The notes under the pieces: model-generated
What the model was told of the DNA's origin: nothing
Seen by the model: the letters and a program-made list of their open reading frames with translations, nothing else
The model's database searches: none
Made by a program: the position numbers and the translations under genes
DNA from: Paenibacillus terricola
GTDB lineage: Bacteria > Bacillota > Bacilli > Paenibacillales > Paenibacillaceae
DNA: 64,000 bases
Assembly: GCF_014779765.1 (NCBI RefSeq)
Contig: NZ_JACXZA010000006.1
Coordinates: 434,001 to 498,000 of the forward strand
Direction: 5' to 3'
Part shown: one piece after another, positions 1 through 64,000 of the stretch
Layout of the letters: each line of letters starts with the position of its first letter
Numbering within the stretch: the stretch's first letter is position 1

Positions 1-3000
1 CTGTACCTAGCATCTTCCATCCAACATATATGCCATCGTCCGTTTTAACCGCAACGAGCGCACGATCAAGGAACTCCGCTTGACGGTACAACGTCGTTAC
101 AACAGGCGTCACCAGCACATCGGATAGCTCCGATATCCCGCCAGCGTTCAGCGCTGCAACTTTGTAGTAATAAGGAGCCGATGTCAGTACCGTCGTGTCC
201 GTGAAAGAAGTTTCCAAACTTCTGCCTACCCGTTCATAGGCTCCAGTTGCATTCTTCGCACGGTAGATATAGTAGACATTAGCTTCAGCGCTTGCGTCCC
301 ATGTGAATGTCAAGTCATTCTTGTTTACGGCTCCGATTTGCAAATCAACGGGAACCGAAGGGATCGAAACCGACTCATCCTTCAGATTGACGCTCAGGGG
401 AGCAGTTGGCGATGATTCCACGCCTGCAGCATCAACAGCCGTCACCCGATAGTCATACTCTAATCCGGCATCTACCGTATGGTCGACATAAGCGCTCGTC
501 ACCGTGCTTCCTACCAGCACGAACTTGCTCTCATTGTCGGTCTTGCGGTAAACATTGTATTTGAGCTTGATTGTCTCCATGGAAGGTGTCCATGAAAGCG
601 ATACATACGGATTGATTGGATCGTTATTCTGCGCATCCTTCTGCAGAGCTGTCGGCGATAACAGGATTTGAGTAATCTCGATGCCGTTAACCACTCCAGC
701 GAAGTCGAACGTCATTTGCCCGTCTGAAACAAGGACGTTCTCAATCAAGCGGTCGGCAACAGCATTCTTTGCCCTGCCCATAAAGCCATAGCCTTTGCCT
801 TCTATGATGATGTCGACGCCTTGTGTGCCTGCGAGGTCGCCTGAATAAAGCTTCACCGCATATACACCATTCGGCAGATCGACATTGAATTGACCAGCGA
901 GACTGATCCAATCGCGCGTCATGTCTCGCAGCGGCTCCGCCGATGGGTTAGCCGCTGGCCCGCGATCGCGAGACCACGCACTGGTTCCTGCAGCAAGTCC
1001 ATAACCGACTTGCGGATCATAAATTGTATTAACGTTCACCGCATTATAGCCTGCTTGTACAGGAGTACCGACATCGCCGAAGTCGAATTTCAACGCCTTC
1101 TTCGTACGGAAAGCTGCTGTCTCCGACGGATCGGACTCCCCTTTGAAGTTGAAAGCTGTCACGTTGACATCGTAAGCGGTATCTTCCGTCAGCCCTTGAA
1201 GGGGATACGTGGTTGCCGATGCCGTTCCGACATATGCATACTGCTCCTCAGCAGCGAGCTTGTAATAGATGTTGTACGTTTCTGCGTTCTGCACAGCATC
1301 CCATTTTACGACAACCGTCTTATTACTCACTTTGCCTACATTAACGCCTGTAGGGCGTGTTGGCGGCGCGAAAGGAACACTTGCAGCGACATTCGAGCTT
1401 TGTGAGAATCCCGCGTAATTTAATGTTTTTACGATATAGTAGTACACGTTAGACGTGTCAGCCGTACTATCCATATACATCGTCTCCGCTGTACGGCCAA
1501 CCTCGCTATACGTTCCGTTCGCGGAATCCGCCCGGAAAATCGCGTATAGAACGCCATCGCCTACGCGTGTCCATTTCAATCCGATGTTCGTCTTCGTTAT
1601 GCCTGTAATAGCGAGTCCCGTTGGCGCCGCGGGCGGCTCGGTCGGAAGCTGCACTTCGACTGTCACAGACGTACTCGGATCGGATTCAATCTCCCTACTC
1701 GTTACGACTGTCACTCGGTATTCATAATTCGTGGAGATCTCAACCGTCCCGTCCGTGGAGGACGTTCCTGTCACTTGCTGTAGGAAACTGAAGTCATCTT
1801 GGCCTGCAACCGATCGATATACGTTATACTTGGCTGCGCCTTTCACTGCTTCCCACTGCAGCAGTACCGATGCCGAGTCTCCTGCAGGCGACACGATGAC
1901 CTTGTTTACGACAAGGCCGGTCGGCGCTAATGGTCCCGCATGAAGCTTTACGTCCTCAGCGGATATGGCTTTAATCTCATCGGCCTCCAAAGCGCGATCA
2001 TAGACGCGCAGGTTCGATACCGAGCCTTCGAACATCGGATCATCGTATGGCGAACGACCGATCGTATTCCGGCTTTGATTCGTCAACTGCGCGATCGACA
2101 TGCCGCTATCCTGCGTGGAAGCGACCTTCACACCGTCAACATAATACGAGATCGTCTTCGTATCCGCATCAATGACGGACGTAATGCTGTACCACAGACC
2201 GCCCGTCAACCTCGCCGCGGACTGCGCATTCTTCTCGCTGCCGCCGTACTTGATCGTCGTTCGAGGAGCCAACGTGTTCATGAACCAATACGTGTCGGTG
2301 CCGGTATTGCCGATATTCCACACGAAATGGTTTTTATTGACGATTGCTGCGCTCGGCTTTACTTCAATGCTGATCGTCGCCGAGGTCTTGCCGCTCAGTA
2401 TATTGTCAGGCAGTGAAACCCACGTGCCTGTTCCGGCATTAGAGTTCCCGGTGCCGGAGAATACGAGAGCCTGATCCTCCCACTTGGCCGTCGTCTCGTT
2501 CTGCACGACTGCCGCACCGACTGCCCCCGTTCCTGCAGCCTTGTTCGCTACCGTCTTGCCATCGGCTGGAGCTTGCGTGAACGAATAATCGGCAATCAGC
2601 CCGTATTGCGGAATCGGATTAGATGATAGCGGCTGAATGGTGACGGTTACATTTTTGGACAAGCTTTGGCCCCTAATAGTCATCGTAGCGGTAAGCGTTC
2701 CAATCAACGGCTCGCTGCCTGCTGCCGGCTGAACGACAGAAGCGCTAATACCATCTGCGGCAATGATTACCGCAGGCGTGTTGGACGTCCACTTGACGGT
2801 GCCATTATAGCTCGGAAGATTTAACTTCGAGTATCCGATCTCGATATCCGCAATGCTCGCAACGGTATTTTGCATCAACTGCTGGAAGTAACCCGCATGC
2901 TGAGCTGCATCTATGTCGGAAATCGCTTTGACTTCCCCTGCGTTCAATGCACGGTCGTAGACGTGGAAGGTCGATACCGAACCTTCAAACATCGGATCAT

Positions 3001-4657
3001 TAAAAGGCGCACGGCCGATCGTACTCCGCGTTTGATCTGCGACTTGCGCGAGTGACAGGTTCGTCTCCGTTGTTTCGCCAACCTTCACTCCGTCCACGTA
3101 GAAGGAGATCGTCTTCGCATCCGCGTCAATGACGGACGTGAGGCTGTACCAGCGATCAGCAGTAAGCTTGTTAGAAGATTGAGCCGTTTTCTCCGTATTG
3201 TAGTACTTAATCGACGAACGAGGTGCCAGCGTATTTGCGAACCAATAGGTTGCCGTTCCTGCATTGCCAATGTTCCAGAGGAAATGGTTCTTCGTCAGGA
3301 TAGCTGCGCTTGGCTTCACTTCAATACTGATCGTAGCCGAGTTCTTGCCGCTTAGGATATTGTTCGGCAGTGAGACCCACGTACCTGTTCCGGTATTAGA
3401 GGTTCCCGCTCCATTAAATACAAGAGATTGATCCTCCCACTTGGCCGTCAGCTCGTTCTGCACGACTGCCGCACCGACTGCGCCTTCCCCTACAGCGTTG
3501 TTCACGACCGTCTTCCCATCCGCTGGCGCTTTCGTGAACAAATAATCCGCAATTAGACCGCTTGTCGGAATCGGATTCGACGTTAATGACTGAATGGTGA
3601 CGGTTACATTCTTAGACACGCTTTGACCGCGAAGGGTCATCGTAGCGATAAGCGTTCCAACTAACGGCTCGCTGCCAGCAGCCGGCTGCACGACGGTCGC
3701 GCTAATGCCATCCGCGGCAATGGTTACAGCAGGCGTGTTGGACGTCCACGTTACTGTGCCATTATAGCTTGGAAGATTTAACTTTGAGGAGTTAACCTCA
3801 ATGTCTGCAACGCTCGCAATAGCAGCTTGCGCCAACTGTTGGAAGTACGGCGCATGCTGACCTGCATCCACATCGGAAATCGCCTTGACTTCCCCTCCGT
3901 TCAATGCACGATCATAAACGCGGAAGGTCGATACCGAACCTTCGAACATCGGATCGTTGAATGGCGCGCGGCCAATCGTATTCCGCGTTTGATCTGCGAC
4001 TTGCGCGAGTGACAGGTTCGTCTCCGTTGTTTCGCCAACCTTCACTCCGTCCACGTAGAAGGAGATCGTCTTCGCATCCGCGTCAATGACGGACGTGAGG
4101 CTGTACCAGCGATCGGCAACAAGCTTGTTAGGAGATTGAGCTGTTTTCTCCGTATTGTAGTACTTAATCGAAGAACGAGGAACCAGCGTATTCGCGAACC
4201 AATAGGTTGCCGTTCCTGCATTGCCGATGCTCCACAGAAAATGGTTTTTCGTAATGATGGCTGCGCTTGGCTTCACTTCAATGCTGATCGTAGCCGAGGT
4301 TTTGCCGCTTAGTATGTTGTTAGGCAATGACACCCATGTGCCTGTCCCTGTATTCGAGGTTCCTACCCCATTGAATACAAGCGATTGATCCTCCCACTTG
4401 GCCGTCAGCTCGTTCTGTACGACTGCTGCACCAACCGCGCCTTCCCCCGTAACATTGTTAACTACCGTCTTCCCATCCGTCGGCGCTTCTGCGAACGAAT
4501 AATCCGCAATCAGACCGCTCGTTGGAATCGTTGGGGCATCCGCTGCTCGCGCGATATTGCCTGTACCCGCTGAGAAACTGCCTGCAACCACAGCAATGGA
4601 TAATAAGACGGACAATACTTTCTTGCTCCAATAATTTCTGCTTCTTCGTTCTGTCAC
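1..4657 (-). CDS. Rhamnogalacturonan lyase PL11, secreted multimodular, C-terminal part beyond left edge
   Basis: The frame is open from a GTG at 4657 to the left edge (1552 codons seen). AGGAGG lies at 4666-4671; a second in-frame GTG at 4660 is an alternative start. A signal peptide is followed by three LamG-type modules (about residues 35-265, 365-580, 680-900). Bacterial Ig-like spacers separate the first two pairs. Next come three fibronectin-III modules (about 910-1180), a galactose-binding-like module beginning KFDFGDVG (about 1185-1330) and two more FN3 modules. At the edge the protein reads LYRQAEFLDRALVAVKTDDG then WKMLGT. This matches the opening strands of PL11 lyases, including the one at 49196-55084 (LRQAEYLNRGLVAI). 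I infer an endo- or exo-acting RG-I lyase whose catalytic propeller lies outside the window. It is the last visible gene of the left cluster, 98 nt after GH105. Confidence 0.78.
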   Translation of the reverse strand, partial: MTERRSRNYWSKKVLSVLLSIAVVAGSFSAGTGNIARAADAPTIPTSGLIADYSFAEAPTDGKTVVNNVTGEGAVGAAVVQNELTAKWEDQSLVFNGVGTSNTGTGTWVSLPNNILSGKTSATISIEVKPSAAIITKNHFLWSIGNAGTATYWFANTLVPRSSIKYYNTEKTAQSPNKLVADRWYSLTSVIDADAKTISFYVDGVKVGETTETNLSLAQVADQTRNTIGRAPFNDPMFEGSVSTFRVYDRALNGGEVKAISDVDAGQHAPYFQQLAQAAIASVADIEVNSSKLNLPSYNGTVTWTSNTPAVTIAADGISATVVQPAAGSEPLVGTLIATMTLRGQSVSKNVTVTIQSLTSNPIPTSGLIADYLFTKAPADGKTVVNNAVGEGAVGAAVVQNELTAKWEDQSLVFNGAGTSNTGTGTWVSLPNNILSGKNSATISIEVKPSAAILTKNHFLWNIGNAGTATYWFANTLAPRSSIKYYNTEKTAQSSNKLTADRWYSLTSVIDADAKTISFYVDGVKVGETTETNLSLAQVADQTRSTIGRAPFNDPMFEGSVSTFHVYDRALNAGEVKAISDIDAAQHAGYFQQLMQNTVASIADIEIGYSKLNLPSYNGTVKWTSNTPAVIIAADGISASVVQPAAGSEPLIGTLTATMTIRGQSLSKNVTVTIQPLSSNPIPQYGLIADYSFTQAPADGKTVANKAAGTGAVGAAVVQNETTAKWEDQALVFSGTGNSNAGTGTWVSLPDNILSGKTSATISIEVKPSAAIVNKNHFVWNIGNTGTDTYWFMNTLAPRTTIKYGGSEKNAQSAARLTGGLWYSITSVIDADTKTISYYVDGVKVASTQDSGMSIAQLTNQSRNTIGRSPYDDPMFEGSVSNLRVYDRALEADEIKAISAEDVKLHAGPLAPTGLVVNKVIVSPAGDSASVLLQWEAVKGAAKYNVYRSVAGQDDFSFLQQVTGTSSTDGTVEISTNYEYRVTVVTSREIESDPSTSVTVEVQLPTEPPAAPTGLAITGITKTNIGLKWTRVGDGVLYAIFRADSANGTYSEVGRTAETMYMDSTADTSNVYYYIVKTLNYAGFSQSSNVAASVPFAPPTRPTGVNVGKVSNKTVVVKWDAVQNAETYNIYYKLAAEEQYAYVGTASATTYPLQGLTEDTAYDVNVTAFNFKGESDPSETAAFRTKKALKFDFGDVGTPVQAGYNAVNVNTIYDPQVGYGLAAGTSAWSRDRGPAANPSAEPLRDMTRDWISLAGQFNVDLPNGVYAVKLYSGDLAGTQGVDIIIEGKGYGFMGRAKNAVADRLIENVLVSDGQMTFDFAGVVNGIEITQILLSPTALQKDAQNNDPINPYVSLSWTPSMETIKLKYNVYRKTDNESKFVLVGSTVTSAYVDHTVDAGLEYDYRVTAVDAAGVESSPTAPLSVNLKDESVSIPSVPVDLQIGAVNKNDLTFTWDASAEANVYYIYRAKNATGAYERVGRSLETSFTDTTVLTSAPYYYKVAALNAGGISELSDVLVTPVVTTLYRQAEFLDRALVAVKTDDGIYVGWKMLGT
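2612..4525 (-). repeat. Two tandem 957-bp coding repeats (LamG plus Ig-like unit)
   Basis: Positions 2612-3568 and 3569-4525 are direct repeats of 957 bp (319 codons) inside the left-edge lyase gene. Long tracts are nearly identical, for example about 3055-3160 against 4012-4117. A third, more diverged LamG copy lies at about 1950-2611. This points to recent internal duplication or gene conversion of a carbohydrate-binding-like module. Confidence 0.85.
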
Positions 4658-4755
4658 CACATGGACCTCCTAGTTAATAGTTGTTCAACTGGATGCAAAC
4701 TCTAGCTGCAAATCCAAAAACCGCATCCCCTCCTTTCTTGATATCGCTTCTAAAA

Positions 4756-5820
4756 TTACGGCTTGGCGGGAACGGCTTGCCGCTGCTGCATGTATTGTGT
4801 CATCTCGAGAACCGCTGTTAGATAGGCGAGCGCCAAGCCCTGTCCCCAGCCTTGCGCCCATTTGCGGTCAATGCCGAGATAACCTGCAATATCTTTCATG
4901 ACAGCCGTCCCTCCTGAGACATTCTTAACACGCCCGTTGGCAGCTATGTTCTCTAGTACGCCGCTCAGTGCTTGCTGCACATATTTGGCATGCAGCGGAT
5001 TGCCTTGCATAACCATGGCAGCTGCTATGCCTGCCGTTGCGGATACCTCGCCGTATGCTTCGGAATAATCGAGCACCGTTCCCCAAAGGCCATCGTCTTG
5101 CTGCAGCTTCTTGATTGCGGCAAGCTGGTCGCGCAGCGAGCTCCATATATGCATCATTGGCGGATACAGATAGCCCTCGGGCACAACTCTTGCTGCGCGC
5201 GACATCGTATAAGCGGCCCAAGCATTGGCGCGTGCCCAGTAAATCCCTGACATATGGTCACCATGAATATGGTTATAGCCGTGGTACCAGAGTCCGGTAT
5301 CCTCATCTTGCAGATAGTGAATGTGGCGTTCGAATTGATGAAGCGCATCTTCGATGAGCGGCTTTCGCTCCAGTAACACGCCTACGCGCATCAAGAAGTA
5401 AGCGGCCATGAACAGTGTGTCAGCCCAACATTGTTCAGGAAAATCGTTGCTAGCCGATACGGTATGCTGAAGCACGCGGTCACCAAAACGGAGTGCGTGA
5501 TGCTCCAAATAATCGACCTTGCTTAGGATGAGATCCAAGTACTTCTGTTCGTTCGTATGCTGATACAGTGTAATCAGCATATGCCCCATCGCGCATGCAT
5601 TCACCGTCCATACAGAAGGAAGTCCTGCCTCGAAATAATCATCTGCCCAAGCAATCATTCTCTCGAGATATGCTTGTTCGCCTGTTACCTCGAAAGCGCG
5701 GCTTACGCCATAGAAGGCAACGCCGCCTGGCCAATCCCAAGTTAAATCCATGCCGAACGTATAATCCACTACTTGATCGATGACTTGCTTTAATTCGGTA
5801 ACTGAAGCTTGAATATGCAT
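4756..5820 (-). CDS. Unsaturated rhamnogalacturonyl hydrolase, GH105 (YteR/YesR-like)
   Basis: This 354-residue protein has no signal peptide, so it should act in the cytoplasm. GH105 enzymes remove the 4,5-unsaturated galacturonosyl residue that RG lyases leave on RG-I oligosaccharides. Family landmarks of the (alpha/alpha)6 barrel are visible: DWPGGVAFYGV near residue 30, CWADTLFM with the expected catalytic Asp at 134, YWARANAWAAY in the middle, YSEAYGEVSATAG, and WAQGWGQGLALAYL at the C-terminus. The length is normal for the family. The start is supported by GGAGG 10 nt upstream. It lies between the GH51-derived gene and the PL11 lyase, so lyase product and hydrolase substrate match within the cluster. 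Confidence 0.9.
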   Translation of the reverse strand: MHIQASVTELKQVIDQVVDYTFGMDLTWDWPGGVAFYGVSRAFEVTGEQAYLERMIAWADDYFEAGLPSVWTVNACAMGHMLITLYQHTNEQKYLDLILSKVDYLEHHALRFGDRVLQHTVSASNDFPEQCWADTLFMAAYFLMRVGVLLERKPLIEDALHQFERHIHYLQDEDTGLWYHGYNHIHGDHMSGIYWARANAWAAYTMSRAARVVPEGYLYPPMMHIWSSLRDQLAAIKKLQQDDGLWGTVLDYSEAYGEVSATAGIAAAMVMQGNPLHAKYVQQALSGVLENIAANGRVKNVSGGTAVMKDIAGYLGIDRKWAQGWGQGLALAYLTAVLEMTQYMQQRQAVPAKP

Positions 5821-6126
5821 GTATGTTCGTCCTCCATATCGTAAGCCTCTGCGAATGGCAAAGGCTCATGCGTTTGATATTGCAGTCATTCATGTCGCCG
5901 GCAGCAAAATGAAGCGGTTTCATTTTATTAAGTGCAGTTGGGACTTTCGCATCGCCAACTCCTCGTTTATCGCAACTGGGGATGTGCCCATCATATCGGC
6001 CCATCCCTGGCCGGTAAACGACGTGTATTGATTATTTGCAGCGGATTTTGACAATATCCCTCATAAAGAGCTTGTACTGTGCAAAATTGATCAATTGTCG
6101 CGTCTAGAATCAAATAAGGGCGTTCA
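5821..6126. other. Intergenic region with a possible decayed coding fragment
   Basis: This 306-nt gap holds the GH105 ribosome site at its left end. I see no strong terminator or convincing promoter. On the minus strand, between about 6070 and 5930, a 45-codon stretch (reading SFTGQGWADMMGTS and onward) has protein-like composition. It lacks a good start and ends at TGA, so it may be the tail of a lost gene. I do not call it a gene. Confidence 0.3.
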
Positions 6127-7245
6127 TTAACAAAACTTCGCTGCCGAATGGCTCTTCATCCGCAAGACCGTCACCGAGCGACTCGGAAACATGTATTCAA
6201 ATGTACTTCCCTGCGAATCAAATTCGGTGTAAGCCGGTACGATACGTTCCGGTTCTTCGCAAATGTTCTCCTCGCGGAGCCCATGCCACGATAGTTGGGC
6301 GGCCTCAATATGAAGTAGAGTAAGCTCGAGATCCTCCAAACGAACGGCAGCAGCAGCCTCTTTACCCTGAACATTCACAACCTTGAGAATGATATCGCCT
6401 GTCACTTCTTCTATGCTGGAGGAATAATAGAGTGATTCTATGACGGCAGTGCGATACTCTGTCTCCGCAACAAGGATGCCATTGATATAGGCTCGGATTG
6501 TTCTGCCATGAACAACGAGAACTAGATGATAATCAACATTCGTCTCAACCGTGAACAGGCTCTGGATAAGGACGGAGCTTCTTCCTTCCACAAAGGCACT
6601 GATCAATGAATCCTGATTCTTCCGTCCGCCAATCTCCCATATAATCTGATTCTGGTCATCGCGCCGACCGAAGTGAATGAATACGCCTTTGCTGCCTTCT
6701 ATCCTTCTTGCTATAAGGGATAGCGTGTAATGCTCACTCGCGATTGCTTTAAGCTCCAGCATGCGGCGCGATTTACCATTAGCACGCGTTTGCTCCGTAT
6801 CGAACAGAACGGTGTGCTCGGCGCCAAGTGCTTGAATTTCGCCTGTTGCGTGATCGATTAGATGAATCCGAGAAAATTCCGCGGCTCCTTGATCCGTTGC
6901 AATCGCGATCATCCCTTCGATCGATCTCATCTCCTGTTTAAACGGCTTCTCGAAGCCTTGAGCAATAACCTGAAGCTCATAATCACCTTGATGTTGCAAA
7001 AACAGCTTCCGAGCATGTTTCTTAGCTAAGTCGAAATCCTGATGACCGTCTTCACACTCGACCTTCTCCCAAGCGGTCAACGTATGAACATGCAGTGGAT
7101 CGATCGGATCAAATGCGCAGGATCGATTGCCTTCAGACTCTGAGTCAGCCGCATGATTCAAGTCTTCGAAGAACATGCCTAACAAATCTCCCGGTGAGTC
7201 TTCGCGTTTTGTTGTCCGAATGGTCAATGTTCCTTTAACCGTCAT
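6127..7245 (-). CDS. GH51-derived protein lacking the catalytic barrel
   Basis: A 372-residue intact frame begins like GH51 arabinofuranosidases of the plant/Bacteroides type (GMFFEDLNHAAD, NRSCAFDPIDP, LTAWEKVE). It ends like their C-terminal jelly-roll region (GVFIHFGRRDDQN, WEIGGRKN, GRTIRAYINGILVAETEY, GDIILKVVN, FPSRSVTVLRMK). The roughly 350 residues that should lie between, with the (beta/alpha)8 barrel and the two catalytic glutamates, are absent. About 100 residues I cannot assign replace them. With no signal peptide it should be cytoplasmic. It is probably non-catalytic, either a decaying in-frame deletion or a repurposed sugar-binding protein. AGGAG is 10 nt before the ATG, and a TGTGA-N6-TCACA box lies 33 bp upstream. 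Assignment to the family is fairly sure; the function is unknown. Confidence 0.7.
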   Translation of the reverse strand: MTVKGTLTIRTTKREDSPGDLLGMFFEDLNHAADSESEGNRSCAFDPIDPLHVHTLTAWEKVECEDGHQDFDLAKKHARKLFLQHQGDYELQVIAQGFEKPFKQEMRSIEGMIAIATDQGAAEFSRIHLIDHATGEIQALGAEHTVLFDTEQTRANGKSRRMLELKAIASEHYTLSLIARRIEGSKGVFIHFGRRDDQNQIIWEIGGRKNQDSLISAFVEGRSSVLIQSLFTVETNVDYHLVLVVHGRTIRAYINGILVAETEYRTAVIESLYYSSSIEEVTGDIILKVVNVQGKEAAAAVRLEDLELTLLHIEAAQLSWHGLREENICEEPERIVPAYTEFDSQGSTFEYMFPSRSVTVLRMKSHSAAKFC

Positions 7246-7277
7246 TTATGTCCCACTCCTTCACCTGGCACGAAGTT

Positions 7278-7293
7278 TGTGATTATTTTCACA
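7278..7293. promoter_or_regulatory. CRP/FNR-type palindrome TGTGA-N6-TCACA
   Basis: A perfect inverted repeat (flanked T/A, with spacer TTATTT) lies 33 bp upstream of the start of the GH51-derived gene. It matches the consensus of CRP/FNR-family boxes. At this distance it would overlap the start of transcription or the core promoter. No CRP/FNR-family gene is in the window. Confidence 0.4.
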
Positions 7294-7433
7294 ATATTAT
7301 TCCTGTTGAAGCATCTATCCGTCCAAATCAGCTGATACAATTGTTCTCATTATAGGATTCTTCTTACTATCGCGCTTAAATAGCATAGCCAAAGCACAAT
7401 CCTTGACCGTACCTTGGCCGGCATGACGGAATC

Positions 7434-9119
7434 TTACGAGTTGACTCCCCTTACATCGATGCTGAGTTTATCCATCTGCTCTTGTACCTTCTCATTGATC
7501 TTGGCATCAATCGCCTTAATTCCAAGGTTTCTTAGTTTAACGATCATCTCATCGTAAAGTGAGGAGAAGGCTTGATCGCTCTTAGCCATTACGATTTTGG
7601 TAATTTGAGATTCCTTATATCGATTGATCTGCTCCTGATCCTCCGACAACTTGCTGCCCGATTGGATGTAATCGGCAGGCAGCCGGAACGGAGCATTCTC
7701 ATAAGTGACGGTGTGTTTTGACTTGCCGAAAGCAGACTGAACGGCCAACACAACCAGCCCATCCGCACCTGTCATCTCCATCGGAGCTTGAAAGACGGAA
7801 TCATGCCAGGAGACATTAGCGAAAGGCCAGAAAGCGCTAACCCCCGATGCAGCAAACCCAGCTTGCGCCTGTTTGCCTTCTTCCGTTAGAACAACCAGAT
7901 CATGTTCATTCTTCGTGTAGTGCTTGCCCTCAAAGCCGAAATTATGGAGCATCATCCCTTCTGGACTGCTCATGTAGCTCAACCACTTGGCAAGCTTCTC
8001 TGGATGTTGAGTTGTCTTCGATATATAGGTCTGCATCCAGCCGGGAGGAGCTTCCTTCGATATGCCCATAACCGGCGATGCCCCCTCATTTGAAAGAATG
8101 GGCCCTGGCGAGACCCAGAAATCCATATCTTTGAGCCCCGTGTTGGCTGTATTGCCAATAAAGCTGAATACACGGCCAGTCATTAATTCTGACTTGACAG
8201 CGGTTGTTTCCATCGTGAACTGACCCACTCCAAAATAACCTTCATGCGCCGATCGGTATAGGAAATGAAGCGCATGCCTGGTTTCAGGCGCAAGCAATCG
8301 ATCTCGGTATACACCGTTCTTGTCAACAGGCATGACGCCGAACATATCTTGCAGCGTCACCAGCGTTGTTTCCTGGTAGGTTTTCCCGTCTACCTGAAGC
8401 GGAATAACAGGTGCGCCATCAACCGTGAGATTTCGATCTTTTATTTGCTGATAGGCTTGCAAGAGCCCGTCTTCCGTGCTTATTTCCTCCAGCTTGAGCC
8501 CCAATTTGTCGAGAATGCTCTGATTGATCATGATGCCGAAATTTCTGCGGTACAATAGACTGTCGCTATAATACTGACTGGATGGCGGATACAAATTTCT
8601 CATATCATTCGTGGAGATGTGGCTCGGAAGCGCATACCAGCCTCCGTCTCTCTCCGATATGACCTGCTTCAAATCCTCCGGGAAATCCTGCAGCAAATGA
8701 GAGTCAGGGTCGTATGCCTGGAGAAATTGTTCCATCCCCCACACCTTGCCTGCCTGGATCAACTTCTTTGCCAATACCTCATTCGTAATGGTCATCACAT
8801 CGGGCATTTCCTCATTAGACACGAGCATCAAGCTCAGCTTTGTTGCGCCATCTTGCGTAGGGATATTGAAATCGAATGTAAGCCCCGTTTTCTCTGTAAT
8901 CGCGCCTTCAACCGTTTGAGGATCCGTACTCCAAGGAGAAGGGGGCGTCCAACTACTTACATCCGAGAACCAAACGACTTGATCCGCATTGTTAGAAACC
9001 GGCTTGTCCGACTCGTTATCAACAAGAGCTCGTTCTTGATTCCCATTCTTATCGAAGCAGCCCGTTATCGTTACAATCATCACCACAGCTGCCAATAAGG
9101 AGACGAATACTTTCCTCAT
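7434..9119 (-). CDS. Extracellular solute-binding lipoprotein (family 1, LplA/YtcQ-like), orphan
   Basis: This is a 561-residue oligosaccharide-binding lipoprotein of a CUT1-type ABC importer. The start is the ATG at 9119, seven bases after a run of six G. The signal peptide ends in the lipobox ITGC (Cys21). The body has the usual LplA-type features (EMPDVMT, GGWYALPS, SPEGMMLHNFGFEGKHY). It follows its two-component system directly, but no permease genes lie next to it, unlike the other three lipoproteins in the window. It may borrow permeases from elsewhere or act as a ligand-presenting partner of the kinase. Its promoter carries the CATATGAAA-N16-TATAAT architecture (9161-9213), so it has its own control. 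Confidence 0.88.
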   Translation of the reverse strand: MRKVFVSLLAAVVMIVTITGCFDKNGNQERALVDNESDKPVSNNADQVVWFSDVSSWTPPSPWSTDPQTVEGAITEKTGLTFDFNIPTQDGATKLSLMLVSNEEMPDVMTITNEVLAKKLIQAGKVWGMEQFLQAYDPDSHLLQDFPEDLKQVISERDGGWYALPSHISTNDMRNLYPPSSQYYSDSLLYRRNFGIMINQSILDKLGLKLEEISTEDGLLQAYQQIKDRNLTVDGAPVIPLQVDGKTYQETTLVTLQDMFGVMPVDKNGVYRDRLLAPETRHALHFLYRSAHEGYFGVGQFTMETTAVKSELMTGRVFSFIGNTANTGLKDMDFWVSPGPILSNEGASPVMGISKEAPPGWMQTYISKTTQHPEKLAKWLSYMSSPEGMMLHNFGFEGKHYTKNEHDLVVLTEEGKQAQAGFAASGVSAFWPFANVSWHDSVFQAPMEMTGADGLVVLAVQSAFGKSKHTVTYENAPFRLPADYIQSGSKLSEDQEQINRYKESQITKIVMAKSDQAFSSLYDEMIVKLRNLGIKAIDAKINEKVQEQMDKLSIDVRGVNS

Positions 9120-9160
9120 ATTAAGTCCCCCCAAGACTGATCTTACTTGAGTGTGTGTTT

Positions 9161-9213
9161 ATTATAGATAGAGCGACAAAAATTTCATATGGTTGAGATT
9201 TTATATTTTGGTG
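9161..9213 (-). promoter_or_regulatory. Promoter with CACCAAAAT - N13 - CATATGAAA - N16 - TATAAT
   Basis: On the minus strand the -10 TATAAT is at 9161-9166, CATATGAAA at 9183-9191 and CACCAAAAT at 9205-9213. The spacings are identical to the three sister promoters at 14421, 20674 and 23484. The -35 is not TTGACA-like, which suggests activator dependence. This copy lacks an overlapping cre. Confidence 0.7.
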
Positions 9214-9231
9214 ATTTATTTTACCAGACCC

Positions 9232-10683
9232 CTATAGCCTCCGATACTTGCTTGGGGTCAATCCAACATGCTTCTTGAACAGCTTGTTGAAATGAAAATA
9301 ATCTTTATATCCAACTGACTGCACGACCTCTTGTACGGATAACGTCGGATTGACAAGCAGTTCTTTTGCACGTTGAATTCTTTTGGCCGTAATATATTCG
9401 GAATATCCCTTCCCTGTCTGTTTCTTAATAAGCGAGCTTAAATATCCGATGCTCATAGAGAAATGTTTGGCCACGTCACCTAGAACAATATCCTCTGTAT
9501 ATCTGGCATCTATGAATCGCATGATTTCCTTCACTCGTTCGTTATTTACGATCCATTCCGTTTCATGCTGCGTCCCGAACACCTCTTCAAGCCAGCCGAA
9601 CAACTGATGATAGCTGCCGTATTGTCGAGCGACCTGATCGTAGGTCATAAATTCGACATCTCGCATTGTACTTATCAAGCTATAGTATTTATGGAGCAAA
9701 GACACAATCTGGTTGTACATTCCAGTAACTTGATCTACAAGCAGATTCTGTTGTATACAACGATTTCCGATAGATGCCAACAGTTCCTTGACATGAGATG
9801 TCCTTTGTTCTTTGATCGCAAGCTCCAGCAGAAGAAGATCGGCGGATAGCTCAGGCGTTGTTATGCGGTCTTTATAAGTTATTATAGTTAGTGCGGGGTT
9901 GCATATAGAGCTAAAGAGCGCGATATCTGCTTCCCTATAAAGCTTCGATAACAAGGCAGACTTAGAAACCGCCGTACTGCCCCCGACATGAACGGCATCA
10001 GCAAAGTGATTGACTATCCAATTGTTCATGGCATTGGGTGAGTGACTATCATCGTAATTGCATAACAGTGTGGTTTGATTATGTCCTGTTCGAAAGGAAA
10101 GATATTCAATCCCTTCCTTGGTAATCGGCTGATCGCTATGCGATACGGTGGCATACGGGAATTGACAGCTCACTATACAATATTGGGGACGCTGAAACCG
10201 ATAGCCTTTGCTCGTTAGAAAATGGTCAATTGTCACGGGGCTATCATAATCCAGCAGATCAAACAAGTCGTTAAGAAAGCCATCTGGCTCTCGATTCATC
10301 TGCTGTTCGTCATCCAACTTTTCTTTCAGCCGCGACATCGTTTCAACAAGCGCACGTTTATCGACTTGTTTCAACAAATAATCGAACGCGCCTAATTTCA
10401 ACGCTTGCTGCGCATAGTGAAATTCCGAATAACCGCTCACTAGAACGACAGTCGCATTCAGCTTGCGCCTCCTTATCTCCTCGAGCAGCTCAATGCCATC
10501 AAGTCCGGGCATACGAATATCCGAAATGACAACCTCGGGGTTCTCTTGCGTAATCAACTCGATCGCCGTTAAACCATCATGCGCCTCACCGACCACCTCA
10601 AAGCCGTGTTCCTCCCAATTAATGAGCTTAGATAGGCCATAGGCTACCCATGGTTCGTCATCGACAATTAATACCCGATACAT
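9232..10683 (-). CDS. AraC-type response regulator (YesN-like)
   Basis: This is a 483-residue two-component response regulator. The receiver domain (about 1-120) has the acidic pair VDDE near residue 7, the phospho-acceptor Asp55 in VVISDIRMPG, and a Lys in YLLKQVD. A long linker leads to a C-terminal AraC-type double helix-turn-helix (about 385-483, with YLSSLIKKQTG and GYKDYFHFNKLFKKHVG). I prefer the ATG at 10683 over the GTG at 10692, because the GTG directly abuts the AGAGG. It lies 13 nt after the kinase gene, so the two are co-transcribed. The likely target is the sugar-uptake gene next to it and perhaps the shared CATATGAAA promoters. Confidence 0.92.
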   Translation of the reverse strand: MYRVLIVDDEPWVAYGLSKLINWEEHGFEVVGEAHDGLTAIELITQENPEVVISDIRMPGLDGIELLEEIRRRKLNATVVLVSGYSEFHYAQQALKLGAFDYLLKQVDKRALVETMSRLKEKLDDEQQMNREPDGFLNDLFDLLDYDSPVTIDHFLTSKGYRFQRPQYCIVSCQFPYATVSHSDQPITKEGIEYLSFRTGHNQTTLLCNYDDSHSPNAMNNWIVNHFADAVHVGGSTAVSKSALLSKLYREADIALFSSICNPALTIITYKDRITTPELSADLLLLELAIKEQRTSHVKELLASIGNRCIQQNLLVDQVTGMYNQIVSLLHKYYSLISTMRDVEFMTYDQVARQYGSYHQLFGWLEEVFGTQHETEWIVNNERVKEIMRFIDARYTEDIVLGDVAKHFSMSIGYLSSLIKKQTGKGYSEYITAKRIQRAKELLVNPTLSVQEVVQSVGYKDYFHFNKLFKKHVGLTPSKYRRL

Positions 10684-10696
10684 AACCTTCACCCTC

Positions 10697-12433
10697 TCAG
10701 AACGTTTCGTTCAGATGATCCGGGAACGTAACCGTAATTGTCGTTCCCTCATTCCGTTCACTTGCTATGGTCAATTCAGCCGCAGCGCCATAGAACAGCT
10801 TAATTCGACGATAAATATTAAGCATGCCGATGCCCTTGTCGTTGTCATCTCCCTGTATCTGTTGTGAATTGTACTGAAGCAATCGCGTTGTTATTTCATG
10901 CAGCCTTCCTCCGTCCATCCCTTTGCCGTTATCTTGTATGGCAACGCGTATCTGCTGGCCTTCCAGCCGATGAACCTCGACTCTTACGGTTCCGGCTCCA
11001 ACCTTTCGCTCAAGCCCATGATATACGGCATTCTCTACAAGCGGCTGCAGCAGCATTTTCAACATCTGCATGTCCTTCAACCGTTCATCCACAACGAACT
11101 GAAATTGGAATCTTCCTCGGAATCGGAAATCTATAATGCGGGCATATTCTTGCACGTGCGCGATTTCATCCTTGACCGTCACGAAGTTATTGGTCTTAAC
11201 GGCATACCGGAACATATTGGACAGTGATTCAGAGATGCTCACAATATCCTGTACGTCATGGTAATAAGCGACGGCACGAATGCTCTCAAGCGTATTGTAT
11301 AGAAAATGGGGGTTAATCTGGTTTCGATACGCGGAAACCTCCATCTGTTTCTTCGTCAGCTCAATTTCATACATCCGCTTCTGAGCAGACTGAACTTCAT
11401 CGCTTAATAAATTGATATCGTCCAGCATTTTGTTCAAGTTTGTACCGAGTACGCCGATCTCATTGTGAAGAACAACGTTAAATCGGTTGTCCCCCCCTTG
11501 CTTAGGATAGGTTTTGACAAAATCCAGCAGCGCTTTAATCGGCTTCAGAATACGATTAGAGAAGAGCAATAAAAACAGCTGCAATAACACGAACATAACG
11601 GCATAAGTCGAAATATTGAATTGTTTAATTGTATCTAGATCCTCCAACAACTCCCCTTTCGGAATAATCGTCACCAGTTTCCAATTGGAATAAGGGAGTA
11701 TGAACGACTGTACGATATAATTGGAGTTATTCTGCCACTGATCAATGTTTAAAACTTCGTTGGTCGTTAAATTTCCTTCGCTTACAATCGTTCTGTTCTC
11801 TGCATCCAGAAGACTAACCTGGGTATTGTCCGTTATTTGGGCCCCTTCTAGAATGGGATAGAAGTTCTTCACATCCATATACAGACGCCCAATGCCTTTC
11901 AATTCAGTCGCTACTCCATAACTATCGATGCCGAATACCGGCATAGTAATGGCATAGAAGTTCTCCGAAGGGCGTGCCTCCAGATTCAATCTTCCGGTAT
12001 AGGTTAATTTATTGACCTGACCTGCTTCGGCCAGATCGTCTCCCTCCCCATATCTAGCAAGCTGTTTGCCCTGTATATCATACAACTGAATACCTCTGAT
12101 GCTTGTTTTCATGGAATTCGTATTATCGAACATTAGAAGAATTTCTTGGTGATTGAGAATTCGTGTCGATTCATCTCTCGTGTTCAAATACGACTGAACC
12201 GTCGGACTATAGAATAAGAAGTTCGAGATGCCTTGTATATCTTCGTTGAAGCTGCTCATCTTCTCGACGACCTGCAGCGAGATTTTCTCTGCCGAATCCT
12301 TCACCTTCTGCTCAATAATTCGCTTTGCAATGCGATCTTGTATCGTGAACGCAATCAGAAGGATGATCAGCATCATAAGAATCAGTAATAGAATTTGCCT
12401 AGTCAGACTGAGATTTCGAATTTTACTGAACAA
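10697..12433 (-). CDS. Sensor histidine kinase, YesM/LytS-like
   Basis: This is a 578-residue membrane kinase starting at TTG (12433), with GGAAGG 7 nt upstream. One transmembrane helix lies at about residues 12-32, followed by an extracellular sensor region of about 240 residues. A second helix lies near 275-292, then a HAMP region (RILKPIKALLDFV). The His_kinase domain has the YesM-type phospho-acceptor motif QINPHFLYN (His about 376), and the HATPase_c domain ends the protein (LQPLVENAVYHG, DNGKGM, GIGMLNIYRRI). It should sense an extracellular carbohydrate signal, possibly with the adjacent lipoprotein, and phosphorylate the downstream YesN-like regulator. Confidence 0.92.
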   Translation of the reverse strand: MFSKIRNLSLTRQILLLILMMLIILLIAFTIQDRIAKRIIEQKVKDSAEKISLQVVEKMSSFNEDIQGISNFLFYSPTVQSYLNTRDESTRILNHQEILLMFDNTNSMKTSIRGIQLYDIQGKQLARYGEGDDLAEAGQVNKLTYTGRLNLEARPSENFYAITMPVFGIDSYGVATELKGIGRLYMDVKNFYPILEGAQITDNTQVSLLDAENRTIVSEGNLTTNEVLNIDQWQNNSNYIVQSFILPYSNWKLVTIIPKGELLEDLDTIKQFNISTYAVMFVLLQLFLLLFSNRILKPIKALLDFVKTYPKQGGDNRFNVVLHNEIGVLGTNLNKMLDDINLLSDEVQSAQKRMYEIELTKKQMEVSAYRNQINPHFLYNTLESIRAVAYYHDVQDIVSISESLSNMFRYAVKTNNFVTVKDEIAHVQEYARIIDFRFRGRFQFQFVVDERLKDMQMLKMLLQPLVENAVYHGLERKVGAGTVRVEVHRLEGQQIRVAIQDNGKGMDGGRLHEITTRLLQYNSQQIQGDDNDKGIGMLNIYRRIKLFYGAAAELTIASERNEGTTITVTFPDHLNETF

Positions 12434-12511
12434 AGGGCAGCCTTCCTTTCACGCTGACTTTCTTCTACCGTTATATCAGATGCCCTGCTTGCTGAATACT
12501 GTCTCGAAACG

Positions 12512-12546
12512 AAAAGACTAAAAGCCACCGATAATTCGGCAGCTTT
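12512..12546 (-). terminator. Intrinsic terminator after the GH51/Cys-rich operon
   Basis: On the minus strand AGCTGCCGA-ATTA-TCGGTGGCT forms a 9-bp stem with two G-U pairs, followed by TTTTAGTCTTTT. It separates the GH51/DUF6171 pair from the kinase gene. Confidence 0.65.
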
Positions 12547-12611
12547 TTCAATGGCATATTGGCCCAAACATCTGGACACCTGTACGGATATCCAACTATC
12601 AGCCTATAATC

Positions 12612-12890
12612 TTATGATTCCCACAAACCTCCGCCCGGGAGCGGACATCGCCGCTGCCTCAGCTTGGCAACGACAGGCACAATACAGCCGCAAGCTTGGC
12701 AGGTCACGCTGCCTGCCAGCTTGGAGCAGCCGTTGCATGCTGCCAGTCGCTGCATGTAAACCTCATCGGTCACGACCAATTCCGGTGAGGAGAACATGGG
12801 ACTAGCCAACAATCGTTTAATCTGCTCATCGGATACTTTGTATTCCTCGCGACAGCCCTTGCATTCCGAGACATTTGTCAGTCGATTCAT
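12612..12890 (-). CDS. Small Cys-rich protein, DUF6171-like
   Basis: A 92-residue cytoplasmic protein carries a first pair CKGC, then AACNGC, and CQACGC near the end, followed by a late Cys. This is consistent with one or two structural metal (zinc) sites. The sequence (CREEYKVSDEQI, LLASPMFSSPELVV, RLAACNGC) recalls the DUF6171 family of Firmicutes, for which I know no function. The ATG at 12890 is 8 nt after the GH51 stop and has no clear ribosome site of its own, so translation is probably coupled to GH51. The same frame extends upstream into the GH51 3' end, but that part has no family-like features. Confidence 0.65.
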   Translation of the reverse strand: MNRLTNVSECKGCREEYKVSDEQIKRLLASPMFSSPELVVTDEVYMQRLAACNGCSKLAGSVTCQACGCIVPVVAKLRQRRCPLPGGGLWES

Positions 12891-12898
12891 CCGAGGGG

Positions 12899-14386
12899 CT
12901 ATGCAAGCTCGATCGTAGTAACCGACATCGCTGGCAGCGAAACTGTCAGCACGCCGTCCTTGATCGAGCATTCGGAGAACGGCTGCGGCTTCACCTGGTC
13001 GGGCCGATCGAACGTATTGTGCACATCAATGGCATCGCCTGTAATCGTAACGCCAGATGCCTTCAACGACGTATCCGCCAAACCACGAAGATCAATCGAC
13101 ACTTCCGCTGACGCCAAGTGATTCAAGTGGCAGAGGCTGATGTGAATCTTGCCCTCGCTGTCCTTCGACGCCGTCGACGTTACCGCCGGGATCTCTTCTT
13201 TGCCTTCGAAGCTGTAGCTTCCGCCTTCCAACGACAGTTGAAGCAACTCCGCATCTTGGTGCACCTTGTACATATCGAATACATGATACGTCGGCGTCAA
13301 GACCATCTGCTCGCCATCGGTTAGAATAACAGCCTGCAATACGTTGATCGTCTGCGCGATGTTCGCCATTCGTACGCGGTCGCGGTGCTTGTGGAAAATG
13401 TTAAAGTTAACGCCCGCGACAAGCGCATCCCGCAGCGAGTTCTGCTGATAAAGGAAGCCTGGAACCGTGCCCGGCTCCACGTCGTACCAAGTGCCCCACT
13501 CGTCGACGATCAAGCCGATTCGTTTTGTTGGATCGTATTTATCCATAATGGCGGTATGACGCGTGATTAGCTCGTCCATCCTCAGCGTCTTGCGCAGCGT
13601 CTCGAACCATTCCGCCTCCGAGAAGCCTGTTGCTGCACCCTTCTCGCCCCACTGGCCTGGTATTGTATAGTAATGAAGCGTAATGGAATCCATGAAACGA
13701 TGGGCTTCACGCATGGCGACTTCCATCCAGTTGTAATCGTCTACGTTCGGACCGCATGCGATTCGATGAATTCGATTCCCGTCATAGTTGCGGACATACG
13801 TCTGGTACTGACGATATAGATCGGCATAATATTCCGGACGCATCTGGCCGCCGCAGCCCCAGTTCTCGTTGCCGACGCCGAAATAAGTAACCTTCCAAGC
13901 ATCCTTCCGACCATTTTCCGCACGAAGCGCCGCCATCGGCGACTCCCCTTGGAATGTCAGATACTCTACCCACTCGGACATCTCGCGGACGGTGCCGCTG
14001 CCTACATTGCCATTAATATACGGCTCGCACTCGAGCTGGCGGCAGAGCTCCATGAACTCGTGCGTGCCAAAATGGTTGTTCTCGACCACGCCGCCCCAAT
14101 GCGTATTGATCATTCGTTTGCGCGATTCCTTCGGACCGATGCCGTCCATCCAATGGTACTCGTCAGCGAAGCAGCCGCCGGGCCAGCGGAGAACCGGAAT
14201 CTTGATCTGCTTTAGCGCGTTCACGACATCGTTGCGAATTCCGTTCGTGTTCGGAATCGGAGAATCCTCTCCCACCCAGATTCCTTCATAGATGCATCTT
14301 CCGAGATGCTCGGAGAAATGGCCATAAATGTTGCGGTTAATCGTGCCTAGACCAATATCGGCGTTCAAAATCCCTCTTAGTGACAT
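12899..14386 (-). CDS. Intracellular alpha-L-arabinofuranosidase, GH51
   Basis: The enzyme releases alpha-L-arabinofuranosyl residues from arabinan or arabinoxylan oligosaccharides in the cytoplasm; no signal peptide is present. Of its 495 residues, the (beta/alpha)8 barrel has the N-terminal signature [31 protein letters not shown], the acid/base Glu174 in GVGNENWG and the nucleophile Glu296 in [11 protein letters not shown]-terminal beta domain follows. It is the short bacterial type and complete, in contrast to the barrel-less gene at 6127-7245. The start is ambiguous: the ATG at 14398 abuts an AGAGG, whereas the ATG at 14386 is spaced 12 nt from it and begins at the conserved region. The promoter at 14421-14473 has the CATATGAAA architecture overlapped by a cre box. 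Confidence 0.94.
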
Positions 14387-14420
14387 GCTATTACACATCC
14401 TCTTTGCTCTTCGTCTGAAT

Positions 14421-14473
14421 AGTATAATGAAATTAAAAGCGTTTTCATATGTCTCGTTTTTTTGATTTTGGTG
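14421..14473 (-). promoter_or_regulatory. GH51 promoter: CACCAAAAT - N13 - CATATGAAA - N16 - TATACT, with overlapping cre
   Basis: The -10 TATACT is at 14421-14426, CATATGAAA at 14443-14451 and CACCAAAAT at 14465-14473, all on the minus strand. A cre-like box TGAAAACGCTTTTA (14434-14447) sits between -35 and -10, consistent with CcpA repression in the presence of glucose. Confidence 0.7.
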
Positions 14474-14487
14474 TTTTCTTTCATGGC

Positions 14488-14530
14488 ATGAAGAAGAGAG
14501 CTCCCCTTTGTTTCAAGGAGCTCTCTTTCA
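14488..14530 (-). terminator. Hairpin after solute-binding lipoprotein gene
   Basis: AGAGAGCTCC and GGAGCTCTCT (14495-14504 / 14517-14526) form a perfect 10-bp stem. It lies just after the lipoprotein stop at 14542. The T-run that follows is short (TCTTCTTC), so termination may be partial. Confidence 0.6.
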
Positions 14531-14541
14531 CGAATGTTTAA

Positions 14542-16200
14542 CTAGCTGATGAATTGACCTGCATCATAGGCCTTCGACTTCTCGTCGAGAATCTCTTGAT
14601 ATCCAGCTTTCAGATATTGTTCCTTCGCAGCTGCATACAGCTTGTCGAATTGATCTTCCGGTCCCATTACGATCTTCAGATAGAGCTCCTGGAACAGGTT
14701 GTTCAGATCCGCCTTGTACTCGTTCACTGCAGCGATCGGAGTGATAAACATAGGATCATGTGTCGTGCCTCTCTTTGCCTTAGCTTCTGCAGCTGCGGCG
14801 AGCATATCATCAACGATCTGCTCATAACCCGGCGGCGTCCAGAACTTCTTCAGCGCCTTAAGCGTTTGTTCTTCCGAGCCGTACGACGGCGCTTCGGTTA
14901 CAAGGCACCAGTAGTCTTTGTTGTTGTTCTTCGAAAGAGCGGATTCGCCGGTAAATGCATCATTCTTCACAGGAATGCCGTCTGCGTCCAGCGTGTAGTT
15001 CTCGCCTTCTACCCCATTCTGCAGGAAGAACAGAACGTCTGGCTGACTCATCCACTCGAGGTACATCCAGATCGCGATACGCGCTTCGTCCGATGTTGCA
15101 GAGTTAATGCCCATAATCATGCCGAACGGATATGGCGAGTTAATCGGAAGATCTTTACCGCCTGGAATGCCCGCAACTGCAGGGAGATAAGCGAATTCAG
15201 CTTCCGGATTATTCTTCTTCGTAGCTTCGAATAGATCCATGTTGCTTGCCATATAATCGCCAAAAGTACCCGTTCTGCCCGCTACGAATTCAGCCTTCTG
15301 AGAAACGCCGTCTTTGCGCAGATAGAACTCTGGGTCAATCAGACCGTTATGATACTGATAGCTAAGGTTCTTCAGCCATCTTTCCGTAGCCTTCGTCGTA
15401 AATTCGCCGACAGCGATATCCGAATAGATTACATTTTCTTTAGGATCGACCGGATAATCGCGGAATGCGCCAGCGTAGTTATATATGTTTGCCGTTAATC
15501 CTGCGCCGGCCGTTCCAAGTCCTGCTTCCTTCCATTTCACGAGCATTTCGTTGAATTTCTCGAGGGAAGTCAGATCTTCCACTTTCATGCCGACCTTCTC
15601 AACCCAGTCCTTGCGAATGATGCCAGCGAAGTTGCCGTAGTCCGGACGGGAAGCAAAGACGAACGTATTCTTACCGTCGAGAACGCCGTATTGCTCATTG
15701 ATTGCCTTCAGATTATTCCAGTAAGTTGGCGCATAGTTCGCCACCTCTTCGTAATTAAGCGGTTGCATAACATTCTGGCTATAGTATGCCATTGCTTGCG
15801 GCATGTCGTAATGGTAGATGATATCAGGTGCATTGCCTGCAGCGAGAAGCTGCTGGTAATCCGTCACTTCTCCGCCGCGCGAGATCGGAACGAAGTCTAC
15901 TTTCACGTTGTACTTCCCGCCGAATTCCTTCTGAATCCAGCGCGTATAGTAGTTATCGCTGACATTCCAGCCTTCGAATGCGCGTTCATAGACCGGAATT
16001 TTAATCGTAACCGCTTTCTCGAAGCCCTTCGAATAATCAGCGAATTTGCTATCCGGTGTTGTCTCCTGATTGTCAGTAGTCGTGGTCGTTTGTGCTGGCT
16101 CTGGATTATCTGTTTTCTTTTCATTGCTGTCTTTGGAACAAGCAGCAAGCAGACCGATCAAGAGTACGAGTACCATGCTTACCTTAGCCGTTTTCTTCAT
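14542..16200 (-). CDS. Extracellular solute-binding lipoprotein (family 1, LplA-like)
   Basis: This 552-residue binding protein belongs to the CUT1 importer encoded just upstream. The signal peptide ends in the lipobox LLAAC (Cys21) and is followed by a Ser/Thr/Asn-rich linker (about 25-60) to the binding lobe. LplA-type landmarks include GNAPDIIYHYD, FRDYPVDP and FLQNGVEGENY. The proposed ATG at 16200 follows GGGAGG by 13 nt, a long spacing. An in-frame ATG at 16242 would add 14 non-signal-like residues. It is third in the order permease-permease-lipoprotein, and a hairpin follows. Confidence 0.92.
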   Translation of the reverse strand: MKKTAKVSMVLVLLIGLLAACSKDSNEKKTDNPEPAQTTTTTDNQETTPDSKFADYSKGFEKAVTIKIPVYERAFEGWNVSDNYYTRWIQKEFGGKYNVKVDFVPISRGGEVTDYQQLLAAGNAPDIIYHYDMPQAMAYYSQNVMQPLNYEEVANYAPTYWNNLKAINEQYGVLDGKNTFVFASRPDYGNFAGIIRKDWVEKVGMKVEDLTSLEKFNEMLVKWKEAGLGTAGAGLTANIYNYAGAFRDYPVDPKENVIYSDIAVGEFTTKATERWLKNLSYQYHNGLIDPEFYLRKDGVSQKAEFVAGRTGTFGDYMASNMDLFEATKKNNPEAEFAYLPAVAGIPGGKDLPINSPYPFGMIMGINSATSDEARIAIWMYLEWMSQPDVLFFLQNGVEGENYTLDADGIPVKNDAFTGESALSKNNNKDYWCLVTEAPSYGSEEQTLKALKKFWTPPGYEQIVDDMLAAAAEAKAKRGTTHDPMFITPIAAVNEYKADLNNLFQELYLKIVMGPEDQFDKLYAAAKEQYLKAGYQEILDEKSKAYDAGQFIS

Positions 16201-16247
16201 GATAAATGTAGATCCTCCCTTTTTTATAACGCTGCCATTCATAACTG

Positions 16248-17147
16248 CTACTCTTTTACTGCGCCAAGCATCACCCCCTGCACGAAGTACTTTTGAATGA
16301 AGGGGTACACGACAAGAATCGGCAGCGTTGCGAATACGACGCAGGCTGCTTTGAGTACTTCCGGATTGGTCAAAGACACAGTCGTAATCTCCAATTGGAA
16401 GCTTTCACTCGCTTGCACGACCAGATAGTACAGCTTTAATTGCAGCGGCCGCAGTTCAACATTCTGTTTGATATAGAACAGCGCATCCCCGTAGGCGTTC
16501 CATCGGCCTACCGCGTAGAACAGAGCCAGCGTTGCAAGCGTTGGTTTAGTCAATGGAAGAACGATGCTGTACAGAATGCGGTAAGCTCCAGCCCCATCGA
16601 TTCGAGCCGATTCCTCCAAGCTTTCCGGAACGCTTGACGCGATTGCGCTCTTGAAGATGAGAAGATTGAAGGCACTGAAAGCGCCTGGCAGAATCAACGA
16701 CCAAATCGTATCAAGCATGTGCAAGTTGTGAATGAGCAAATAATCCGGGATCATGCCTCCGCCGAAGTACAGCGTGACCATGAAGATGAAGGTAATCAAC
16801 GTGCGTCCCTTCAAATCCTTGCGCGATAATGGATACGCAGCGCAAATGGTTACGATCATGCCAAGCAACGTGAATAGCACGGTAATGACGATGGAGACGT
16901 AAAGCGATCTGATGATGCTTGAGTCGGCAAAGATTTTGCCGTAAGCCTCGAAGTTAAATCCTTTCGGAATAAGGAATACCTTATTGGCAACTACATAGGC
17001 GTTATCGCTAAGCGACTTGGCAATGATATGGACGAAAGGAAACAAGCATAATAATGATGTTACAAGCAATACGATTCGAATCAGCACATCCCATATATCG
17101 AACCGCCAACGACGGGGTACGACATAGCTGCTTACGGATGGTTTCAT
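16248..17147 (-). CDS. ABC sugar permease, LplC/YtcP-like
   Basis: A 299-residue integral membrane subunit of a CUT1 oligosaccharide importer, with six predicted helices. The EAA loop that contacts the ATPase reads EESARIDGAG followed by LP, and the C-terminus is the typical LplC ending (YFVQGVMLGAVKE). The ATG at 17147 follows GGGAGAG. An upstream in-frame extension to 17291 overlaps the first permease and has no membrane-protein character, so I reject it. It is translated 12 nt after the LplB-like partner. No ATP-binding subunit is present here; Firmicutes usually use a shared MsmX-type ATPase. Confidence 0.93.
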   Translation of the reverse strand: MKPSVSSYVVPRRWRFDIWDVLIRIVLLVTSLLCLFPFVHIIAKSLSDNAYVVANKVFLIPKGFNFEAYGKIFADSSIIRSLYVSIVITVLFTLLGMIVTICAAYPLSRKDLKGRTLITFIFMVTLYFGGGMIPDYLLIHNLHMLDTIWSLILPGAFSAFNLLIFKSAIASSVPESLEESARIDGAGAYRILYSIVLPLTKPTLATLALFYAVGRWNAYGDALFYIKQNVELRPLQLKLYYLVVQASESFQLEITTVSLTNPEVLKAACVVFATLPILVVYPFIQKYFVQGVMLGAVKE

Positions 17148-17161
17148 GGTACTCTCCCTCT

Positions 17162-18130
17162 CTAAAGCAATCCGTCTTCGCCTAATTTCTTGGCGATACG
17201 GTCGGCAATCAACACCAGGATAAGCCCAATGACAGACTGGAACAGTCCTAGAGCTGTTGCACGGCTGAAGCTTCCATTCTCGATCCCCCATCGGAACGCA
17301 AGGACAGGAATCGTCGTCGTAAACTCGGTGGTCGCTTTATTCGCAAGTGCAAACACATGCTCGAAAGAGCCACCCATAATGCCGCCCAGGCTAAGAATCA
17401 ACAATGTCACGATGGTTGGTCGGATTGAAGGCAACGTCACATTCCACATTTTCCGCAATCTACCGGCACCGTCGACCGTTGCAGCCTCATAAAGCTCCGG
17501 GTTAATGCCGCTGATGGCAGCGAGATAGATAATCGATCCCCAGCCCATGCTTTGCCACACCCCGATGGCGATATAAGAAAACAACCAATGCAAATCATCC
17601 TGTAAGAATGGAATGCGTTCGCCGCCTAACTGGTCAATCAGATTATTGATCATACCGCTGCCCTTGCCGAGCAACTGATAGGCAATCGCGCCGATAATAA
17701 CCCATGAAACAAAGTGGGGCATATACAGCAGCGTCTGATTAACACGTTTGAATACGACACCTTTAAGCTCGTTCAGCAATAAGGCAAGCACGATCGGCAT
17801 TATGAATCCACATGTCAAACCCAATATATTGAGCAGCAACGTATTGCGAATCGCACGGACAAAGTCCGGTTTCGAGAAGAGCTGTTTAAATACGTCAAGA
17901 CCTACCCATTCGCTTCCCCAGAAGCCATCCGCTATTCGGTAATTTTTGAACGCGATAATAAGACCGAACATGGAAGCGTACTTGAAGACCAGGACGAAAG
18001 CAATAGGAATGAGCAGCAGTGAGTAGAACTGCCAGTCTCGGCGAAAATAATACTTAAATCCCTTCTTCGCTTTGCTCTTTTCCAATAAACCGTTTTCGTT
18101 TTTGATAGTTGCAGTGACAGCAGATTTCAA
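17162..18130 (-). CDS. ABC sugar permease, LplB-like
   Basis: A 322-residue permease starting at TTG (18130) with AGGAGGTG 5-6 nt upstream. A basic N-terminal tail precedes six helices. The EAA motif is YEAATVDGAG followed by LP. It pairs with the LplC-like gene directly downstream and the lipoprotein after that. The order in this operon (permease, permease, lipoprotein) differs from the 27-29 kb operon, where the lipoprotein comes first. Confidence 0.93.
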   Translation of the reverse strand: MKSAVTATIKNENGLLEKSKAKKGFKYYFRRDWQFYSLLLIPIAFVLVFKYASMFGLIIAFKNYRIADGFWGSEWVGLDVFKQLFSKPDFVRAIRNTLLLNILGLTCGFIMPIVLALLLNELKGVVFKRVNQTLLYMPHFVSWVIIGAIAYQLLGKGSGMINNLIDQLGGERIPFLQDDLHWLFSYIAIGVWQSMGWGSIIYLAAISGINPELYEAATVDGAGRLRKMWNVTLPSIRPTIVTLLILSLGGIMGGSFEHVFALANKATTEFTTTIPVLAFRWGIENGSFSRATALGLFQSVIGLILVLIADRIAKKLGEDGLL

Positions 18131-18312
18131 GATTTCACCTCCTCGTTGTGCGACTTTCCGTATGACCTTGCTTGTGTCTCGGATGGCCTCATCTTAGCGT
18201 CACTTCTTCCGATCGGTAAACGACAGATAATGATTCTGACAGTCGCATTCTGATCTTTAATCGCTTTATATTAATGAATTCAGCGTAAAATAGATCATTT
18301 GATGCACCTATA

Positions 18313-18340
18313 ATCAAAAAACACCTGTTGCAATACAGTG
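18313..18340 (-). terminator. Weak hairpin with T-run after the AraC regulator
   Basis: The minus strand reads CACTGT-ATTGCA-ACAGGTG then TTTTTTG. The stem is short and has a bulge, but the T-run is good. It ends the regulator transcript before the permease operon. Confidence 0.5.
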
Positions 18341-18343
18341 GAG

Positions 18344-20632
18344 TCAATCGATAGGCTTAATGCCATTCATCTTGGCAGCCTTGAAGCTGCTTGGCGGCAT
18401 CCCTTCGAATTTGCGGAAATAATGATTAAGGCTTCGGACGTTATAGTACCCAACCTCTGAGGCGATTTGTGCGATCGTCTGCCCAGAGTCCATCAGCATA
18501 TCTTTGGCTTTGTCGATTCGCAGCTTATTCAGATAATCGACCAGACTCAATCCTGTCATCTCGTATGCGATCTTGCGCATATACGAATAGCTGATTCCAA
18601 TTTCCTTGGCCATCTCTTCAAAGACGATATCCTTATAATAATTTTCGTTCAAGTAATGGACGATGCGTTCACCGTGATTCGACTCTTTCGACTCGCTTGC
18701 ACTTGTAAAATATTTAATGATTTCGCTATAGAAGCTATATAGATGTTCTTCAATCTCGCTCAGCGTATCGCAAGACGCAAGTGCGGCATAAATGCTTCCT
18801 CGCTTGGTGAATATCCGTGTCGTATTGACATTGTTCTCGCGGAGATGCTTAATCGTTGCCCCCGCTAATTGGTTGTAAATAAATAAAATATTGTCGAACG
18901 ACACATGTTCCGCTGTTTGGATTTCATTACGGATGCTGTCAAGCTCCTCCTTAATCTGATGAAGCGATCGATTGTCTATGAAGTTAAGTATTCTCATCTC
19001 ACGGTTAGCCGGATAAATATACTTCGTGCTCTGAGCCATCTCATTCTTCCAATGCAAGATGCAGCCGCTTCCTGCAACCATCCTTTGTTTGATCGCTTCC
19101 ATCGCTTCAGCTAATTGATTCGGAACCGTGCCGATGTCATCCGAGCATCGGCTTACGCCGATCGTTACGGAATGTTCAAGCGTCTTCACAGCCTGTTGTT
19201 TAATAATACCGAGAATAGCTGCGATTACTTTACCGTTATCAGCGTAAAGCTCTTGATTGAAATTAATAATCATGACAAATTGACCGTCGCCTTGATAAAC
19301 GCATCTTGTTATTACGTCATATGGGAATAATCCATCATACTGGGAAATTAAAGCATAACGATGATACTTTCGGGTTTCAGGATTGGTTCGGTTCATATAT
19401 TCACGATAACGATCAATGGAAGCCACTACGACAAGATAATAAGGCGCTTGGAATATGTCTTCGATCTCCCTGGTTACTTCCCCCCGAAGAAGGTTTTGAA
19501 TAGCTGCCTTCTGAACGTCATGCTCCTTCTCATCCAGCAGCCTATGGAGCTCTTCTTCATCCTCCTGCATTCTCCTGAAGGCCTTTTCCAGAAACGCTAG
19601 TTCATTCGTCCTAGAGCCATCTCCTAGATGAACTCGCTCACGCACCGTTCGTACCAGCTTCCGTACCGGGTTAGATAGCCAAGTTGCAACAATGACCGTT
19701 AGGATAGAGCCTAAGAAGAGAATGACTAGATTGAGCACAATTATTTTCTTCTGAAGAATGTGCGTATTCCTCATTAGCTCGTCAACCGAGTATTTACTTA
19801 CGTTAATCCAGCCCAGTTCATTCGACCTTGACCAGACGTACATCAACCGATTATGATCTACCTCCCGCACCTCATAGCCTTCCGTAGACTGCTGTTCCAG
19901 AATGCTTTGAAGCTCGGGGTCTTCGTTGCCATTGGTAAGCAGCAATTGCTTATCCGTCTGAGAAATAATGATCCCATTCGCCTTCATTAGCCAATAATTC
20001 TGATTCCCGAAGTTTGAAGTATTCAAATACTTCTCGACTTGGCTTTCCTTTAAATTGATTACAATCGTGCCTTGCGTAGCTGTTGAAAGGCTATTTAACG
20101 GGAAGATGAATGAAATGATGTGGATGCCTGCGCCATTCATGCGGGGATACCAAACGCCTTGAATGCCTATCCGCTCTTGCAAGGCCTGACCCATCCAGTC
20201 GATCGATTCATAATTCGCGAGCTTAATAATGCCTTTGTCGGATGAAACCACATAATCAGCATCGTTCAAGTAGAAGAAGGAAGAATAAATGCCGTCAATG
20301 CTTTGATTCAATGTGACTAATTCATTGAGAATGGTATTGGCATTGCGCACATTCTGATATTCTGCATTGAGTTTGACGTAGGATTCTATGGAACGAATGC
20401 GATCAAAAGTGCCAGCGGAAGCAAAGCGCACCGTATTCTGAGCAATGTTATTTAGTGCATTCTCATTTAGCATTTGACTGGCATTCAACCCTGCAAGCGA
20501 GGACTCGGCAATGGCTTCCTCCGAATTTCGAACGATCTGTGCACCGCTGAACCAAGTAACGATAACCAGAGGAATCGCCATCACGCAGAATAAAATCAAA
20601 GCCAATTGCAGGATCATCGGAAACTTTCTCAT
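18344..20632 (-). CDS. Membrane-bound AraC-family regulator (YesS-like)
   Basis: This 762-residue one-component regulator has a transmembrane helix at about 8-30, an extracellular Cache-like sensor of about 260 residues (AIYSSFFYLNDADYVVSS, WYPRMNGAGI), and a second helix near 295-315. A HAMP-like stretch and a degenerate nucleotide-cyclase-like middle region follow. The protein ends in an AraC double helix-turn-helix (about 655-755: YSYMRKIAYEMTG, GYYNVRSLNHYFRKF). It should bind an extracellular sugar signal and activate nearby promoters. It lies between the PL4 lyase and the permease operon, and its own promoter carries the CATATGAAA architecture (autoregulation possible). GGAGGG precedes the ATG. 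Confidence 0.9.
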   Translation of the reverse strand: MRKFPMILQLALILFCVMAIPLVIVTWFSGAQIVRNSEEAIAESSLAGLNASQMLNENALNNIAQNTVRFASAGTFDRIRSIESYVKLNAEYQNVRNANTILNELVTLNQSIDGIYSSFFYLNDADYVVSSDKGIIKLANYESIDWMGQALQERIGIQGVWYPRMNGAGIHIISFIFPLNSLSTATQGTIVINLKESQVEKYLNTSNFGNQNYWLMKANGIIISQTDKQLLLTNGNEDPELQSILEQQSTEGYEVREVDHNRLMYVWSRSNELGWINVSKYSVDELMRNTHILQKKIIVLNLVILFLGSILTVIVATWLSNPVRKLVRTVRERVHLGDGSRTNELAFLEKAFRRMQEDEEELHRLLDEKEHDVQKAAIQNLLRGEVTREIEDIFQAPYYLVVVASIDRYREYMNRTNPETRKYHRYALISQYDGLFPYDVITRCVYQGDGQFVMIINFNQELYADNGKVIAAILGIIKQQAVKTLEHSVTIGVSRCSDDIGTVPNQLAEAMEAIKQRMVAGSGCILHWKNEMAQSTKYIYPANREMRILNFIDNRSLHQIKEELDSIRNEIQTAEHVSFDNILFIYNQLAGATIKHLRENNVNTTRIFTKRGSIYAALASCDTLSEIEEHLYSFYSEIIKYFTSASESKESNHGERIVHYLNENYYKDIVFEEMAKEIGISYSYMRKIAYEMTGLSLVDYLNKLRIDKAKDMLMDSGQTIAQIASEVGYYNVRSLNHYFRKFEGMPPSSFKAAKMNGIKPID

Positions 20633-20673
20633 AGGGACCCTCCATCATAGTTGTTTCTTGAACAAGCATTTAT

Positions 20674-20726
20674 ATTATAGAGAGCTATAAAGCGCTTTCA
20701 TATGTCTGTGATTTTTAATTTATGTT
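20674..20726 (-). promoter_or_regulatory. Regulator promoter: AACATAAAT - N13 - CATATGAAA - N16 - TATAAT, with cre
   Basis: The -10 TATAAT is at 20674-20679, CATATGAAA at 20696-20704 and the upstream 9-mer AACATAAAT at 20718-20726. A cre box TGAAAGCGCTTTAT begins inside CATATGAAA and covers the spacer. Confidence 0.72.
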
Positions 20727-20767
20727 CATTTTTCTGACTGGGAATGATTTATGAATACCCTGCTATA

Positions 20768-20805
20768 AATAAAAAGCCGGTACATCCCGCTAGGATGTCC
20801 GGCTT
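20768..20805 (-). terminator. Strong intrinsic terminator after PL4 gene
   Basis: AGCCGGACATCC and GGATGTACCGGCT pair with a small bulge, and TTTTTATTT follows on the minus strand. It lies 66 nt after the PL4 stop. Confidence 0.85.
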
Positions 20806-20870
20806 CTAATGAATTTGTCGATCAATCTTTCTCTATTCGATCTCTTGTAATGCTACGCGAACGCATAAAT

Positions 20871-23132
20871 TCACTGCAATTCGAGGCAATCATAGGCAAA
20901 GCTCGCACTGAGCCACGAGCCAAGGTCACTCGATCCGCTAAGCGGTCCAATTTCCATCGTGTTCGTACCGACAACAAAGCTTGAGGCTGGTATGTTGTAG
21001 GTGTATGTGGTGTTATTGCCACGATACGTACCGATTGTGATGTTTCGTCCTGCAGGTTGAGCTGAAATACTTGCCCCATAATTTATGCCATTCACCGCTA
21101 CATTCGGTCGCCCATTGTTATACGCAACCGTAATTCCAATCTTCAAGGTGTGAGCAACAGCTGCTTGTGCAGCAGTCAAGTTGAAGGTGATCGTAGTTGG
21201 CGTATTGGCTCCACGGAACTGTACAGCCGGGAATTGATCCGCTGGACTACCGACGGCGAAGGTGGTAGGTCCCCAGCTCGCGTTGCGGATGTCCGATGGA
21301 TGCATCCTCGACAGACTGCTGGCATTCTTAAATTCGAGCGGCGTACCGTCCCAGTCCCCGATCCGCCAGATAGCAGATGCAGTGCTTGGATCCCCCGTAA
21401 TCGTACGCGTATTAAGCGTAGTAGGGGCTCCTGGATTAACCGTCACATTCTCCGTGTACACAGCCAATTCTCCCTTATACACGGTCATGACATACGTACC
21501 GGGAATGATTCCATACATGGAGGTCGTTCCCGCTGGAGCAGGGGTATACCAGTATTGGGCATCACTGTTGGAGAAACCTATCGTATAGTCGTAACCGCTC
21601 ACTCTGCCATTCAGACCGTTAAGGATAACTCGGCCTCGTGTAGAATCGGCTACCCAACCCTGCAGATTCAGGCTGGACATCCAGCTGTAACTCGGAAGGC
21701 TAGGCGTTGATCCCGTCGTAAAAATATATGCATAGGGGCCATGCAAGCCGAGGCGAAGCGGTTCGGTCTGCGCGTGACCGGAGAACGTATAGTTGTAGAC
21801 CTCCGCGTCTTGGAATTGAATATCTCGGTAGAATGGACCTCCCGAGCTTTTTTCTCGGCTGCCATAAGCTACGAATACACCGACGTTATTGCCTGTAACG
21901 CCCTTAATGGACAAATCCTTTGCCCGTTCATTGCCGTAATATTTCGATGAAGTATGACCGTCTGCATGAAGATAAACATCTCCGCTCTCGGCCGTTCCAG
22001 CCGCTCCTTCATTCATCGACTCCGCAATTCTATTAGTGAGAACGCTTCCATTTCCTCTGAAAATATATCGAAATTCGCCGAATACCGCCTGTGTAATATT
22101 AGTAGCCATATAGATAATATTCTCGCCTGCACGGGACGCATAGTAATGTGTGAACGGTTCGGTTGCAACCGTAATAAGCACGGTAGAACCTGAATTGAAT
22201 AGCTGATAGGAGACAGTCCCCGAAGGGAATCCGGAATTGGTATGCGAAGGCTTGTAATTACCTTGCAGCTCCGTGCTGTTCATGTTGGCGGATATCAGAT
22301 CTCCATACTGGTTGATGATGTAACTTAACCCCGCCCCGGTATTTACAATGATATTCGTCCCGCTAGTGGAAACCGTCAAAGATGTTGTTCCGCCTTCAGT
22401 AGTATATAGGCTCTGAATTTCAGACGGGGTTGCCACAGTGCTATATACTTTGAATTCGTCCATATTGAGCTTGGCAAATCCCCCGGCATATCCTGGCGAG
22501 TTGTCGCCAAGATACTTATGGTCCGTACCATTGCCTACAATTCCGCTTTTCGTTGTTGTATTATACTTCACCTGCTGTGCGATGCCGTTACGATAAATGG
22601 CGGTTGTCCCTGTGGCGTTATCATAGGTCACTGCGATGTGTGTCCACACGCCTACCGGGAAGAAGGCAGCTCGGCTTCCTTCTACGTATGACTCTTGCGG
22701 AGCCGTTCCCGTCGACAGCTTCAGCGGTACGTTATCGTTGAGAATGGATAAGTAGAAGCCATTGCCCGCAAAGTTTCCATTCGGCTTGAACCACGCAACC
22801 ATATGCTCCCCTGTCAGAGCGGCATCCGGCTTCACCCAGAAGGAAACCGTTAAGTTCTGCGGCTGCAGTGCGGATAACGTCCCCAAATCAATGGAATTGT
22901 TAGTGCCATTGAAGCTAATGGCCTTCCCTACCTTACCTGTAATATAGGTTGCTGCGTCTCCATTCCACGTTGCGGCAATGCCGCTGGCGGAACTGTCATT
23001 AAGGTTATCATCAAATTTGAGATCTAGAACTTTATAATCTTGTATGGCTGCAGACGCAGTCCGCTGCGAAAAACCGGGCATCCAGCTCAGAAGCAGAACG
23101 AACATCAATATAAAGGCAGTTACTCTTTTCAA
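20871..23132 (-). CDS. Rhamnogalacturonan lyase, PL4, secreted, with N-terminal LamG module
   Basis: PL4 lyases cleave the alpha-1,4 bond between rhamnose and galacturonate of RG-I by beta-elimination. This 753-residue protein has a signal peptide (about 1-28), a LamG/concanavalin-like module (about 32-245, LKFDDNLNDSSASG) and the PL4 catalytic beta-sandwich (from LSYIINQYGDLISANM, with DGHTSSKYYGNERAKD). An FN3-like middle domain follows, then a C-terminal CBM-like domain with the family's WRIGDWDGTPLEF and RMHPSDIR signatures. The start is TTG with GGAGG 8 nt upstream. It is monocistronic, with its own promoter, a very long leader and its own terminator. No cohesin, dockerin or SLH module is present, so it is probably freely secreted. 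Confidence 0.9.
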   Translation of the reverse strand: MKRVTAFILMFVLLLSWMPGFSQRTASAAIQDYKVLDLKFDDNLNDSSASGIAATWNGDAATYITGKVGKAISFNGTNNSIDLGTLSALQPQNLTVSFWVKPDAALTGEHMVAWFKPNGNFAGNGFYLSILNDNVPLKLSTGTAPQESYVEGSRAAFFPVGVWTHIAVTYDNATGTTAIYRNGIAQQVKYNTTTKSGIVGNGTDHKYLGDNSPGYAGGFAKLNMDEFKVYSTVATPSEIQSLYTTEGGTTSLTVSTSGTNIIVNTGAGLSYIINQYGDLISANMNSTELQGNYKPSHTNSGFPSGTVSYQLFNSGSTVLITVATEPFTHYYASRAGENIIYMATNITQAVFGEFRYIFRGNGSVLTNRIAESMNEGAAGTAESGDVYLHADGHTSSKYYGNERAKDLSIKGVTGNNVGVFVAYGSREKSSGGPFYRDIQFQDAEVYNYTFSGHAQTEPLRLGLHGPYAYIFTTGSTPSLPSYSWMSSLNLQGWVADSTRGRVILNGLNGRVSGYDYTIGFSNSDAQYWYTPAPAGTTSMYGIIPGTYVMTVYKGELAVYTENVTVNPGAPTTLNTRTITGDPSTASAIWRIGDWDGTPLEFKNASSLSRMHPSDIRNASWGPTTFAVGSPADQFPAVQFRGANTPTTITFNLTAAQAAVAHTLKIGITVAYNNGRPNVAVNGINYGASISAQPAGRNITIGTYRGNNTTYTYNIPASSFVVGTNTMEIGPLSGSSDLGSWLSASFAYDCLELQ

Positions 23133-23483
23133 AAAAATTTCCTCCCTTTATGGAATTATTACGGATTGAGTTTCCATTCAATGAACCTAATAAGCACCTC
23201 CATTTCGGCAATGCGTTTCAATAAATAATCTCTCGAAGCAGCGTTCAACCGTTCTCGTCAATCAAAATTTACCACCACCTTTCAAAAGACTTCTCTCTTC
23301 TGGACACACAAAAAAATAGAAAAGAAGCAACTCAATGTATGACAAATGGAGATGTCTCTTTTCTACCGACCTAAATGAACTGCAGCTTGTAACCACACTA
23401 TGGGTTGGGCACCTCGGCTTAATGCCATGTGACCCGTTCTCGTAAAGGCCGCATTAATTCCTGCCTTCAGGTTTATCACATTC
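23133..23483 (-). promoter_or_regulatory. Long structured 5' leader of the PL4 gene
   Basis: About 340 nt separate the -10 (23484-23489) from the TTG start (23132), with no coding potential. Upstream of the leader terminator (23309-23366) the RNA can form GGGT/ACCC and TGGCA/TGCCCA pairings at about 23400-23436. The element ACGAGAACGG occurs twice (about 23434-23443 and 23248-23257), once on each side of the terminator. I recognise no known riboswitch class. An attenuator or antitermination leader is an inference. Confidence 0.45.
23309..23366 (-). terminator. Terminator-like hairpin inside the PL4 leader
   Basis: TAGAAAAGA (23357-23365) pairs with TCTTTTCTA (23317-23325) on the minus strand. 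The loop is about 31 nt and can itself fold (GACA/TGTC), and seven T follow. It lies between promoter and gene, about 180 nt ahead of the start, as expected for an attenuator. Confidence 0.55.
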
Positions 23484-23536
23484 ATTTTATTCGAGAAGAA
23501 ATCGCTTTCATATGTCTCTGTTTTTTACTTTATGTG
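23484..23536 (-). promoter_or_regulatory. PL4 promoter: CACATAAAG - N13 - CATATGAAA - N16 - TAAAAT, with cre
   Basis: The -10 TAAAAT is at 23484-23489, CATATGAAA at 23506-23514 and the upstream 9-mer CACATAAAG at 23528-23536. A cre-like TGAAAGCGATTTCT overlaps the -35 region. The first 40 bp upstream closely resemble the promoter at 20674. Confidence 0.7.
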
Positions 23537-23555
23537 CAATTTAACTGTCCTAACA

Positions 23556-23597
23556 AGAAAGACACATGCGCGGATGATTCCGCACATGTGTCTTTCA
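23556..23597 (-). terminator. Terminator after the isomerase gene
   Basis: A long stem GAAAGACACATG(T/C)GCGG with a 6-nt loop and few mismatches is followed by a T-rich tail on the minus strand. It lies about 50 nt after the isomerase stop and ends the 32953-23647 operon. Confidence 0.7.
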
Positions 23598-23646
23598 TCT
23601 GCATCGTTAATGCTTCGGCTTTCTAAGTCATGAACAATTTAGTCAC

Positions 23647-24402
23647 CTACAAGAACAACTCTCTTGCCTTCGCCAAGCCGCTGGCCGCATCCTCGGAAGG
23701 GAAATACTCGAGTCCGACATAACCGGCATACCCCGCGGATCGAAGGGCTTGGAATACGTTGGCGTAATGGATCTCGCCCTTATACAGCTCATGTCTTCCT
23801 GGGCAACCCGCAGCATGGATATGGCCAATGCTCGAGAGCCTTGGCAGCATTGTAGCGACTAGATTGCCTTCTGTAATCTGCTGGTGATAGATATCGTACA
23901 ACACCTTCACCTGCTCGCTGCCAACTTGATCGATAATGTCAAATGCTTCGTCGGACCTTGCCAAGATATATCCCGGATGATCAACCGCCGTATTAAGCGG
24001 CTCCAGCGTCAGCGTGACACCCGCAGCTTCAAGAATCGGGACCGCCGCTCGAAGTCCGACCACGATATTCTCGAGCTGCGCTTCACGCGGCACCTCGCGA
24101 AGCTCATTCCCTGCCGTTACGATCAAAGAACGGCAGCCCAGGCCCTGCGCAACTTTGACCGTTTCCGATAGACCGACCAAGAAGGCTTGATGCTTTTCCC
24201 GATCGACCAAAGTCCCGCCCTCCGTACAGAACGTCGCGATAGACAGCTCCAATCGATCCATCTCTGCCCGCATCTTGTCGATGTCTTTGTTGCTCCAATT
24301 CCAGAACTCGAACGCATCATATCCGCTCGATTTGACTAAAGATAATGCCTCCGTCAGTTCCAATCCCCGGAACACCGATTCTATGCATACAGATGGTTTC
24401 AT
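23647..24402 (-). CDS. Sugar isomerase/epimerase, hydroxypyruvate isomerase-like TIM barrel
   Basis: A 251-residue cytoplasmic protein of the xylose-isomerase-like/AP-endonuclease-2 TIM-barrel family. Metal-site motifs appear in order: LEPLN (Glu near 150), LYDIYHQQ (Asp near 187), IGHIHAAGCPGRHE and the C-terminal VGLEYFP. These resemble Hyi/OtnI-type isomerases, but sugar epimerases share them, so the substrate is open. Its ATG overlaps the esterase TGA as ATGA, indicating translational coupling. Placement at the end of an RG-I uptake operon suggests a role in processing an imported uronate or deoxy sugar, but this is an inference from context. Confidence 0.8.
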   Translation of the reverse strand: MKPSVCIESVFRGLELTEALSLVKSSGYDAFEFWNWSNKDIDKMRAEMDRLELSIATFCTEGGTLVDREKHQAFLVGLSETVKVAQGLGCRSLIVTAGNELREVPREAQLENIVVGLRAAVPILEAAGVTLTLEPLNTAVDHPGYILARSDEAFDIIDQVGSEQVKVLYDIYHQQITEGNLVATMLPRLSSIGHIHAAGCPGRHELYKGEIHYANVFQALRSAGYAGYVGLEYFPSEDAASGLAKARELFL

Positions 24403-25499
24403 AGCGCTGCCCCTTCCTTTTGAGCGATCAAATGGTGTACGAGCGGCTCTACTCCAGCATCACGGATTCCTTGCGCGACCAACCTAGCAATCTCAATCGC
24501 GCCGAATTCGGAGAAATGGGTATTATCCTGCGTGCCTTCCGGAAGACATTCGTATTGTCCAGGCTCTGTCCATAGGAATACCTGCTTGGAGCGCTCTTCT
24601 CCCAGCTCTTCGAAGTACGCTTTGCTTAACGAGGCCAAGTCGATGAACGGTACCTGCTCCTGCAAGGCCAGCTGCCGCATCGCCTCGATATAATCGCCGT
24701 GCGTATTGCGAATCGTGCCGTCCTCTTCATAGAAACGCCGATGCATCGGCGCGATCAGCACCGGACATGCCCCGTGCCTGCGAGCAACATCGATATACTG
24801 TTTCAAATACGCCTGATACGTCGTAAAAGGATCCGTTCCTCCATCGTTATCTTTCTCATCGTTATGCGCGAACTGGACGAGAAGGAAATCGCCTCGGCGC
24901 AGCTTTTTCTCCAACCGGTTCAGACGTCCCTCCGTGATGAAGCTCTTGCTGCTTCTTCCGGAGCATGCATAATTCGCTGTCGCGATGCCGCCCGCAAGGA
25001 ACAGACCGATCATTTGACCCCAACCCGTATATGGATAATGACCTGACGGTTGATCCGTTACAGTCGAATCGCCGGCAAGATGAATGGTCGGAATGTCCGC
25101 CACCCGCTTCACTTCAACCTTCTGCACCAGAGGAGCCGCCCCGCCGAAAGCGAGCTTCAACTGCCCGTCCATCACATGTACAGCAAACGAATGCGTTACC
25201 GATTGACCCGCTTCCGTCTTCACTTCATGCAGCCGCAGTCGTCCCAGACCTTCCTTCACCGTCGTTACGGTGGGGGCATCGGATGAGCCGAACGTTAAGG
25301 CCACCTTGTAGGTGCCATTCGGCACGTCCATCAATAGCGACGGTATGACGGAATCGAAATAATCGCCAGGCCACGAATCTCTCATATCTTCTGTCTTCGA
25401 ACGCTTAGGCGGCAAGGAGAAACCATATCCTTGTTCCCTGTCATATTGGCAGCTTTCATTCGGAACAAACGAGTAGCCGAACTCCATTGCGAGGACCAT
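24399..25499 (-). CDS. Intracellular rhamnogalacturonan acetylesterase (SGNH/GDSL)
   Basis: This 366-residue protein has no signal peptide, so it should deacetylate imported RG-I oligosaccharides in the cytoplasm. The N-terminal beta domain (about 1-130, with EQGYGFSLPP) is like that of YesT/YesY-type esterases and related to the FDFG modules of the large lyase here. The catalytic domain has all four SGNH blocks: AGDSTV (Ser), CSGRSSKSF (Gly), FAHNDEK (Asn) and DNTHFSEFG (Asp, His). The 25499 ATG is close to AGAAGGG; an in-frame ATG at 25487 is also possible. It overlaps the isomerase by four bases and follows the permease operon after a hairpin. Confidence 0.88.
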   Translation of the reverse strand: MVLAMEFGYSFVPNESCQYDREQGYGFSLPPKRSKTEDMRDSWPGDYFDSVIPSLLMDVPNGTYKVALTFGSSDAPTVTTVKEGLGRLRLHEVKTEAGQSVTHSFAVHVMDGQLKLAFGGAAPLVQKVEVKRVADIPTIHLAGDSTVTDQPSGHYPYTGWGQMIGLFLAGGIATANYACSGRSSKSFITEGRLNRLEKKLRRGDFLLVQFAHNDEKDNDGGTDPFTTYQAYLKQYIDVARRHGACPVLIAPMHRRFYEEDGTIRNTHGDYIEAMRQLALQEQVPFIDLASLSKAYFEELGEERSKQVFLWTEPGQYECLPEGTQDNTHFSEFGAIEIARLVAQGIRDAGVEPLVHHLIAQKEGAAL

Positions 25500-25650
25500 C
25501 CCTTCTGCACTATGAAATTTGCTTCCATTTCTCCTCTAACTCTATTCGCATTCAATTTTGCCTGCAATAAGACTTTTTGGTACATGCAGTATAAAATAAG
25601 GACTACCACTTCTTATGCAAAAATTTGAGTTTCCCCTTGGCGATATAAAC

Positions 25651-25690
25651 GAAAAAGGAGCCGAACACATTAGTGTTCGGCCCCTGCTCT
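25651..25690 (-). terminator. Intrinsic terminator after LplC-like permease
   Basis: GCCGAACAC-TAAT-GTGTTCGGC is a perfect 9-bp stem followed by TCCTTTTTCG on the minus strand. It may reduce expression of the downstream esterase and isomerase relative to the transporter. Confidence 0.8.
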
Positions 25691-25712
25691 TTCTTCCTTA
25701 TGCTCGTTTCTA

Positions 25713-26648
25713 TTACCCTTTCACGCCGCCAACCGTCATTCCTTTGACGAAATACTTCTGCAGGAACGGATAAATGATGATCATCGGCACGGATGCTACG
25801 ATCGTCATCGTCGCGCGAATGGAGAGCGGCGACACTTTCATCGAATCGCCCGCGCCCGAGTTCGCAAACCCGGACTCCGCGCTCGAAGTCGTATTCGAGT
25901 TCTGCAGAATCTTCTGCAGCTCGTATTGCAAGGTGCTCAGATGCTCATTGGACGAGTTGTATAAGAATACATCGAACCAAGAGTTCCATTGCGATACGGT
26001 CGAGAACAACGCCACTGTCGCAAGTACAGGAAGACAAAGCGGCAGCACAATGTTAACGAATGTTCTGAAGTCCCCCGCTCCATCGATTCGAGCCGACTCG
26101 AGAATGCTGTCCGGCAATTGTTCAATGAAGGAACGAATGATGATCAAGTTAAACACGCCGATGATGCCTGGAAGAATATAAACCGCAAAGGTATCAAGCA
26201 AGCCCAAATCCCGGATGAGCAAGAAGTTCGGGATGAGTCCTCCGTTAATGTACATCGTAATAATGAAGGCGATCGTAACGAATTTCCGCAACACGTATTC
26301 CGGCCGGCTAATCGTGTAAGCAACCATTGCCGAAGCGAATACCGTAACGATTGTACCGATAACGCTGCGGAGAACGGAGATCAACGTCGCATTGTATACC
26401 GTGTTTTCATTGAATACAAACTTATAGTTCTCCAATGAGAATTGCCGCGGCAACAGGTGAATACCGCCCTTCATCGAATCCGCTGCGGCGTTTAAAGAAA
26501 CGGCCAACGTATTGATGAAAGGGTACAGCGTAACGACCATGAGTAAAGTGAGAACTACGTAAATGATGATATCGAATATTTTGTCACCCAGAGAAGAGTT
26601 CCGACTCGAGAACTTTCTTGTCTTGGATACAGACGCCAAATTCGCCAT
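25713..26648 (-). CDS. ABC sugar permease, LplC/YtcP-like
   Basis: A 311-residue CUT1 permease with six helices. The EAA loop reads LESARIDGAG and LP follows, and the C-terminus ends YFVKGMTVGGVKG. A Ser/Asn-rich insertion (near 240-265) lies between helices 5 and 6. AGGAGGG precedes the ATG, and the gene follows the LplB-like permease by 15 nt. Cargo is probably RG-I-derived oligosaccharide, judging by the esterase and isomerase downstream. Confidence 0.93.
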   Translation of the reverse strand: MANLASVSKTRKFSSRNSSLGDKIFDIIIYVVLTLLMVVTLYPFINTLAVSLNAAADSMKGGIHLLPRQFSLENYKFVFNENTVYNATLISVLRSVIGTIVTVFASAMVAYTISRPEYVLRKFVTIAFIITMYINGGLIPNFLLIRDLGLLDTFAVYILPGIIGVFNLIIIRSFIEQLPDSILESARIDGAGDFRTFVNIVLPLCLPVLATVALFSTVSQWNSWFDVFLYNSSNEHLSTLQYELQKILQNSNTTSSAESGFANSGAGDSMKVSPLSIRATMTIVASVPMIIIYPFLQKYFVKGMTVGGVKG

Positions 26649-26663
26649 GTTGAAACCCTCCTT

Positions 26664-27650
26664 CTAGAACAATCTTTCTTGTCCCATTCGCTTGGCGATA
26701 TGATTCGCTGAGAATAAGAGAATGAAGCTGACCACCGTTTTGAACATGCCTGCCGCAGTAGCAAGCGGGAAGTTAAATTGCTGAAGCCCGTATTTCAGAA
26801 CAAATATGTCAATGTTCTCGGAATAATCGACGTTCATACCGTTACCGAGCAGGTATTGCGGTTCGAATCCCGATTCCATCAAATATCCGATATTCATAAT
26901 TAACAATACGATGACAACCGGCTTAATACCTGGCAGTGTAATATACCACATCCGTCTTAACCGGCCTGCTCCATCCATTTCCGCCGCTTCATATTGCGCT
27001 GGATCGATGGACGAGATAGCAGCGAGATAAACGATCGTATTCCATCCGATATCTTTCCATACCGAGCTTGCTCCGAAGATTCCCCAGAACCACTCAGCCT
27101 TGCCGAGGAATAAGTATTCCTGTCCTTTATCGATGACCCCTATCCATTTCAACAACTCATTAATGACACCGTCCGGAGCCAGCGTCGTTTGAATAATGCC
27201 CGCAGCGACAACCCAAGAGATAAAGTGCGGCAAGTAACTTACCGTTTGCACGACGCGTTTGAACGCGACTTTTCTAACCTCATTAAGAAGCAATGCCAAC
27301 GTAATCGCCGAAACGAAGCCAAGTATCAGATTAATACCGCTCATCGCCAGCGTATTTCTTACAGCTCTCAGAAATTGATCAGAGAATGTCTCATCCGTGA
27401 ACAAAATCTTGAAATGCTTAAATCCTACCCATTGCTGCTCCGAGAATTTCAATCCCGGCTGATAGTCTTGGAAAGCGATCGTCCAACCCCAAATCGGTAC
27501 ATACTTGAAGATGACCAGCCAGATCACAAAAGGAATGGACATGAGAACTAACATCCGTTGTTGCAATAGTCTCGTGAAGAACAGTTTCAGCCCAGTCGGT
27601 TTCTTTTCCAACGTCGAAGGAGACGTTGTCAGCGTGGCGTTATTGTCCAT
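26664..27650 (-). CDS. ABC sugar permease, LplB-like
   Basis: A 328-residue CUT1 permease. A polar N-terminal segment of about 35 residues precedes six helices; the EAA loop reads YEAAEMDGAG with LP following. It is separated from the lipoprotein gene by a hairpin (27682-27730), a common way to express binding protein in excess over permease. The ribosome site GGGAG lies 8 nt before the ATG. Confidence 0.93.
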   Translation of the reverse strand: MDNNATLTTSPSTLEKKPTGLKLFFTRLLQQRMLVLMSIPFVIWLVIFKYVPIWGWTIAFQDYQPGLKFSEQQWVGFKHFKILFTDETFSDQFLRAVRNTLAMSGINLILGFVSAITLALLLNEVRKVAFKRVVQTVSYLPHFISWVVAAGIIQTTLAPDGVINELLKWIGVIDKGQEYLFLGKAEWFWGIFGASSVWKDIGWNTIVYLAAISSIDPAQYEAAEMDGAGRLRRMWYITLPGIKPVVIVLLIMNIGYLMESGFEPQYLLGNGMNVDYSENIDIFVLKYGLQQFNFPLATAAGMFKTVVSFILLFSANHIAKRMGQERLF

Positions 27651-27681
27651 GGTTCATTCTCCCTCCGTCGGGCACAAGATA

Positions 27682-27730
27682 AAGGAAAGGCCGGACTTAT
27701 GCGCGGAACAGCACGTTAAGCCGGCCTTTC
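27682..27730 (-). terminator. Partial terminator between lipoprotein and permease genes
   Basis: AAAGGCCGG(C)TT pairs with AAG(T)CCGGCCTTT on the minus strand around a 19-nt loop, followed by CCTTTATCTT. It sits inside the operon, so it is likely leaky. Confidence 0.6.
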
Positions 27731-27752
27731 GCCTCTTCCTAGTTATAGCCCA

Positions 27753-29474
27753 TTACTTTGCCTTAGCAATTGCTACGAGTTTCTGGAGCTGCTCCTTGTA
27801 CCACGACTCGTAGCCGGCAGTATCAAGCTTGTCGAACTCCTTCTTGTAAGTAGCCCAGATGCCTTCGAAGTCATCCGGCTTCGCAAGAACGAGCTTCGCG
27901 TAGTATTTCTTCGCAAGATCGTCTTTCTTCGTTTCCCACAGTTGTTGTGCCGAGCCTTGCTCCTTCGGAATACTCCAAGCTGGGAACCACGGACGATCTT
28001 CCGGCTTATCGAAGATGTCGGCATACGTCTTAATGCCGTATTTGCCAAGAATCGCTTTGTCGCCTTCCGTCAAGCTCATTTCGAACACTTCCGGCTGGAA
28101 GCCAACCGAACGCGCGTTGCCGTCAGCAAACGTGGACGTCGAATTGTATTGCGGGAAATCCCAGTCGTAAGTAGCGAAACCGTATTTCTCTTTGAATGCT
28201 TGGTCGATTTTGTCGATTTGTTCTTGCGTACGGTAGAAGCGGCCTTGATCATTGACTTCGTACGTTTCGCCTTTGATGCCCCAGCTGATCAGAACTTGGT
28301 TCTCTTCTTTCAGCATGTTATCCCAGTACTGAATGATGCGAGCCGGATCTTTCGCGCTCTTCGTGATGCCGATACCGCGGTTGCTCGTCCATCCTGCTGG
28401 ATCCAGGTATTGGTCTTTCGTTCCGTCCCACGTTACAGCGAGCGGGTAGTACACGTAATCGTCTTGCGTCGGATCTTTTCTTGCAGCGTCTTTAAGCGCA
28501 TTTGCCGCAGTGCCGACTTGCCAGCCGTAGTCGAAGAAGCCTACGACTTTCTTGGAAGACAGCTTTGCAATATATTGATCATAGTTGTCTACGAAGGACG
28601 ACTTGTCGAACAGTCCCTTACCATTGAGCGTATTCAAAGTTTGCAGCCAACGCTTCTCGGAGTCAGAACCAGCATAAGTTTTGGCATCCAGCGTATCCAG
28701 ATTAACTTCAACGTTGCCGTCATTCGGGAAGCCATCCAAGTGCATCGGCACGTTGGACGTTGCGAAGAATCTCCAGTCATTCGTCAGCGTAAGGGTACCC
28801 GTCAGACCTTCGTCCGGGTGCTTAGCAACGAAGTCTTCGATCAACTTCGTGTATTGGTCCATCGTTTTGATTACCGGATATCCTGCTTCTTTCAACACGC
28901 GGCGTTGTACCCAGAAAGCGCCTTGGTTGATGTTAGGATCCGGCGTAACTTCTCCGACTTGAGCGGAATATGGCAGGAAGTAAATATGACCGCCGTAATC
29001 GGCTTTCATACGCTCGAAATACGGTCCGTATACGCGTTTAATATTCGGGCCATATTGTTCGATCAAATCATCCAGCGGAATAAAAGCTTTCGCTTTCATT
29101 ACCTCTTCGATCGCAGCGTCCGGAACGATAACGTCAGGATATTTATCGCCTGCGATCATCGTACCGATCTTCGTGTTGAGGTCGCCGACCAAGTGTTCGA
29201 GCTTGAAGTTGACGCCGGTTTGATCCTCGAGCACTTTACCGATCGTCGTTTCATTGGTGTTAACGTCCTTCTCACCGGATACACCGAGGAACATCGAGAA
29301 CGTTACTTTGTCTTTCGGCGCATCTTTTGTCTCTGTAGTTGAAGCGCTTCCGGTAGTAGGAGTGGTAGACGAATCTTTAGGCGCATTGTTTTCGTCGTTT
29401 TTGTCACTTCCGCATGCAGCTACGGACATTGCCATAACAGCAGCCATCCCAGCGACCAGCAATTTCTTTGCCAT
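27753..29474 (-). CDS. Extracellular solute-binding lipoprotein (family 1, LplA-like)
   Basis: A 573-residue binding lipoprotein. The signal peptide ends in SVAAC (Cys21), followed by a Thr/Ser-rich linker. Conserved features include GDKYPDVIVPD, LTNDWRFFATSNVP and ISWGIKGETYEV. It is the first gene of the transporter set and follows the kinase gene by about 115 nt. A cre-like box lies 33 bp upstream of the start (29507-29520), so it probably has its own catabolite-controlled promoter, activated by the YesN-like regulator encoded just upstream. Confidence 0.93.
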   Translation of the reverse strand: MAKKLLVAGMAAVMAMSVAACGSDKNDENNAPKDSSTTPTTGSASTTETKDAPKDKVTFSMFLGVSGEKDVNTNETTIGKVLEDQTGVNFKLEHLVGDLNTKIGTMIAGDKYPDVIVPDAAIEEVMKAKAFIPLDDLIEQYGPNIKRVYGPYFERMKADYGGHIYFLPYSAQVGEVTPDPNINQGAFWVQRRVLKEAGYPVIKTMDQYTKLIEDFVAKHPDEGLTGTLTLTNDWRFFATSNVPMHLDGFPNDGNVEVNLDTLDAKTYAGSDSEKRWLQTLNTLNGKGLFDKSSFVDNYDQYIAKLSSKKVVGFFDYGWQVGTAANALKDAARKDPTQDDYVYYPLAVTWDGTKDQYLDPAGWTSNRGIGITKSAKDPARIIQYWDNMLKEENQVLISWGIKGETYEVNDQGRFYRTQEQIDKIDQAFKEKYGFATYDWDFPQYNSTSTFADGNARSVGFQPEVFEMSLTEGDKAILGKYGIKTYADIFDKPEDRPWFPAWSIPKEQGSAQQLWETKKDDLAKKYYAKLVLAKPDDFEGIWATYKKEFDKLDTAGYESWYKEQLQKLVAIAKAK

Positions 29475-29506
29475 ACCTTCGAACCCCTCTCAATGCGATA
29501 TGTTTT

Positions 29507-29520
29507 TGTAAGCACTTTCA
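29507..29520. promoter_or_regulatory. cre-like box (CcpA)
   Basis: TGTAAGCACTTTCA matches the cre consensus except for one core base (CA for CG). It lies 33 bp upstream of the lipoprotein start. Confidence 0.55.
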
Positions 29521-29590
29521 GTATAAAAGCATTTCAAGGGCTTGTTTACCGAATAAACTAAACATAAAGCTTTGAAAATTATATAGGTTG

Positions 29591-31363
29591 CTATGCAATC
29601 AACCCTTCCTTAACCACGATTCTGAACACGGTTCCCTCTCCCTCTTCGCTTGCCACTTCAAAATCGACCTTCTCTTTGTAATAAAGTTTTAATCGATAAT
29701 AGACATTCTTAATGCCAACGCTTTCCCCGATGTCCTCGTTATTCTCCAGATCGCTCACGATCATATCCAGCTTCTCGGCCGGAATCCCCGCTCCATTGTC
29801 TCGTACCGTGCAGACGAGTCCCTCTGCGGTCATCTCGACCACAACTCGGATCAAGCCTGCCTTCTTCGACTTCTCAATGCCGTGAATGCTGGCATTCTCG
29901 ACAAGCGGCTGAAGCGTCATCTTCGGAATCATTAAGCCCAACACCGACTCATCCGCTTCAATGCGGAAGTCCAGCTTGTCTCCGAACCGATATTTCTGTA
30001 TCTCAAGGAAGCATGCGACAAGGTCCAGTTCGTCCTTGATCGTCACCCAATCCTTGCCCCAAGTGAGCGATCTGCGGAAAATCTTAGCCATATTCTGAAT
30101 GATCTTAGCTGTTTCCTCTTCCTTCTTCATCAAGCTCCGCATTCGGATCGTTTCGAGCGAATTAAACAGGAAATGCGGATTAATCTGGCTCTGCAAGGCG
30201 TGAAGCTGCGATTGATTGCGCTCCAGCTGCAGCTCCTTCTTCTGAATATCAGCGATGTAAACATCATGAATGAGGCTCTTAATTTGCAGCGTCATCCGGT
30301 TGAATTCTGTGGTTAGCTGCCCGATTTCATCTTTGGTGTCCTGTCGTTCGATCGTTTCGAACGAATGATTCTTGACTCTCTTCATTTGCTTTAATATTCG
30401 AATCAGCCGCACGTTTAGTGACCGTGTAAACCAGATGATGACAAGCGTCGAGAGGAGAAGATTCGGAATAGCCAAATACAGAACGAAATTTCTAGATTTG
30501 TGAACCTCCTTCAGCACCGCAGACTCTTGGAATTCTCCGACTATTCGCCAGTCGCTCAGATAAGATACGTTCTCGAAATCTTCGTCTATCACAATCGTTC
30601 CTTTCGGAACAGGCGTTGAGGAGAAATCGGCCACTCTGGATGGGGTAATTGCAGCATTCGTCGAATATTGCACTTCATTTCCTTGAAGCAAATACAGATT
30701 GCCGCCTTCCAGTATTACGTTGCTGAAAATCTCTTTGATCGCTTCCGGGTGAAGGTCGATCTTCATCAGCTTCTCCCATTGTTCCGATCCTCTGGAATTG
30801 CTGATCTTGCTTATGACGCTCAGCACATCGCCGGAAGCGCCTAGATAATCGATTGTTGTCTTCGTCAAGAATGGCGTCGAAGGCTCTGAATCGCTGATCA
30901 GTTTGTACCAAGGCTGCTGTCTTGTCTGATTCGTTATCGGTTCAACTTGCCCGCCATAAATGATCGTGTTGTTGTTCGTATAAAGCGTAATTCGTTGAAT
31001 GGTTTCGTAGACAGGACTGTATTTGCTGAGCATACCAATAATATAGGACTGATAATTAAGCACGTATGCAGCTGGAATCTCGTAGTTCTCCTCCAAATAC
31101 TGGTTCAAGTACGGATCATTATAGATGACTGCAGAGATCCCGACAGCCGCGTCAACTTGCGCCATGAAATCGTTGCGAATCTCCTCGATGGCGAGCGAGA
31201 TGTCTTTCATCTTCTGACGCTTGACGTTAGTGGTCGTAATGTCGTAGAAAATAACATTGGTCAGAATGACCGGGATAAATACAGACAAAAAATAAACGAT
31301 AAGCATCTTATTTCGCAGTCTGACGTTGTTTAAGTTAAACGATTCTCGTAAGTTCACTCGCAT
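29591..31363 (-). CDS. Sensor histidine kinase, YesM-like
   Basis: A 590-residue kinase: helix at about 18-40, extracellular sensor of about 240 residues (QRITLYTNNNTIIYGG), second helix at about 293-312, HAMP (RILKQMKRV), phospho-acceptor QINPHFLFN (His about 397), and HATPase_c (LQPLVENASIHG, DNGAGI, SVGIKNVYYRL). The gene starts 15 nt after the response regulator stop. ATG 31363 has GGAG close upstream; GTG codons at 31372 and 31357 are alternatives. Here regulator precedes kinase, the reverse of the 12433-9232 pair. Confidence 0.92.
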   Translation of the reverse strand: MRVNLRESFNLNNVRLRNKMLIVYFLSVFIPVILTNVIFYDITTTNVKRQKMKDISLAIEEIRNDFMAQVDAAVGISAVIYNDPYLNQYLEENYEIPAAYVLNYQSYIIGMLSKYSPVYETIQRITLYTNNNTIIYGGQVEPITNQTRQQPWYKLISDSEPSTPFLTKTTIDYLGASGDVLSVISKISNSRGSEQWEKLMKIDLHPEAIKEIFSNVILEGGNLYLLQGNEVQYSTNAAITPSRVADFSSTPVPKGTIVIDEDFENVSYLSDWRIVGEFQESAVLKEVHKSRNFVLYLAIPNLLLSTLVIIWFTRSLNVRLIRILKQMKRVKNHSFETIERQDTKDEIGQLTTEFNRMTLQIKSLIHDVYIADIQKKELQLERNQSQLHALQSQINPHFLFNSLETIRMRSLMKKEEETAKIIQNMAKIFRRSLTWGKDWVTIKDELDLVACFLEIQKYRFGDKLDFRIEADESVLGLMIPKMTLQPLVENASIHGIEKSKKAGLIRVVVEMTAEGLVCTVRDNGAGIPAEKLDMIVSDLENNEDIGESVGIKNVYYRLKLYYKEKVDFEVASEEGEGTVFRIVVKEGLIA

Positions 31364-31378
31364 CGACTCCACCGCCGC

Positions 31379-32953
31379 TCAATTCTTCTGGAACAACGCA
31401 TTCTTGTATTCGGTCGGCGTTTTCCGTTCGACCTTCTCAAATTGGGTTACGAAGTAGTCGGCGTTGCTGAAGCCTACGCTCGAAGCAATCTCGTACACCT
31501 TCTTGTCGGTTTGCCGCAGCTGGCGCTTCGCTTCGTGAATTCGAAGCTGCAGCAGAAATTCATTGAAGTAGACGCCATAAGACTTCTTGAAGAGCTGGCC
31601 CAAGTATACCGAGTTCATGTAGAAGCGCTCGGCGATGCTCTTTAAGCTGATATTCTCGTTGTAATGATTCTCGATATATGCTTTGATCTTGCCGATGTCT
31701 CCCTTGCCTATCATGCCTCTAAGCTCTGAGATATACTTTGCGGATTCGGTCAGGAACCCTAGAAGCAGCTCACGAAGCCCCCGCAGCGTGCGGGGCTCGG
31801 TCGTCCACTCGAGCATTGGTTTAAGCGAGGCCAGCTTCTTCTCATCACCTTGCATCGTCTGTATGATCCGTGTCGCTCCGTGTACGCATCGGGACATTGC
31901 GGTCGATATCGATTCGAAGGCGAAGCTTTGCTCGCGGAAAGTCGCGAATATCGCCTCCGTCACCGCCTTCATCGCTTCTGCGTCATTCTCCTCCAATCGC
32001 TCCATAAGCTCGGTGAACAATCCGGAATCAACCTCTTTGTAATGCACAACGCTATCCTTGACATCGTCGTGAAGAATCACATTCTCATCGTCTTTGGCAT
32101 ATTTATGCTTCATTGCTTCCAATGCGGATAAGTACGACTGTCGAACCTGAGCAAGCTCCGGCACAGCTTCCCCAATGAAGATCTTCGGAACGGCATTCCC
32201 GATGCCGCCGCAAGCTCGGGCGAGCTCTTCGCCGATCCTCCTTGCTTCTTGAGCGTTGCCATTCGCTTGCACAAGCAGGCTCAACTCGAACTCGCCTCGA
32301 AGATGAATATAAGGCTCGTTGCGGGAAGCCGTTCGTGTCAGTACTCGGGATATCGCTCTCATCGCGCGCTCCGTCCGCTCGATTCGTTCAGCGTCGTTTG
32401 CTTCCCCCCGTACGTCATTCAGCTCTACGACGATATATCTGAGCGATAATCGCTCCGGCAATCCGAATGTATTCGCCGCTTCATGAATCGACGCCTCCTC
32501 CGCTCTGCCGGAGAGCAGCTTCTCGAACAGGGAAGCATGCAGCAGGGCATTGCCCGCATCCATTCGGGGCTGCTCCTTTCTCAGCAGTTCGCCGATTCGG
32601 ACGAGCGAATCGACTAGCTCATTCTCGTCAATCGGCTTCAGCAAGTAATCTTGAACGCCATACCTGACGGCTTGCTGCGCATATTTGAAATCGCCGTATC
32701 CGCTAATGATGATGAACCGAATCGCCTTGCCTTGGCGAGCCTGAACCGCTTGAATCAGTTCGAGTCCGTCCAGGACGGGCATACGGATATCCGTAATGAC
32801 GAGATCCGGCTCCGTTTGCTCGATCAGGGCAAGAGCTTCTTCTCCGTCTTCCGCTTCCCCTACGACCTCGAAGCCATAATTCTCCCAAGGAATTAAGCCC
32901 ACTAGCCCTTTGCGGGCAAACATCTCGTCGTCGACCAGAATGACTTTTCTCAT
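31379..32953 (-). CDS. AraC-type response regulator (YesN-like)
   Basis: A 524-residue response regulator with receiver domain (VDDE at 7-10, phospho-acceptor Asp55 in LVITDIRMPV, YLLKPID), a roughly 270-residue linker, and an AraC helix-turn-helix at about 420-520 (YLGQLFKKSYG, GFSNADYFVTQFEKVERKTP). GGAGGAGCTC precedes the ATG. It is first in an operon regulator-kinase-lipoprotein-permeases-esterase-isomerase. A perfect cre lies 47 bp upstream, so the whole sensing module should be under catabolite repression. Confidence 0.93.
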   Translation of the reverse strand: MRKVILVDDEMFARKGLVGLIPWENYGFEVVGEAEDGEEALALIEQTEPDLVITDIRMPVLDGLELIQAVQARQGKAIRFIIISGYGDFKYAQQAVRYGVQDYLLKPIDENELVDSLVRIGELLRKEQPRMDAGNALLHASLFEKLLSGRAEEASIHEAANTFGLPERLSLRYIVVELNDVRGEANDAERIERTERAMRAISRVLTRTASRNEPYIHLRGEFELSLLVQANGNAQEARRIGEELARACGGIGNAVPKIFIGEAVPELAQVRQSYLSALEAMKHKYAKDDENVILHDDVKDSVVHYKEVDSGLFTELMERLEENDAEAMKAVTEAIFATFREQSFAFESISTAMSRCVHGATRIIQTMQGDEKKLASLKPMLEWTTEPRTLRGLRELLLGFLTESAKYISELRGMIGKGDIGKIKAYIENHYNENISLKSIAERFYMNSVYLGQLFKKSYGVYFNEFLLQLRIHEAKRQLRQTDKKVYEIASSVGFSNADYFVTQFEKVERKTPTEYKNALFQKN

Positions 32954-32999
32954 GAGCTCCTCCTATGTCCTTGACGGCATATGACCGTCGGGTATTAAC

Positions 33000-33013
33000 T
33001 GAAATCGCTTACA
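33000..33013. promoter_or_regulatory. cre box (CcpA) upstream of response regulator
   Basis: TGAAATCGCTTACA matches the consensus TGWAANCGNTNWCA at every specified position. It lies 47 bp ahead of the start codon. Confidence 0.7.
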
Positions 33014-33113
33014 CCACTACTGTGAACCCTATATTAGCATAGGCTATGTCGAAAGGTAATGTATCTTATTGATCCAAACTAAAGTTTGTTTAACCAATTA
33101 TAGAAACGCAAAT

Positions 33114-33145
33114 GGGATGAAGCAGAGAGGCCTCTGCTTCATCCC
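33114..33145. terminator. Intrinsic terminator after GH10 xylanase gene
   Basis: GGGATGAAGCAGAG and its complement form a perfect 14-bp stem around a 4-nt centre. It lies 80 nt after the xylanase stop. The tail on the minus strand is ATTTGCGTTTC; on the plus strand a T-run (GTTATGCTTTTT) follows. Confidence 0.75.
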
Positions 33146-33225
33146 GTTATGCTTTTTGTCTTCTTTTTGGTGCTATTCCTTCATTGCGTGAAGCTGTTGG
33201 TCCAGCCTCATCGGCATCTTGACGT

Positions 33226-36200
33226 TTACTTGTTCCACAACCGGTACAGAATGACAGCCGCTTCTGCACGGGACAAGGAAGATTGCGGAGCAAGGTTACC
33301 GTTGCTGCCAATGACGATGCCTGCATCGACAAGTGCAATCACGCTGTCTTGCGCGTAGGCCGATACTTTGGAAGCATCGCCGAATGCGTCCAGTGAGCCG
33401 CTGCTTGACAAAGTTTTGCCTGCGGCAGCAGCAGCGCGAGCGGCGAGAACCATCATGTCTTGGCGGCTAATGCTGCTGTTCGGTTGGAACAGGTTATCGC
33501 CCGTTCCCTTCACGATACCGAGCTGACGCGCGATGTTCACGGCATCGTAGTAGTAATCCGACTCGTTCACATCGCCGAATGTCGTCGCTTGCTCATTCGT
33601 GCCCTTCAGTTCAAGCGCGCGAACGAGCATTACGAGGAAGTCGGCTCTCTTGATTTTAGCTTGCGGAGCAAATGTCGTATCCGAAGTGCCGGTGATGATG
33701 CCTCGTGCAGCCATCGCTTCGATCGCTGACTTCGCCCATTGTACGGATTGGATATCGCCGAATGTTTTGACAACGAATGCTACAGCGTAGTTGCTGAAGT
33801 GCGTTGTCGTGAATACTACCGATCCAATTGCCGCATCGTAATGACTGTTAGCTACAGGAATAGCTTGACCGCTGCCATCGATGTACCAGATGATAATCGA
33901 ATCCGGATTAGTCAGTTCCTCTGCAGTTGGCTTATACGGGATCGATACCTTGATCGGCGCGTTCGGATCGCTCCAAGAGATGACATTGCCGTCAACCAAT
34001 GCTTCAAGATTGATAACCGGTCTGTCGCCGATTTGTTGGCGAACGGCGTCGCTGAGCGCTGCCGTCGAAACATCGGATACACGGATCGTTACTTTATCCG
34101 CAGCAGCTGCGTCCGTGTTGGCGAGCATATTGCTTGGGATGTCGATCGCAGCTTTATCCGTCTTAATCGAGATGACGCTCGTACCCGAAGCTTTCAAGCT
34201 GGCTGCCGGCAACTGCACACCGTAAGACGTTGCGCCTGCTTGAGCAGGAATTTCTACAGAAACTTGCTTGTTGCCTTCAGCATTCGCAGCAGCTTGCTTC
34301 AACGCTTTCGTCAGATCATCGTTCGATACGACGGATGTCGCTGCGCCATCCTTCATTTCAACCTTAGGTTTAACGGTTACCTGGCCATCTTTCGAGTCGA
34401 TTGAAGTTTCCCCTGTCACTGGTGGAACATAGCCGCTTCCACTGCCATTGCCGCCACTGCTAGTGGTATCACCTAAACCGATAACCGTCCAGAATGCTGC
34501 CTTAGGTCTAAAGCTGTTGTCGAACAGCAAAGGCATACCGGAGCTGCGCCAGCTCTGTATATCGGCTTTGCCCCAGAAGGTAACACGGTCGATGCTCTCT
34601 GCATATTGTTTGTAGATCGTAAACAGCGTGCCGTATTGTTGTGCTTGTTCAGCCAACTTCGCTTCGTCAAGGTGATAGTTGTTGTTAGCCGAATAAGGAA
34701 TGTCGAGCTCGGAAACGCTGATTCTAGCACCAGTCTCGACGAATCGCTTGATAGCTCTTTCCACTTCTTGAACGTTTACGTCTGGCTTGCTATTAATCCA
34801 GAAGTGAGACTGCATGCCAATGCCTTCAACTAACTTACGACCATCATAACGAGAATCTTGTTCCCATTGCGCGTTAAGGTCTTCAACCATTTGCGCAATT
34901 TCCTCGTACTTATAAGTCTCGTTGTAGTCGTTGTAATACAACGTAGCCGTGCTGTCGATTTGAGTTTGCGCTAAGTGTGCAAATGCGAATGCATCATAGA
35001 TATAATCCGCACCGCTCTCGCCTTTACTCGCGTCCGCGCCATTGGCATAAGCTGTATACCAAGGTGAACCCGTACGTAAGCCTGTTCTCCAATCGCTGCC
35101 ATCGAATTTGGCTGTGTTGTCGTCGAATGCTTCGTTTACAACGTCCCAAGAAATAAGGTTAGGGCTGTCGAAATGCGCGATTACGTTGTTGATAAAAGTT
35201 TCCATGTTCGCCTTGGCGGCTGCACGGGTGCCAGAAGTTCCTGTATTAATGAAAGCTGGAGTCTGTGAATGCCACACAAGCGTATGCCCGTGAATGGACT
35301 GGTTATGATCCTCAGCCCACTGAACAATTTGGTCAGAACCAGCAAAGTTATACTTGCTTAGATCCGACAAATCGCTTGCCGACGAGATGTTCCTCAATAG
35401 ATTCTCAGGCTTCATCGAGTTCTCAGCGGTTACTACGTTATATTGCTTGTCGTACATCGTAGTCAGTGTTGCGTCAGTCGTTTGCGTAGGCTCCATGATG
35501 TTGCCGATTTTGAAGTATTTGCTGTATGCGTCTTTCAGCGATGGTAGAGTAAGATCCCACTGCGCCGTTGGCCACTCATAAGGGTCTGACACAAATGAAG
35601 AATTATCAGTAACCCAGTTTACCAGAACTTTACCGCTATCATCAGTGATCTTAATGCTGTTTAACAAAAAGTCACTACTGCCCGATGTTCCGCGAATAGC
35701 AATGTTACCAATTAGCCCTTGTGCAAGTTCGCTTCCGCTCATGGTGAAGTCGACATCATAGTCAATCGCTTGAGCTTTTACAACCCCTGCACCAGTGAAT
35801 GAAGCTGGAAGTCCGTTAGCCGTTATACCAACTTGATAGGTGCGGCTAGTATCCGCTGTGACAACTGCAACATCTCCTGCAGTATAACCGCCATTGTCAT
35901 TGCCAGTAATCCAACGCACACGATAACCGCTTGCGCCTGTGGATGTAGCGTTGAATGTAAGGTGATATTTCGCGTCTTTAACGGGTGTGAAAGCTGCTGC
36001 GTCGCCAGTAGAGAAAGGCCATACAGAACTATCAGTTCCCAAAATAATGTTAGCGCCCGACCAGCTGTCCTTGTTTGATGTTAATGAAACATGAACACCA
36101 GGAACATTTGACAACGATTTAGGAGGCATTGCTGTTCCGCCTGCAACGGTAACAGTAAGTGTATCGATTACAAATCGGGACAAACCAGGGTCGGCTTGTA

Positions 36201-37743
36201 TTCTAAGCCCAGATGTTTCGCCTGTGTCTGCAGCCGCTGTTCCGTTATAATTTAATGTGAATGTGCCAGCTGCATCAGCTTGCGCTAATGTAGCATAAGG
36301 ACTGCCAGATGTGCCGAGAACGATTTTTGCGCCGCCAGGAATAGTAACGCCATTAGGAATATGCCCTGTCATTGCAACAGTGTAAGCAACGTCCGCTTTC
36401 AAGCCAATTGCGGAAGCTTTAACATCAATGCCTTCATAGTTAAGCGTTCTATTGGAAAGGTCAAGTGACACCGTGCCATTCGTATTCGACACAGCGTTGA
36501 TCGTTAGGTTGCCTGCACGTTGCAAATAGGTACTTCCACCGCCAGAAACTAAATCAGCAAGCCCAGCATCCAATTGCAAGTCGTAGGCTACAACAGGCTT
36601 ATCCGAAGCCGGAGGTGGAGTTGTTGGTGTCACTGGAGTGCCAGTTGACTTGTTGATGACTGTAATGTTGTCCACATAGAAAGGAACGTTTTGGGCGTCT
36701 GCGTTTGTTTGAAGTCGGAAATAGGTATTATCCGCAATGGCTGCGATGTCGTCAGATGTAAAGGCAGCGGTATATTCGAGCGAAAAGCCGCCCGTAGTCA
36801 GGCCTTTATTAACGAGCCATTTGTAATTGTCCTTGTAGGTTGCCGTTCCCCATTTGTTAGGGCTGCTGAGCACGATTTGCGATGTGGCAGGTACCGTCGC
36901 ATTGCTGTCTACGTGTCCGTTTACTGTGAACGTATACTCAGCCCCAGCGGTCAAGCCGAGCGATTTCATTTTGATGTCTACGCCATTGTAATCGCCGGAT
37001 CTCGCGGACAAATAAATAGCTTTGCCGTTCTTATGGATGACAGGCCCGCCGCCGCTGCCTTGAAGAGTGCCTGTCCCATTGAAGGAGGAACCGTCCGCTG
37101 CTCCGCTGATCTGCGTATCCGTCTGCATATCATATACGACAGAAACACCAGCAGCGATTTTAATATTGTCTACGTACAAAGGAACGTTTTGGGCGTCTGC
37201 GTTTGTTTGAAGTCGGAAATAGGTATTGTCCGCAATGGCTGCGATGTCGTCAGCCGTAAAGGTAGCCGTGTATTCGAGCGTAAAGCCGCCCGCAGCCAGC
37301 GTCTTATTGACGAGCCATTTGTAATTGTCCTTGTAGGTTGCTGTTCCCCATTTATTAGGGCTGCTGAGCACGATTTGCGAAGTGGCAGGTATCGTCGCAC
37401 TGCTGTCTACGTGTCCGCTTACCGTGAACGTATACTCCGTTCCTGCTGTCAAGTTGAGCGATTTCAACTTGATGTCCGCACCGTTGTAATCGCCCGTTCT
37501 TTGACCTACATAAATCGAGTTGCCGTTATCATGAATTTGTGGAGAACCGCCGCTGTTTTGAATGTAGTTCGTATAGTTGAACTCAGAATCTGCCGCAGCT
37601 CCGCTGATGCCCGCATCCTGCTGCATGTCATAGACAACCGTACTTGCATCTGCCGCATTCGCCTTCTGCGCAATCCCGATCTGAGGCAACAACAATGCAG
37701 CCGCAAACACTAACATCAAAATCTTCTTTAATCGTTTGTCCAT
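33226..37743 (-). CDS. Surface-anchored GH10 endo-1,4-beta-xylanase with CBM22-like modules and three SLH domains
   Basis: This 1505-residue secreted xylanase has a signal peptide at about 1-31. Two nearly identical CBM22-like modules (32-200, 201-364), a third diverged copy (383-535) and a further CBM-like module (548-710) follow. The GH10 barrel (about 730-1092) has the acid/base Glu871 in WDVVNEAF and the nucleophile Glu1012 in SELDIPY; HGHTLVWHSQTP is also typical. A linker with Ig-like features follows, then three SLH domains (about 1325-1505) for binding pyruvylated wall polymer. The ATG at 37743 has GAGGGGAAG upstream; a 14-residue extension lacks signal-peptide logic. It is monocistronic with a cre box at 37801. 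It lacks cohesin and dockerin and is tethered directly. Confidence 0.93.
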   Translation of the reverse strand: MDKRLKKILMLVFAAALLLPQIGIAQKANAADASTVVYDMQQDAGISGAAADSEFNYTNYIQNSGGSPQIHDNGNSIYVGQRTGDYNGADIKLKSLNLTAGTEYTFTVSGHVDSSATIPATSQIVLSSPNKWGTATYKDNYKWLVNKTLAAGGFTLEYTATFTADDIAAIADNTYFRLQTNADAQNVPLYVDNIKIAAGVSVVYDMQTDTQISGAADGSSFNGTGTLQGSGGGPVIHKNGKAIYLSARSGDYNGVDIKMKSLGLTAGAEYTFTVNGHVDSNATVPATSQIVLSSPNKWGTATYKDNYKWLVNKGLTTGGFSLEYTAAFTSDDIAAIADNTYFRLQTNADAQNVPFYVDNITVINKSTGTPVTPTTPPPASDKPVVAYDLQLDAGLADLVSGGGSTYLQRAGNLTINAVSNTNGTVSLDLSNRTLNYEGIDVKASAIGLKADVAYTVAMTGHIPNGVTIPGGAKIVLGTSGSPYATLAQADAAGTFTLNYNGTAAADTGETSGLRIQADPGLSRFVIDTLTVTVAGGTAMPPKSLSNVPGVHVSLTSNKDSWSGANIILGTDSSVWPFSTGDAAAFTPVKDAKYHLTFNATSTGASGYRVRWITGNDNGGYTAGDVAVVTADTSRTYQVGITANGLPASFTGAGVVKAQAIDYDVDFTMSGSELAQGLIGNIAIRGTSGSSDFLLNSIKITDDSGKVLVNWVTDNSSFVSDPYEWPTAQWDLTLPSLKDAYSKYFKIGNIMEPTQTTDATLTTMYDKQYNVVTAENSMKPENLLRNISSASDLSDLSKYNFAGSDQIVQWAEDHNQSIHGHTLVWHSQTPAFINTGTSGTRAAAKANMETFINNVIAHFDSPNLISWDVVNEAFDDNTAKFDGSDWRTGLRTGSPWYTAYANGADASKGESGADYIYDAFAFAHLAQTQIDSTATLYYNDYNETYKYEEIAQMVEDLNAQWEQDSRYDGRKLVEGIGMQSHFWINSKPDVNVQEVERAIKRFVETGARISVSELDIPYSANNNYHLDEAKLAEQAQQYGTLFTIYKQYAESIDRVTFWGKADIQSWRSSGMPLLFDNSFRPKAAFWTVIGLGDTTSSGGNGSGSGYVPPVTGETSIDSKDGQVTVKPKVEMKDGAATSVVSNDDLTKALKQAAANAEGNKQVSVEIPAQAGATSYGVQLPAASLKASGTSVISIKTDKAAIDIPSNMLANTDAAAADKVTIRVSDVSTAALSDAVRQQIGDRPVINLEALVDGNVISWSDPNAPIKVSIPYKPTAEELTNPDSIIIWYIDGSGQAIPVANSHYDAAIGSVVFTTTHFSNYAVAFVVKTFGDIQSVQWAKSAIEAMAARGIITGTSDTTFAPQAKIKRADFLVMLVRALELKGTNEQATTFGDVNESDYYYDAVNIARQLGIVKGTGDNLFQPNSSISRQDMMVLAARAAAAAGKTLSSSGSLDAFGDASKVSAYAQDSVIALVDAGIVIGSNGNLAPQSSLSRAEAAVILYRLWNK
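36652..37653 (-). repeat. Tandem CBM22-like modules, nearly identical
   Basis: Two adjacent coding segments (about 37653-37146 and 37145-36652) encode modules that share long identical runs, for example DDIAAIADNTYFRLQTNADA in both. The DNA is also largely identical, so the duplication is recent. Confidence 0.85.
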
Positions 37744-37800
37744 CGTGTGACTTCCCCTCTTAAGTATTTGTTCTAACGCTCTCAATAAAGAGCCATCATA

Positions 37801-37814
37801 CTAAAGCGCTTACA
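37801..37814. promoter_or_regulatory. cre box (CcpA) upstream of xylanase
   Basis: On the minus strand TGTAAGCGCTTTAG matches the cre core (AAGCGCTT), 58 bp before the xylanase ATG and next to a TATGAT -10 candidate. A partial second copy (TGTAAGCGTTAAAA) lies near 37868-37881. Confidence 0.65.
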
Positions 37815-37930
37815 CAATGAAAAAGGAAGCGAACTTCTTTTCCACATTCTTGATCTTATCGTGACAATGTAAGCGTTAAAATGTAAAAAATAGAGATCGT
37901 ACTTAGGAAATTAAAGAATTATCGAGAACA

Positions 37931-37985
37931 CAAAAACGACCATGATCCAAACCGTCCAATTGGCTAGTTTGGGTCATGACCGTAT
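37931..37985 (-). terminator. Intrinsic terminator after six-hairpin glycosidase gene
   Basis: CATGACCCAAAC and GTTTGGATCATG pair (one mismatch) around a 16-nt loop; CGTTTTTGTG follows on the minus strand. The rest of the 37744-38052 gap holds the xylanase promoter and cre. Confidence 0.75.
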
Positions 37986-38052
37986 AACAAATCTATTACA
38001 CGCTTAATCTTCCATTTATTTCTTGCAGCGGGGCATAAGATGACGAACCCCC

Positions 38053-39705
38053 TCATTCATAGGTTGGCATGACGACGCCGGGCGCTGACTCGACTTCGAA
38101 TCGTCCATCTTGCAGCCGCAGCACTTCGTTCCCGGCGATACGAAGCGGCAGTTCGACGCCGTCTTGGAACAATCGCCCTTCGATCAGCTGAACCGTCATT
38201 CCGATTACCTTGCGTACCCTACCAGCGCGGTCGGTCACGATGCGGACGCCTGCCGGAAACTCGCACAATAGCTCGCCATCGCGATAGATCGCACATGTCT
38301 TGTGCGTATTATGCAGCTCGAATCGTACGCCATCCACATTCCGCGAATATGCCGTTTCATCCGCCAGCTTCACGCCGTGATCTCGCGCTTGCGGCATTAG
38401 AGCGGTGAACCATAGCTCCCCATCTGGCGTTGGAACGATACCGCATAACCGCTCGATGTAATCGAGTACGCACAGAATAGCCGGCGAGTACGTTTCCGTG
38501 AAGCCTTCTTCCCCAGTCCATGGGCTTAGGCATTGACCGAAACGCTCCATACGCGAGATAGCCGAAACAATCGGCTGCAGGATCCAAGTCAGCTCTACGT
38601 GCCGGCCATGCTGTTCAAAAGCTTGCGGCGCGCGGATAAGGCTAAGGAAATTAACCGCCCCTGCCCACGTGTTATAGCTCGAGAATGGATCGAACCGCGG
38701 ATCATCGATCGCAATCGAGGTCAGCGGATACTTGGCGAAAAATTTGCGCGTATTGAGCAAATACCGCTTAAGCGCAGCATCGAATAACGCGGCATCTCCC
38801 ACCTCGCAAGCGAGTACGCGCAGCAGCACATCGGACTGAATGCGAACGAATGCGCCATGCCGATCCACATCGTAGAAGAAGCTGTCCTCTTCATGGAAGC
38901 AATGCTCGAGCAAGCTCGCATGCGTCTGCTGTGCCTTCTGTTCCCAAGAAATCGCCGCTTCTTCTTGCCCTAGTTCCGCCGCCATCTTCGCCAGATACTT
39001 CCGGCCGCAGTAGACGCTTGCTGTCAGATCAGGTGCAAGCAGCGGCAAGCTGGGAACAGCCGGATCATAACGCTTCGGATCGTCCATATAAGGTGTATCC
39101 GGTACATGCCAGAAACGCGGCGACAGATCATGTCCCGTGTCGTACGCGCAGAACGCTTCTACGCAGCCTGTGCCACGAGTATCGCGGTACTGCGCGAGCC
39201 AATCATCGTACCTCGCGAGCGCCTCATACATCTGCGCTAGAAACAGACGATCCCGACCGTTCAACCGATAATGGTTCCACGCGCTGCGCGCCAGCGGCGT
39301 CACCAGTTGAATTTGCTTGAACACAGCGCCATCAGCCGTAACCTTATAAGGCAGCAACCCGTCCTCACGTTGTAAGCGGGCGAACTGTACGAATGTCGAT
39401 TGCGCCGTCTCCGGCGCAAATCGCGCCAACAGCTCAGCGTTAATCGTTCCGGTGCTCTCTAACCAGCAGCCGAAGTAAATGCCGCCCTCTTGCAGAATGG
39501 CATTCCCTTGCCCATCCGTCTTCACACAATCTGCGAGCTTGTCTACGGCAGCGTAATAGACATCCTCTAATCCCTTCGGGGAGGCGGTGAACTTCACGCC
39601 CGATCGGACGAATTCCTCTTGCAGCGCATGCCCTGCTTCCGCATCACGCACGCCTGCTCGGGATACCACGTCAACAGCTCGCATTGTCTTAAGCAAATCG
39701 CTCAT
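38053..39705 (-). CDS. Intracellular (alpha/alpha)6 glycosidase, MGH1/GH63-like
   Basis: This 550-residue cytoplasmic protein has no signal peptide. The fold landmarks are those of six-hairpin glycosidases of the GH63/GH37 clan (trehalase-like central domain): FGCWLESTGTINAELLARF, QREDGLLPYKV, CVEAFCAYDTGHDLSPRF, DLTASVYCGRKYLAKMAAELG, YNTWAGAVNFLSLIRAP and SPWTGEEGFTETYSPAI. I cannot assign a substrate; a role on imported pectin or xylan oligosaccharides is likely from context. The ATG at 39705 follows AAGGAG. An in-frame ATG at 39753 is rejected because a TATAAT -10 candidate lies immediately before it (39752-39757). It is monocistronic with its own terminator. Confidence 0.72.
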   Translation of the reverse strand: MSDLLKTMRAVDVVSRAGVRDAEAGHALQEEFVRSGVKFTASPKGLEDVYYAAVDKLADCVKTDGQGNAILQEGGIYFGCWLESTGTINAELLARFAPETAQSTFVQFARLQREDGLLPYKVTADGAVFKQIQLVTPLARSAWNHYRLNGRDRLFLAQMYEALARYDDWLAQYRDTRGTGCVEAFCAYDTGHDLSPRFWHVPDTPYMDDPKRYDPAVPSLPLLAPDLTASVYCGRKYLAKMAAELGQEEAAISWEQKAQQTHASLLEHCFHEEDSFFYDVDRHGAFVRIQSDVLLRVLACEVGDAALFDAALKRYLLNTRKFFAKYPLTSIAIDDPRFDPFSSYNTWAGAVNFLSLIRAPQAFEQHGRHVELTWILQPIVSAISRMERFGQCLSPWTGEEGFTETYSPAILCVLDYIERLCGIVPTPDGELWFTALMPQARDHGVKLADETAYSRNVDGVRFELHNTHKTCAIYRDGELLCEFPAGVRIVTDRAGRVRKVIGMTVQLIEGRLFQDGVELPLRIAGNEVLRLQDGRFEVESAPGVVMPTYE

Positions 39706-39894
39706 GTCAGGCTGCTCTCCTTTTTCCCACTCGGTCACAAAATGTGCATTCATTATATCGAAACCACAGAGAGTTAGATATCAACAAAAGTAAAGGCAAT
39801 CCTTATAAAACTTTAGAGAATTCAAAGCCTTACACCGATCACCAGTACCGGAAGCATTCGAGACCAGCTAAGAACGCCAATAACGTTTCTGCAT

Positions 39895-39935
39895 AAAACA
39901 AGCCGGACACCCTATTCGGATGCCCGGCTTAATAA
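39895..39935 (-). terminator. Intrinsic terminator after first-listed cohesin-SLH gene
   Basis: AAGCCGGGCATCCG-AATA-GGGTGTCCGGCTT forms a long stem on the minus strand with TGTTTTATG after it, just past the stop at 39942. Confidence 0.85.
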
Positions 39936-39941
39936 ATTCCT

Positions 39942-40967
39942 TTATCCCTTCTGCCCTGCCTGATAGTCCAACGCAGCCATAATAATCGTTACGGACTCTG
40001 CCCGACTCGCGTTGCTCTTCGGTGAGAAATTGTTGCCGCCGGTACCTTTAATAATGCCCGCATTCACAGCGGCCACTATCGAAGGCTGCGCCCATGCAGG
40101 AATCTGGTCCGTATCAGCGAAGGTTGGCTTCCCTTGCGCATTCATCTGCAGATCGAGAACGCGTACGAGAATAGCCGTCATCTCGGTTCTCGTAATAAGT
40201 TGGTTCGGACGGAAGGTTCCATCCGCATAGCCGGTCACAATACCCGCTCCTGCTGCTTCAGCAATTGACGTCTTCGCCCATTGCGGCAGCATCGCCGCGT
40301 CAGCGAATTCAGGCGTTATTCCTGTTGCCGATTGTAAGGTAAAGGCATGTGTAATCATCGTCGTAAACTCAGCTCGGGTCACCTTATTGCCAGGACGGAA
40401 CGTTCCATCCGGGTAACCACTCGTTATGCCTAGTGCTGCGGCACGTTCAATTGCCTCTTTAGCCCAATGTCCCTTAATGTCTGAGAAAATCAACACATTG
40501 GGATCATCTTTAACCGCTGCCGTTACTTTAGGCTCTAACGTAACCATGTCCAGCTTAGAATCAACGAGCTTAATATTGCTTAGCTTAATAGCTGTTGCCC
40601 CGGCACCTATACGTTTAAAGGTTATCGCGGACAATTCCACGTTACCCTTCTCGCCGCTTGTTTCACCTATCTTCGTATGCGCAATTCGGATCGTATTGGC
40701 GCTAAGGATAGGCTGCACCGAGAAGCCTGCAATCGAAGTTTCCGCCTTGCTGAATGCTAGGATATTCTCGTCATAGGACAATTCCAAATCATAAGCGTAC
40801 ATATCCATAAGCCCATGACCTATAATAGACAGCTTAACATCCTTGTCCGTAAACTTAAGCTTTAACTCGAATGTGGCATTCGTGTCTTGAGCCATAACAG
40901 TCCCCACAGGCACTCCCATGACAAGGATGAAGATCGACAATAGCATTATTAATCTGCGTTTCAACAT
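39942..40967 (-). CDS. Cohesin-SLH surface anchor protein (copy A)
   Basis: A 341-residue secreted protein. A signal peptide (about 1-26, VGTVMAQ) is followed by a cohesin-like beta-sandwich (about 28-165: YAYDLELSYDENILAFSKAE, IRIAHTKIGE, ELSAITFKRIG) and three SLH domains (about 172-341: FSDIKGHWAKEAIERAAALG, TRAEFTTMI, ITRTEMTAIL, ASRAESVTII). It should bind a dockerin-bearing partner and fix it to the wall; this is an inference from domain content. It lies directly behind the 2212-residue dockerin-like enzyme, and a matching pair lies at 55084-47998. The ATG at 40967 is 9 nt after AAGGG; ATG 40976 abuts that site. The SLH part has a 138-nt identical tract with copy B. Confidence 0.82.
   Translation of the reverse strand: MLKRRLIMLLSIFILVMGVPVGTVMAQDTNATFELKLKFTDKDVKLSIIGHGLMDMYAYDLELSYDENILAFSKAETSIAGFSVQPILSANTIRIAHTKIGETSGEKGNVELSAITFKRIGAGATAIKLSNIKLVDSKLDMVTLEPKVTAAVKDDPNVLIFSDIKGHWAKEAIERAAALGITSGYPDGTFRPGNKVTRAEFTTMITHAFTLQSATGITPEFADAAMLPQWAKTSIAEAAGAGIVTGYADGTFRPNQLITRTEMTAILVRVLDLQMNAQGKPTFADTDQIPAWAQPSIVAAVNAGIIKGTGGNNFSPKSNASRAESVTIIMAALDYQAGQKG
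39958..40095 (-). repeat. 138-nt tract identical to 48014-48151 (third SLH domain)
   Basis: This part of the third SLH domain is base-for-base the same as in the paralogue. The cohesin halves of the two genes are clearly diverged, which suggests gene conversion or strong conservation of the anchor half. Confidence 0.9.
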
Positions 40968-40984
40968 GCGAATCATCCCTTCAT

Positions 40985-41017
40985 TAAAAGGAGGAGGAAG
41001 GCGCCGCAGCACCTTCC
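40985..41017 (-). terminator. Hairpin between the 2212-residue enzyme and its anchor gene
   Basis: GGAAGGTGC-TGCG-GCGCCTTCC (one G-U pair) is followed by TCCTCCTTTT on the minus strand. The tail overlaps the leader of the anchor gene, so read-through at reduced level is likely. Confidence 0.6.
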
Positions 41018-41043
41018 CGCTTCATCCCACTATCAACGATTGT

Positions 41044-44000
41044 TTATTGCTCTAACCAATTTCCAACAATCATACGTGCTACGGCTGCCAATTCGAGAAT
41101 CGTAATCTCATGATTATCGAACAGGTCTGCTTTCTCTACGATATCCCAACCCGGTTGATCTTTCTTAACGCCGTAGTGCTTGGCGATGATCGACAGATCT
41201 TGAATCGTAATGGATGTCGCTCCAGGTACAAGCGTCACAATCGTTGAAGCGAATGCCGATACAGCATTATTCAATGTTACGACCGCTGCATCAACCGTCG
41301 ACTGTGAAGCTCCGCTGTTCTTCACGTTAATCGCTGCTGTAATGGCCGCTTGCAGGTTCGTGATTGCAGCTTCTGGATATTGACCGATTTTGTTGCCCGC
41401 CGTTGCCTTAGCAGCTTTAGCTTGAGCCGCTGCAATCGCTTGATTCAATGCTCTTACATCAGCCGTAGGTGTAGGAATTACGCTCGCTTTGAATGTGCTT
41501 ACGGCTGTCGCTAATGCCGACACAGCTGCGTCCACATCAGCTTGCGTTACTGTGCTGCTGTCACGAACAATAGCTGCATCGTCAATCGCAGCTTGAAGTG
41601 CAGCCTTCGCGCCTGCTGGATATTGGCCCGGAGCTGATCCTTCCACTGCAACGCTCAATGCTTGCTCAGCATCCGTTATTGCTGTATTCAATTCTGCTTT
41701 ATTGATATGGATAACTGAACTATTGAAGGCTGTTACTGCTTCTTCGAGTGCAGCAGATGCTTGAACAACGTCATCTTGTGTTGCTGCTCCGTCTTGCGCC
41801 ACTGCCGATGCACGATCAATTGCAGCTTGTAAGATGGCGATGGAACCAATCGGATATTGACCTTCTTGATTTCCTTCAACTGCCGCATCAGCAATGGCTT
41901 GAGCCGCTGCGATGGAAGCAATCAATGCCGTCTTATCTACCTGTACAACTTGTATGCCTGCCACAGCCAGAGAGGTGTCGAGTAAGGAATACCGACTTTC
42001 GTCACCAACCATTTCCTGTTTGGTTATCGCGACATTAGTAGTTCCAGCAGCTGCATCTGCCTTGGCTTTGCCGTGAAGAACGAATAATTCGCCGTCACCT
42101 GTCAAGAATGTTCCGGTGAGTCCCATAATAATAAGGATTTCACCCGTTTCCGGTTTCACCGCTGTCTCAAGAACTTGGAGTCCAGCCCGCGAAGGCGTAA
42201 TTGAATCTGCATCTAAGACGTTAACCCCATTATCTAGTGAAGTCGCGAACGCAAGCATAGCTGGGTCGTACTGCAACTCCACGCTCAGCATATTGAAATT
42301 ATGCGCCAATCCCGTTACGCCAACTGAAAGATTAATAGGTTGACCCACGAACACGGACGATGAAGGACCGCTAATGCTGGCCATTGGATTCTGAATCTGC
42401 CCTTCCGGAATAACGACTTCCTTATCCGAGCTGGCATTCAGAGAACTGGTTGCCATATACCGGACCCCATACGCACCGGCGCTGAGGCCTGTAACCTCCG
42501 TTCCTGTAATGGCCGTATAGGCTTCCTTGCCTGCTTTCCTATACTCCATTGCCGTTGTAACACCAACGAGTTTACCATCATTACCGCCCAATACGGTCGG
42601 CGCAACCCCTGCTGGCGTTGTTGGTGCCGGCTGATTCTGCTTGGCTGCCGGTTGAAACACTTCCCACTCCCATAGGCCAACGCCATTACCATCCCGGGCT
42701 TTCTTCGTCATCGTAACACGCAGCGATTTGACCTCCAGAGCCGGGTCGAATGCGAAGAGATTGGATGAACCGACAGGAGTCGTAAGAGCTATGATGCCTG
42801 TGGTAACCGTCCCTGCCGTTACCCATGCATTCGTCGTGCTATTCTTCGGAATGTAAGCGAACGTGTACTTAGTAGGCGCTAATATACCGCCATTATCCGT
42901 CCACTGCATCAGATTGGAGCTCGAGATGGTTGCGCCCTGCGGCCAATCATATTGCACCCATTCCTCCGAGCTTGTATTGCCCCACGAACCCCAATGCGGG
43001 TTGCTTGTCAATGATTTCAATCCATCATTCACCGCAGGAAGACTCTCCCACGATGACGTGTAGCTGGCCGAGAGACTCGCTGCGAATGCCATATTGTTAT
43101 CGCGTGGAGTCAGCAATCGCAGATCTGTCAGCAGCTTGTTAATGGCTTGGGCAACATCCTCTTCTGTCGCTTCCTTGTTACTCATCACAGCGGAAGCGCC
43201 CGCCTTCGCATCAGTAATCGGCGCAAGACCTTGATCGACGAAGTTCGCAGCTTTAAGAGAGTTGGCGAAGTTAAGAACCTGTGCCAGCTGCGACTTGTCT
43301 GTCGCTCCCGTATAGCCATTGACCTTCCATTCCAGAATGCCGGTTCCCGCTGTGATCGGCTTCATGTCGATACGAGCGCCTGTAATGTATGCGGGCTCAA
43401 AGGTAGTCGTGTTGTATTTATTCAACGCGTTGCCAAGTCCCGCTACTGCTCTTGGCGTGTACCAATTGCCATCCGCGTCACGAAGCTGAAGCTTCATATC
43501 CGTAGGCTGGAAATTCCCCGAACCGTCTCGGAACACATAGACATCCATCGAGGAGGCAAGGAATGCTTCATCCCATTGATACATCACCCATGATGGATCT
43601 CCTTCTCTGCCCCAGTTGTGCCATGCGCTGTTGGAAGCACCTTTGGTCGGTGAGAAATCCGATGAGCTCTTAGGATCGAAGCCGTTATTCATCGCTTCAG
43701 GATATCCGTCACCACCAGAGTAACTAGCAGAAGGCCGTGCAGTCAGCGCGTTGTTGGAAGGCTGCGATTTCACGACATATACCGTGACGCGTACCTTCAC
43801 TTCGCTGTCTACGATTGTGCCCTCGACTACGAATTCGCCTGTCTTCGCATAGCTGGCTGGATCAACAGCATTCCACGTAATTGGACTTGGTTTATATCCA
43901 TCATTAGTCAGGATATCCGTCTGTGTCGGTAGTACCGGAGCTGCGTTCAGTTGAGTCACAACGCTGAATGCCTTGTATGCGCCATCGGTGTCTCGTGCGA

Positions 44001-47000
44001 TATTAATCGTTACATCCTTGCTGGACGTCTTGCCTTCATCGGTCGCTGTAAAGGTAAACACATAGATGCCTGCCTTGCTTATGCGGGCATATGCATTTGT
44101 TTTGTCCCCGTTCACAAAAGTAACATCCGCTGCGCCATCCGGTTTCTGCTTCACCGTCCATCCGTACGTCCATACCGGTTCATATACCGCGCTGTACACC
44201 GGATCCGCTGTCGCCATACCGGCTAATTTGAGAATACTGTTATTCGCAGCATCCAAGGCCGCTGTCACTTCGCCGATTACCGGGGGCTGTTTGTCCGGTG
44301 CAGCGACCAATGTGAAGGTCAGCTCGTTAGAACCACTCACTTGCCCGTCATTGGCGGTAAGTCTGACCGTATAAGAGCCTCCCTTAGTACCGTTGGCCCG
44401 CGTAACGGTTGACTTCGGATTGGTGAAGCTCAGCTGGCCGCCTGCCGGCGTGCTTACAACCTCCCATTGGTAGGTCAACGTGCCATTCGGTGCGCCGTCA
44501 TCGGTCACATTTCCGCTCATCTCAAACGGAATCATCGCTTGTGGGCTCGACGTCACCATCTCTGCACGAACTTGAGGAGCTTCGTTTGCACCCGTAACTG
44601 CCTTCTCAATTGTCAATTCAGCAGTTGGCGCGCTGTTCATCTGGAACATCGCCGTACCTTTATTGTTCTGAACATACAACTGTCCGGCATCTTGATCATC
44701 TAATTTAATCGTATAATAGCCATTCTTCAAGCCTGCTCCATCGAATGTAATCTTGGAAGAATGTTCGCTCTTCGCAAGATTCGAGAGCTGCAGCTTAAAC
44801 GAATTGCCGTCTTTTTGAATGTCCGCATTCTCGATTTTGTCGCTTTCCGAGACGAGGTAGATTTGTTCATCGAGTAAGTTGATACGCTTGCCGAAGCCGT
44901 CCTTTGGTGTGATATGATAAGCGCCGTCTTCTTCAGTGACCAGAGCGCCATATCCGAACAGTCCAAACACCGGGTCGGTAACAATATCTGAACTGATACG
45001 CAACAGCGAGCCATAAAGTCCTTCCTCTGATTCGCCGGAGAAGTCCTGCCAGCCATTGTTCATAACGCGAGTGCCGCCGTCGTTGACGTTCTTGGTACCT
45101 GTTCCGCCCTTCTGAGCATTATATCGCCAAGAGATGCCGCCTACAGACTGTGACGAGATTTGCCCCATATTGATCGCGTTGAAGTTCGAAATCTTGGCCG
45201 CATAGTTGCGTTGTTGTGCGGTAGCCGTCTGTTCCGCCGTTCTTCCGTCATTCTCATAGCGGAGCCAGTCATCCATGATAGACCCTGCCAAGGAAGCGGT
45301 ATATTGAAAGTTCCACCAGCCTTCGCCGGCGCGGAATACAGGTACGGAATAATAGTACCAGGTAGGCTGAATGCCCCGCATAGCACGAGTCTTCAAGTCA
45401 GCCATTCCCATGCTTGTAAGAGCTGCGGTCGCCCGCGCATCTTCAGGGTAGTAGGTGCGCAGCGCTTTGGCTGCGGCATATGCCCCTTCTTCGCCCGTAT
45501 TGTCATATTCGAATTCGGACCCGTAAGGATAAGACGCGTTGGTTATGTTCCGGCCTTTGGTTTGGGCGAACTTCTTCTTCAGATTCTCATACTCCGTCAG
45601 CATTCCCTCTTCTTTCAGCGCCTCGATCATATCGGGTATCTGCTGTTCGCCATAGAATCCGACAGCTCCGCTGGAGACGCGGTTATAGTAAATGCCGTAG
45701 GCCTTCTCCAGATAGTATTGCGGCGTCTCGCGATACTTCAACAGATTAGGATAAGCCTTCTGGATCCGATACATGTTGAAATAGCCGGTCGATTCCATCT
45801 GTTCGGAGAATGTCCGTACATAAGGGGCTGATGAATTCGTGTAAACGCCTGAATCTTTGAGGTAGTTCGCGACCGTAAAGGTCTTCTGCGTATCTTTCAT
45901 ATACGTTTCCCACATGAAGTCGATCAGGTAGTTCTCAATGGATCGAATTTCATTCGGATCTGGATCAAGATAATTCTTCATCGTCATGAAGTTAATATTA
46001 TCGTGGCTCCAGTCATCTCCCCAATGGCTCGTCGTCATGTCCATTCCGGTTGTCAAATACCAGTCACGGTAGATGCCGTAGGTAGCGCTGTTCGGGTCCT
46101 TATCCTGTGTTTTGTCTACCATAAATTCAGAGTGAGCTTGCGATGTTTGATCGAGCTCGGCAAGAATATTGAATTCGAACTGCGTAAACTTATTCGCTTG
46201 TTCAGGATCGGCTTTCAGCTTATAGTCCACGCGAACGCTGTTATTGCCGATATTGCCGAACTTGAGCGAATAGATATGATGCTGTTCACCGTTAACAACC
46301 TTGGTTTCCACGAATTGTACGGATTCTGAATATCCCGGATTTCCGTCGGGAAGTCCGCGGCCGGCACGGGAATTGTTGACCATCTGAGCCCTCGTCGAGC
46401 CAGACTTGATCGTCGGAATATGTGCGGCATCGAATGGATCATTTTCGTTAACAGACTGAATATCTATCGACTGAACGTCTATAAGGCTGTCGTCGTAATG
46501 CAGATCCAGCAAGACGGGCATATTGATCGCAGCTTGGAAGCCAGGCAGCGCAACGGCATCGATCATGCCTGATTTGTACAGGGTGGAGCGAAGGTTAGCC
46601 TCACGGTCTTCCATCGATGTAGAAGCATTATTGGGACTTTGAGCGTTGACTTGCGGAGAGTTGTCGCCTGCACGTACAGCCGAGAACTTGAACTTGTAGG
46701 TTTTCTCCTGATTAGGAGCCAGAACCAAGCTGGTCGCATCGGTAAAATATCCACGTCCGGTTTTCTGAATGTCCTTGGAATGGATATAGAGCACATTCAG
46801 CCCTGGGAACCAGCCGCCGCTGTCGCCAACCCAGTTGGAGTACAGACTTCCGTTGCGCAGTTCGCCTGTGTCGCCCAACCAGTAATCCACATATTCAATG
46901 CGTGCGCCGCTTTCGGGCACTGGGGCGAACATCATGAAATTTCCTTCGCCGCTCGTGCGGATCGCATAGGAATAACCGCTGTCGGCACCGGCGAAATTAT

Positions 47001-47682
47001 GCACCGTCACCCGGTTGTCGTAGGTATCGGATTGATTGGCATACTTGTTATTCCAAGGCATCGGCAAGCCGATATCGCCGAACTCCATATATTTGCTGCT
47101 TTTGTTCTTGACCGTGATTTCCCACAGCATCGAACCGTCTGCGGTATCCGTATTGAATACAGACTTCACGTCAAAGCCTTTCATTGCTCGAGCCGTTGTG
47201 GAGTCCAAATTCTGTCCAATGAAGTTGACTTCCACTTTCTTGCCGTCTGATGAAGCTGTCTTCGAGAAGTAGGGGTTGGTCGCATTAATGGTCGTGTACT
47301 TGGTTGATCCACCAGCGGCCAATGTTTTGTTCGTATCCACTTCTACGAATCCAGTTCTGTCGTTAGGGAATTGAGCGCTGTCACCGGTGCGATAAGAGAA
47401 CAGCATTTCGCCCATCCATTGGTGCTGAACGTCGTTCTGTGGCGATGTATTGTTAGGCAAAACAAAATTGATCGGCTTGCCGCCTTTGTTCGTCGGGTTA
47501 TTCTGAATATATAGTTCTTCAATCTGCCCTAAATCACCGATCTTGGCAGAAAGACTAGCGTTGGAGATACTATTCGCTTCTGCGGCTGCCGAAGGCACCG
47601 CATTAATCCCGAAGGGCAGCACTTGAAGAACCATTACAAATGCAGTAGCCAGTGACGTCAACTTTGTGGTAGTCGTTTTCAT
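41044..47682 (-). CDS. Giant secreted DUF5695-like protein with CBM32-like, cohesin, FIVAR and degenerate dockerin modules
   Basis: A 2212-residue protein with signal peptide (1-34). Residues 40-1015 resemble DUF5695 proteins of Paenibacillus: an N-terminal beta domain and an alpha/alpha-toroid-like part (EYDNTGEEGAYAAAKALRTY, GEGWWNFQYTASLAGSIMDD). A glycoside hydrolase is likely but its activity is unknown. Next come Ig/PKD-like modules (about 1030-1305), two F5/8C or CBM32-like modules (1308-1458, 1528-1678) flanking a FIVAR-like helix bundle, and a cohesin (about 1767-1915: LSVELQYDPAMLAF). Three FIVAR repeats (1917-2148) and a dockerin-like end (2151-2210) follow. In the dockerin the first calcium loop is deleted and the second reads DLFDNHEITILE, so calcium ligands are poorly kept. 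AGGAGG precedes the ATG; a cre lies at 47815. Confidence 0.78.
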   Translation of the reverse strand: MKTTTTKLTSLATAFVMVLQVLPFGINAVPSAAAEANSISNASLSAKIGDLGQIEELYIQNNPTNKGGKPINFVLPNNTSPQNDVQHQWMGEMLFSYRTGDSAQFPNDRTGFVEVDTNKTLAAGGSTKYTTINATNPYFSKTASSDGKKVEVNFIGQNLDSTTARAMKGFDVKSVFNTDTADGSMLWEITVKNKSSKYMEFGDIGLPMPWNNKYANQSDTYDNRVTVHNFAGADSGYSYAIRTSGEGNFMMFAPVPESGARIEYVDYWLGDTGELRNGSLYSNWVGDSGGWFPGLNVLYIHSKDIQKTGRGYFTDATSLVLAPNQEKTYKFKFSAVRAGDNSPQVNAQSPNNASTSMEDREANLRSTLYKSGMIDAVALPGFQAAINMPVLLDLHYDDSLIDVQSIDIQSVNENDPFDAAHIPTIKSGSTRAQMVNNSRAGRGLPDGNPGYSESVQFVETKVVNGEQHHIYSLKFGNIGNNSVRVDYKLKADPEQANKFTQFEFNILAELDQTSQAHSEFMVDKTQDKDPNSATYGIYRDWYLTTGMDMTTSHWGDDWSHDNINFMTMKNYLDPDPNEIRSIENYLIDFMWETYMKDTQKTFTVANYLKDSGVYTNSSAPYVRTFSEQMESTGYFNMYRIQKAYPNLLKYRETPQYYLEKAYGIYYNRVSSGAVGFYGEQQIPDMIEALKEEGMLTEYENLKKKFAQTKGRNITNASYPYGSEFEYDNTGEEGAYAAAKALRTYYPEDARATAALTSMGMADLKTRAMRGIQPTWYYYSVPVFRAGEGWWNFQYTASLAGSIMDDWLRYENDGRTAEQTATAQQRNYAAKISNFNAINMGQISSQSVGGISWRYNAQKGGTGTKNVNDGGTRVMNNGWQDFSGESEEGLYGSLLRISSDIVTDPVFGLFGYGALVTEEDGAYHITPKDGFGKRINLLDEQIYLVSESDKIENADIQKDGNSFKLQLSNLAKSEHSSKITFDGAGLKNGYYTIKLDDQDAGQLYVQNNKGTAMFQMNSAPTAELTIEKAVTGANEAPQVRAEMVTSSPQAMIPFEMSGNVTDDGAPNGTLTYQWEVVSTPAGGQLSFTNPKSTVTRANGTKGGSYTVRLTANDGQVSGSNELTFTLVAAPDKQPPVIGEVTAALDAANNSILKLAGMATADPVYSAVYEPVWTYGWTVKQKPDGAADVTFVNGDKTNAYARISKAGIYVFTFTATDEGKTSSKDVTINIARDTDGAYKAFSVVTQLNAAPVLPTQTDILTNDGYKPSPITWNAVDPASYAKTGEFVVEGTIVDSEVKVRVTVYVVKSQPSNNALTARPSASYSGGDGYPEAMNNGFDPKSSSDFSPTKGASNSAWHNWGREGDPSWVMYQWDEAFLASSMDVYVFRDGSGNFQPTDMKLQLRDADGNWYTPRAVAGLGNALNKYNTTTFEPAYITGARIDMKPITAGTGILEWKVNGYTGATDKSQLAQVLNFANSLKAANFVDQGLAPITDAKAGASAVMSNKEATEEDVAQAINKLLTDLRLLTPRDNNMAFAASLSASYTSSWESLPAVNDGLKSLTSNPHWGSWGNTSSEEWVQYDWPQGATISSSNLMQWTDNGGILAPTKYTFAYIPKNSTTNAWVTAGTVTTGIIALTTPVGSSNLFAFDPALEVKSLRVTMTKKARDGNGVGLWEWEVFQPAAKQNQPAPTTPAGVAPTVLGGNDGKLVGVTTAMEYRKAGKEAYTAITGTEVTGLSAGAYGVRYMATSSLNASSDKEVVIPEGQIQNPMASISGPSSSVFVGQPINLSVGVTGLAHNFNMLSVELQYDPAMLAFATSLDNGVNVLDADSITPSRAGLQVLETAVKPETGEILIIMGLTGTFLTGDGELFVLHGKAKADAAAGTTNVAITKQEMVGDESRYSLLDTSLAVAGIQVVQVDKTALIASIAAAQAIADAAVEGNQEGQYPIGSIAILQAAIDRASAVAQDGAATQDDVVQASAALEEAVTAFNSSVIHINKAELNTAITDAEQALSVAVEGSAPGQYPAGAKAALQAAIDDAAIVRDSSTVTQADVDAAVSALATAVSTFKASVIPTPTADVRALNQAIAAAQAKAAKATAGNKIGQYPEAAITNLQAAITAAINVKNSGASQSTVDAAVVTLNNAVSAFASTIVTLVPGATSITIQDLSIIAKHYGVKKDQPGWDIVEKADLFDNHEITILELAAVARMIVGNWLEQ

Positions 47683-47814
47683 CTTAGCCTCCTGTTTACA
47701 ATTTCGTAATTAATCCGATCTACAAGCGTCTCAACAGTTCTGCCGTCTAAACGCTAGTATTTCTTTCTAGTTCGCCTCACCTCCCTTCAGGATAGCCAGC
47801 TAAACGTTTAACTT

Positions 47815-47828
47815 TGAAAGCGCTTTAT
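47815..47828. promoter_or_regulatory. cre box (CcpA) upstream of the 2212-residue enzyme
   Basis: TGAAAGCGCTTTAT matches the cre consensus apart from the last base pair and lies 133 bp ahead of the start. With the terminator at 47932 it accounts for most of the recognisable content of the 315-nt gap 47683-47997. Confidence 0.65.
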
Positions 47829-47931
47829 CGAAATTATAAAGGATACACCCAAGGATAAATATCAGCATATTCAACCTGTTCTTTAGGATTTTCAACCTTA
47901 TCAGAATTGTCCATGCGGGTTGATTAGTAAG

Positions 47932-47961
47932 AAAAAGGGAGGTCAAGAAGCACCTCCCAGA
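47932..47961 (-). terminator. Intrinsic terminator after cohesin-SLH copy B
   Basis: GGGAGGTGCTTCTTGACCTCCC forms a 7-8 bp stem on the minus strand followed by TTTTTCTT, 37 nt after the stop. Confidence 0.8.
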
Positions 47962-47997
47962 TTCTACCCATTTTCGATTTTTCTACAATAAAACAGA

Positions 47998-49068
47998 CTA
48001 GCCTTTCTCGCCCGCCTGATAGTCCAACGCAGCCATAATAATCGTTACGGACTCTGCCCGACTCGCGTTGCTCTTCGGTGAGAAATTGTTGCCGCCGGTA
48101 CCTTTAATAATGCCCGCATTCACAGCGGCCACTATCGAAGGCTGCGCCCATACCGCAATCTGGTTCGTATCTGCAAAGGTTGGCTTCGCTTGCGCATTCA
48201 ATTGCAGATCGAGCACGCGTACGAGAATAGCCGTCATCTCCGTCCTCGTAATGAGTTGGTTCGGGCGGAAGGTTCCATCCGCATAGCCGGTAACAATACC
48301 TGCTGCGGCTGCTTCAGCTATCGCCGTCTTCGCCCATTGCGGCAGCTTCGCCGCGTCAGCGAATTCAGGCGTTATGCCTGTTGCCGACTTCAATGTAAAT
48401 GCACGAGTGATCATCGTCGTAAATTCGGCGCGCGTTACCTTATTGCTAGGACGGAACGTTCCGTCCGGATATCCACTCGTAATGCCGAGCGCTGCGGCGC
48501 GCTCGATTGCAGCTTTTGCCCAATGCCCATTCAGATCGGAGAAATTGATTGGTTTTACTTCTTTAATAGGGGTAATCGCAATGCTGGCAGACACTTTAGG
48601 CGCTGCTGTCTCCGTCTTCAGATCGCTTGTAACGAGCTTGACGTTGTCCAGCGTGATGCTCGCATCGCCAGTCGATTTGCCAGAAGCGATAAACGTAATG
48701 GTTGCCAGTTCTACCGTTCCGCTTAGACCGGCCGTTGTGCCAATATTGGTATGGGCAAACATGAGTTTGCCGTCCGTCGTATCCTTCGGTGGAATGGAGA
48801 AGCCGGATATTGCACTTACAGTCTTCACATAGCTCAGCAGCTTATTATCAAATGACAGTTGTAATTCATAACCGTATACATCCGTTAGATTCGTGCCAAT
48901 AACTTTCACGCTCACCTCCTGCCCTTCAGCAGATGTCTGCGAGCTCGCTTCCAGCGTGAAAGAAGTTTGTGCTGCCAACGCGGATAATGGATTCATCAAC
49001 GTCAATAGGAGTAGAAGTACGATTCCGATCAAACCTGCTTTGCCGTATCTATTATGGATGCTGAACAT
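47998..49068 (-). CDS. Cohesin-SLH surface anchor protein (copy B)
   Basis: A 356-residue secreted protein with a long signal peptide (about 1-33, LSALAAQ). A cohesin-like module (about 35-175: VYGYELQLSFDNKLLSYVKT, LMFAHTNIGTTAG, ELATITFIASG) and three SLH domains (about 187-356: FSDLNGHWAKAAIERAAALG, TRAEFTTMITRAF, ITRTEMTAIL, ASRAESVTII) follow. The architecture is that of a minimal anchoring scaffoldin with one cohesin. It is the next gene after the dockerin-bearing PL11 enzyme (128 nt), with a hairpin between them. GGGGGG lies about 10 nt before the ATG. The SLH half is nearly identical to copy A; the cohesin half has diverged, which suggests different dockerin partners. Confidence 0.83.
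   Translation of the reverse strand: MFSIHNRYGKAGLIGIVLLLLLTLMNPLSALAAQTSFTLEASSQTSAEGQEVSVKVIGTNLTDVYGYELQLSFDNKLLSYVKTVSAISGFSIPPKDTTDGKLMFAHTNIGTTAGLSGTVELATITFIASGKSTGDASITLDNVKLVTSDLKTETAAPKVSASIAITPIKEVKPINFSDLNGHWAKAAIERAAALGITSGYPDGTFRPSNKVTRAEFTTMITRAFTLKSATGITPEFADAAKLPQWAKTAIAEAAAAGIVTGYADGTFRPNQLITRTEMTAILVRVLDLQLNAQAKPTFADTNQIAVWAQPSIVAAVNAGIIKGTGGNNFSPKSNASRAESVTIIMAALDYQAGEKG
48014..48151 (-). repeat. 138-nt tract identical to 39958-40095
   Basis: This is the partner of the tract in anchor copy A, encoding part of the third SLH domain. Confidence 0.9.
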
Positions 49069-49102
49069 GCAGCTGGACCCCCCTTCCTCTTGTCCGATTT
49101 GA

Positions 49103-49131
49103 GAAGGAGGAGGCTTAATAGCCCCCTCCTA
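49103..49131 (-). terminator. Hairpin between PL11 enzyme and anchor copy B
   Basis: AGGAGGGGGCT-ATTA-AGCCTCCTCCT pairs with one mismatch on the minus strand. Only a weak T-rich tail (TCTC) follows, so this is more likely a leaky or processing hairpin than a full stop. Confidence 0.45.
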
Positions 49132-49195
49132 AACACTACAGATTACACTTACCGCCTTACTAGAATCTCAACCTGCTACATTCCCTTCGCGAACC

Positions 49196-52100
49196 CTATT
49201 TCTTCGACAAAATGCCTTGCGCCACAACAACCAGATCTTCCAGTCCAATGACGTTGTCGCCATTAAAGTCATAATGCTTGTAAACAGCGTTCCACTGCGG
49301 ATCTTCGGACGACTTGCCATATGCTGCGGCAACGATGCCGAGGTCGCCGATCGTAAATGCGCCGTCTCCATTCGCATCGCCAGGTTGTGCAACAATGACC
49401 GAAGCTGCAAAGGCATTCATCGCTGCTGTCAATTGCTCAACAGCCTGTGCAACTTGCGCCGGCGTAGCCGATTGGTTTGCTGCCACCGCCGAAGCTGTCG
49501 CAATCGCGGTACCGAATGCATCCTTCACTTGCTGCGAGTACTGACCAGGCTTAACGCCGACTTGCGCCGAATCGTATTGCGCTTGCGCGCTGGCGAGCAG
49601 CGACGCGAGCGCTGTTTTGTCCGCTTCAACCCAGATCTGAACCGCTGCGGTAGCTGCACCAACTGACAATTCCGCACCTGTGCCCGTAGCTGCCGTGTTC
49701 GTAATCGAGATCGCCGTCGATGCCGTCTCTCCCAGTGCCTTGGCCTTCCAGTTCAGCTTGAAGAGCGTCGTATCCTTATTGATGGCATTGCCTTCCCCTG
49801 CAGATGCTGCAATAATATGAACGCTGCCTGGCGTGTCTGTGCCCACATCTACCAGCTGGAAGCCTTCTACCAGGGATTGCGCTCCGAGGAACTCGAGTTT
49901 GTCCGCATCATAGCTCACGATAATGTCCTGTGCGTAGATATCCTCAGGGACGTTATGAATCTTGTAATCCATCGAGAACTCGGAACCGCCTACTACCGTA
50001 TCTGGGCTGCCGGATAGAGAGGCATGGAATTGTTCGTCTACTCCGTCCACTGTAACAAGTGCAGATAACGGAATGTTTAATCCCTTAACCAACCTTGCTA
50101 CCATCTCGGATACTTTGATCGCGCCGTTCATCTGTAAGTGCGTGTTGTCTTCCGTTGTGTTGACCCACAAGAAAATATCCTTGGTGCCTTCTGTACCAAG
50201 CTCTTGGAAGTACTCCCAACTCGCCTGGTTCAGGTCCACTAACAACGTTCCTGTTTCTTGTGCGGTTTCTTTCATCGCCTGCACGTATTCCGGGAAGCTC
50301 TTATTCAATGTCTCACCCGTGAAGTCACGTCTGTTCACCGGCGTAACGAGCACTGGCGTTGCACCCCTCTGAACCGCACCATTGATGTAATCCTTGAGAT
50401 ATACCTTGAATTGCTCCGGTGTCAGATAACGCTCTGGACGAACCGGCGTGGAATCGTTATGAGACCATTGCATGAACAGATAGTCGCCTTCATGAATGTC
50501 CAGCAGGAGATCATTGAGGTAACCGCCCACCATGAAGGTTTTGCTGCTCAATCCGCCTACCGCACGGTTATCGATACTGATCTGATTCAGGTCAAAATAA
50601 TTGCCCAGCGTCTCGCCCCATCCCGCTTGCGGACGATAGCTTTCTGCATAATTGGCAACCGTGGAATCGCTCGCCAAATAAATAACCGGTTTGTCGCCTT
50701 TGCCGTTATCCGGCAGACGTTCAATCGTCATTGCATTGATCTTCGGCGTGTTGCCTGCGAAGTCGAAGTTGAATACACCGTCGATCAGCGCGACGTCATA
50801 CGTGAATTGCTTGAATTCGCCTTTGGCTACCGTTGTAACCGGCAGCTTCGGCATTTGCTCCATCGTCACGCCGCCATTCGTCGATTCCTGCGAATCGCCG
50901 ATCGTCATCGTAACGCGGTAATTCGCTGGTTTCATCTCAACCAGGAAGGACGTACCGTTGACGCGGGTGAAGTCTTCCGTAAGCGCATCGCCCGTGTTAC
51001 GGTTCTCGTCTACGACAAGATTCGTATCCGCGAAGCCATATCCGTTACCCTCCACGTACGCATGGTTGCTATCGACCTTCAGATAGCCTTGGGCTGCACT
51101 GCCGGAGCCAAAGTCGAATTGATATTTGCTAATATCGCCTGTAGGCTCACGGGTTAAGGAATCCCTAGCGACCGTAAGCATATTCAGGGCATGATCCACC
51201 TGAGCTTGCGTTGCTGGCGTTCCGATAATCGCTTCAGCAGCTGCCACAGCTTTGTTCAATACGGCAACAGACTGTTCTGTGTAGCCCGACAGATCCATCG
51301 CTTTGATCTCTGCATGCAGCGCAATCAATGCGGCTTGATCAGCGGCCGCCGGCGGAAGCTCTTTGCCTTCGATTCGTACATTATCGATCATGGTCGTCCA
51401 GCTCAGCGTACCGCCGCCGCCTTTTCTCGTGCCAAGGAAACGAATCGCTCTTACGTTATCCGCATATTTCGTTCCCGCACTCATCGGAATATCCTTGATC
51501 GTCTGCTTAAGGCTCGGGTTCGCCAGGCTCGTCAATGTCAGATCGATCAGCTTATCGGCGAAGTTAATGGTGGCATCCACATTGACCCACTGATTTCTCT
51601 CGATCGTCGTTAATTTGCCGCCTTCCGGTATCGTTGTGGTGCCAGTACCGTAGTCAGGCGCATATTGGCCTGCATAATAACCAATGGACTTGTTGGTGCT
51701 CGTATTCGTGTATAACGTCAGAATCAAATTCTCGTTAGCATCTTGCAGCGACAGATGCCCCTCAGAAGGACTCGCCGTTACATTTCCTGAATGCCAATCG
51801 AAGTTCACATGCACGATGTCTCCGTTCACCGCATCGAACAAACGGAACGTCTTGGCGCGGTTACCGGATCCGCCGCCGGTAACGGACAGCACCTTGCTGC
51901 CATTTTGCTCCACCACAGAGGCTCCTAACGTCCCTGCTATACCCGTAGAGTTAACCATCGCATATTGGACGGCATTCGGATCGCCCTCGAAGTCTTCGAA
52001 GTAGCTTTGCGTTTCCGGCTCTGGTTCTGGTTCGGCAATGTCCGGGTCTATAACGAACGGCGAGATGCTAAGACCCATGCCCTTCACAGCACCAGCCACC

Positions 52101-55084
52101 AATCCCGCGATGACTTTCGCGCCATAAGTGCTGAAATGCGTATTATCGCCTACCCCGCTTGGATATTTCGGATATTCGCCAGGATTCGCATACAGGAATA
52201 TTTTCTCTGTAGCAGCCAAGCCCACCTGATTGTACTTCGCAATGCTTAACTGGCTTAGATCAATCAGCTGCACGCCAAGCTCTTGCGCCACCTCTTTGGC
52301 TGCTTGGACGTATTCCGGGAAGCTCACGTTAAACTCTTGGGTAACCGTATTGAAGTCTCTGCGCCCTACCGGCGTGAGCAGCACTGGCGTTGCGCCGCGC
52401 TGACGGGCACCGTTTACATACCGCGTCAGATACATTTTGTAATCAGCCGGGGATGCATAACGGTCTGGAATTCCGACGCTTGCATCGTTATGACCGAAGG
52501 AGATGAAGAAGAAATCCCCAGGCCTGATCTGACGCAGAATCGTATCGAGACGACCGTCTACGAGGAACGACTTACTGCTTCTGCCGCCGATCGAGTGATT
52601 ATCCACAACTACGCCATTCGAGAAATAACGGCCGAACTCTTGTCCCCAGCCTTCTTGCGGTGCTTGTGGAGCACTGTAAGACTGCATGGTCGAATCGCCA
52701 GCCATATAGATCGTCGTTGCAGCGCCTGCTGTTTGTGCCGGATACTTCTCAATGATGATTTCCTGCACATGAATCGCACTGCCTGTGAAGTTGAATTCCA
52801 ACTGACCGTCTACCAGCGCAATGTCATAAGAATAGGTGAGCGGCTCGCCTTGCTTCACATTGGTCACAGCCAACTTCTGAACGTATTCGGACTTCACGCC
52901 AACGTTCGAATCCTGTGTATCGTCACCAAGCTTAAGCGTTACCTTATAGTTCGCATTCGGCAGATCGACCGCGAACTTCGCATTTTCCGGCAGGGTAACT
53001 TGATTGGTCCCTACTGTAATGCCGCTTGTTGATTCGAAGCCATAGCCGTGATCAGCTGTGTACAGGGTATCCTGCACAGATGTTGTATTAGCCTCGGACG
53101 CCGTACCGAAGTCAAAATGATAGATCGAATCGAGCGCCTGCGGTCCACCGACGATTCTTACATCGGCTTTCGGGAATTCGGTCGCTTCCGACCCGATATA
53201 GAATCCCGTATGCGGAGGCTGATTGTAGCCTGCATTCTGCCAAGCTACGCCTAAGCGGTATACAGGGTCCTGCATCAAGGTTGTAATCCGATACGAAGTA
53301 GGCATCGTTGTGCTGTACAATCTGAATTCCGTGCTGTCTTCACTGCGCAGCAGAAGCTCTTCCCGCCAGTCGCCAAGAATGTCCGCTTGGAGCGAAGGCG
53401 TGCCCTTAGTCGAGTTGTTGGTCAATGTGCCTGGTGCACGGAAGATCTCGTTCAACTTCTTATTCGTGTAATCCCAATCATAGATAACCGGGATCCCTTT
53501 GCCTGTGCTGTTATCCCAGATATGGTCGAACAGCTCGCTCTGAAGATCGCCATCCCATTGAATCGAGAAGTCGGCGCTCTTAGGCGTCTCATCCACGCCA
53601 TAGATAACTTCGCCATTGGCCGCATGCGTACTCGTTACGGGCACCATCATGCCATCGACGATCGTCGTTGCCCATGATTCGTAGCCTGGATAATTCGGGT
53701 CAATGTCCGCCGACATGCCGCGCCCCGTATCGATGCCGGTGTACTCTCCCCACAGGATTTCGCCGGTTGCAGCATTGTGCATCTCCAGACCGTATTCAGC
53801 ATTGGTATGCTCATGCACGCCAACAACCTGATATCCGTCACGGGACGGATCCAGCTTGCCTGCATGCATCGCGTCGCCATGGCCAAGCCTCGTGCTGTAC
53901 AATACGCTTCCATCATCGTCAATCGCAAGCGCGCCGTACATGATCTCGTCCTTGCCATCCCCATCGACATCCAGAACGCTTAATCCGTGATTCCCTTGTC
54001 CCTCATATTGTTTGCCAGCCACATTGGAATCGAACGTCCAGCGTTTCACCAGTTGACCTCCAACATAGTCGTAAGCAGCCAGTACCGTTCGAGTATAGTA
54101 GCCGCGAGCCATAATAACGCTTGGTTTGACGCCGTCCAGATAAGCAACGGCCGCCAAGAAGCGGTCCACGCGGTTGCCGTACGTATCGCCCCAATCGCCT
54201 ACATTGCCTCTTGGAGGATCGTAATCAACCGTGGATACGGCTGCCCCTGTTACACCATCGAACAACGTCAGAAACTCCGGCCCAGACAGAATATAGCCGC
54301 CATCGTTGCGATAGTCCTTGGTGCCATCGCCGATGACCGTGCCTTTGCCATCCACCGTTCCATCGGCGGTCTTCACTACGAGTTCCGCCTTACCGTTGCC
54401 GTCCAGGTCGTACACCATGAATGGATTGTAATGCGCGCCAGCCCGGATGTTCTTGCCTAGATCGATCCGCCACAGCTTGCTGCCGTCCAGTTTCATGGCA
54501 TCGAGATAGACGTTGCCGGTATAGCCTGCAAACGAGTTATCCTTACTATTGCTCGGATCCCATTTGACAATAATTTCATACTCGCCGTCACCATCCAGAT
54601 CGGCTACGGAAGCATCATTGGCGTTGTAAGTATAGCTGCCGCCGTCCTTCGTTCTGCCGTCTGCCGGTTTATCCAGCGGGATAGGCAAATAATTGTTATG
54701 CCACACCGAGACAGCCTCCGGCTGCATCTCTTCTTTGCCAGCGATAATCGTGGAAATCTGGTACTCTGAGCTATCGGCACCTGACGTATCCACATAGTTG
54801 GTCACATCGCTGATTGGCTGCGCGTTCACTTTATAGCCGTTCTTATATACATTGAAAGCGATTTCATTTGGATCCGTATTTAAGTATCGCCAGCTTAGAA
54901 ATACGCCTTTATCAACCAGAATCGCAACTAAGCCGCGGTTAAGATATTCTGCCTGACGCAGAGGCGCATCGTCAGATGCCTCCGCTCGCCCTGGCGTTGG
55001 AACGACGAGTAGTGAAACGACCAGCATAAATGACATCACAAATGCCACAATCGATTTGCTTCGGGATACCGCTTTTGTACCCAA
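49196..55084 (-). CDS. Trifunctional RG-I enzyme: PL11 lyase, two acetylesterase domains, cohesin, FIVAR, dockerin
   Basis: A secreted protein of about 1962 residues (numbering below counts from the GTG at 55093; the better-spaced start is TTG 55084). After a signal peptide comes the PL11 lyase (45-650: LNRGLVAILVDKGVFLSWRY, ADLDGDGEYEIIVKWDPSNS, GNHGLSVLDVDGDG). An FDFG galactose-binding-like module (655-785) precedes esterase 1 (790-1010: AGDSTM, SIGGRSSKSF, FGHNDAS, GDNTHFS). A concanavalin-like module (1030-1245) and a FIVAR (1250-1315) lead to a second FDFG module (1320-1460) and esterase 2 (1470-1675: ASDSTV, AVGGLSSKTF, WSHNDS, EDNTHLQ). Then come a cohesin (1690-1822), a FIVAR (1825-1900) and a complete dockerin (1905-1962: GDANGDGAFTIGDL and YDFNGDNVIGLEDL). 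It would deacetylate and cleave RG-I while held in a protein complex. Confidence 0.92.
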   Translation of the reverse strand: MGTKAVSRSKSIVAFVMSFMLVVSLLVVPTPGRAEASDDAPLRQAEYLNRGLVAILVDKGVFLSWRYLNTDPNEIAFNVYKNGYKVNAQPISDVTNYVDTSGADSSEYQISTIIAGKEEMQPEAVSVWHNNYLPIPLDKPADGRTKDGGSYTYNANDASVADLDGDGEYEIIVKWDPSNSKDNSFAGYTGNVYLDAMKLDGSKLWRIDLGKNIRAGAHYNPFMVYDLDGNGKAELVVKTADGTVDGKGTVIGDGTKDYRNDGGYILSGPEFLTLFDGVTGAAVSTVDYDPPRGNVGDWGDTYGNRVDRFLAAVAYLDGVKPSVIMARGYYTRTVLAAYDYVGGQLVKRWTFDSNVAGKQYEGQGNHGLSVLDVDGDGKDEIMYGALAIDDDGSVLYSTRLGHGDAMHAGKLDPSRDGYQVVGVHEHTNAEYGLEMHNAATGEILWGEYTGIDTGRGMSADIDPNYPGYESWATTIVDGMMVPVTSTHAANGEVIYGVDETPKSADFSIQWDGDLQSELFDHIWDNSTGKGIPVIYDWDYTNKKLNEIFRAPGTLTNNSTKGTPSLQADILGDWREELLLRSEDSTEFRLYSTTMPTSYRITTLMQDPVYRLGVAWQNAGYNQPPHTGFYIGSEATEFPKADVRIVGGPQALDSIYHFDFGTASEANTTSVQDTLYTADHGYGFESTSGITVGTNQVTLPENAKFAVDLPNANYKVTLKLGDDTQDSNVGVKSEYVQKLAVTNVKQGEPLTYSYDIALVDGQLEFNFTGSAIHVQEIIIEKYPAQTAGAATTIYMAGDSTMQSYSAPQAPQEGWGQEFGRYFSNGVVVDNHSIGGRSSKSFLVDGRLDTILRQIRPGDFFFISFGHNDASVGIPDRYASPADYKMYLTRYVNGARQRGATPVLLTPVGRRDFNTVTQEFNVSFPEYVQAAKEVAQELGVQLIDLSQLSIAKYNQVGLAATEKIFLYANPGEYPKYPSGVGDNTHFSTYGAKVIAGLVAGAVKGMGLSISPFVIDPDIAEPEPEPETQSYFEDFEGDPNAVQYAMVNSTGIAGTLGASVVEQNGSKVLSVTGGGSGNRAKTFRLFDAVNGDIVHVNFDWHSGNVTASPSEGHLSLQDANENLILTLYTNTSTNKSIGYYAGQYAPDYGTGTTTIPEGGKLTTIERNQWVNVDATINFADKLIDLTLTSLANPSLKQTIKDIPMSAGTKYADNVRAIRFLGTRKGGGGTLSWTTMIDNVRIEGKELPPAAADQAALIALHAEIKAMDLSGYTEQSVAVLNKAVAAAEAIIGTPATQAQVDHALNMLTVARDSLTREPTGDISKYQFDFGSGSAAQGYLKVDSNHAYVEGNGYGFADTNLVVDENRNTGDALTEDFTRVNGTSFLVEMKPANYRVTMTIGDSQESTNGGVTMEQMPKLPVTTVAKGEFKQFTYDVALIDGVFNFDFAGNTPKINAMTIERLPDNGKGDKPVIYLASDSTVANYAESYRPQAGWGETLGNYFDLNQISIDNRAVGGLSSKTFMVGGYLNDLLLDIHEGDYLFMQWSHNDSTPVRPERYLTPEQFKVYLKDYINGAVQRGATPVLVTPVNRRDFTGETLNKSFPEYVQAMKETAQETGTLLVDLNQASWEYFQELGTEGTKDIFLWVNTTEDNTHLQMNGAIKVSEMVARLVKGLNIPLSALVTVDGVDEQFHASLSGSPDTVVGGSEFSMDYKIHNVPEDIYAQDIIVSYDADKLEFLGAQSLVEGFQLVDVGTDTPGSVHIIAASAGEGNAINKDTTLFKLNWKAKALGETASTAISITNTAATGTGAELSVGAATAAVQIWVEADKTALASLLASAQAQYDSAQVGVKPGQYSQQVKDAFGTAIATASAVAANQSATPAQVAQAVEQLTAAMNAFAASVIVAQPGDANGDGAFTIGDLGIVAAAYGKSSEDPQWNAVYKHYDFNGDNVIGLEDLVVVAQGILSKK
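54853..54866. promoter_or_regulatory. Intragenic cre consensus in the PL11 gene
   Basis: TGAAAGCGATTTCA is a full consensus match about 220 bp inside the coding region. Intragenic cre roadblocks are known in Bacillus, but the bases also encode the PL11 peptide EIAFN, so chance is possible. Confidence 0.4.
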
Positions 55085-55093
55085 TACACTCAC

Positions 55094-55384
55094 TCCCTTT
55101 AAGAGGTCGTTACTTCCTGAACATGTAAGTTAATCGTCCAATCCTGACCCTCTTTACGCTAATCCTGATGTTAAGTTCCCTCATCTCATGATCGCTATTT
55201 CGTTCAAACTTACCTGAGTAGTCCTGTCTGTGAAGTTTTGCGCAATGCCCTCCTTCCCCAGAGTCGCATCTTCCGCCGTTCATCGCTAGACGTTATCCGT
55301 CCAAGGCATGAACCCTCGACTTGATGATAGCAGCGGAGCTCTCTGTCGCTTGATCCTAGTCCAGACTATCACGCCCCGCTTCTG
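55094..55384 (-). other. Long leader of the PL11 gene with a hairpin
   Basis: About 290 nt lie between the TATAAT-containing operator (55392-55412) and the gene start. No reading frame is convincing. GTTCAT/ATGAAC and TAGACG/CGTCCA (55279-55314) form a nested hairpin with an internal loop. I do not recognise an RNA family. The ribosome site is AAAGGGAG before TTG 55084. Confidence 0.4.
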
Positions 55385-55391
55385 CTCCAAC

Positions 55392-55412
55392 ATAATCACC
55401 TGAGATGATTAT
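55392..55412. promoter_or_regulatory. Operator ATAATCA-CCTGAGA-TGATTAT
   Basis: This is one of four copies of ATAATCA-N7-TGATTAT in the 55-62 kb region. On the minus strand it contains TATAATCA, a good -10 candidate, so binding would block or modulate the PL11 promoter. Confidence 0.7.
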
Positions 55413-55438
55413 ATGGATAAGTCCGATATGATCATTTC

Positions 55439-55467
55439 TGATAGGTGTTGAAATAAATGATAGGTGT
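55439..55467. repeat. Direct repeat TGATAGGTGT, period 19 bp
   Basis: Two exact copies (55439-55448 and 55458-55467) lie just upstream of the putative PL11 promoter on the minus strand. Spacing and position suit tandem half-sites of an AraC-type activator. Confidence 0.5.
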
Positions 55468-55484
55468 AAAGCATCCTGCCCATA

Positions 55485-55528
55485 CAAAAACAACCAGTCG
55501 TCGAACACCCCCGACACTGGTTGTTGTG
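55485..55528 (-). terminator. Intrinsic terminator after the 57-55 kb permease operon
   Basis: CAACCAGT and ACTGGTTG pair around a partly structured loop, with TTTTTG after it on the minus strand, 29 nt past the permease stop. Confidence 0.8.
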
Positions 55529-55556
55529 TTTCTTCCCACTTACTAACCAACTAATG

Positions 55557-56426
55557 CTACTGCTTCACGGCCCCAATCAATGCACCTTGGACAAAATACT
55601 TCTGGATAAAAGGATACACCAGCATAATCGGAATCGTTGAGATAATGATGGTCGCGTATTTGATGTTCTCGCCGATCGCATATCCCGTATCCGCACCTGG
55701 CCCCATCGCCTCCATACTGTTGCTTAGCAAGATGTCTCTTAGAATAATTTGAATAGGGTATAACTCTTGATGGCGCAAATACAACAGGGGACCCATATAA
55801 TCGTTCCAGTGATCGACTGCATAGTACAACGTCATGACGGCCAAGATCGCCTTCGACACCGGCAATACAATGCGGAACAGAATAGTGAAATCATTCGCGC
55901 CGTCCAACTTGGCCGATTCGATCATCTCGCCGGGAATGCTCTCGAAATTCGTCTTCATAATAATGAAGTAAAACGTGCTTATCGCTGCCGGCAAAATTAA
56001 GGCTAGTCGGTTGTTGACCAGCCCGAGATTCTGAACGAGCAGGAACGTAGGGATCATGCCTCCGCCGAAGAACATGGTGAAGGTGATCAACTTCATCATG
56101 AATCGGCGACCGTATAGATCACCTCTCGACAATGCATAAGCAGCAAGCGCGGTCATAAGCAGATTAAACGCAGTCCCGAAGATGACATAGAACAAGGTGT
56201 TCATGTATCCGGAGTAAATCCTGGGATTGTGGAATACCTGCTTATAAGCATCCAGCTGGAAACCTTCGGGCCAGATCATAAACGATCTGCTCTGCAGCAG
56301 TTCATTAGGGTCGCTGATCGATGAATTGAAGATATAGAGCATCGGGTAAGCGGAAACGATAATAACGAGCGACAGAAATATATAGTTAACTCCGTCAAAT
56401 AGACGTTCGCCGAATGACTGCTTCAT
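55557..56426 (-). CDS. ABC sugar permease, LplC/YtcP-like
   Basis: A 289-residue CUT1 permease, second of a pair. Six helices; the EAA loop is IESAKLDGAN, with Asn where the others have Gly, followed by LP. The C-terminus is YFVQGALIGAVKQ. ATG 56426 has TAGGAGTG upstream; the longer frame from 56483 overlaps the partner gene by 47 nt and adds no membrane-like sequence, so it is rejected. The cargo is unknown; the neighbouring hydrolase and lyase genes suggest pectin oligosaccharides. Confidence 0.92.
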   Translation of the reverse strand: MKQSFGERLFDGVNYIFLSLVIIVSAYPMLYIFNSSISDPNELLQSRSFMIWPEGFQLDAYKQVFHNPRIYSGYMNTLFYVIFGTAFNLLMTALAAYALSRGDLYGRRFMMKLITFTMFFGGGMIPTFLLVQNLGLVNNRLALILPAAISTFYFIIMKTNFESIPGEMIESAKLDGANDFTILFRIVLPVSKAILAVMTLYYAVDHWNDYMGPLLYLRHQELYPIQIILRDILLSNSMEAMGPGADTGYAIGENIKYATIIISTIPIMLVYPFIQKYFVQGALIGAVKQ

Positions 56427-56436
56427 ATTCTCACTC

Positions 56437-57402
56437 CTACCACAAACTCGATGAGTTGGCTTTGCGGCTGATTGCGTTTGCAATGACCAGCAGCGTAAAG
56501 TTTACAACTCCGTTTAATAAGCCGATCGCCGTCGAATACGTATAGTTCGCCTCTAGTACGCCAGAGCGGTAGACGAACGTTGAGATGACATCCGATACCT
56601 CATAGGTCGAGGCGGTCTGCATCAGCAATATCTTCTGGAAATCCGCATTCATCACCGCGCCGAGACGCAGAATGAGCATGATGATCATCGTAGGCATAAT
56701 ACCTGGAAGCGTAACGTGCAGAAGCTGCTTCCATCTGCCCGCACCGTCGATCTTCGCTGCCTCATATAGCTGGGAATCGATGTTGGCCAGCGCCGCCAAG
56801 AATATAATCGAGGACCAACCCGCCCCCTGCCATATATTCGATAAAATGTACATCGGTCGGAACATATTCTGTTCCGTGAAGAACATCATCGGTTCATATC
56901 CGAATAGCGAGCGGATGACGTTGAACAAGCCCCCATCGAGTGCCGAGAACGTGCTGAGCATGCCGACGATGACGACGACCGATATAAAATGCGGCAGATA
57001 GCTGACCGTCTGCACCGTCCGCTTGAACGCTTTGCCCCGCACCTCATGCAGCAGTAAAGCTAGAATGATCGGCGCCGGGAAGCCGAGAACAATGCTATAG
57101 AAGCTCAGCACCAGCGTATTGCGCAGCAGCCTCCAGAAATAATAGCTGTTGAAGAAGGTCGTGAAATTATCGAGCCCTACCCATGTTCCGGCGAAGATCC
57201 CTTTCACCGGACTATAGCTTTTCTGGAACGCCATCATCAATCCGTACATCGGTCCGTAATGAAAGATCAGATAGTACGCGAGCACCGGCACCAGCATGAG
57301 ATACAAATACTTGTTCCGGACCAACTCCCGCTTCAGGAAGGCGATTCTCCCCCTGGATACCACACCTCTATCCGCTGACCGTTCTTGTCTTATTAATTCC
57401 AC
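56437..57402 (-). CDS. ABC sugar permease, LplB-like
   Basis: A 321-residue CUT1 permease with a basic N-terminal tail and six helices; the EAA loop is YEAAKIDGAG followed by LP. An operator copy (57482-57502) lies 80 bp upstream and a strong hairpin separates it from the lipoprotein gene, so permease transcription can be set apart from that of the binding protein. The partner permease begins 10 nt after the stop. Confidence 0.93.
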   Translation of the reverse strand: MELIRQERSADRGVVSRGRIAFLKRELVRNKYLYLMLVPVLAYYLIFHYGPMYGLMMAFQKSYSPVKGIFAGTWVGLDNFTTFFNSYYFWRLLRNTLVLSFYSIVLGFPAPIILALLLHEVRGKAFKRTVQTVSYLPHFISVVVIVGMLSTFSALDGGLFNVIRSLFGYEPMMFFTEQNMFRPMYILSNIWQGAGWSSIIFLAALANIDSQLYEAAKIDGAGRWKQLLHVTLPGIMPTMIIMLILRLGAVMNADFQKILLMQTASTYEVSDVISTFVYRSGVLEANYTYSTAIGLLNGVVNFTLLVIANAISRKANSSSLW

Positions 57403-57481
57403 CGTCTAAGCCTCCTACTACCTTCTAATGGACTCCACCTCTTGCTGGACCCAGATTAACATCACATAAATGGATGGGAAA

Positions 57482-57502
57482 ATAATCAAATCAGATGATT
57501 AT
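57482..57502. promoter_or_regulatory. Operator ATAATCA-AATCAGA-TGATTAT
   Basis: This copy lies between the lipoprotein terminator and the LplB-like permease, 80 bp before its start. It shares TGATTATTTTCC on the minus strand with the copy at 59329. Confidence 0.7.
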
Positions 57503-57520
57503 GCCCGCCCATTCAACGAA

Positions 57521-57551
57521 GAAAGCTGCGCACGAGTGCGCAGCTTTCTCT
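57521..57551 (-). terminator. Strong hairpin after lipoprotein gene
   Basis: GAAAGCTGCGCAC and GTGCGCAGCTTTC pair perfectly around a very small loop, followed by TTCGTTG. It starts 5 nt after the lipoprotein stop. Confidence 0.75.
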
Positions 57552-57555
57552 AGGT

Positions 57556-59232
57556 TTATCGAGATTGATAACGTTTGTAGGAATCCTCGTAAATTTTCGC
57601 GATCTGATCGATCCCCATCGATTGAATGGTCTTCGTGAATTTCTCGTATTCGGTGATCGGTGTTTTGCCTGTAATGAATTTCGTAATCATCTCGGACACG
57701 TAAGTGCTAATCGGCGTCATCACGGAAGCGTTCAGTCTGGACTCGTCTTCCGTGAATCGCAGACCCGGCAGCGTCAGCGAGTCGTCCGCCCCCATCCAGA
57801 TGGTGTTCGCTTCCTTCTGTTCCGGATAAGCAAGCAGCGCATCCAGATAGCGGCTGTCTTGATCCATTGGGCCATCCATAATCGAAAGCGCATAAGCCGC
57901 AAGCGCTTGGTCATACGTCAATTTGGGATTATGCATAATCTGATCCGTGAATTTGATCGTATCGCCTTCCTTCGTATAGCTCTCCCCCTCGATGCCGAAG
58001 TTGAACAAATCATGTCCCTGCGGGCTATAGTTGAAGTCCATCCACTGCACGATATATTTGATCTTGTCCTTGTTCGCCGACGAGGTAATCGCTTCTCCAT
58101 AAGTAAGCACCTTACCGCCCAGGTTGAAGGTTGCATACGACTTCCCTGCAGGTCCAATCGGCCAAGCGGCGCCCGCTAAGTTGAACGCCGGATTCGCTTC
58201 CTTCATCAGGTTATAATATTTGCCCATGCCGCTGAACACGCCGCCGCTATAAGCACCGGCAAGATTGTTCGTTATTTTATAATCAAATGCCTTGCCATCG
58301 TTGGTTATAATCTCCGGATCAACCAGCCCTTCCGCATACCACTTAGTCATCGTTTCGATGAACTGCTTGTACTCGGGTTGGAGAGGACCGTATACGATAG
58401 CGCCGTCTTTAAACTGGAAGCCTCCGAGAACACCGAATGCCGGGGCAAAATCATTCAATCGGTTCAGTGTGCCCGCGCCATCTTTGCCCGTCAGTGGCAG
58501 CTCGTCCTTCTTCCCGTTGCCGTTCGGATCCTTCTCTCGGAATGCCTTCAGCACAGTATGCCATTCGTCAATCGTCTTCGGTACCGGTAGGTTGAGCTTA
58601 TCCAGCCAATCCTTGCGCAGGACAAGTCCTGCCGTTCCATTCAGCTTCCTAGCTTCGGAACGGATATAAGGGAACATATAGATCGTCCCGTCATCCAGCG
58701 AGATCTGCTTCTTGATGTCCGAGTCGGAATCAATGAGTTTCTTCAGATTGGGCGCGTACTTATCAATGTATTCGTTCAGACGGATGATTCGTCCGTCCGC
58801 CAGCATCTTCTCGGGTCCGCCAACGGCGGTTGCCCAGTTATAATAAATGACATCCGGCATATCGTTCGTCGAAACGAGAAGATTGAATTGGTCAGCCTGC
58901 TGGCCGAGTGGCGGATGCGTCCAATTGACCTTAATACCGGTCAACTCTTCCTTCTTCTTGTAAGCTGCCAGCTGGCCGAAGTTCTCCAGGGAAGCCGTCA
59001 GTTTCGCATCATTCGCCCGCCAATAATCAATCGTGATCGACTCTTTGGTAATCGGCAGCGGAATCGACGTCAATGCTGCTTCTTCGTTTCCTGTCACATC
59101 TGTCTTACCGCTTGTTTCCGTCTTGCTTACGTTGTTTGATGTTTCGCTGCCGTTGTCTTTGTTCGAACATCCAGCGATCAACCCTGCGGCTAAGAAGGTG
59201 GTCATCACAATCGGCAATACTTTGTTCTTCAT
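57556..59232 (-). CDS. Extracellular solute-binding lipoprotein (family 1, LplA-like)
   Basis: A 558-residue lipoprotein. The signal peptide ends in LIAGC (Cys22), then an Asn/Ser/Thr-rich linker. Features include TNDMPDVIYYNW, DDGTIYMFPYIRSEAR, DPNGNGKKDELPL (a calcium-loop-like segment) and FNFGIEGESY. ATG 59232 has GGGGAGG 10 nt upstream; the extension to 59277 is not signal-like. An operator copy lies 97 bp upstream, and the AraC regulator gene precedes it. Confidence 0.93.
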   Translation of the reverse strand: MKNKVLPIVMTTFLAAGLIAGCSNKDNGSETSNNVSKTETSGKTDVTGNEEAALTSIPLPITKESITIDYWRANDAKLTASLENFGQLAAYKKKEELTGIKVNWTHPPLGQQADQFNLLVSTNDMPDVIYYNWATAVGGPEKMLADGRIIRLNEYIDKYAPNLKKLIDSDSDIKKQISLDDGTIYMFPYIRSEARKLNGTAGLVLRKDWLDKLNLPVPKTIDEWHTVLKAFREKDPNGNGKKDELPLTGKDGAGTLNRLNDFAPAFGVLGGFQFKDGAIVYGPLQPEYKQFIETMTKWYAEGLVDPEIITNDGKAFDYKITNNLAGAYSGGVFSGMGKYYNLMKEANPAFNLAGAAWPIGPAGKSYATFNLGGKVLTYGEAITSSANKDKIKYIVQWMDFNYSPQGHDLFNFGIEGESYTKEGDTIKFTDQIMHNPKLTYDQALAAYALSIMDGPMDQDSRYLDALLAYPEQKEANTIWMGADDSLTLPGLRFTEDESRLNASVMTPISTYVSEMITKFITGKTPITEYEKFTKTIQSMGIDQIAKIYEDSYKRYQSR

Positions 59233-59328
59233 CTTGCATAATCCTCCCCTATTTAGATACTTTAGTCGTTCCAGCAAGCTCTCGCTGCTGACGGTGCTAA
59301 ACGTATCACCTGTAGGTCACTTTGGAAA

Positions 59329-59349
59329 ATAATCACATCAGATGATTAT
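59329..59349. promoter_or_regulatory. Operator ATAATCA-CATCAGA-TGATTAT
   Basis: This copy begins seven bases after the regulator stop codon and lies 97 bp upstream of the lipoprotein start. Confidence 0.7.
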
Positions 59350-59355
59350 TAGGCA

Positions 59356-61677
59356 TTATTGCTGTACCACGGTAAGCTGGCCTTTCGTGCAGCGAAGCCG
59401 GTATTCGCCAGGTGTGAGGCCATGCATTTTCTTAAATACGCGAATGAAATTTTGCGAGTTGTTATAGCGAAGCATCTCCGCAATATCGACGATCTTCACA
59501 TCTGTCGTCTCGAGCAGCTGCCTCGCCTTCTCCATGCGGAACGCAATCATATAATCCGAGAACGTCATGCCTGTCTCCCCTTTGAACAAATGACTGAATT
59601 GGGACACTGGCATGGAGACCAACGCGGCAAGCTGCGGCTGAGATAAGTCGGTATCGTAATGTTGATGAATATGTTGGAGCACCTTCTGTATCGTGCTGTG
59701 CGTACGCTGAACCATCCGCGAACTAAGATGTCCAACAATCGGAGGATATACCTCGGTCTTAAGCCAGTTCACGATTTTCGCAGAGGTGTTAAGTTCGTTC
59801 AAACGATAGTAGAGGTTATAGTCATGCAGCTGAGCGCCGCTTGGATGAAGCTCGAACAAGGTTCGCAGGGAAACTGCAATAAGCTGCGCGAACGACTGCC
59901 GTACATGCTCATGATGCAGGGTTTCTGTTCGGATTGCTTGTGCAAAATCGTCAAGCAAGGCCTCAATATTCACCATATTGGCCAGCTTCAGATTCGTCAC
60001 GATCTGCTGTTCGATCTCGTAAGGATACGAGAACGATGCGGCGTCAGGCTTAAGCTGCTCGATGAACAGCACGCAGCCGCTGCCTTCAATGAGTTGATAC
60101 TCCAGCGCTTCAAGCGCCTCGAGGCAGGATACTCGAATCCGGTCAAGCCCTTCATAGCTGCGGCCGATGCCAATCGTAACGGTAATATGGAGAAGGCTCT
60201 CGGCAACCTTCCGTATATCTTCTGCAATCTGGAATAAGTTCGCCGATAACTTCGGATCAAGAGTCGACCGCTCATCTTCGCCATGATTAATGAGTGCAGC
60301 AATGTGGCCGTTATGCATTCGGATGACGAGCCCCTTTGCCTGACCCCCGATAATTTCCTTCGTAATGTTGATCACGGCATATTGAAACAGATTAACATCC
60401 CGCTCGGTCTGCCCTCTCATATTGTCTAGATCAATGCACATGACCGTAAACTTAGGACGATTAATAGGCAGGTTGTAATACTCCGCACGTTCCCGCATAT
60501 CCGGATGATAAGGCTCTGTCAGCAGCTTTTGGATAAAATTGGCCCGCAATAATGGCATCGAATCTTCGATCTGCTTCTCCAACTGCTGATTATTCTGGTG
60601 CAGCGATTCAAAATAATTGCGGATGTACACGAACTCGTTCTTATGCGTCCGACCTTCAGCCACCCCGCCTCGATGTCGAATCAAATCAACAAGCGAGTGG
60701 ATCGCCCGATACCAGCGCTTGGATAGAACGCCTGTGGCAATGATGCTGGTTAGAATAAGAGCGAGGCAAAGTATAAATGTCGTCTGCTTTATTTTCTGCA
60801 AATGACGGGTTAGCTCGCTATAGGAAATGACGGTTACATAGTTCCATCCGTTATAGTTAGACTTTAAAGCATTAACCGCTAGGCTATCTCCTCCAGCATT
60901 CTCGATCCTAAGCTGCTTCTCTGCATCTGAATCCGCCACCTTGCGCAGGAACGCTTCGCTTTCCTCATCTGACAGCAGGCTGCTCCTCCGATCGGAGAAC
61001 ACATTTCCGCTTGGCGTTACGATCAGCAGCTCGCGCGCACCCAGCTGCATATCGCTGAACACACGAAAGAAAGCGGTATCATTTAAGTTCACAATTAAAT
61101 AACCAGGCGGTGTCTCATTGGATGTATTGATGCGCCGGACCAATGTAATCTGGTGAAAATCATCTCGGATAAGCACCGACTCGAGCTTGTGATCCAGCCA
61201 CACTTTGGTTGGATGGGTGCTGACCGCTTGCCGTACATAATCCGGCAGTACCGTTTCATCTACCATGCCGCTATTCGGCGATACGACCAGCTTCTTGTCG
61301 GGACGATATAGATAAACAGCGTCTACGTCCTCGATAATAACTTGCATGGCGTTAAGAATGGTTAATGTCATGCCAAAATTCTCGGTGTCCTGCTGTGGGT
61401 CAGACGCCGATAAGAAACGTGACAACGTTGGATTTACTGCGTTCTGAAGCGTCATATTCTCAAGCGTAATGAGCTTCTCATCGATTCGCTGTTGAATTTG
61501 CTGCAGCGTCTGCCGATTGGCCTCCCCGATTTCTTCGATGATCTTACCGCTTGCAGTCAAATAAGCGGCCGTTCCCATGATTAACACTGGAATTGTAGCT
61601 AGAAGCGAAGCGACAATGAGTACTTTCTTGAAGCCTGAATCGTAAATCGAAACAAACGGTTTCCAGGTTGTACTCAC
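59356..61677 (-). CDS. Membrane-bound AraC-family regulator (YesS-like)
   Basis: A 773-residue one-component regulator: helix at about 18-40, extracellular Cache-like sensor of about 250 residues (DAVYLYRPDKKLVVSP), second helix near 295, a middle region with degenerate cyclase-like features (FTVMCIDLDNMRG, VTIGIGRSYEGLD), and a C-terminal AraC domain (about 675-770: MPVSQFSHLFKGETG, RYNNSQNFIRVFKKMHG). GTG 61677 follows GGGGGAG. It sits between two copies of the ATAATCA-N7-TGATTAT operator, so it may control itself and the adjacent importer, though AraC proteins more often use direct repeats. Confidence 0.9.
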   Translation of the reverse strand: MSTTWKPFVSIYDSGFKKVLIVASLLATIPVLIMGTAAYLTASGKIIEEIGEANRQTLQQIQQRIDEKLITLENMTLQNAVNPTLSRFLSASDPQQDTENFGMTLTILNAMQVIIEDVDAVYLYRPDKKLVVSPNSGMVDETVLPDYVRQAVSTHPTKVWLDHKLESVLIRDDFHQITLVRRINTSNETPPGYLIVNLNDTAFFRVFSDMQLGARELLIVTPSGNVFSDRRSSLLSDEESEAFLRKVADSDAEKQLRIENAGGDSLAVNALKSNYNGWNYVTVISYSELTRHLQKIKQTTFILCLALILTSIIATGVLSKRWYRAIHSLVDLIRHRGGVAEGRTHKNEFVYIRNYFESLHQNNQQLEKQIEDSMPLLRANFIQKLLTEPYHPDMRERAEYYNLPINRPKFTVMCIDLDNMRGQTERDVNLFQYAVINITKEIIGGQAKGLVIRMHNGHIAALINHGEDERSTLDPKLSANLFQIAEDIRKVAESLLHITVTIGIGRSYEGLDRIRVSCLEALEALEYQLIEGSGCVLFIEQLKPDAASFSYPYEIEQQIVTNLKLANMVNIEALLDDFAQAIRTETLHHEHVRQSFAQLIAVSLRTLFELHPSGAQLHDYNLYYRLNELNTSAKIVNWLKTEVYPPIVGHLSSRMVQRTHSTIQKVLQHIHQHYDTDLSQPQLAALVSMPVSQFSHLFKGETGMTFSDYMIAFRMEKARQLLETTDVKIVDIAEMLRYNNSQNFIRVFKKMHGLTPGEYRLRCTKGQLTVVQQ

Positions 61678-61738
61678 TACTGGTCTCCCCCAATCGTCAA
61701 CATATGCTCTAACGTACCATACTGGATTGAGCCCTAGT

Positions 61739-61759
61739 ATAATCACTTAAGATGATTAT
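61739..61759. promoter_or_regulatory. Operator ATAATCA-CTTAAGA-TGATTAT
   Basis: This copy lies 62 bp upstream of the AraC regulator start. On the minus strand the motif runs into TATACT, a -10 candidate, so it would overlap the promoter. Confidence 0.7.
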
Positions 61760-61837
61760 TACCACGTACTAACGTGAATTAGAGGCGAAAGTCCTTATTC
61801 CTCGGCAGCTGAACCCAGACATCTCTTATATTTCGAC

Positions 61838-61876
61838 AAAACCAAAAGCCGACCATCCGAATCGGATGGCCGGCTG
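61838..61876 (-). terminator. Intrinsic terminator after the right-edge glycosidase
   Basis: AGCCGGCCATCCGA-T-TCGGATGGTCGGCT (one mismatch) is followed by TTTGGTTTTG on the minus strand. Confidence 0.85.
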
Positions 61877-61928
61877 CTGATGCCATCGCCAGATTTTATA
61901 ACATAGATTTATTTTCTATTCTTTATTG

Positions 61929-64000
61929 CTAATTATGTTCTCCAAGTGCAATTAACCGCACCGGACCTATTAGACCGGAAGGCAGCGACTTGCCATCATA
62001 GCTGTTCGCAAGACTATTCGTCACCGATACGCGAAGTTGGTTCACGCCAGGTTTTAGTACCTTCTCTAGCTCGAAGACATAAGGCTTCCACATCTGCGTA
62101 CCGATCTCTTGATCATTCACTTCGAGTCGGACGAGTTCATGCGCTTCGCCCAGATCAAGTGTATATTTTGTTGCTAGAGCATCATATTCATCGAGCTCAA
62201 ACTCTTTGACGTAAGTGACCGTTCCCGAGAAATGCTCCATGCCAGGCCATCCTGTCCATGAGGTAAGTTCACTGCGTTCGCCGGTCCATGGTCCGTCGAT
62301 GACATGCCAGCTTGTCGATAGATCCGTTATTGCTTGAACCTCCATCGTCGACGTCCATCCAGAGCCGAGGCTTCCATTAAAGCTCCCTTGCGGGTCAACT
62401 GTAATGATCAGACATTCCCTGCGTTCGACCCGTACGGCAGCGAATTGCCCGTCCGCTGCCCGTTCTCCATTGACCCTCTCGTTCACGCCTGTCCATGGGT
62501 TCCAGACCTCGGTCAGACCTCCATATCGTGTCCTTATGACACCTTCATAGGGTGTCTCTCCCTCATTCACAACAACATAGAAGTGAATATCATTTTTCGT
62601 AACGCGGCTGATTCGGATTGTGCTCAATGCAGGCTCTATTGCAACCTCGCTCCCCAGTTGACTCACTAACAGCTCCGAGATTTCTTCTACTATCCCAATG
62701 CGCATCTGACCGATATTCGGAGTGAATGCATGCCCGTCCTCGCAGAGCTCGACGATATAGCCTCCCTGCTTGGCAAACCGCTCTAACTGCTGCCAGCTGG
62801 ACGGTTCCAGTCTGTTGCCATCCTCGATCACGATAGCCTTGTATCGATAGTCGGCAATTTCGATCGTTCCATCCGTGAAGCGGCACATGTTGTTCAGAAG
62901 CGATTCTTCCAAGTAGTTGAATTCGATCTGCCGCTCGTACAGCGGTCTTACGATTCGCCACGGCAGATAGGATGCGCCAGCTAGGACGGCTACCTCTGCT
63001 CCGTTCTTGGAATCCGTCATGAGCCAGCTCATCCGCTTGATATAGCTTGAGATTCGGTTGTATTCCGACCACCATATATTATTAGGCCCAACATCCGGCG
63101 GACGTTCATCCCGTCGTTCTCCTCGGATCGAGTAATAGAAGGCATGCGGGCTAATGAGGTTGACGCCTCGGACAAACAACCAGTCTAAGTACCACTTCAT
63201 ATTGTCAGCGGTAAGCGTCCATCCGCCTTCCGATCCGCAGACGCCGAAGCTCTCGTTCAGATTCCTTCTTCTGCCGCGATGACGGGCAGCATCAGAGGAG
63301 CATTTGCCCATCGTGCTATGAACGCCTGTTATGCCCTTGTCATTCTCGGGAGCGATGTACCGCCACACGACGTCCTGACCTGGAATATGGAAGTGCTCAA
63401 GCAAGCCGATATCATCGCTTGCGGCAGGATGCCCTGTCAGCCCGATTCCATGTGCTTCGCACCAATCGGAGAGCGGCTTATAATAGGTACGGGTCATTCG
63501 ATCCCTAACGACGTTCTCGTATATACTCCGAATCCGTTCTGTTCTATCTCCCGTTTCGAACCAGAGCGCCGTCAGGTCTTTCTCCTGAATGCCTTGAGCA
63601 TGCAGATCATTCATGAAGTCACGTGTCCACGGCTTAAGCCCTTTCTTATGACTGCGTCCAAGCAAATCCGGTTCATCGGTGAACATCGCGAATATCGTCG
63701 TTCCGAAGTAGCGGTTCAGTCTGGCGTAATACCGCTCATGCGTTAATGATATAAAGGTTTGTACTGCGTCTGGGTTCAACAAGTCCGCAGCAAGAGGAGC
63801 ATCGGGCTCGCCATCGTCCTGACCCTCATGAACGCCACGAATCGTCCCCTCGGAAGGCGTATCGATGAATATAAGAATCGACCATTCCCCTTCATCTGGC
63901 GGCGTGAATGAGATGACATTTTGCTCAGGATCTAGTGTGATCGGGTGAATCTCTTCGATTTCGCTTTCTGAACGCTTCTTTACCGCTTGCACCGAGACAA
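61929..64000 (-). CDS. Glycoside hydrolase, GH106/GH2-like architecture, N-terminus beyond right edge
   Basis: The frame is open through the right edge, and about 690 C-terminal residues are visible. A TIM-barrel-like part (FAMFTDEPDLLG, GHPAASDDIGLLEHFHIPGQ, GKCSSDAARHRGRRRNLNES, LDWLFVRGVNLISPHAFYYS) is followed by a flavodoxin-like segment. A C-terminal galactose-binding jelly roll ends the protein (LDLGEAHELVRLEVNDQEIG, MWKPYVFELE). This layout recalls GH106-type alpha-L-rhamnosidases and related unassigned families, which would suit an RG-I locus, but I cannot prove the specificity. The first possible start seen in the window (GTG 63992) is within the domain, so the gene is truncated by the window. 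Confidence 0.6.
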   Translation of the reverse strand, partial: VSVQAVKKRSESEIEEIHPITLDPEQNVISFTPPDEGEWSILIFIDTPSEGTIRGVHEGQDDGEPDAPLAADLLNPDAVQTFISLTHERYYARLNRYFGTTIFAMFTDEPDLLGRSHKKGLKPWTRDFMNDLHAQGIQEKDLTALWFETGDRTERIRSIYENVVRDRMTRTYYKPLSDWCEAHGIGLTGHPAASDDIGLLEHFHIPGQDVVWRYIAPENDKGITGVHSTMGKCSSDAARHRGRRRNLNESFGVCGSEGGWTLTADNMKWYLDWLFVRGVNLISPHAFYYSIRGERRDERPPDVGPNNIWWSEYNRISSYIKRMSWLMTDSKNGAEVAVLAGASYLPWRIVRPLYERQIEFNYLEESLLNNMCRFTDGTIEIADYRYKAIVIEDGNRLEPSSWQQLERFAKQGGYIVELCEDGHAFTPNIGQMRIGIVEEISELLVSQLGSEVAIEPALSTIRISRVTKNDIHFYVVVNEGETPYEGVIRTRYGGLTEVWNPWTGVNERVNGERAADGQFAAVRVERRECLIITVDPQGSFNGSLGSGWTSTMEVQAITDLSTSWHVIDGPWTGERSELTSWTGWPGMEHFSGTVTYVKEFELDEYDALATKYTLDLGEAHELVRLEVNDQEIGTQMWKPYVFELEKVLKPGVNQLRVSVTNSLANSYDGKSLPSGLIGPVRLIALGEHN

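What the first reader, a model, noticed from the sequence alone, without database searches (positions are those of the whole stretch)
39942..55084. Two enzyme-plus-anchor cassettes: a candidate cellulosome-like pectinolytic complex outside Clostridia
Seen: the 1965-residue PL11/esterase protein and the 2212-residue DUF5695-like protein both end in cohesin, FIVAR and dockerin-type modules. Each is followed at once by a small secreted protein made only of one cohesin-like module and three SLH domains. Known: cohesin-dockerin pairs assemble clostridial cellulosomes. In Clostridium perfringens, cohesin-like X82 and FIVAR-dockerin modules on secreted glycosidases bind each other very tightly. SLH domains bind wall polymer. 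Inference: the dockerin of an enzyme docks onto the cohesin of its adjacent anchor, while the enzyme's own cohesin recruits further dockerin proteins, giving a branched, wall-held RG-I machine in a Paenibacillus-type cell. I know of no described system with this exact cassette.
Basis: partly seen in the sequence, partly recalled or inferred. Interest (0 to 1): 0.88.

Follow-up and report, generated by a model that had tools for sequence, protein, structure and literature searches.

The report
Wall-anchored self-scaffolding enzyme complex, Paenibacillaceae
Soil bacteria of the Paenibacillus family very often encode, side by side, a large sugar-cutting enzyme that ends in both halves of a molecular plug-and-socket and a small cell-wall anchor that carries one socket, which suggests that the enzymes hook onto the cell and onto each other without a separate scaffold protein.

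Summary
Two enzymes (PL11/GDSL, 1965 aa; DUF5695, 2212 aa) end in cohesin, FIVAR and dockerin modules, and each is followed by a 356-aa cohesin-plus-three-SLH protein. A third cassette lies just outside the window.

The pairing recurs across the family. In 59 of 69 anchor-centred loci (one per genome) a same-strand immediate neighbour carries cohesin and dockerin, against 50 of 789 other genes. Anchors have one cohesin and three SLH (74 of 74). Enzymes carry a cohesin and a C-terminal dockerin spaced by 0, 1, 2 or 3 FIVAR lengths (242 of 242 single-module tails). Anchor and enzyme cohesins form two groups. Two natural enzyme-anchor fusions and several Coh-Doc adaptors without an evident enzyme exist. 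Enzyme tails are homologous to the C. perfringens X82/FIVAR-dockerin pair.

Most likely mechanism: an enzyme's dockerin plugs into the anchor, and its own cohesin takes the next dockerin, giving wall-hung enzyme chains. Binding is not shown, and co-variation tests were no better than a control. Minor et al. (2024) had noted this kind of parts list in one species, P. guangzhouensis; the gene pairing, breadth, cohesin split, spacing, calcium-ligand-less dockerin class and fusions are what I add.

The parts
49196..55093 (-). Enzyme E1, 1965 aa: secretion signal by eye, PL11 rhamnogalacturonan lyase, two GDSL esterase modules, AGA-YXIM galactose-binding modules, then cohesin - FIVAR - dockerin
49628..50035 (-). 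Enzyme-type (X82-like) cohesin of E1
   Evidence: Pfam 7.2e-12; first row of profile A4, which matches NagJ cohesin-like module 2jh2/2ozn; AF2 model: ten strands
49409..49621 (-). FIVAR spacer of E1 between cohesin and dockerin (one copy)
   Evidence: AF2 three-helix bundle
49208..49384 (-). Dockerin of E1, class I, both calcium loops canonical
   Evidence: AF2 helices
47998..49068 (-). Anchor A1, 356 aa: signal peptide by eye, one cohesin, three SLH
48574..48972 (-). Anchor-type cohesin of A1
   Evidence: Pfam 7.2e-8; anchor group in tree; hhalign prob 98.4 to enzyme cohesins as a profile
48034..48546 (-). Three SLH domains of A1
   Evidence: Pfam 4.6e-42, 3 stretches; similar to solved S-layer protein Sap SLH 1.1e-16; limits approximate
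41044..47682 (-). Enzyme E2, 2212 aa: DUF5695, PKD-like, Big_4, F5/8 type C, then cohesin - FIVAR x3 - dockerin
41944..42390 (-). Enzyme-type cohesin of E2 (class II subgroup)
   Evidence: genome search E 3e-7, tree
41248..41940 (-). Three FIVAR spacers of E2
   Evidence: Pfam 9.4e-11, 3 stretches; limits approximate
41065..41229 (-). Dockerin of E2, class II: calcium-loop residues lost
39942..41012 (-). Anchor A2, 356 aa: signal peptide by eye, one cohesin, three SLH
40506..40880 (-). Anchor-type cohesin of A2
   Evidence: Pfam 0.017 alone; profile match 7.0e-39 to anchor cohesins, of which it is a member row; anchor group in tree
55557..59277 (-). Upstream ABC importer genes: two permeases (308, 321 aa) and a 573-aa protein, perhaps the solute-binding protein by its place (Pfam shows only a weak LRR_9 hit)
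4756..25499 (-). Rest of the pectin locus: GH88, PL4 (RhgB_N), arabinofuranosidase C-terminal domain, GDSL esterase, solute-binding proteins, two-component system (10 of the ORFs scanned)

Best explanation
It is a wall-anchored, scaffoldin-free multi-enzyme system. Step 1 (shown by homology): each large secreted enzyme carries at its C-terminus an X82-type cohesin, 0-3 FIVAR spacers and a dockerin. Step 2 (shown): the neighbouring gene makes a small protein with one cohesin of a separate type and three SLH domains. Step 3 (established for SLH domains in general; inferred here): the SLH domains bind pyruvylated wall polymer. Step 4 (inferred): the dockerin of an enzyme plugs into the anchor's cohesin and holds the enzyme on the wall next to the ABC importer encoded in the same locus. 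Step 5 (inferred): the enzyme's own cohesin stays free for the dockerin of another enzyme or of a Coh-Doc adaptor, as X82 and FIVAR-dockerin do between C. perfringens enzymes, so that enzymes form short wall-hung chains in which they are their own scaffold. In this genome it serves rhamnogalacturonan-I breakdown; in relatives other glycans.
For: Pairing: 59 of 69 anchor-centred loci have a same-strand immediate neighbour with Coh+Doc, against 50 of 789 other genes (Fisher 5.5e-50, loci not independent). Parts rule in the first 80 loci: 74 of 74 anchors have 1 cohesin + 3 SLH; 100 of 100 Coh-Doc proteins have 1 cohesin before the dockerin (99 one dockerin, 1 two), and in the 97 with a stop in the locus the dockerin ends 0-9 residues from the C-terminus. 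Dockerin-first check: 29 of 30 loci have a cohesin in the same frame. Spacing in 242 of 242 single-Coh/single-Doc tails falls in four bins. Two cohesin groups: 116 anchors plus one fusion against 148 enzyme cohesins, SH-aLRT 100. Homology of tails to the C. perfringens pair: 2ozn_A 1.9e-13, 2jnk/2ozn 5e-9; binding among C. perfringens enzymes reported (PMC12997984 section 22). Natural fusions with enzyme-type Coh, Doc, anchor-type Coh and three SLH in two genera, L131 and L294. Adaptors of signal, Coh and Doc only, and some with extra Coh or Doc. Own genome: 4 dockerins, 3 anchor cohesins. Mirror-tree: partial correlation anchor cohesin-dockerin given SLH 0.40, SLH-dockerin given anchor cohesin 0.09. 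AF2 of E1's tail: mean pLDDT 94.0, pTM 0.69.
Against: No binding was shown. Anchor cohesin and dockerin do not clearly co-vary more than SLH and dockerin: nearest-neighbour class prediction 97/99 for anchor cohesin and 94/99 for SLH, about equal once close anchors are removed (83 v 82, 71 v 74, 59 v 60 of 99); within-genome permutation gives z 5.1 for anchor cohesin and 5.4 for SLH; strong couplings are no more frequent than in the SLH control (0.0042 v 0.0047-0.0073), though the single top pair is higher (4.3 v 3.3 sd, larger block). Partial correlation of anchor cohesin and dockerin given enzyme cohesin is -0.06. 9 of 69 anchors lack such a neighbour and in 1 no anchor was called. Two of five named E2 orthologs (P. 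planticolens, P. chondroitinus) have no anchor beside them; 37 of 98 Coh-Doc proteins in the named loci have one. Class II dockerins, E2's included, lack the calcium ligands. The anchor cohesin has no significant PDB hit by sequence (0.13). Only 2 of 6 genomes of the own genus have cohesin matches. The SLH partner on C12 is not supported as having a cohesin.
Confidence: 0.66

Rival explanations
1. Anchoring only: the enzyme's dockerin binds the anchor, and the enzyme's own cohesin closes on its own dockerin before anchoring or is a leftover. There are no chains.
For: Cohesin and dockerin of one chain are matched: the nearest enzyme cohesin predicts the dockerin class in 99 of 99 cases and the distances correlate most strongly (r 0.85), as expected also if they bind each other in cis. 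In 6 of the 19 searched genomes with five or fewer dockerins the numbers of dockerins and anchor-type matches are equal.
Against: Coh-Doc adaptors without an evident enzyme, and adaptors with two Coh or two Doc, make little sense if Coh and Doc only close on each other. Linkers of 0 to 3 FIVAR lengths make one fixed cis geometry unlikely. Some genomes have 16-42 dockerins with one to four anchor-type matches (G310, G291, G293, G313). Class matching in one chain is also what co-inheritance gives.
Confidence: 0.2
2. Free enzyme clusters: enzyme cohesins and dockerins pair among themselves as in C. perfringens, while the anchor's divergent cohesin binds something else (a glycan or another surface protein), and adjacency reflects co-expression only.
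For: Anchor cohesins are a separate group with a long branch and show no clear co-variation with dockerins beyond linkage.
Against: Two genomes of different genera fuse the anchor modules to a Coh-Doc protein. The anchor has nothing but cohesin and SLH, so its only evident cargo is what the cohesin binds. Pairing persists when the enzyme changes: immediate neighbours of anchors whose cluster representatives were scanned include PL11, GH3, GH10, GH30-like, GH51-type, GH78, GH85 and an MGH1-like enzyme.
Confidence: 0.11
3. The cohesin-like modules are unrelated beta-sandwiches (linker or carbohydrate-binding modules) and no cohesin-dockerin assembly exists.
For: Weak Pfam scores for some copies (0.017 for A2).
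Against: Family-level profiles are significant (184 of 394 genomes; probability 98.4), PDB homology is to a module listed under the same entry as a FIVAR-dockerin, and dockerins co-occur with cohesins in 29 of 30 dockerin-first loci.
Confidence: 0.03

Closest known systems
Paenibacillus guangzhouensis 'monovalent adaptors' and SLH-anchoring scaffoldins (Minor et al. 2024, PMC11557425; abstract and sections 15 and 19 read)
   Same: Proteins with a single dockerin-cohesin pair, in many instances with an N-terminal GH, plus SLH proteins with cohesin; proposed there to give an enzyme-rich surface
   Different: Described in one species from InterProScan counts; no gene pairing, cohesin types, FIVAR spacing, calcium-less dockerins, fusions or family-wide spread in the sections read
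Clostridium perfringens X82 cohesin / FIVAR-dockerin glycosidase complexes (2ozn, 2jh2, 2jnk; described in PMC12997984, passages and section 22 read)
   Same: Homologous cohesin, FIVAR and dockerin modules borne directly by enzymes, no scaffoldin
   Different: There cohesin and dockerin mostly sit on different enzymes (one GH31 has both, by the passages read); here nearly every dockerin protein examined has both, and there is a dedicated SLH anchor with a separate cohesin type
Clostridial cellulosome with SLH anchoring scaffoldins (general knowledge)
   Same: Dockerin enzymes, cohesins, SLH wall attachment
   Different: No multi-cohesin protein found in this genome; one cohesin per enzyme and per anchor; substrate set pectin here and many other glycans in relatives; aerobic lifestyle of Paenibacillaceae is recalled, not tested
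P. curdlanolyticus B-6 multienzyme complex with S1 (PMC6823336, passages read)
   Same: Multi-enzyme complex in a Paenibacillus, SLH protein
   Different: S1 and Xyn11A have no cohesin or dockerin
Limousia mucinolysome (PMC12997984, passages and section 22 read)
   Same: Coh-Doc assembly for a non-cellulosic glycan with a wall-anchored cohesin protein
   Different: Scaffoldins without GH domains, some with several cohesins; sortase anchor

Membership tests
Cohesin-dockerin multi-enzyme complexes in the broad sense | Enzymes with dockerins and partner proteins with cohesins, secreted | tested here: met
   signal peptides judged by eye only
Cohesin-dockerin multi-enzyme complexes in the broad sense | Measured cohesin-dockerin binding | not testable with these tools
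   single-chain AF2 only; output held no contacts
Cellulosome (strict) | Scaffoldin with several cohesins | tested here: not met
   own genome: six cohesin matches in six separate frames; first 80 loci: 1 per CD and CS protein. In relatives three Coh-Doc proteins with two cohesins and two dockerins exist (L151, L226, L251)
Cellulosome (strict) | Cellulose-directed enzymes and CBM3 | tested here: inconclusive
   this locus is RG-I directed and no CBM3 hit was listed in the four cassette proteins; the rest of the genome was not searched for CBM3
C. perfringens X82/FIVAR-Doc type | X82-type cohesin on the enzyme | tested here: met
   2jh2 1.3e-13, 2ozn_A 1.9e-13
C. perfringens X82/FIVAR-Doc type | FIVAR followed by dockerin | tested here: met
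   E1 and E2; 2jnk/2ozn 5e-9; absent in 81 of 242 tails with the short linker
Dockerin type I | Two calcium loops with conserved D/N ligands | tested here: inconclusive
   class I (97 sequences): D 100, N 97, D 100, D 100 percent in loop 1 and D 100, N/D 92, D/N 100, D 100 in loop 2 - met for E1; class II (55 by my test, two of them atypical: C12's enzyme and the L131 fusion): lost, E2 included
SLH wall anchor | Three SLH domains | tested here: met
SLH wall anchor | Pyruvyl transferase for the wall polymer in the genome | tested here: inconclusive
   two PS_pyruv_trans genes, but this family also rings in 8 of 14 control genomes, E. coli among them, so CsaB itself is not shown

The most novel reading that the evidence does not exclude
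Paenibacillaceae and much of their order use a scaffold-free 'daisy chain': every enzyme is both plug and socket, a dedicated one-socket SLH anchor starts each chain, Coh-Doc proteins without an enzyme extend or branch it, FIVAR modules set the spacing in whole units, and a second, calcium-ligand-less dockerin class with its own enzyme-cohesin subgroup runs in parallel, so that one cell can build two docking systems, one calcium-dependent and one not.
Probability: 0.45. Interest if true: 0.85.

Novelty: new variant of a known kind. Interest (0 to 1): 0.68.

Why it matters
Cellulosomes are taught as anaerobic, scaffoldin-based machines. If this reading holds, one of the commonest groups of soil and plant-associated bacteria builds surface enzyme complexes on a simpler plan, in which the enzyme is its own scaffold, for pectin, hemicellulose, host-type and other glycans. 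It would give a small, modular Coh-Doc toolkit with built-in spacers and perhaps calcium-free pairs, and it ties surface enzymes to the neighbouring importer in a Gram-positive glycan locus. It also makes the single-species note of Minor et al. into a testable family-wide rule.

Tried and rejected
Attenuation between enzyme and anchor: a hairpin seen by eye after E1 is not general. Terminator-like sites lie in 5 of 83 enzyme-to-anchor gaps and 25 of 83 stretches after the anchor; this fits a two-gene operon, and the idea of stoichiometry control was dropped.

Cognate co-evolution: mirror-tree, nearest-neighbour, within-genome permutation and mutual-information tests show that enzyme and anchor genes are inherited together, but no clear signal specific to anchor cohesin and dockerin beyond the SLH control; only the partial correlation given SLH (0.40) leans that way.

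Strict link of dockerin class with FIVAR number: sharp in the first set (class I 0-1, class II 1-3), looser in the larger set (class I 79/71/11/1, class II 2/7/60/11 for 0/1/2/3).

Fourth cassette on C12: the enzyme tail matches (1.4e-20), but the N-terminal part of the SLH protein is not supported as a cohesin (hhalign probability 5.4).

Rows set aside before counts: in the tree, cohesin matches under 100 profile columns and proteins with a cohesin but neither SLH nor dockerin, identical tails and proteins with more than one Coh or Doc, pairs with identical anchors (133 to 117), one poor gene call (L190). The 69 anchors were taken from the listed rows, which is a capped list. Loci L059-L178 were picked by cohesin matches, so their co-occurrence counts are biased; one search is the dockerin-first check, on genomes already known to have cohesin matches. 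Only 10, 8 and 6 candidates per genome were scored, so match counts per genome there are lower bounds. Genes were called by a simple longest-ORF script.
Full report
WHAT IS THERE. The window is G000:C14:434001-498000 of a 6.78-Mb genome. All four genes of the finding exist as described, on the minus strand, in the order E1 (PL11-GDSL-GDSL-Coh-FIVAR-Doc, 1965 aa), A1 (Coh-SLH3, 356 aa), E2 (DUF5695-...-Coh-FIVAR3-Doc, 2212 aa), A2 (Coh-SLH3, 356 aa). Gaps are 127 bases between E1 and A1 and 31 between E2 and A2 (from the ORF coordinates). They sit in a rhamnogalacturonan-I locus: PL4, GH88, an arabinofuranosidase C-terminal domain, GDSL esterases, GH106, ABC permeases, AraC-type and two-component regulators. 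Just outside the window lies a third cassette, A3 then E3 (another PL11 with Coh-FIVAR-Doc; L014). On contig C12 a metallophosphoesterase with Coh-like and Doc modules is followed by an SLH protein (L016); its enzyme tail matches the tail profile (1.4e-20), but a cohesin in its SLH partner is not supported. A dockerin profile finds four dockerins in this genome (53 candidates scored, E up to 0.001) and an anchor-cohesin profile three anchors (E up to 1e-10). Of the six genomes of the genus only two have cohesin matches.

A FAMILY-WIDE PATTERN. A profile of six own cohesins matches 184 of 394 genomes of the family, in 15 of 19 genera. A profile of 46 Coh-(FIVAR)-Doc tails matches 158 of 296 genomes drawn from the order, in 36 of 48 genera, and 37 of 398 drawn from the class (family and order members included), several of these only by their dockerin part. 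From the listed rows I took the best short-frame match of each of 69 genomes and fetched up to 20 kb around it, plus 11 loci centred on long frames. Of the 69 anchor-centred loci, 59 have a same-strand immediate neighbour with Coh+Doc (45 enzyme upstream, 6 downstream, 8 both), 9 have none and in 1 no anchor was called; of 789 other genes in these loci 50 have such a neighbour (Fisher 5.5e-50; genomes are related, so this is not a strict probability). With 43 more loci (40 around further anchor-like matches of the same genomes, and three own loci) the counts are 150 Coh+Doc, 116 Coh+SLH, 15 SLH only, 8 Coh only, 4 Doc only, 1 all three, of 1636 ORFs. Because these loci were picked by cohesin, I ran a dockerin-only profile over 32 genomes chosen among those with cohesin matches. 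It found 280 dockerins (sum of the table), and in 29 of the 30 loci returned (one per genome as far as the listing shows) the same frame holds a cohesin, 17 of 30 with an anchor within 1.5 kb. In 74 loci with named organisms, 37 of 98 Coh-Doc proteins have an adjacent same-strand anchor.

ANATOMY. In the first 80 loci, 74 of 74 anchors have one cohesin and three SLH; 100 of 100 Coh-Doc proteins have one cohesin N-terminal of the dockerin (one has two dockerins), and in the 97 with a stop codon inside the locus the dockerin ends 0-9 residues from the C-terminus. In 242 non-redundant tails with one Coh and one Doc the gap falls in four bins (5-30, 80-115, 155-185, 235-265 residues; 81, 78, 71, 12 tails) and nowhere else. 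The bins match the FIVAR number in E1 (one) and E2 (three), the two checked by Pfam. Dockerins come in two classes. Class I keeps the calcium ligands (97 sequences, E1 and E3 among them). Class II (55 by my test, E2 among them; C12's enzyme and the L131 fusion are atypical members) has lost them while keeping the core Asp-Leu, Trp and Gly. Enzyme cohesins of class II proteins form one subgroup (51 of 53).

TWO KINDS OF COHESIN. In a tree of 265 cohesins, 116 anchors plus the anchor-side cohesin of one fusion stand on one side and 148 enzyme cohesins on the other (SH-aLRT 100, branch 2.7, quick method, 119 columns, midpoint root; the program warns of long branches and few columns). Profile comparison still joins the two kinds over 110 columns (probability 98.4).

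FUSIONS AND ADAPTORS. L131 (1629 aa) is PL8 + CBM96 + enzyme-type cohesin + dockerin + anchor-type cohesin + three SLH. L294, from another genus, has the same docking modules in the same order. In both, the gene next to it upstream is a large protein with a dockerin and no cohesin hit. Among 271 Coh+Doc proteins, 9 have the cohesin within the first 160 residues. I read eight, by eye and size, as lacking a catalytic module (not scanned with Pfam): L121, L132, L297, L298 (signal, Coh, Doc), L235 (Coh-FIVAR-Doc), L226 (two Coh, two Doc, fn3-like), L220 (Coh, two Doc, fn3-like) and L076 (Coh, two Doc); I dropped L190 as a poor gene call. Two more with two Coh and two Doc are L151 (425 aa) and L251 (677 aa). 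Some loci hold one anchor and four or five Coh-containing genes in a row (for example L132, L133 and L297).

CARGO. Of 40 enzyme clusters in 147 Coh-Doc proteins I scanned representatives of 31 (7, 8, 10 and 6 proteins). They include PL11, PL8, GH2, GH3, GH10, GH20, GH30-like, GH31, sialidase, GH43, GH51-type, GH78, GH85, GH95, GH101, GH127, CE2_N and several without a catalytic hit. The docking plan is therefore general and pectin is this genome's use.

HOW IT MAY WORK. The enzyme tails are homologous to the X82 cohesin and FIVAR-dockerin of C. perfringens, best PDB hits 2jh2 (1.3e-13) and 2ozn_A (1.9e-13), with 2jnk/2ozn (5e-9) for the dockerin side. That 2ozn is the complex of the two is recalled; the hit table lists both molecules under 2ozn. 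PMC12997984 (section 22 read) reports that NagJ, NanJ and GH20 cohesins bind NagH, GH95 and GH2 dockerins, and that two other cohesins showed no binding. So the enzyme's own cohesin is most likely a dockerin receptor. The anchor, made only of a cohesin and three SLH domains and next to, or fused with, a Coh-Doc protein, is most simply read as the wall socket. With both sockets working, enzymes and adaptors make chains. AlphaFold2 of E1's natural tail (281 residues, 46 rows) gave mean pLDDT 94.0 and pTM 0.69, with ten strands, a three-helix bundle and three dockerin helices. This supports the module folds and says nothing firm about docking, because no contacts were returned.

RESULTS AGAINST. 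The co-variation tests gave no clear anchor-cohesin/dockerin signal beyond common inheritance. Nine of 69 anchors stand without such a neighbour. Of five named E2 orthologs, three have the anchor next door (Paenibacillus lupini, P. castaneae, Cohnella fermenti) and two do not (P. planticolens, P. chondroitinus). In genomes with many dockerins the number of anchor-type matches stays small (42 dockerins and 4 matches, 3 of them in long frames, in G293), which fits chains or shared anchors alike. No binding evidence could be obtained.

WHAT IS KNOWN. Minor et al. 2024 (PMC11557425; abstract and sections 15 and 19 read) found in Paenibacillus guangzhouensis 35 cohesin proteins, 28 of them single dockerin-cohesin pairs, many with a GH, and five SLH anchoring scaffoldins, and suggested an enzyme-rich surface distinct from cellulosomes. 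That is the same parts list in one species. My searches listed no paper whose title or shown abstract treats the gene pairing, the two cohesin types or the calcium-less class. The library lacks most subscription journals, the lists were capped, and I opened only five papers (PMC6823336, PMC11557425, PMC12997984, PMC5132251, PMC12484212; passages or sections). The C. perfringens primary paper is not held.

VERDICT. Observation confirmed; interpretation partly supported; a widespread variant of cohesin-dockerin assembly, with binding still to be shown.

Noticed in passing
window 33226-37785(-): A 1519-aa GH10 enzyme carries three SLH domains itself, so covalent and plug-in anchoring coexist in one locus.
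   Followed up: no
L016:4672-8775(-), G000:C12: Metallophosphoesterase with Coh-like and Doc modules followed by a 572-aa SLH protein; possible non-glycan member of the system, partner cohesin not supported.
   Followed up: partly
L131:9385-14274 and L294:9268-14163: Natural enzyme-anchor fusions with four kinds of docking or anchoring module in one chain; the neighbouring upstream gene has a dockerin but no cohesin hit.
   Followed up: yes
L226:1327-2910, L220:1737-2912, L076:10793-11719, L151:8370-9647, L251:979-3012: Proteins with several Coh and/or Doc modules, possible branch points.
   Followed up: partly
L300 (G313:C1:180001-199900): Anchor-type cohesin and SLH parts lie in two separate short frames beside a 2093-aa Coh-Doc protein; possibly a broken anchor gene.
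   Followed up: no
L190 and L191 (P. planticolens, P. chondroitinus): E2-type Coh-Doc enzyme with no adjacent anchor but another Coh-Doc gene near it.
   Followed up: no
G495, G492 (order search): First-look candidate counts of 175 and 126 for the tail profile suggest genomes with very many Coh-Doc enzymes (only 8 scored each).
   Followed up: no
L217, L221, L224, L228, L259: FIVAR-region matches to the E2 tail in Bacteroidales and Bacteroidota MAGs.
   Followed up: no
window 51155-51310(-): A second FIVAR copy lies inside E1, upstream of the C-terminal cohesin.
   Followed up: no
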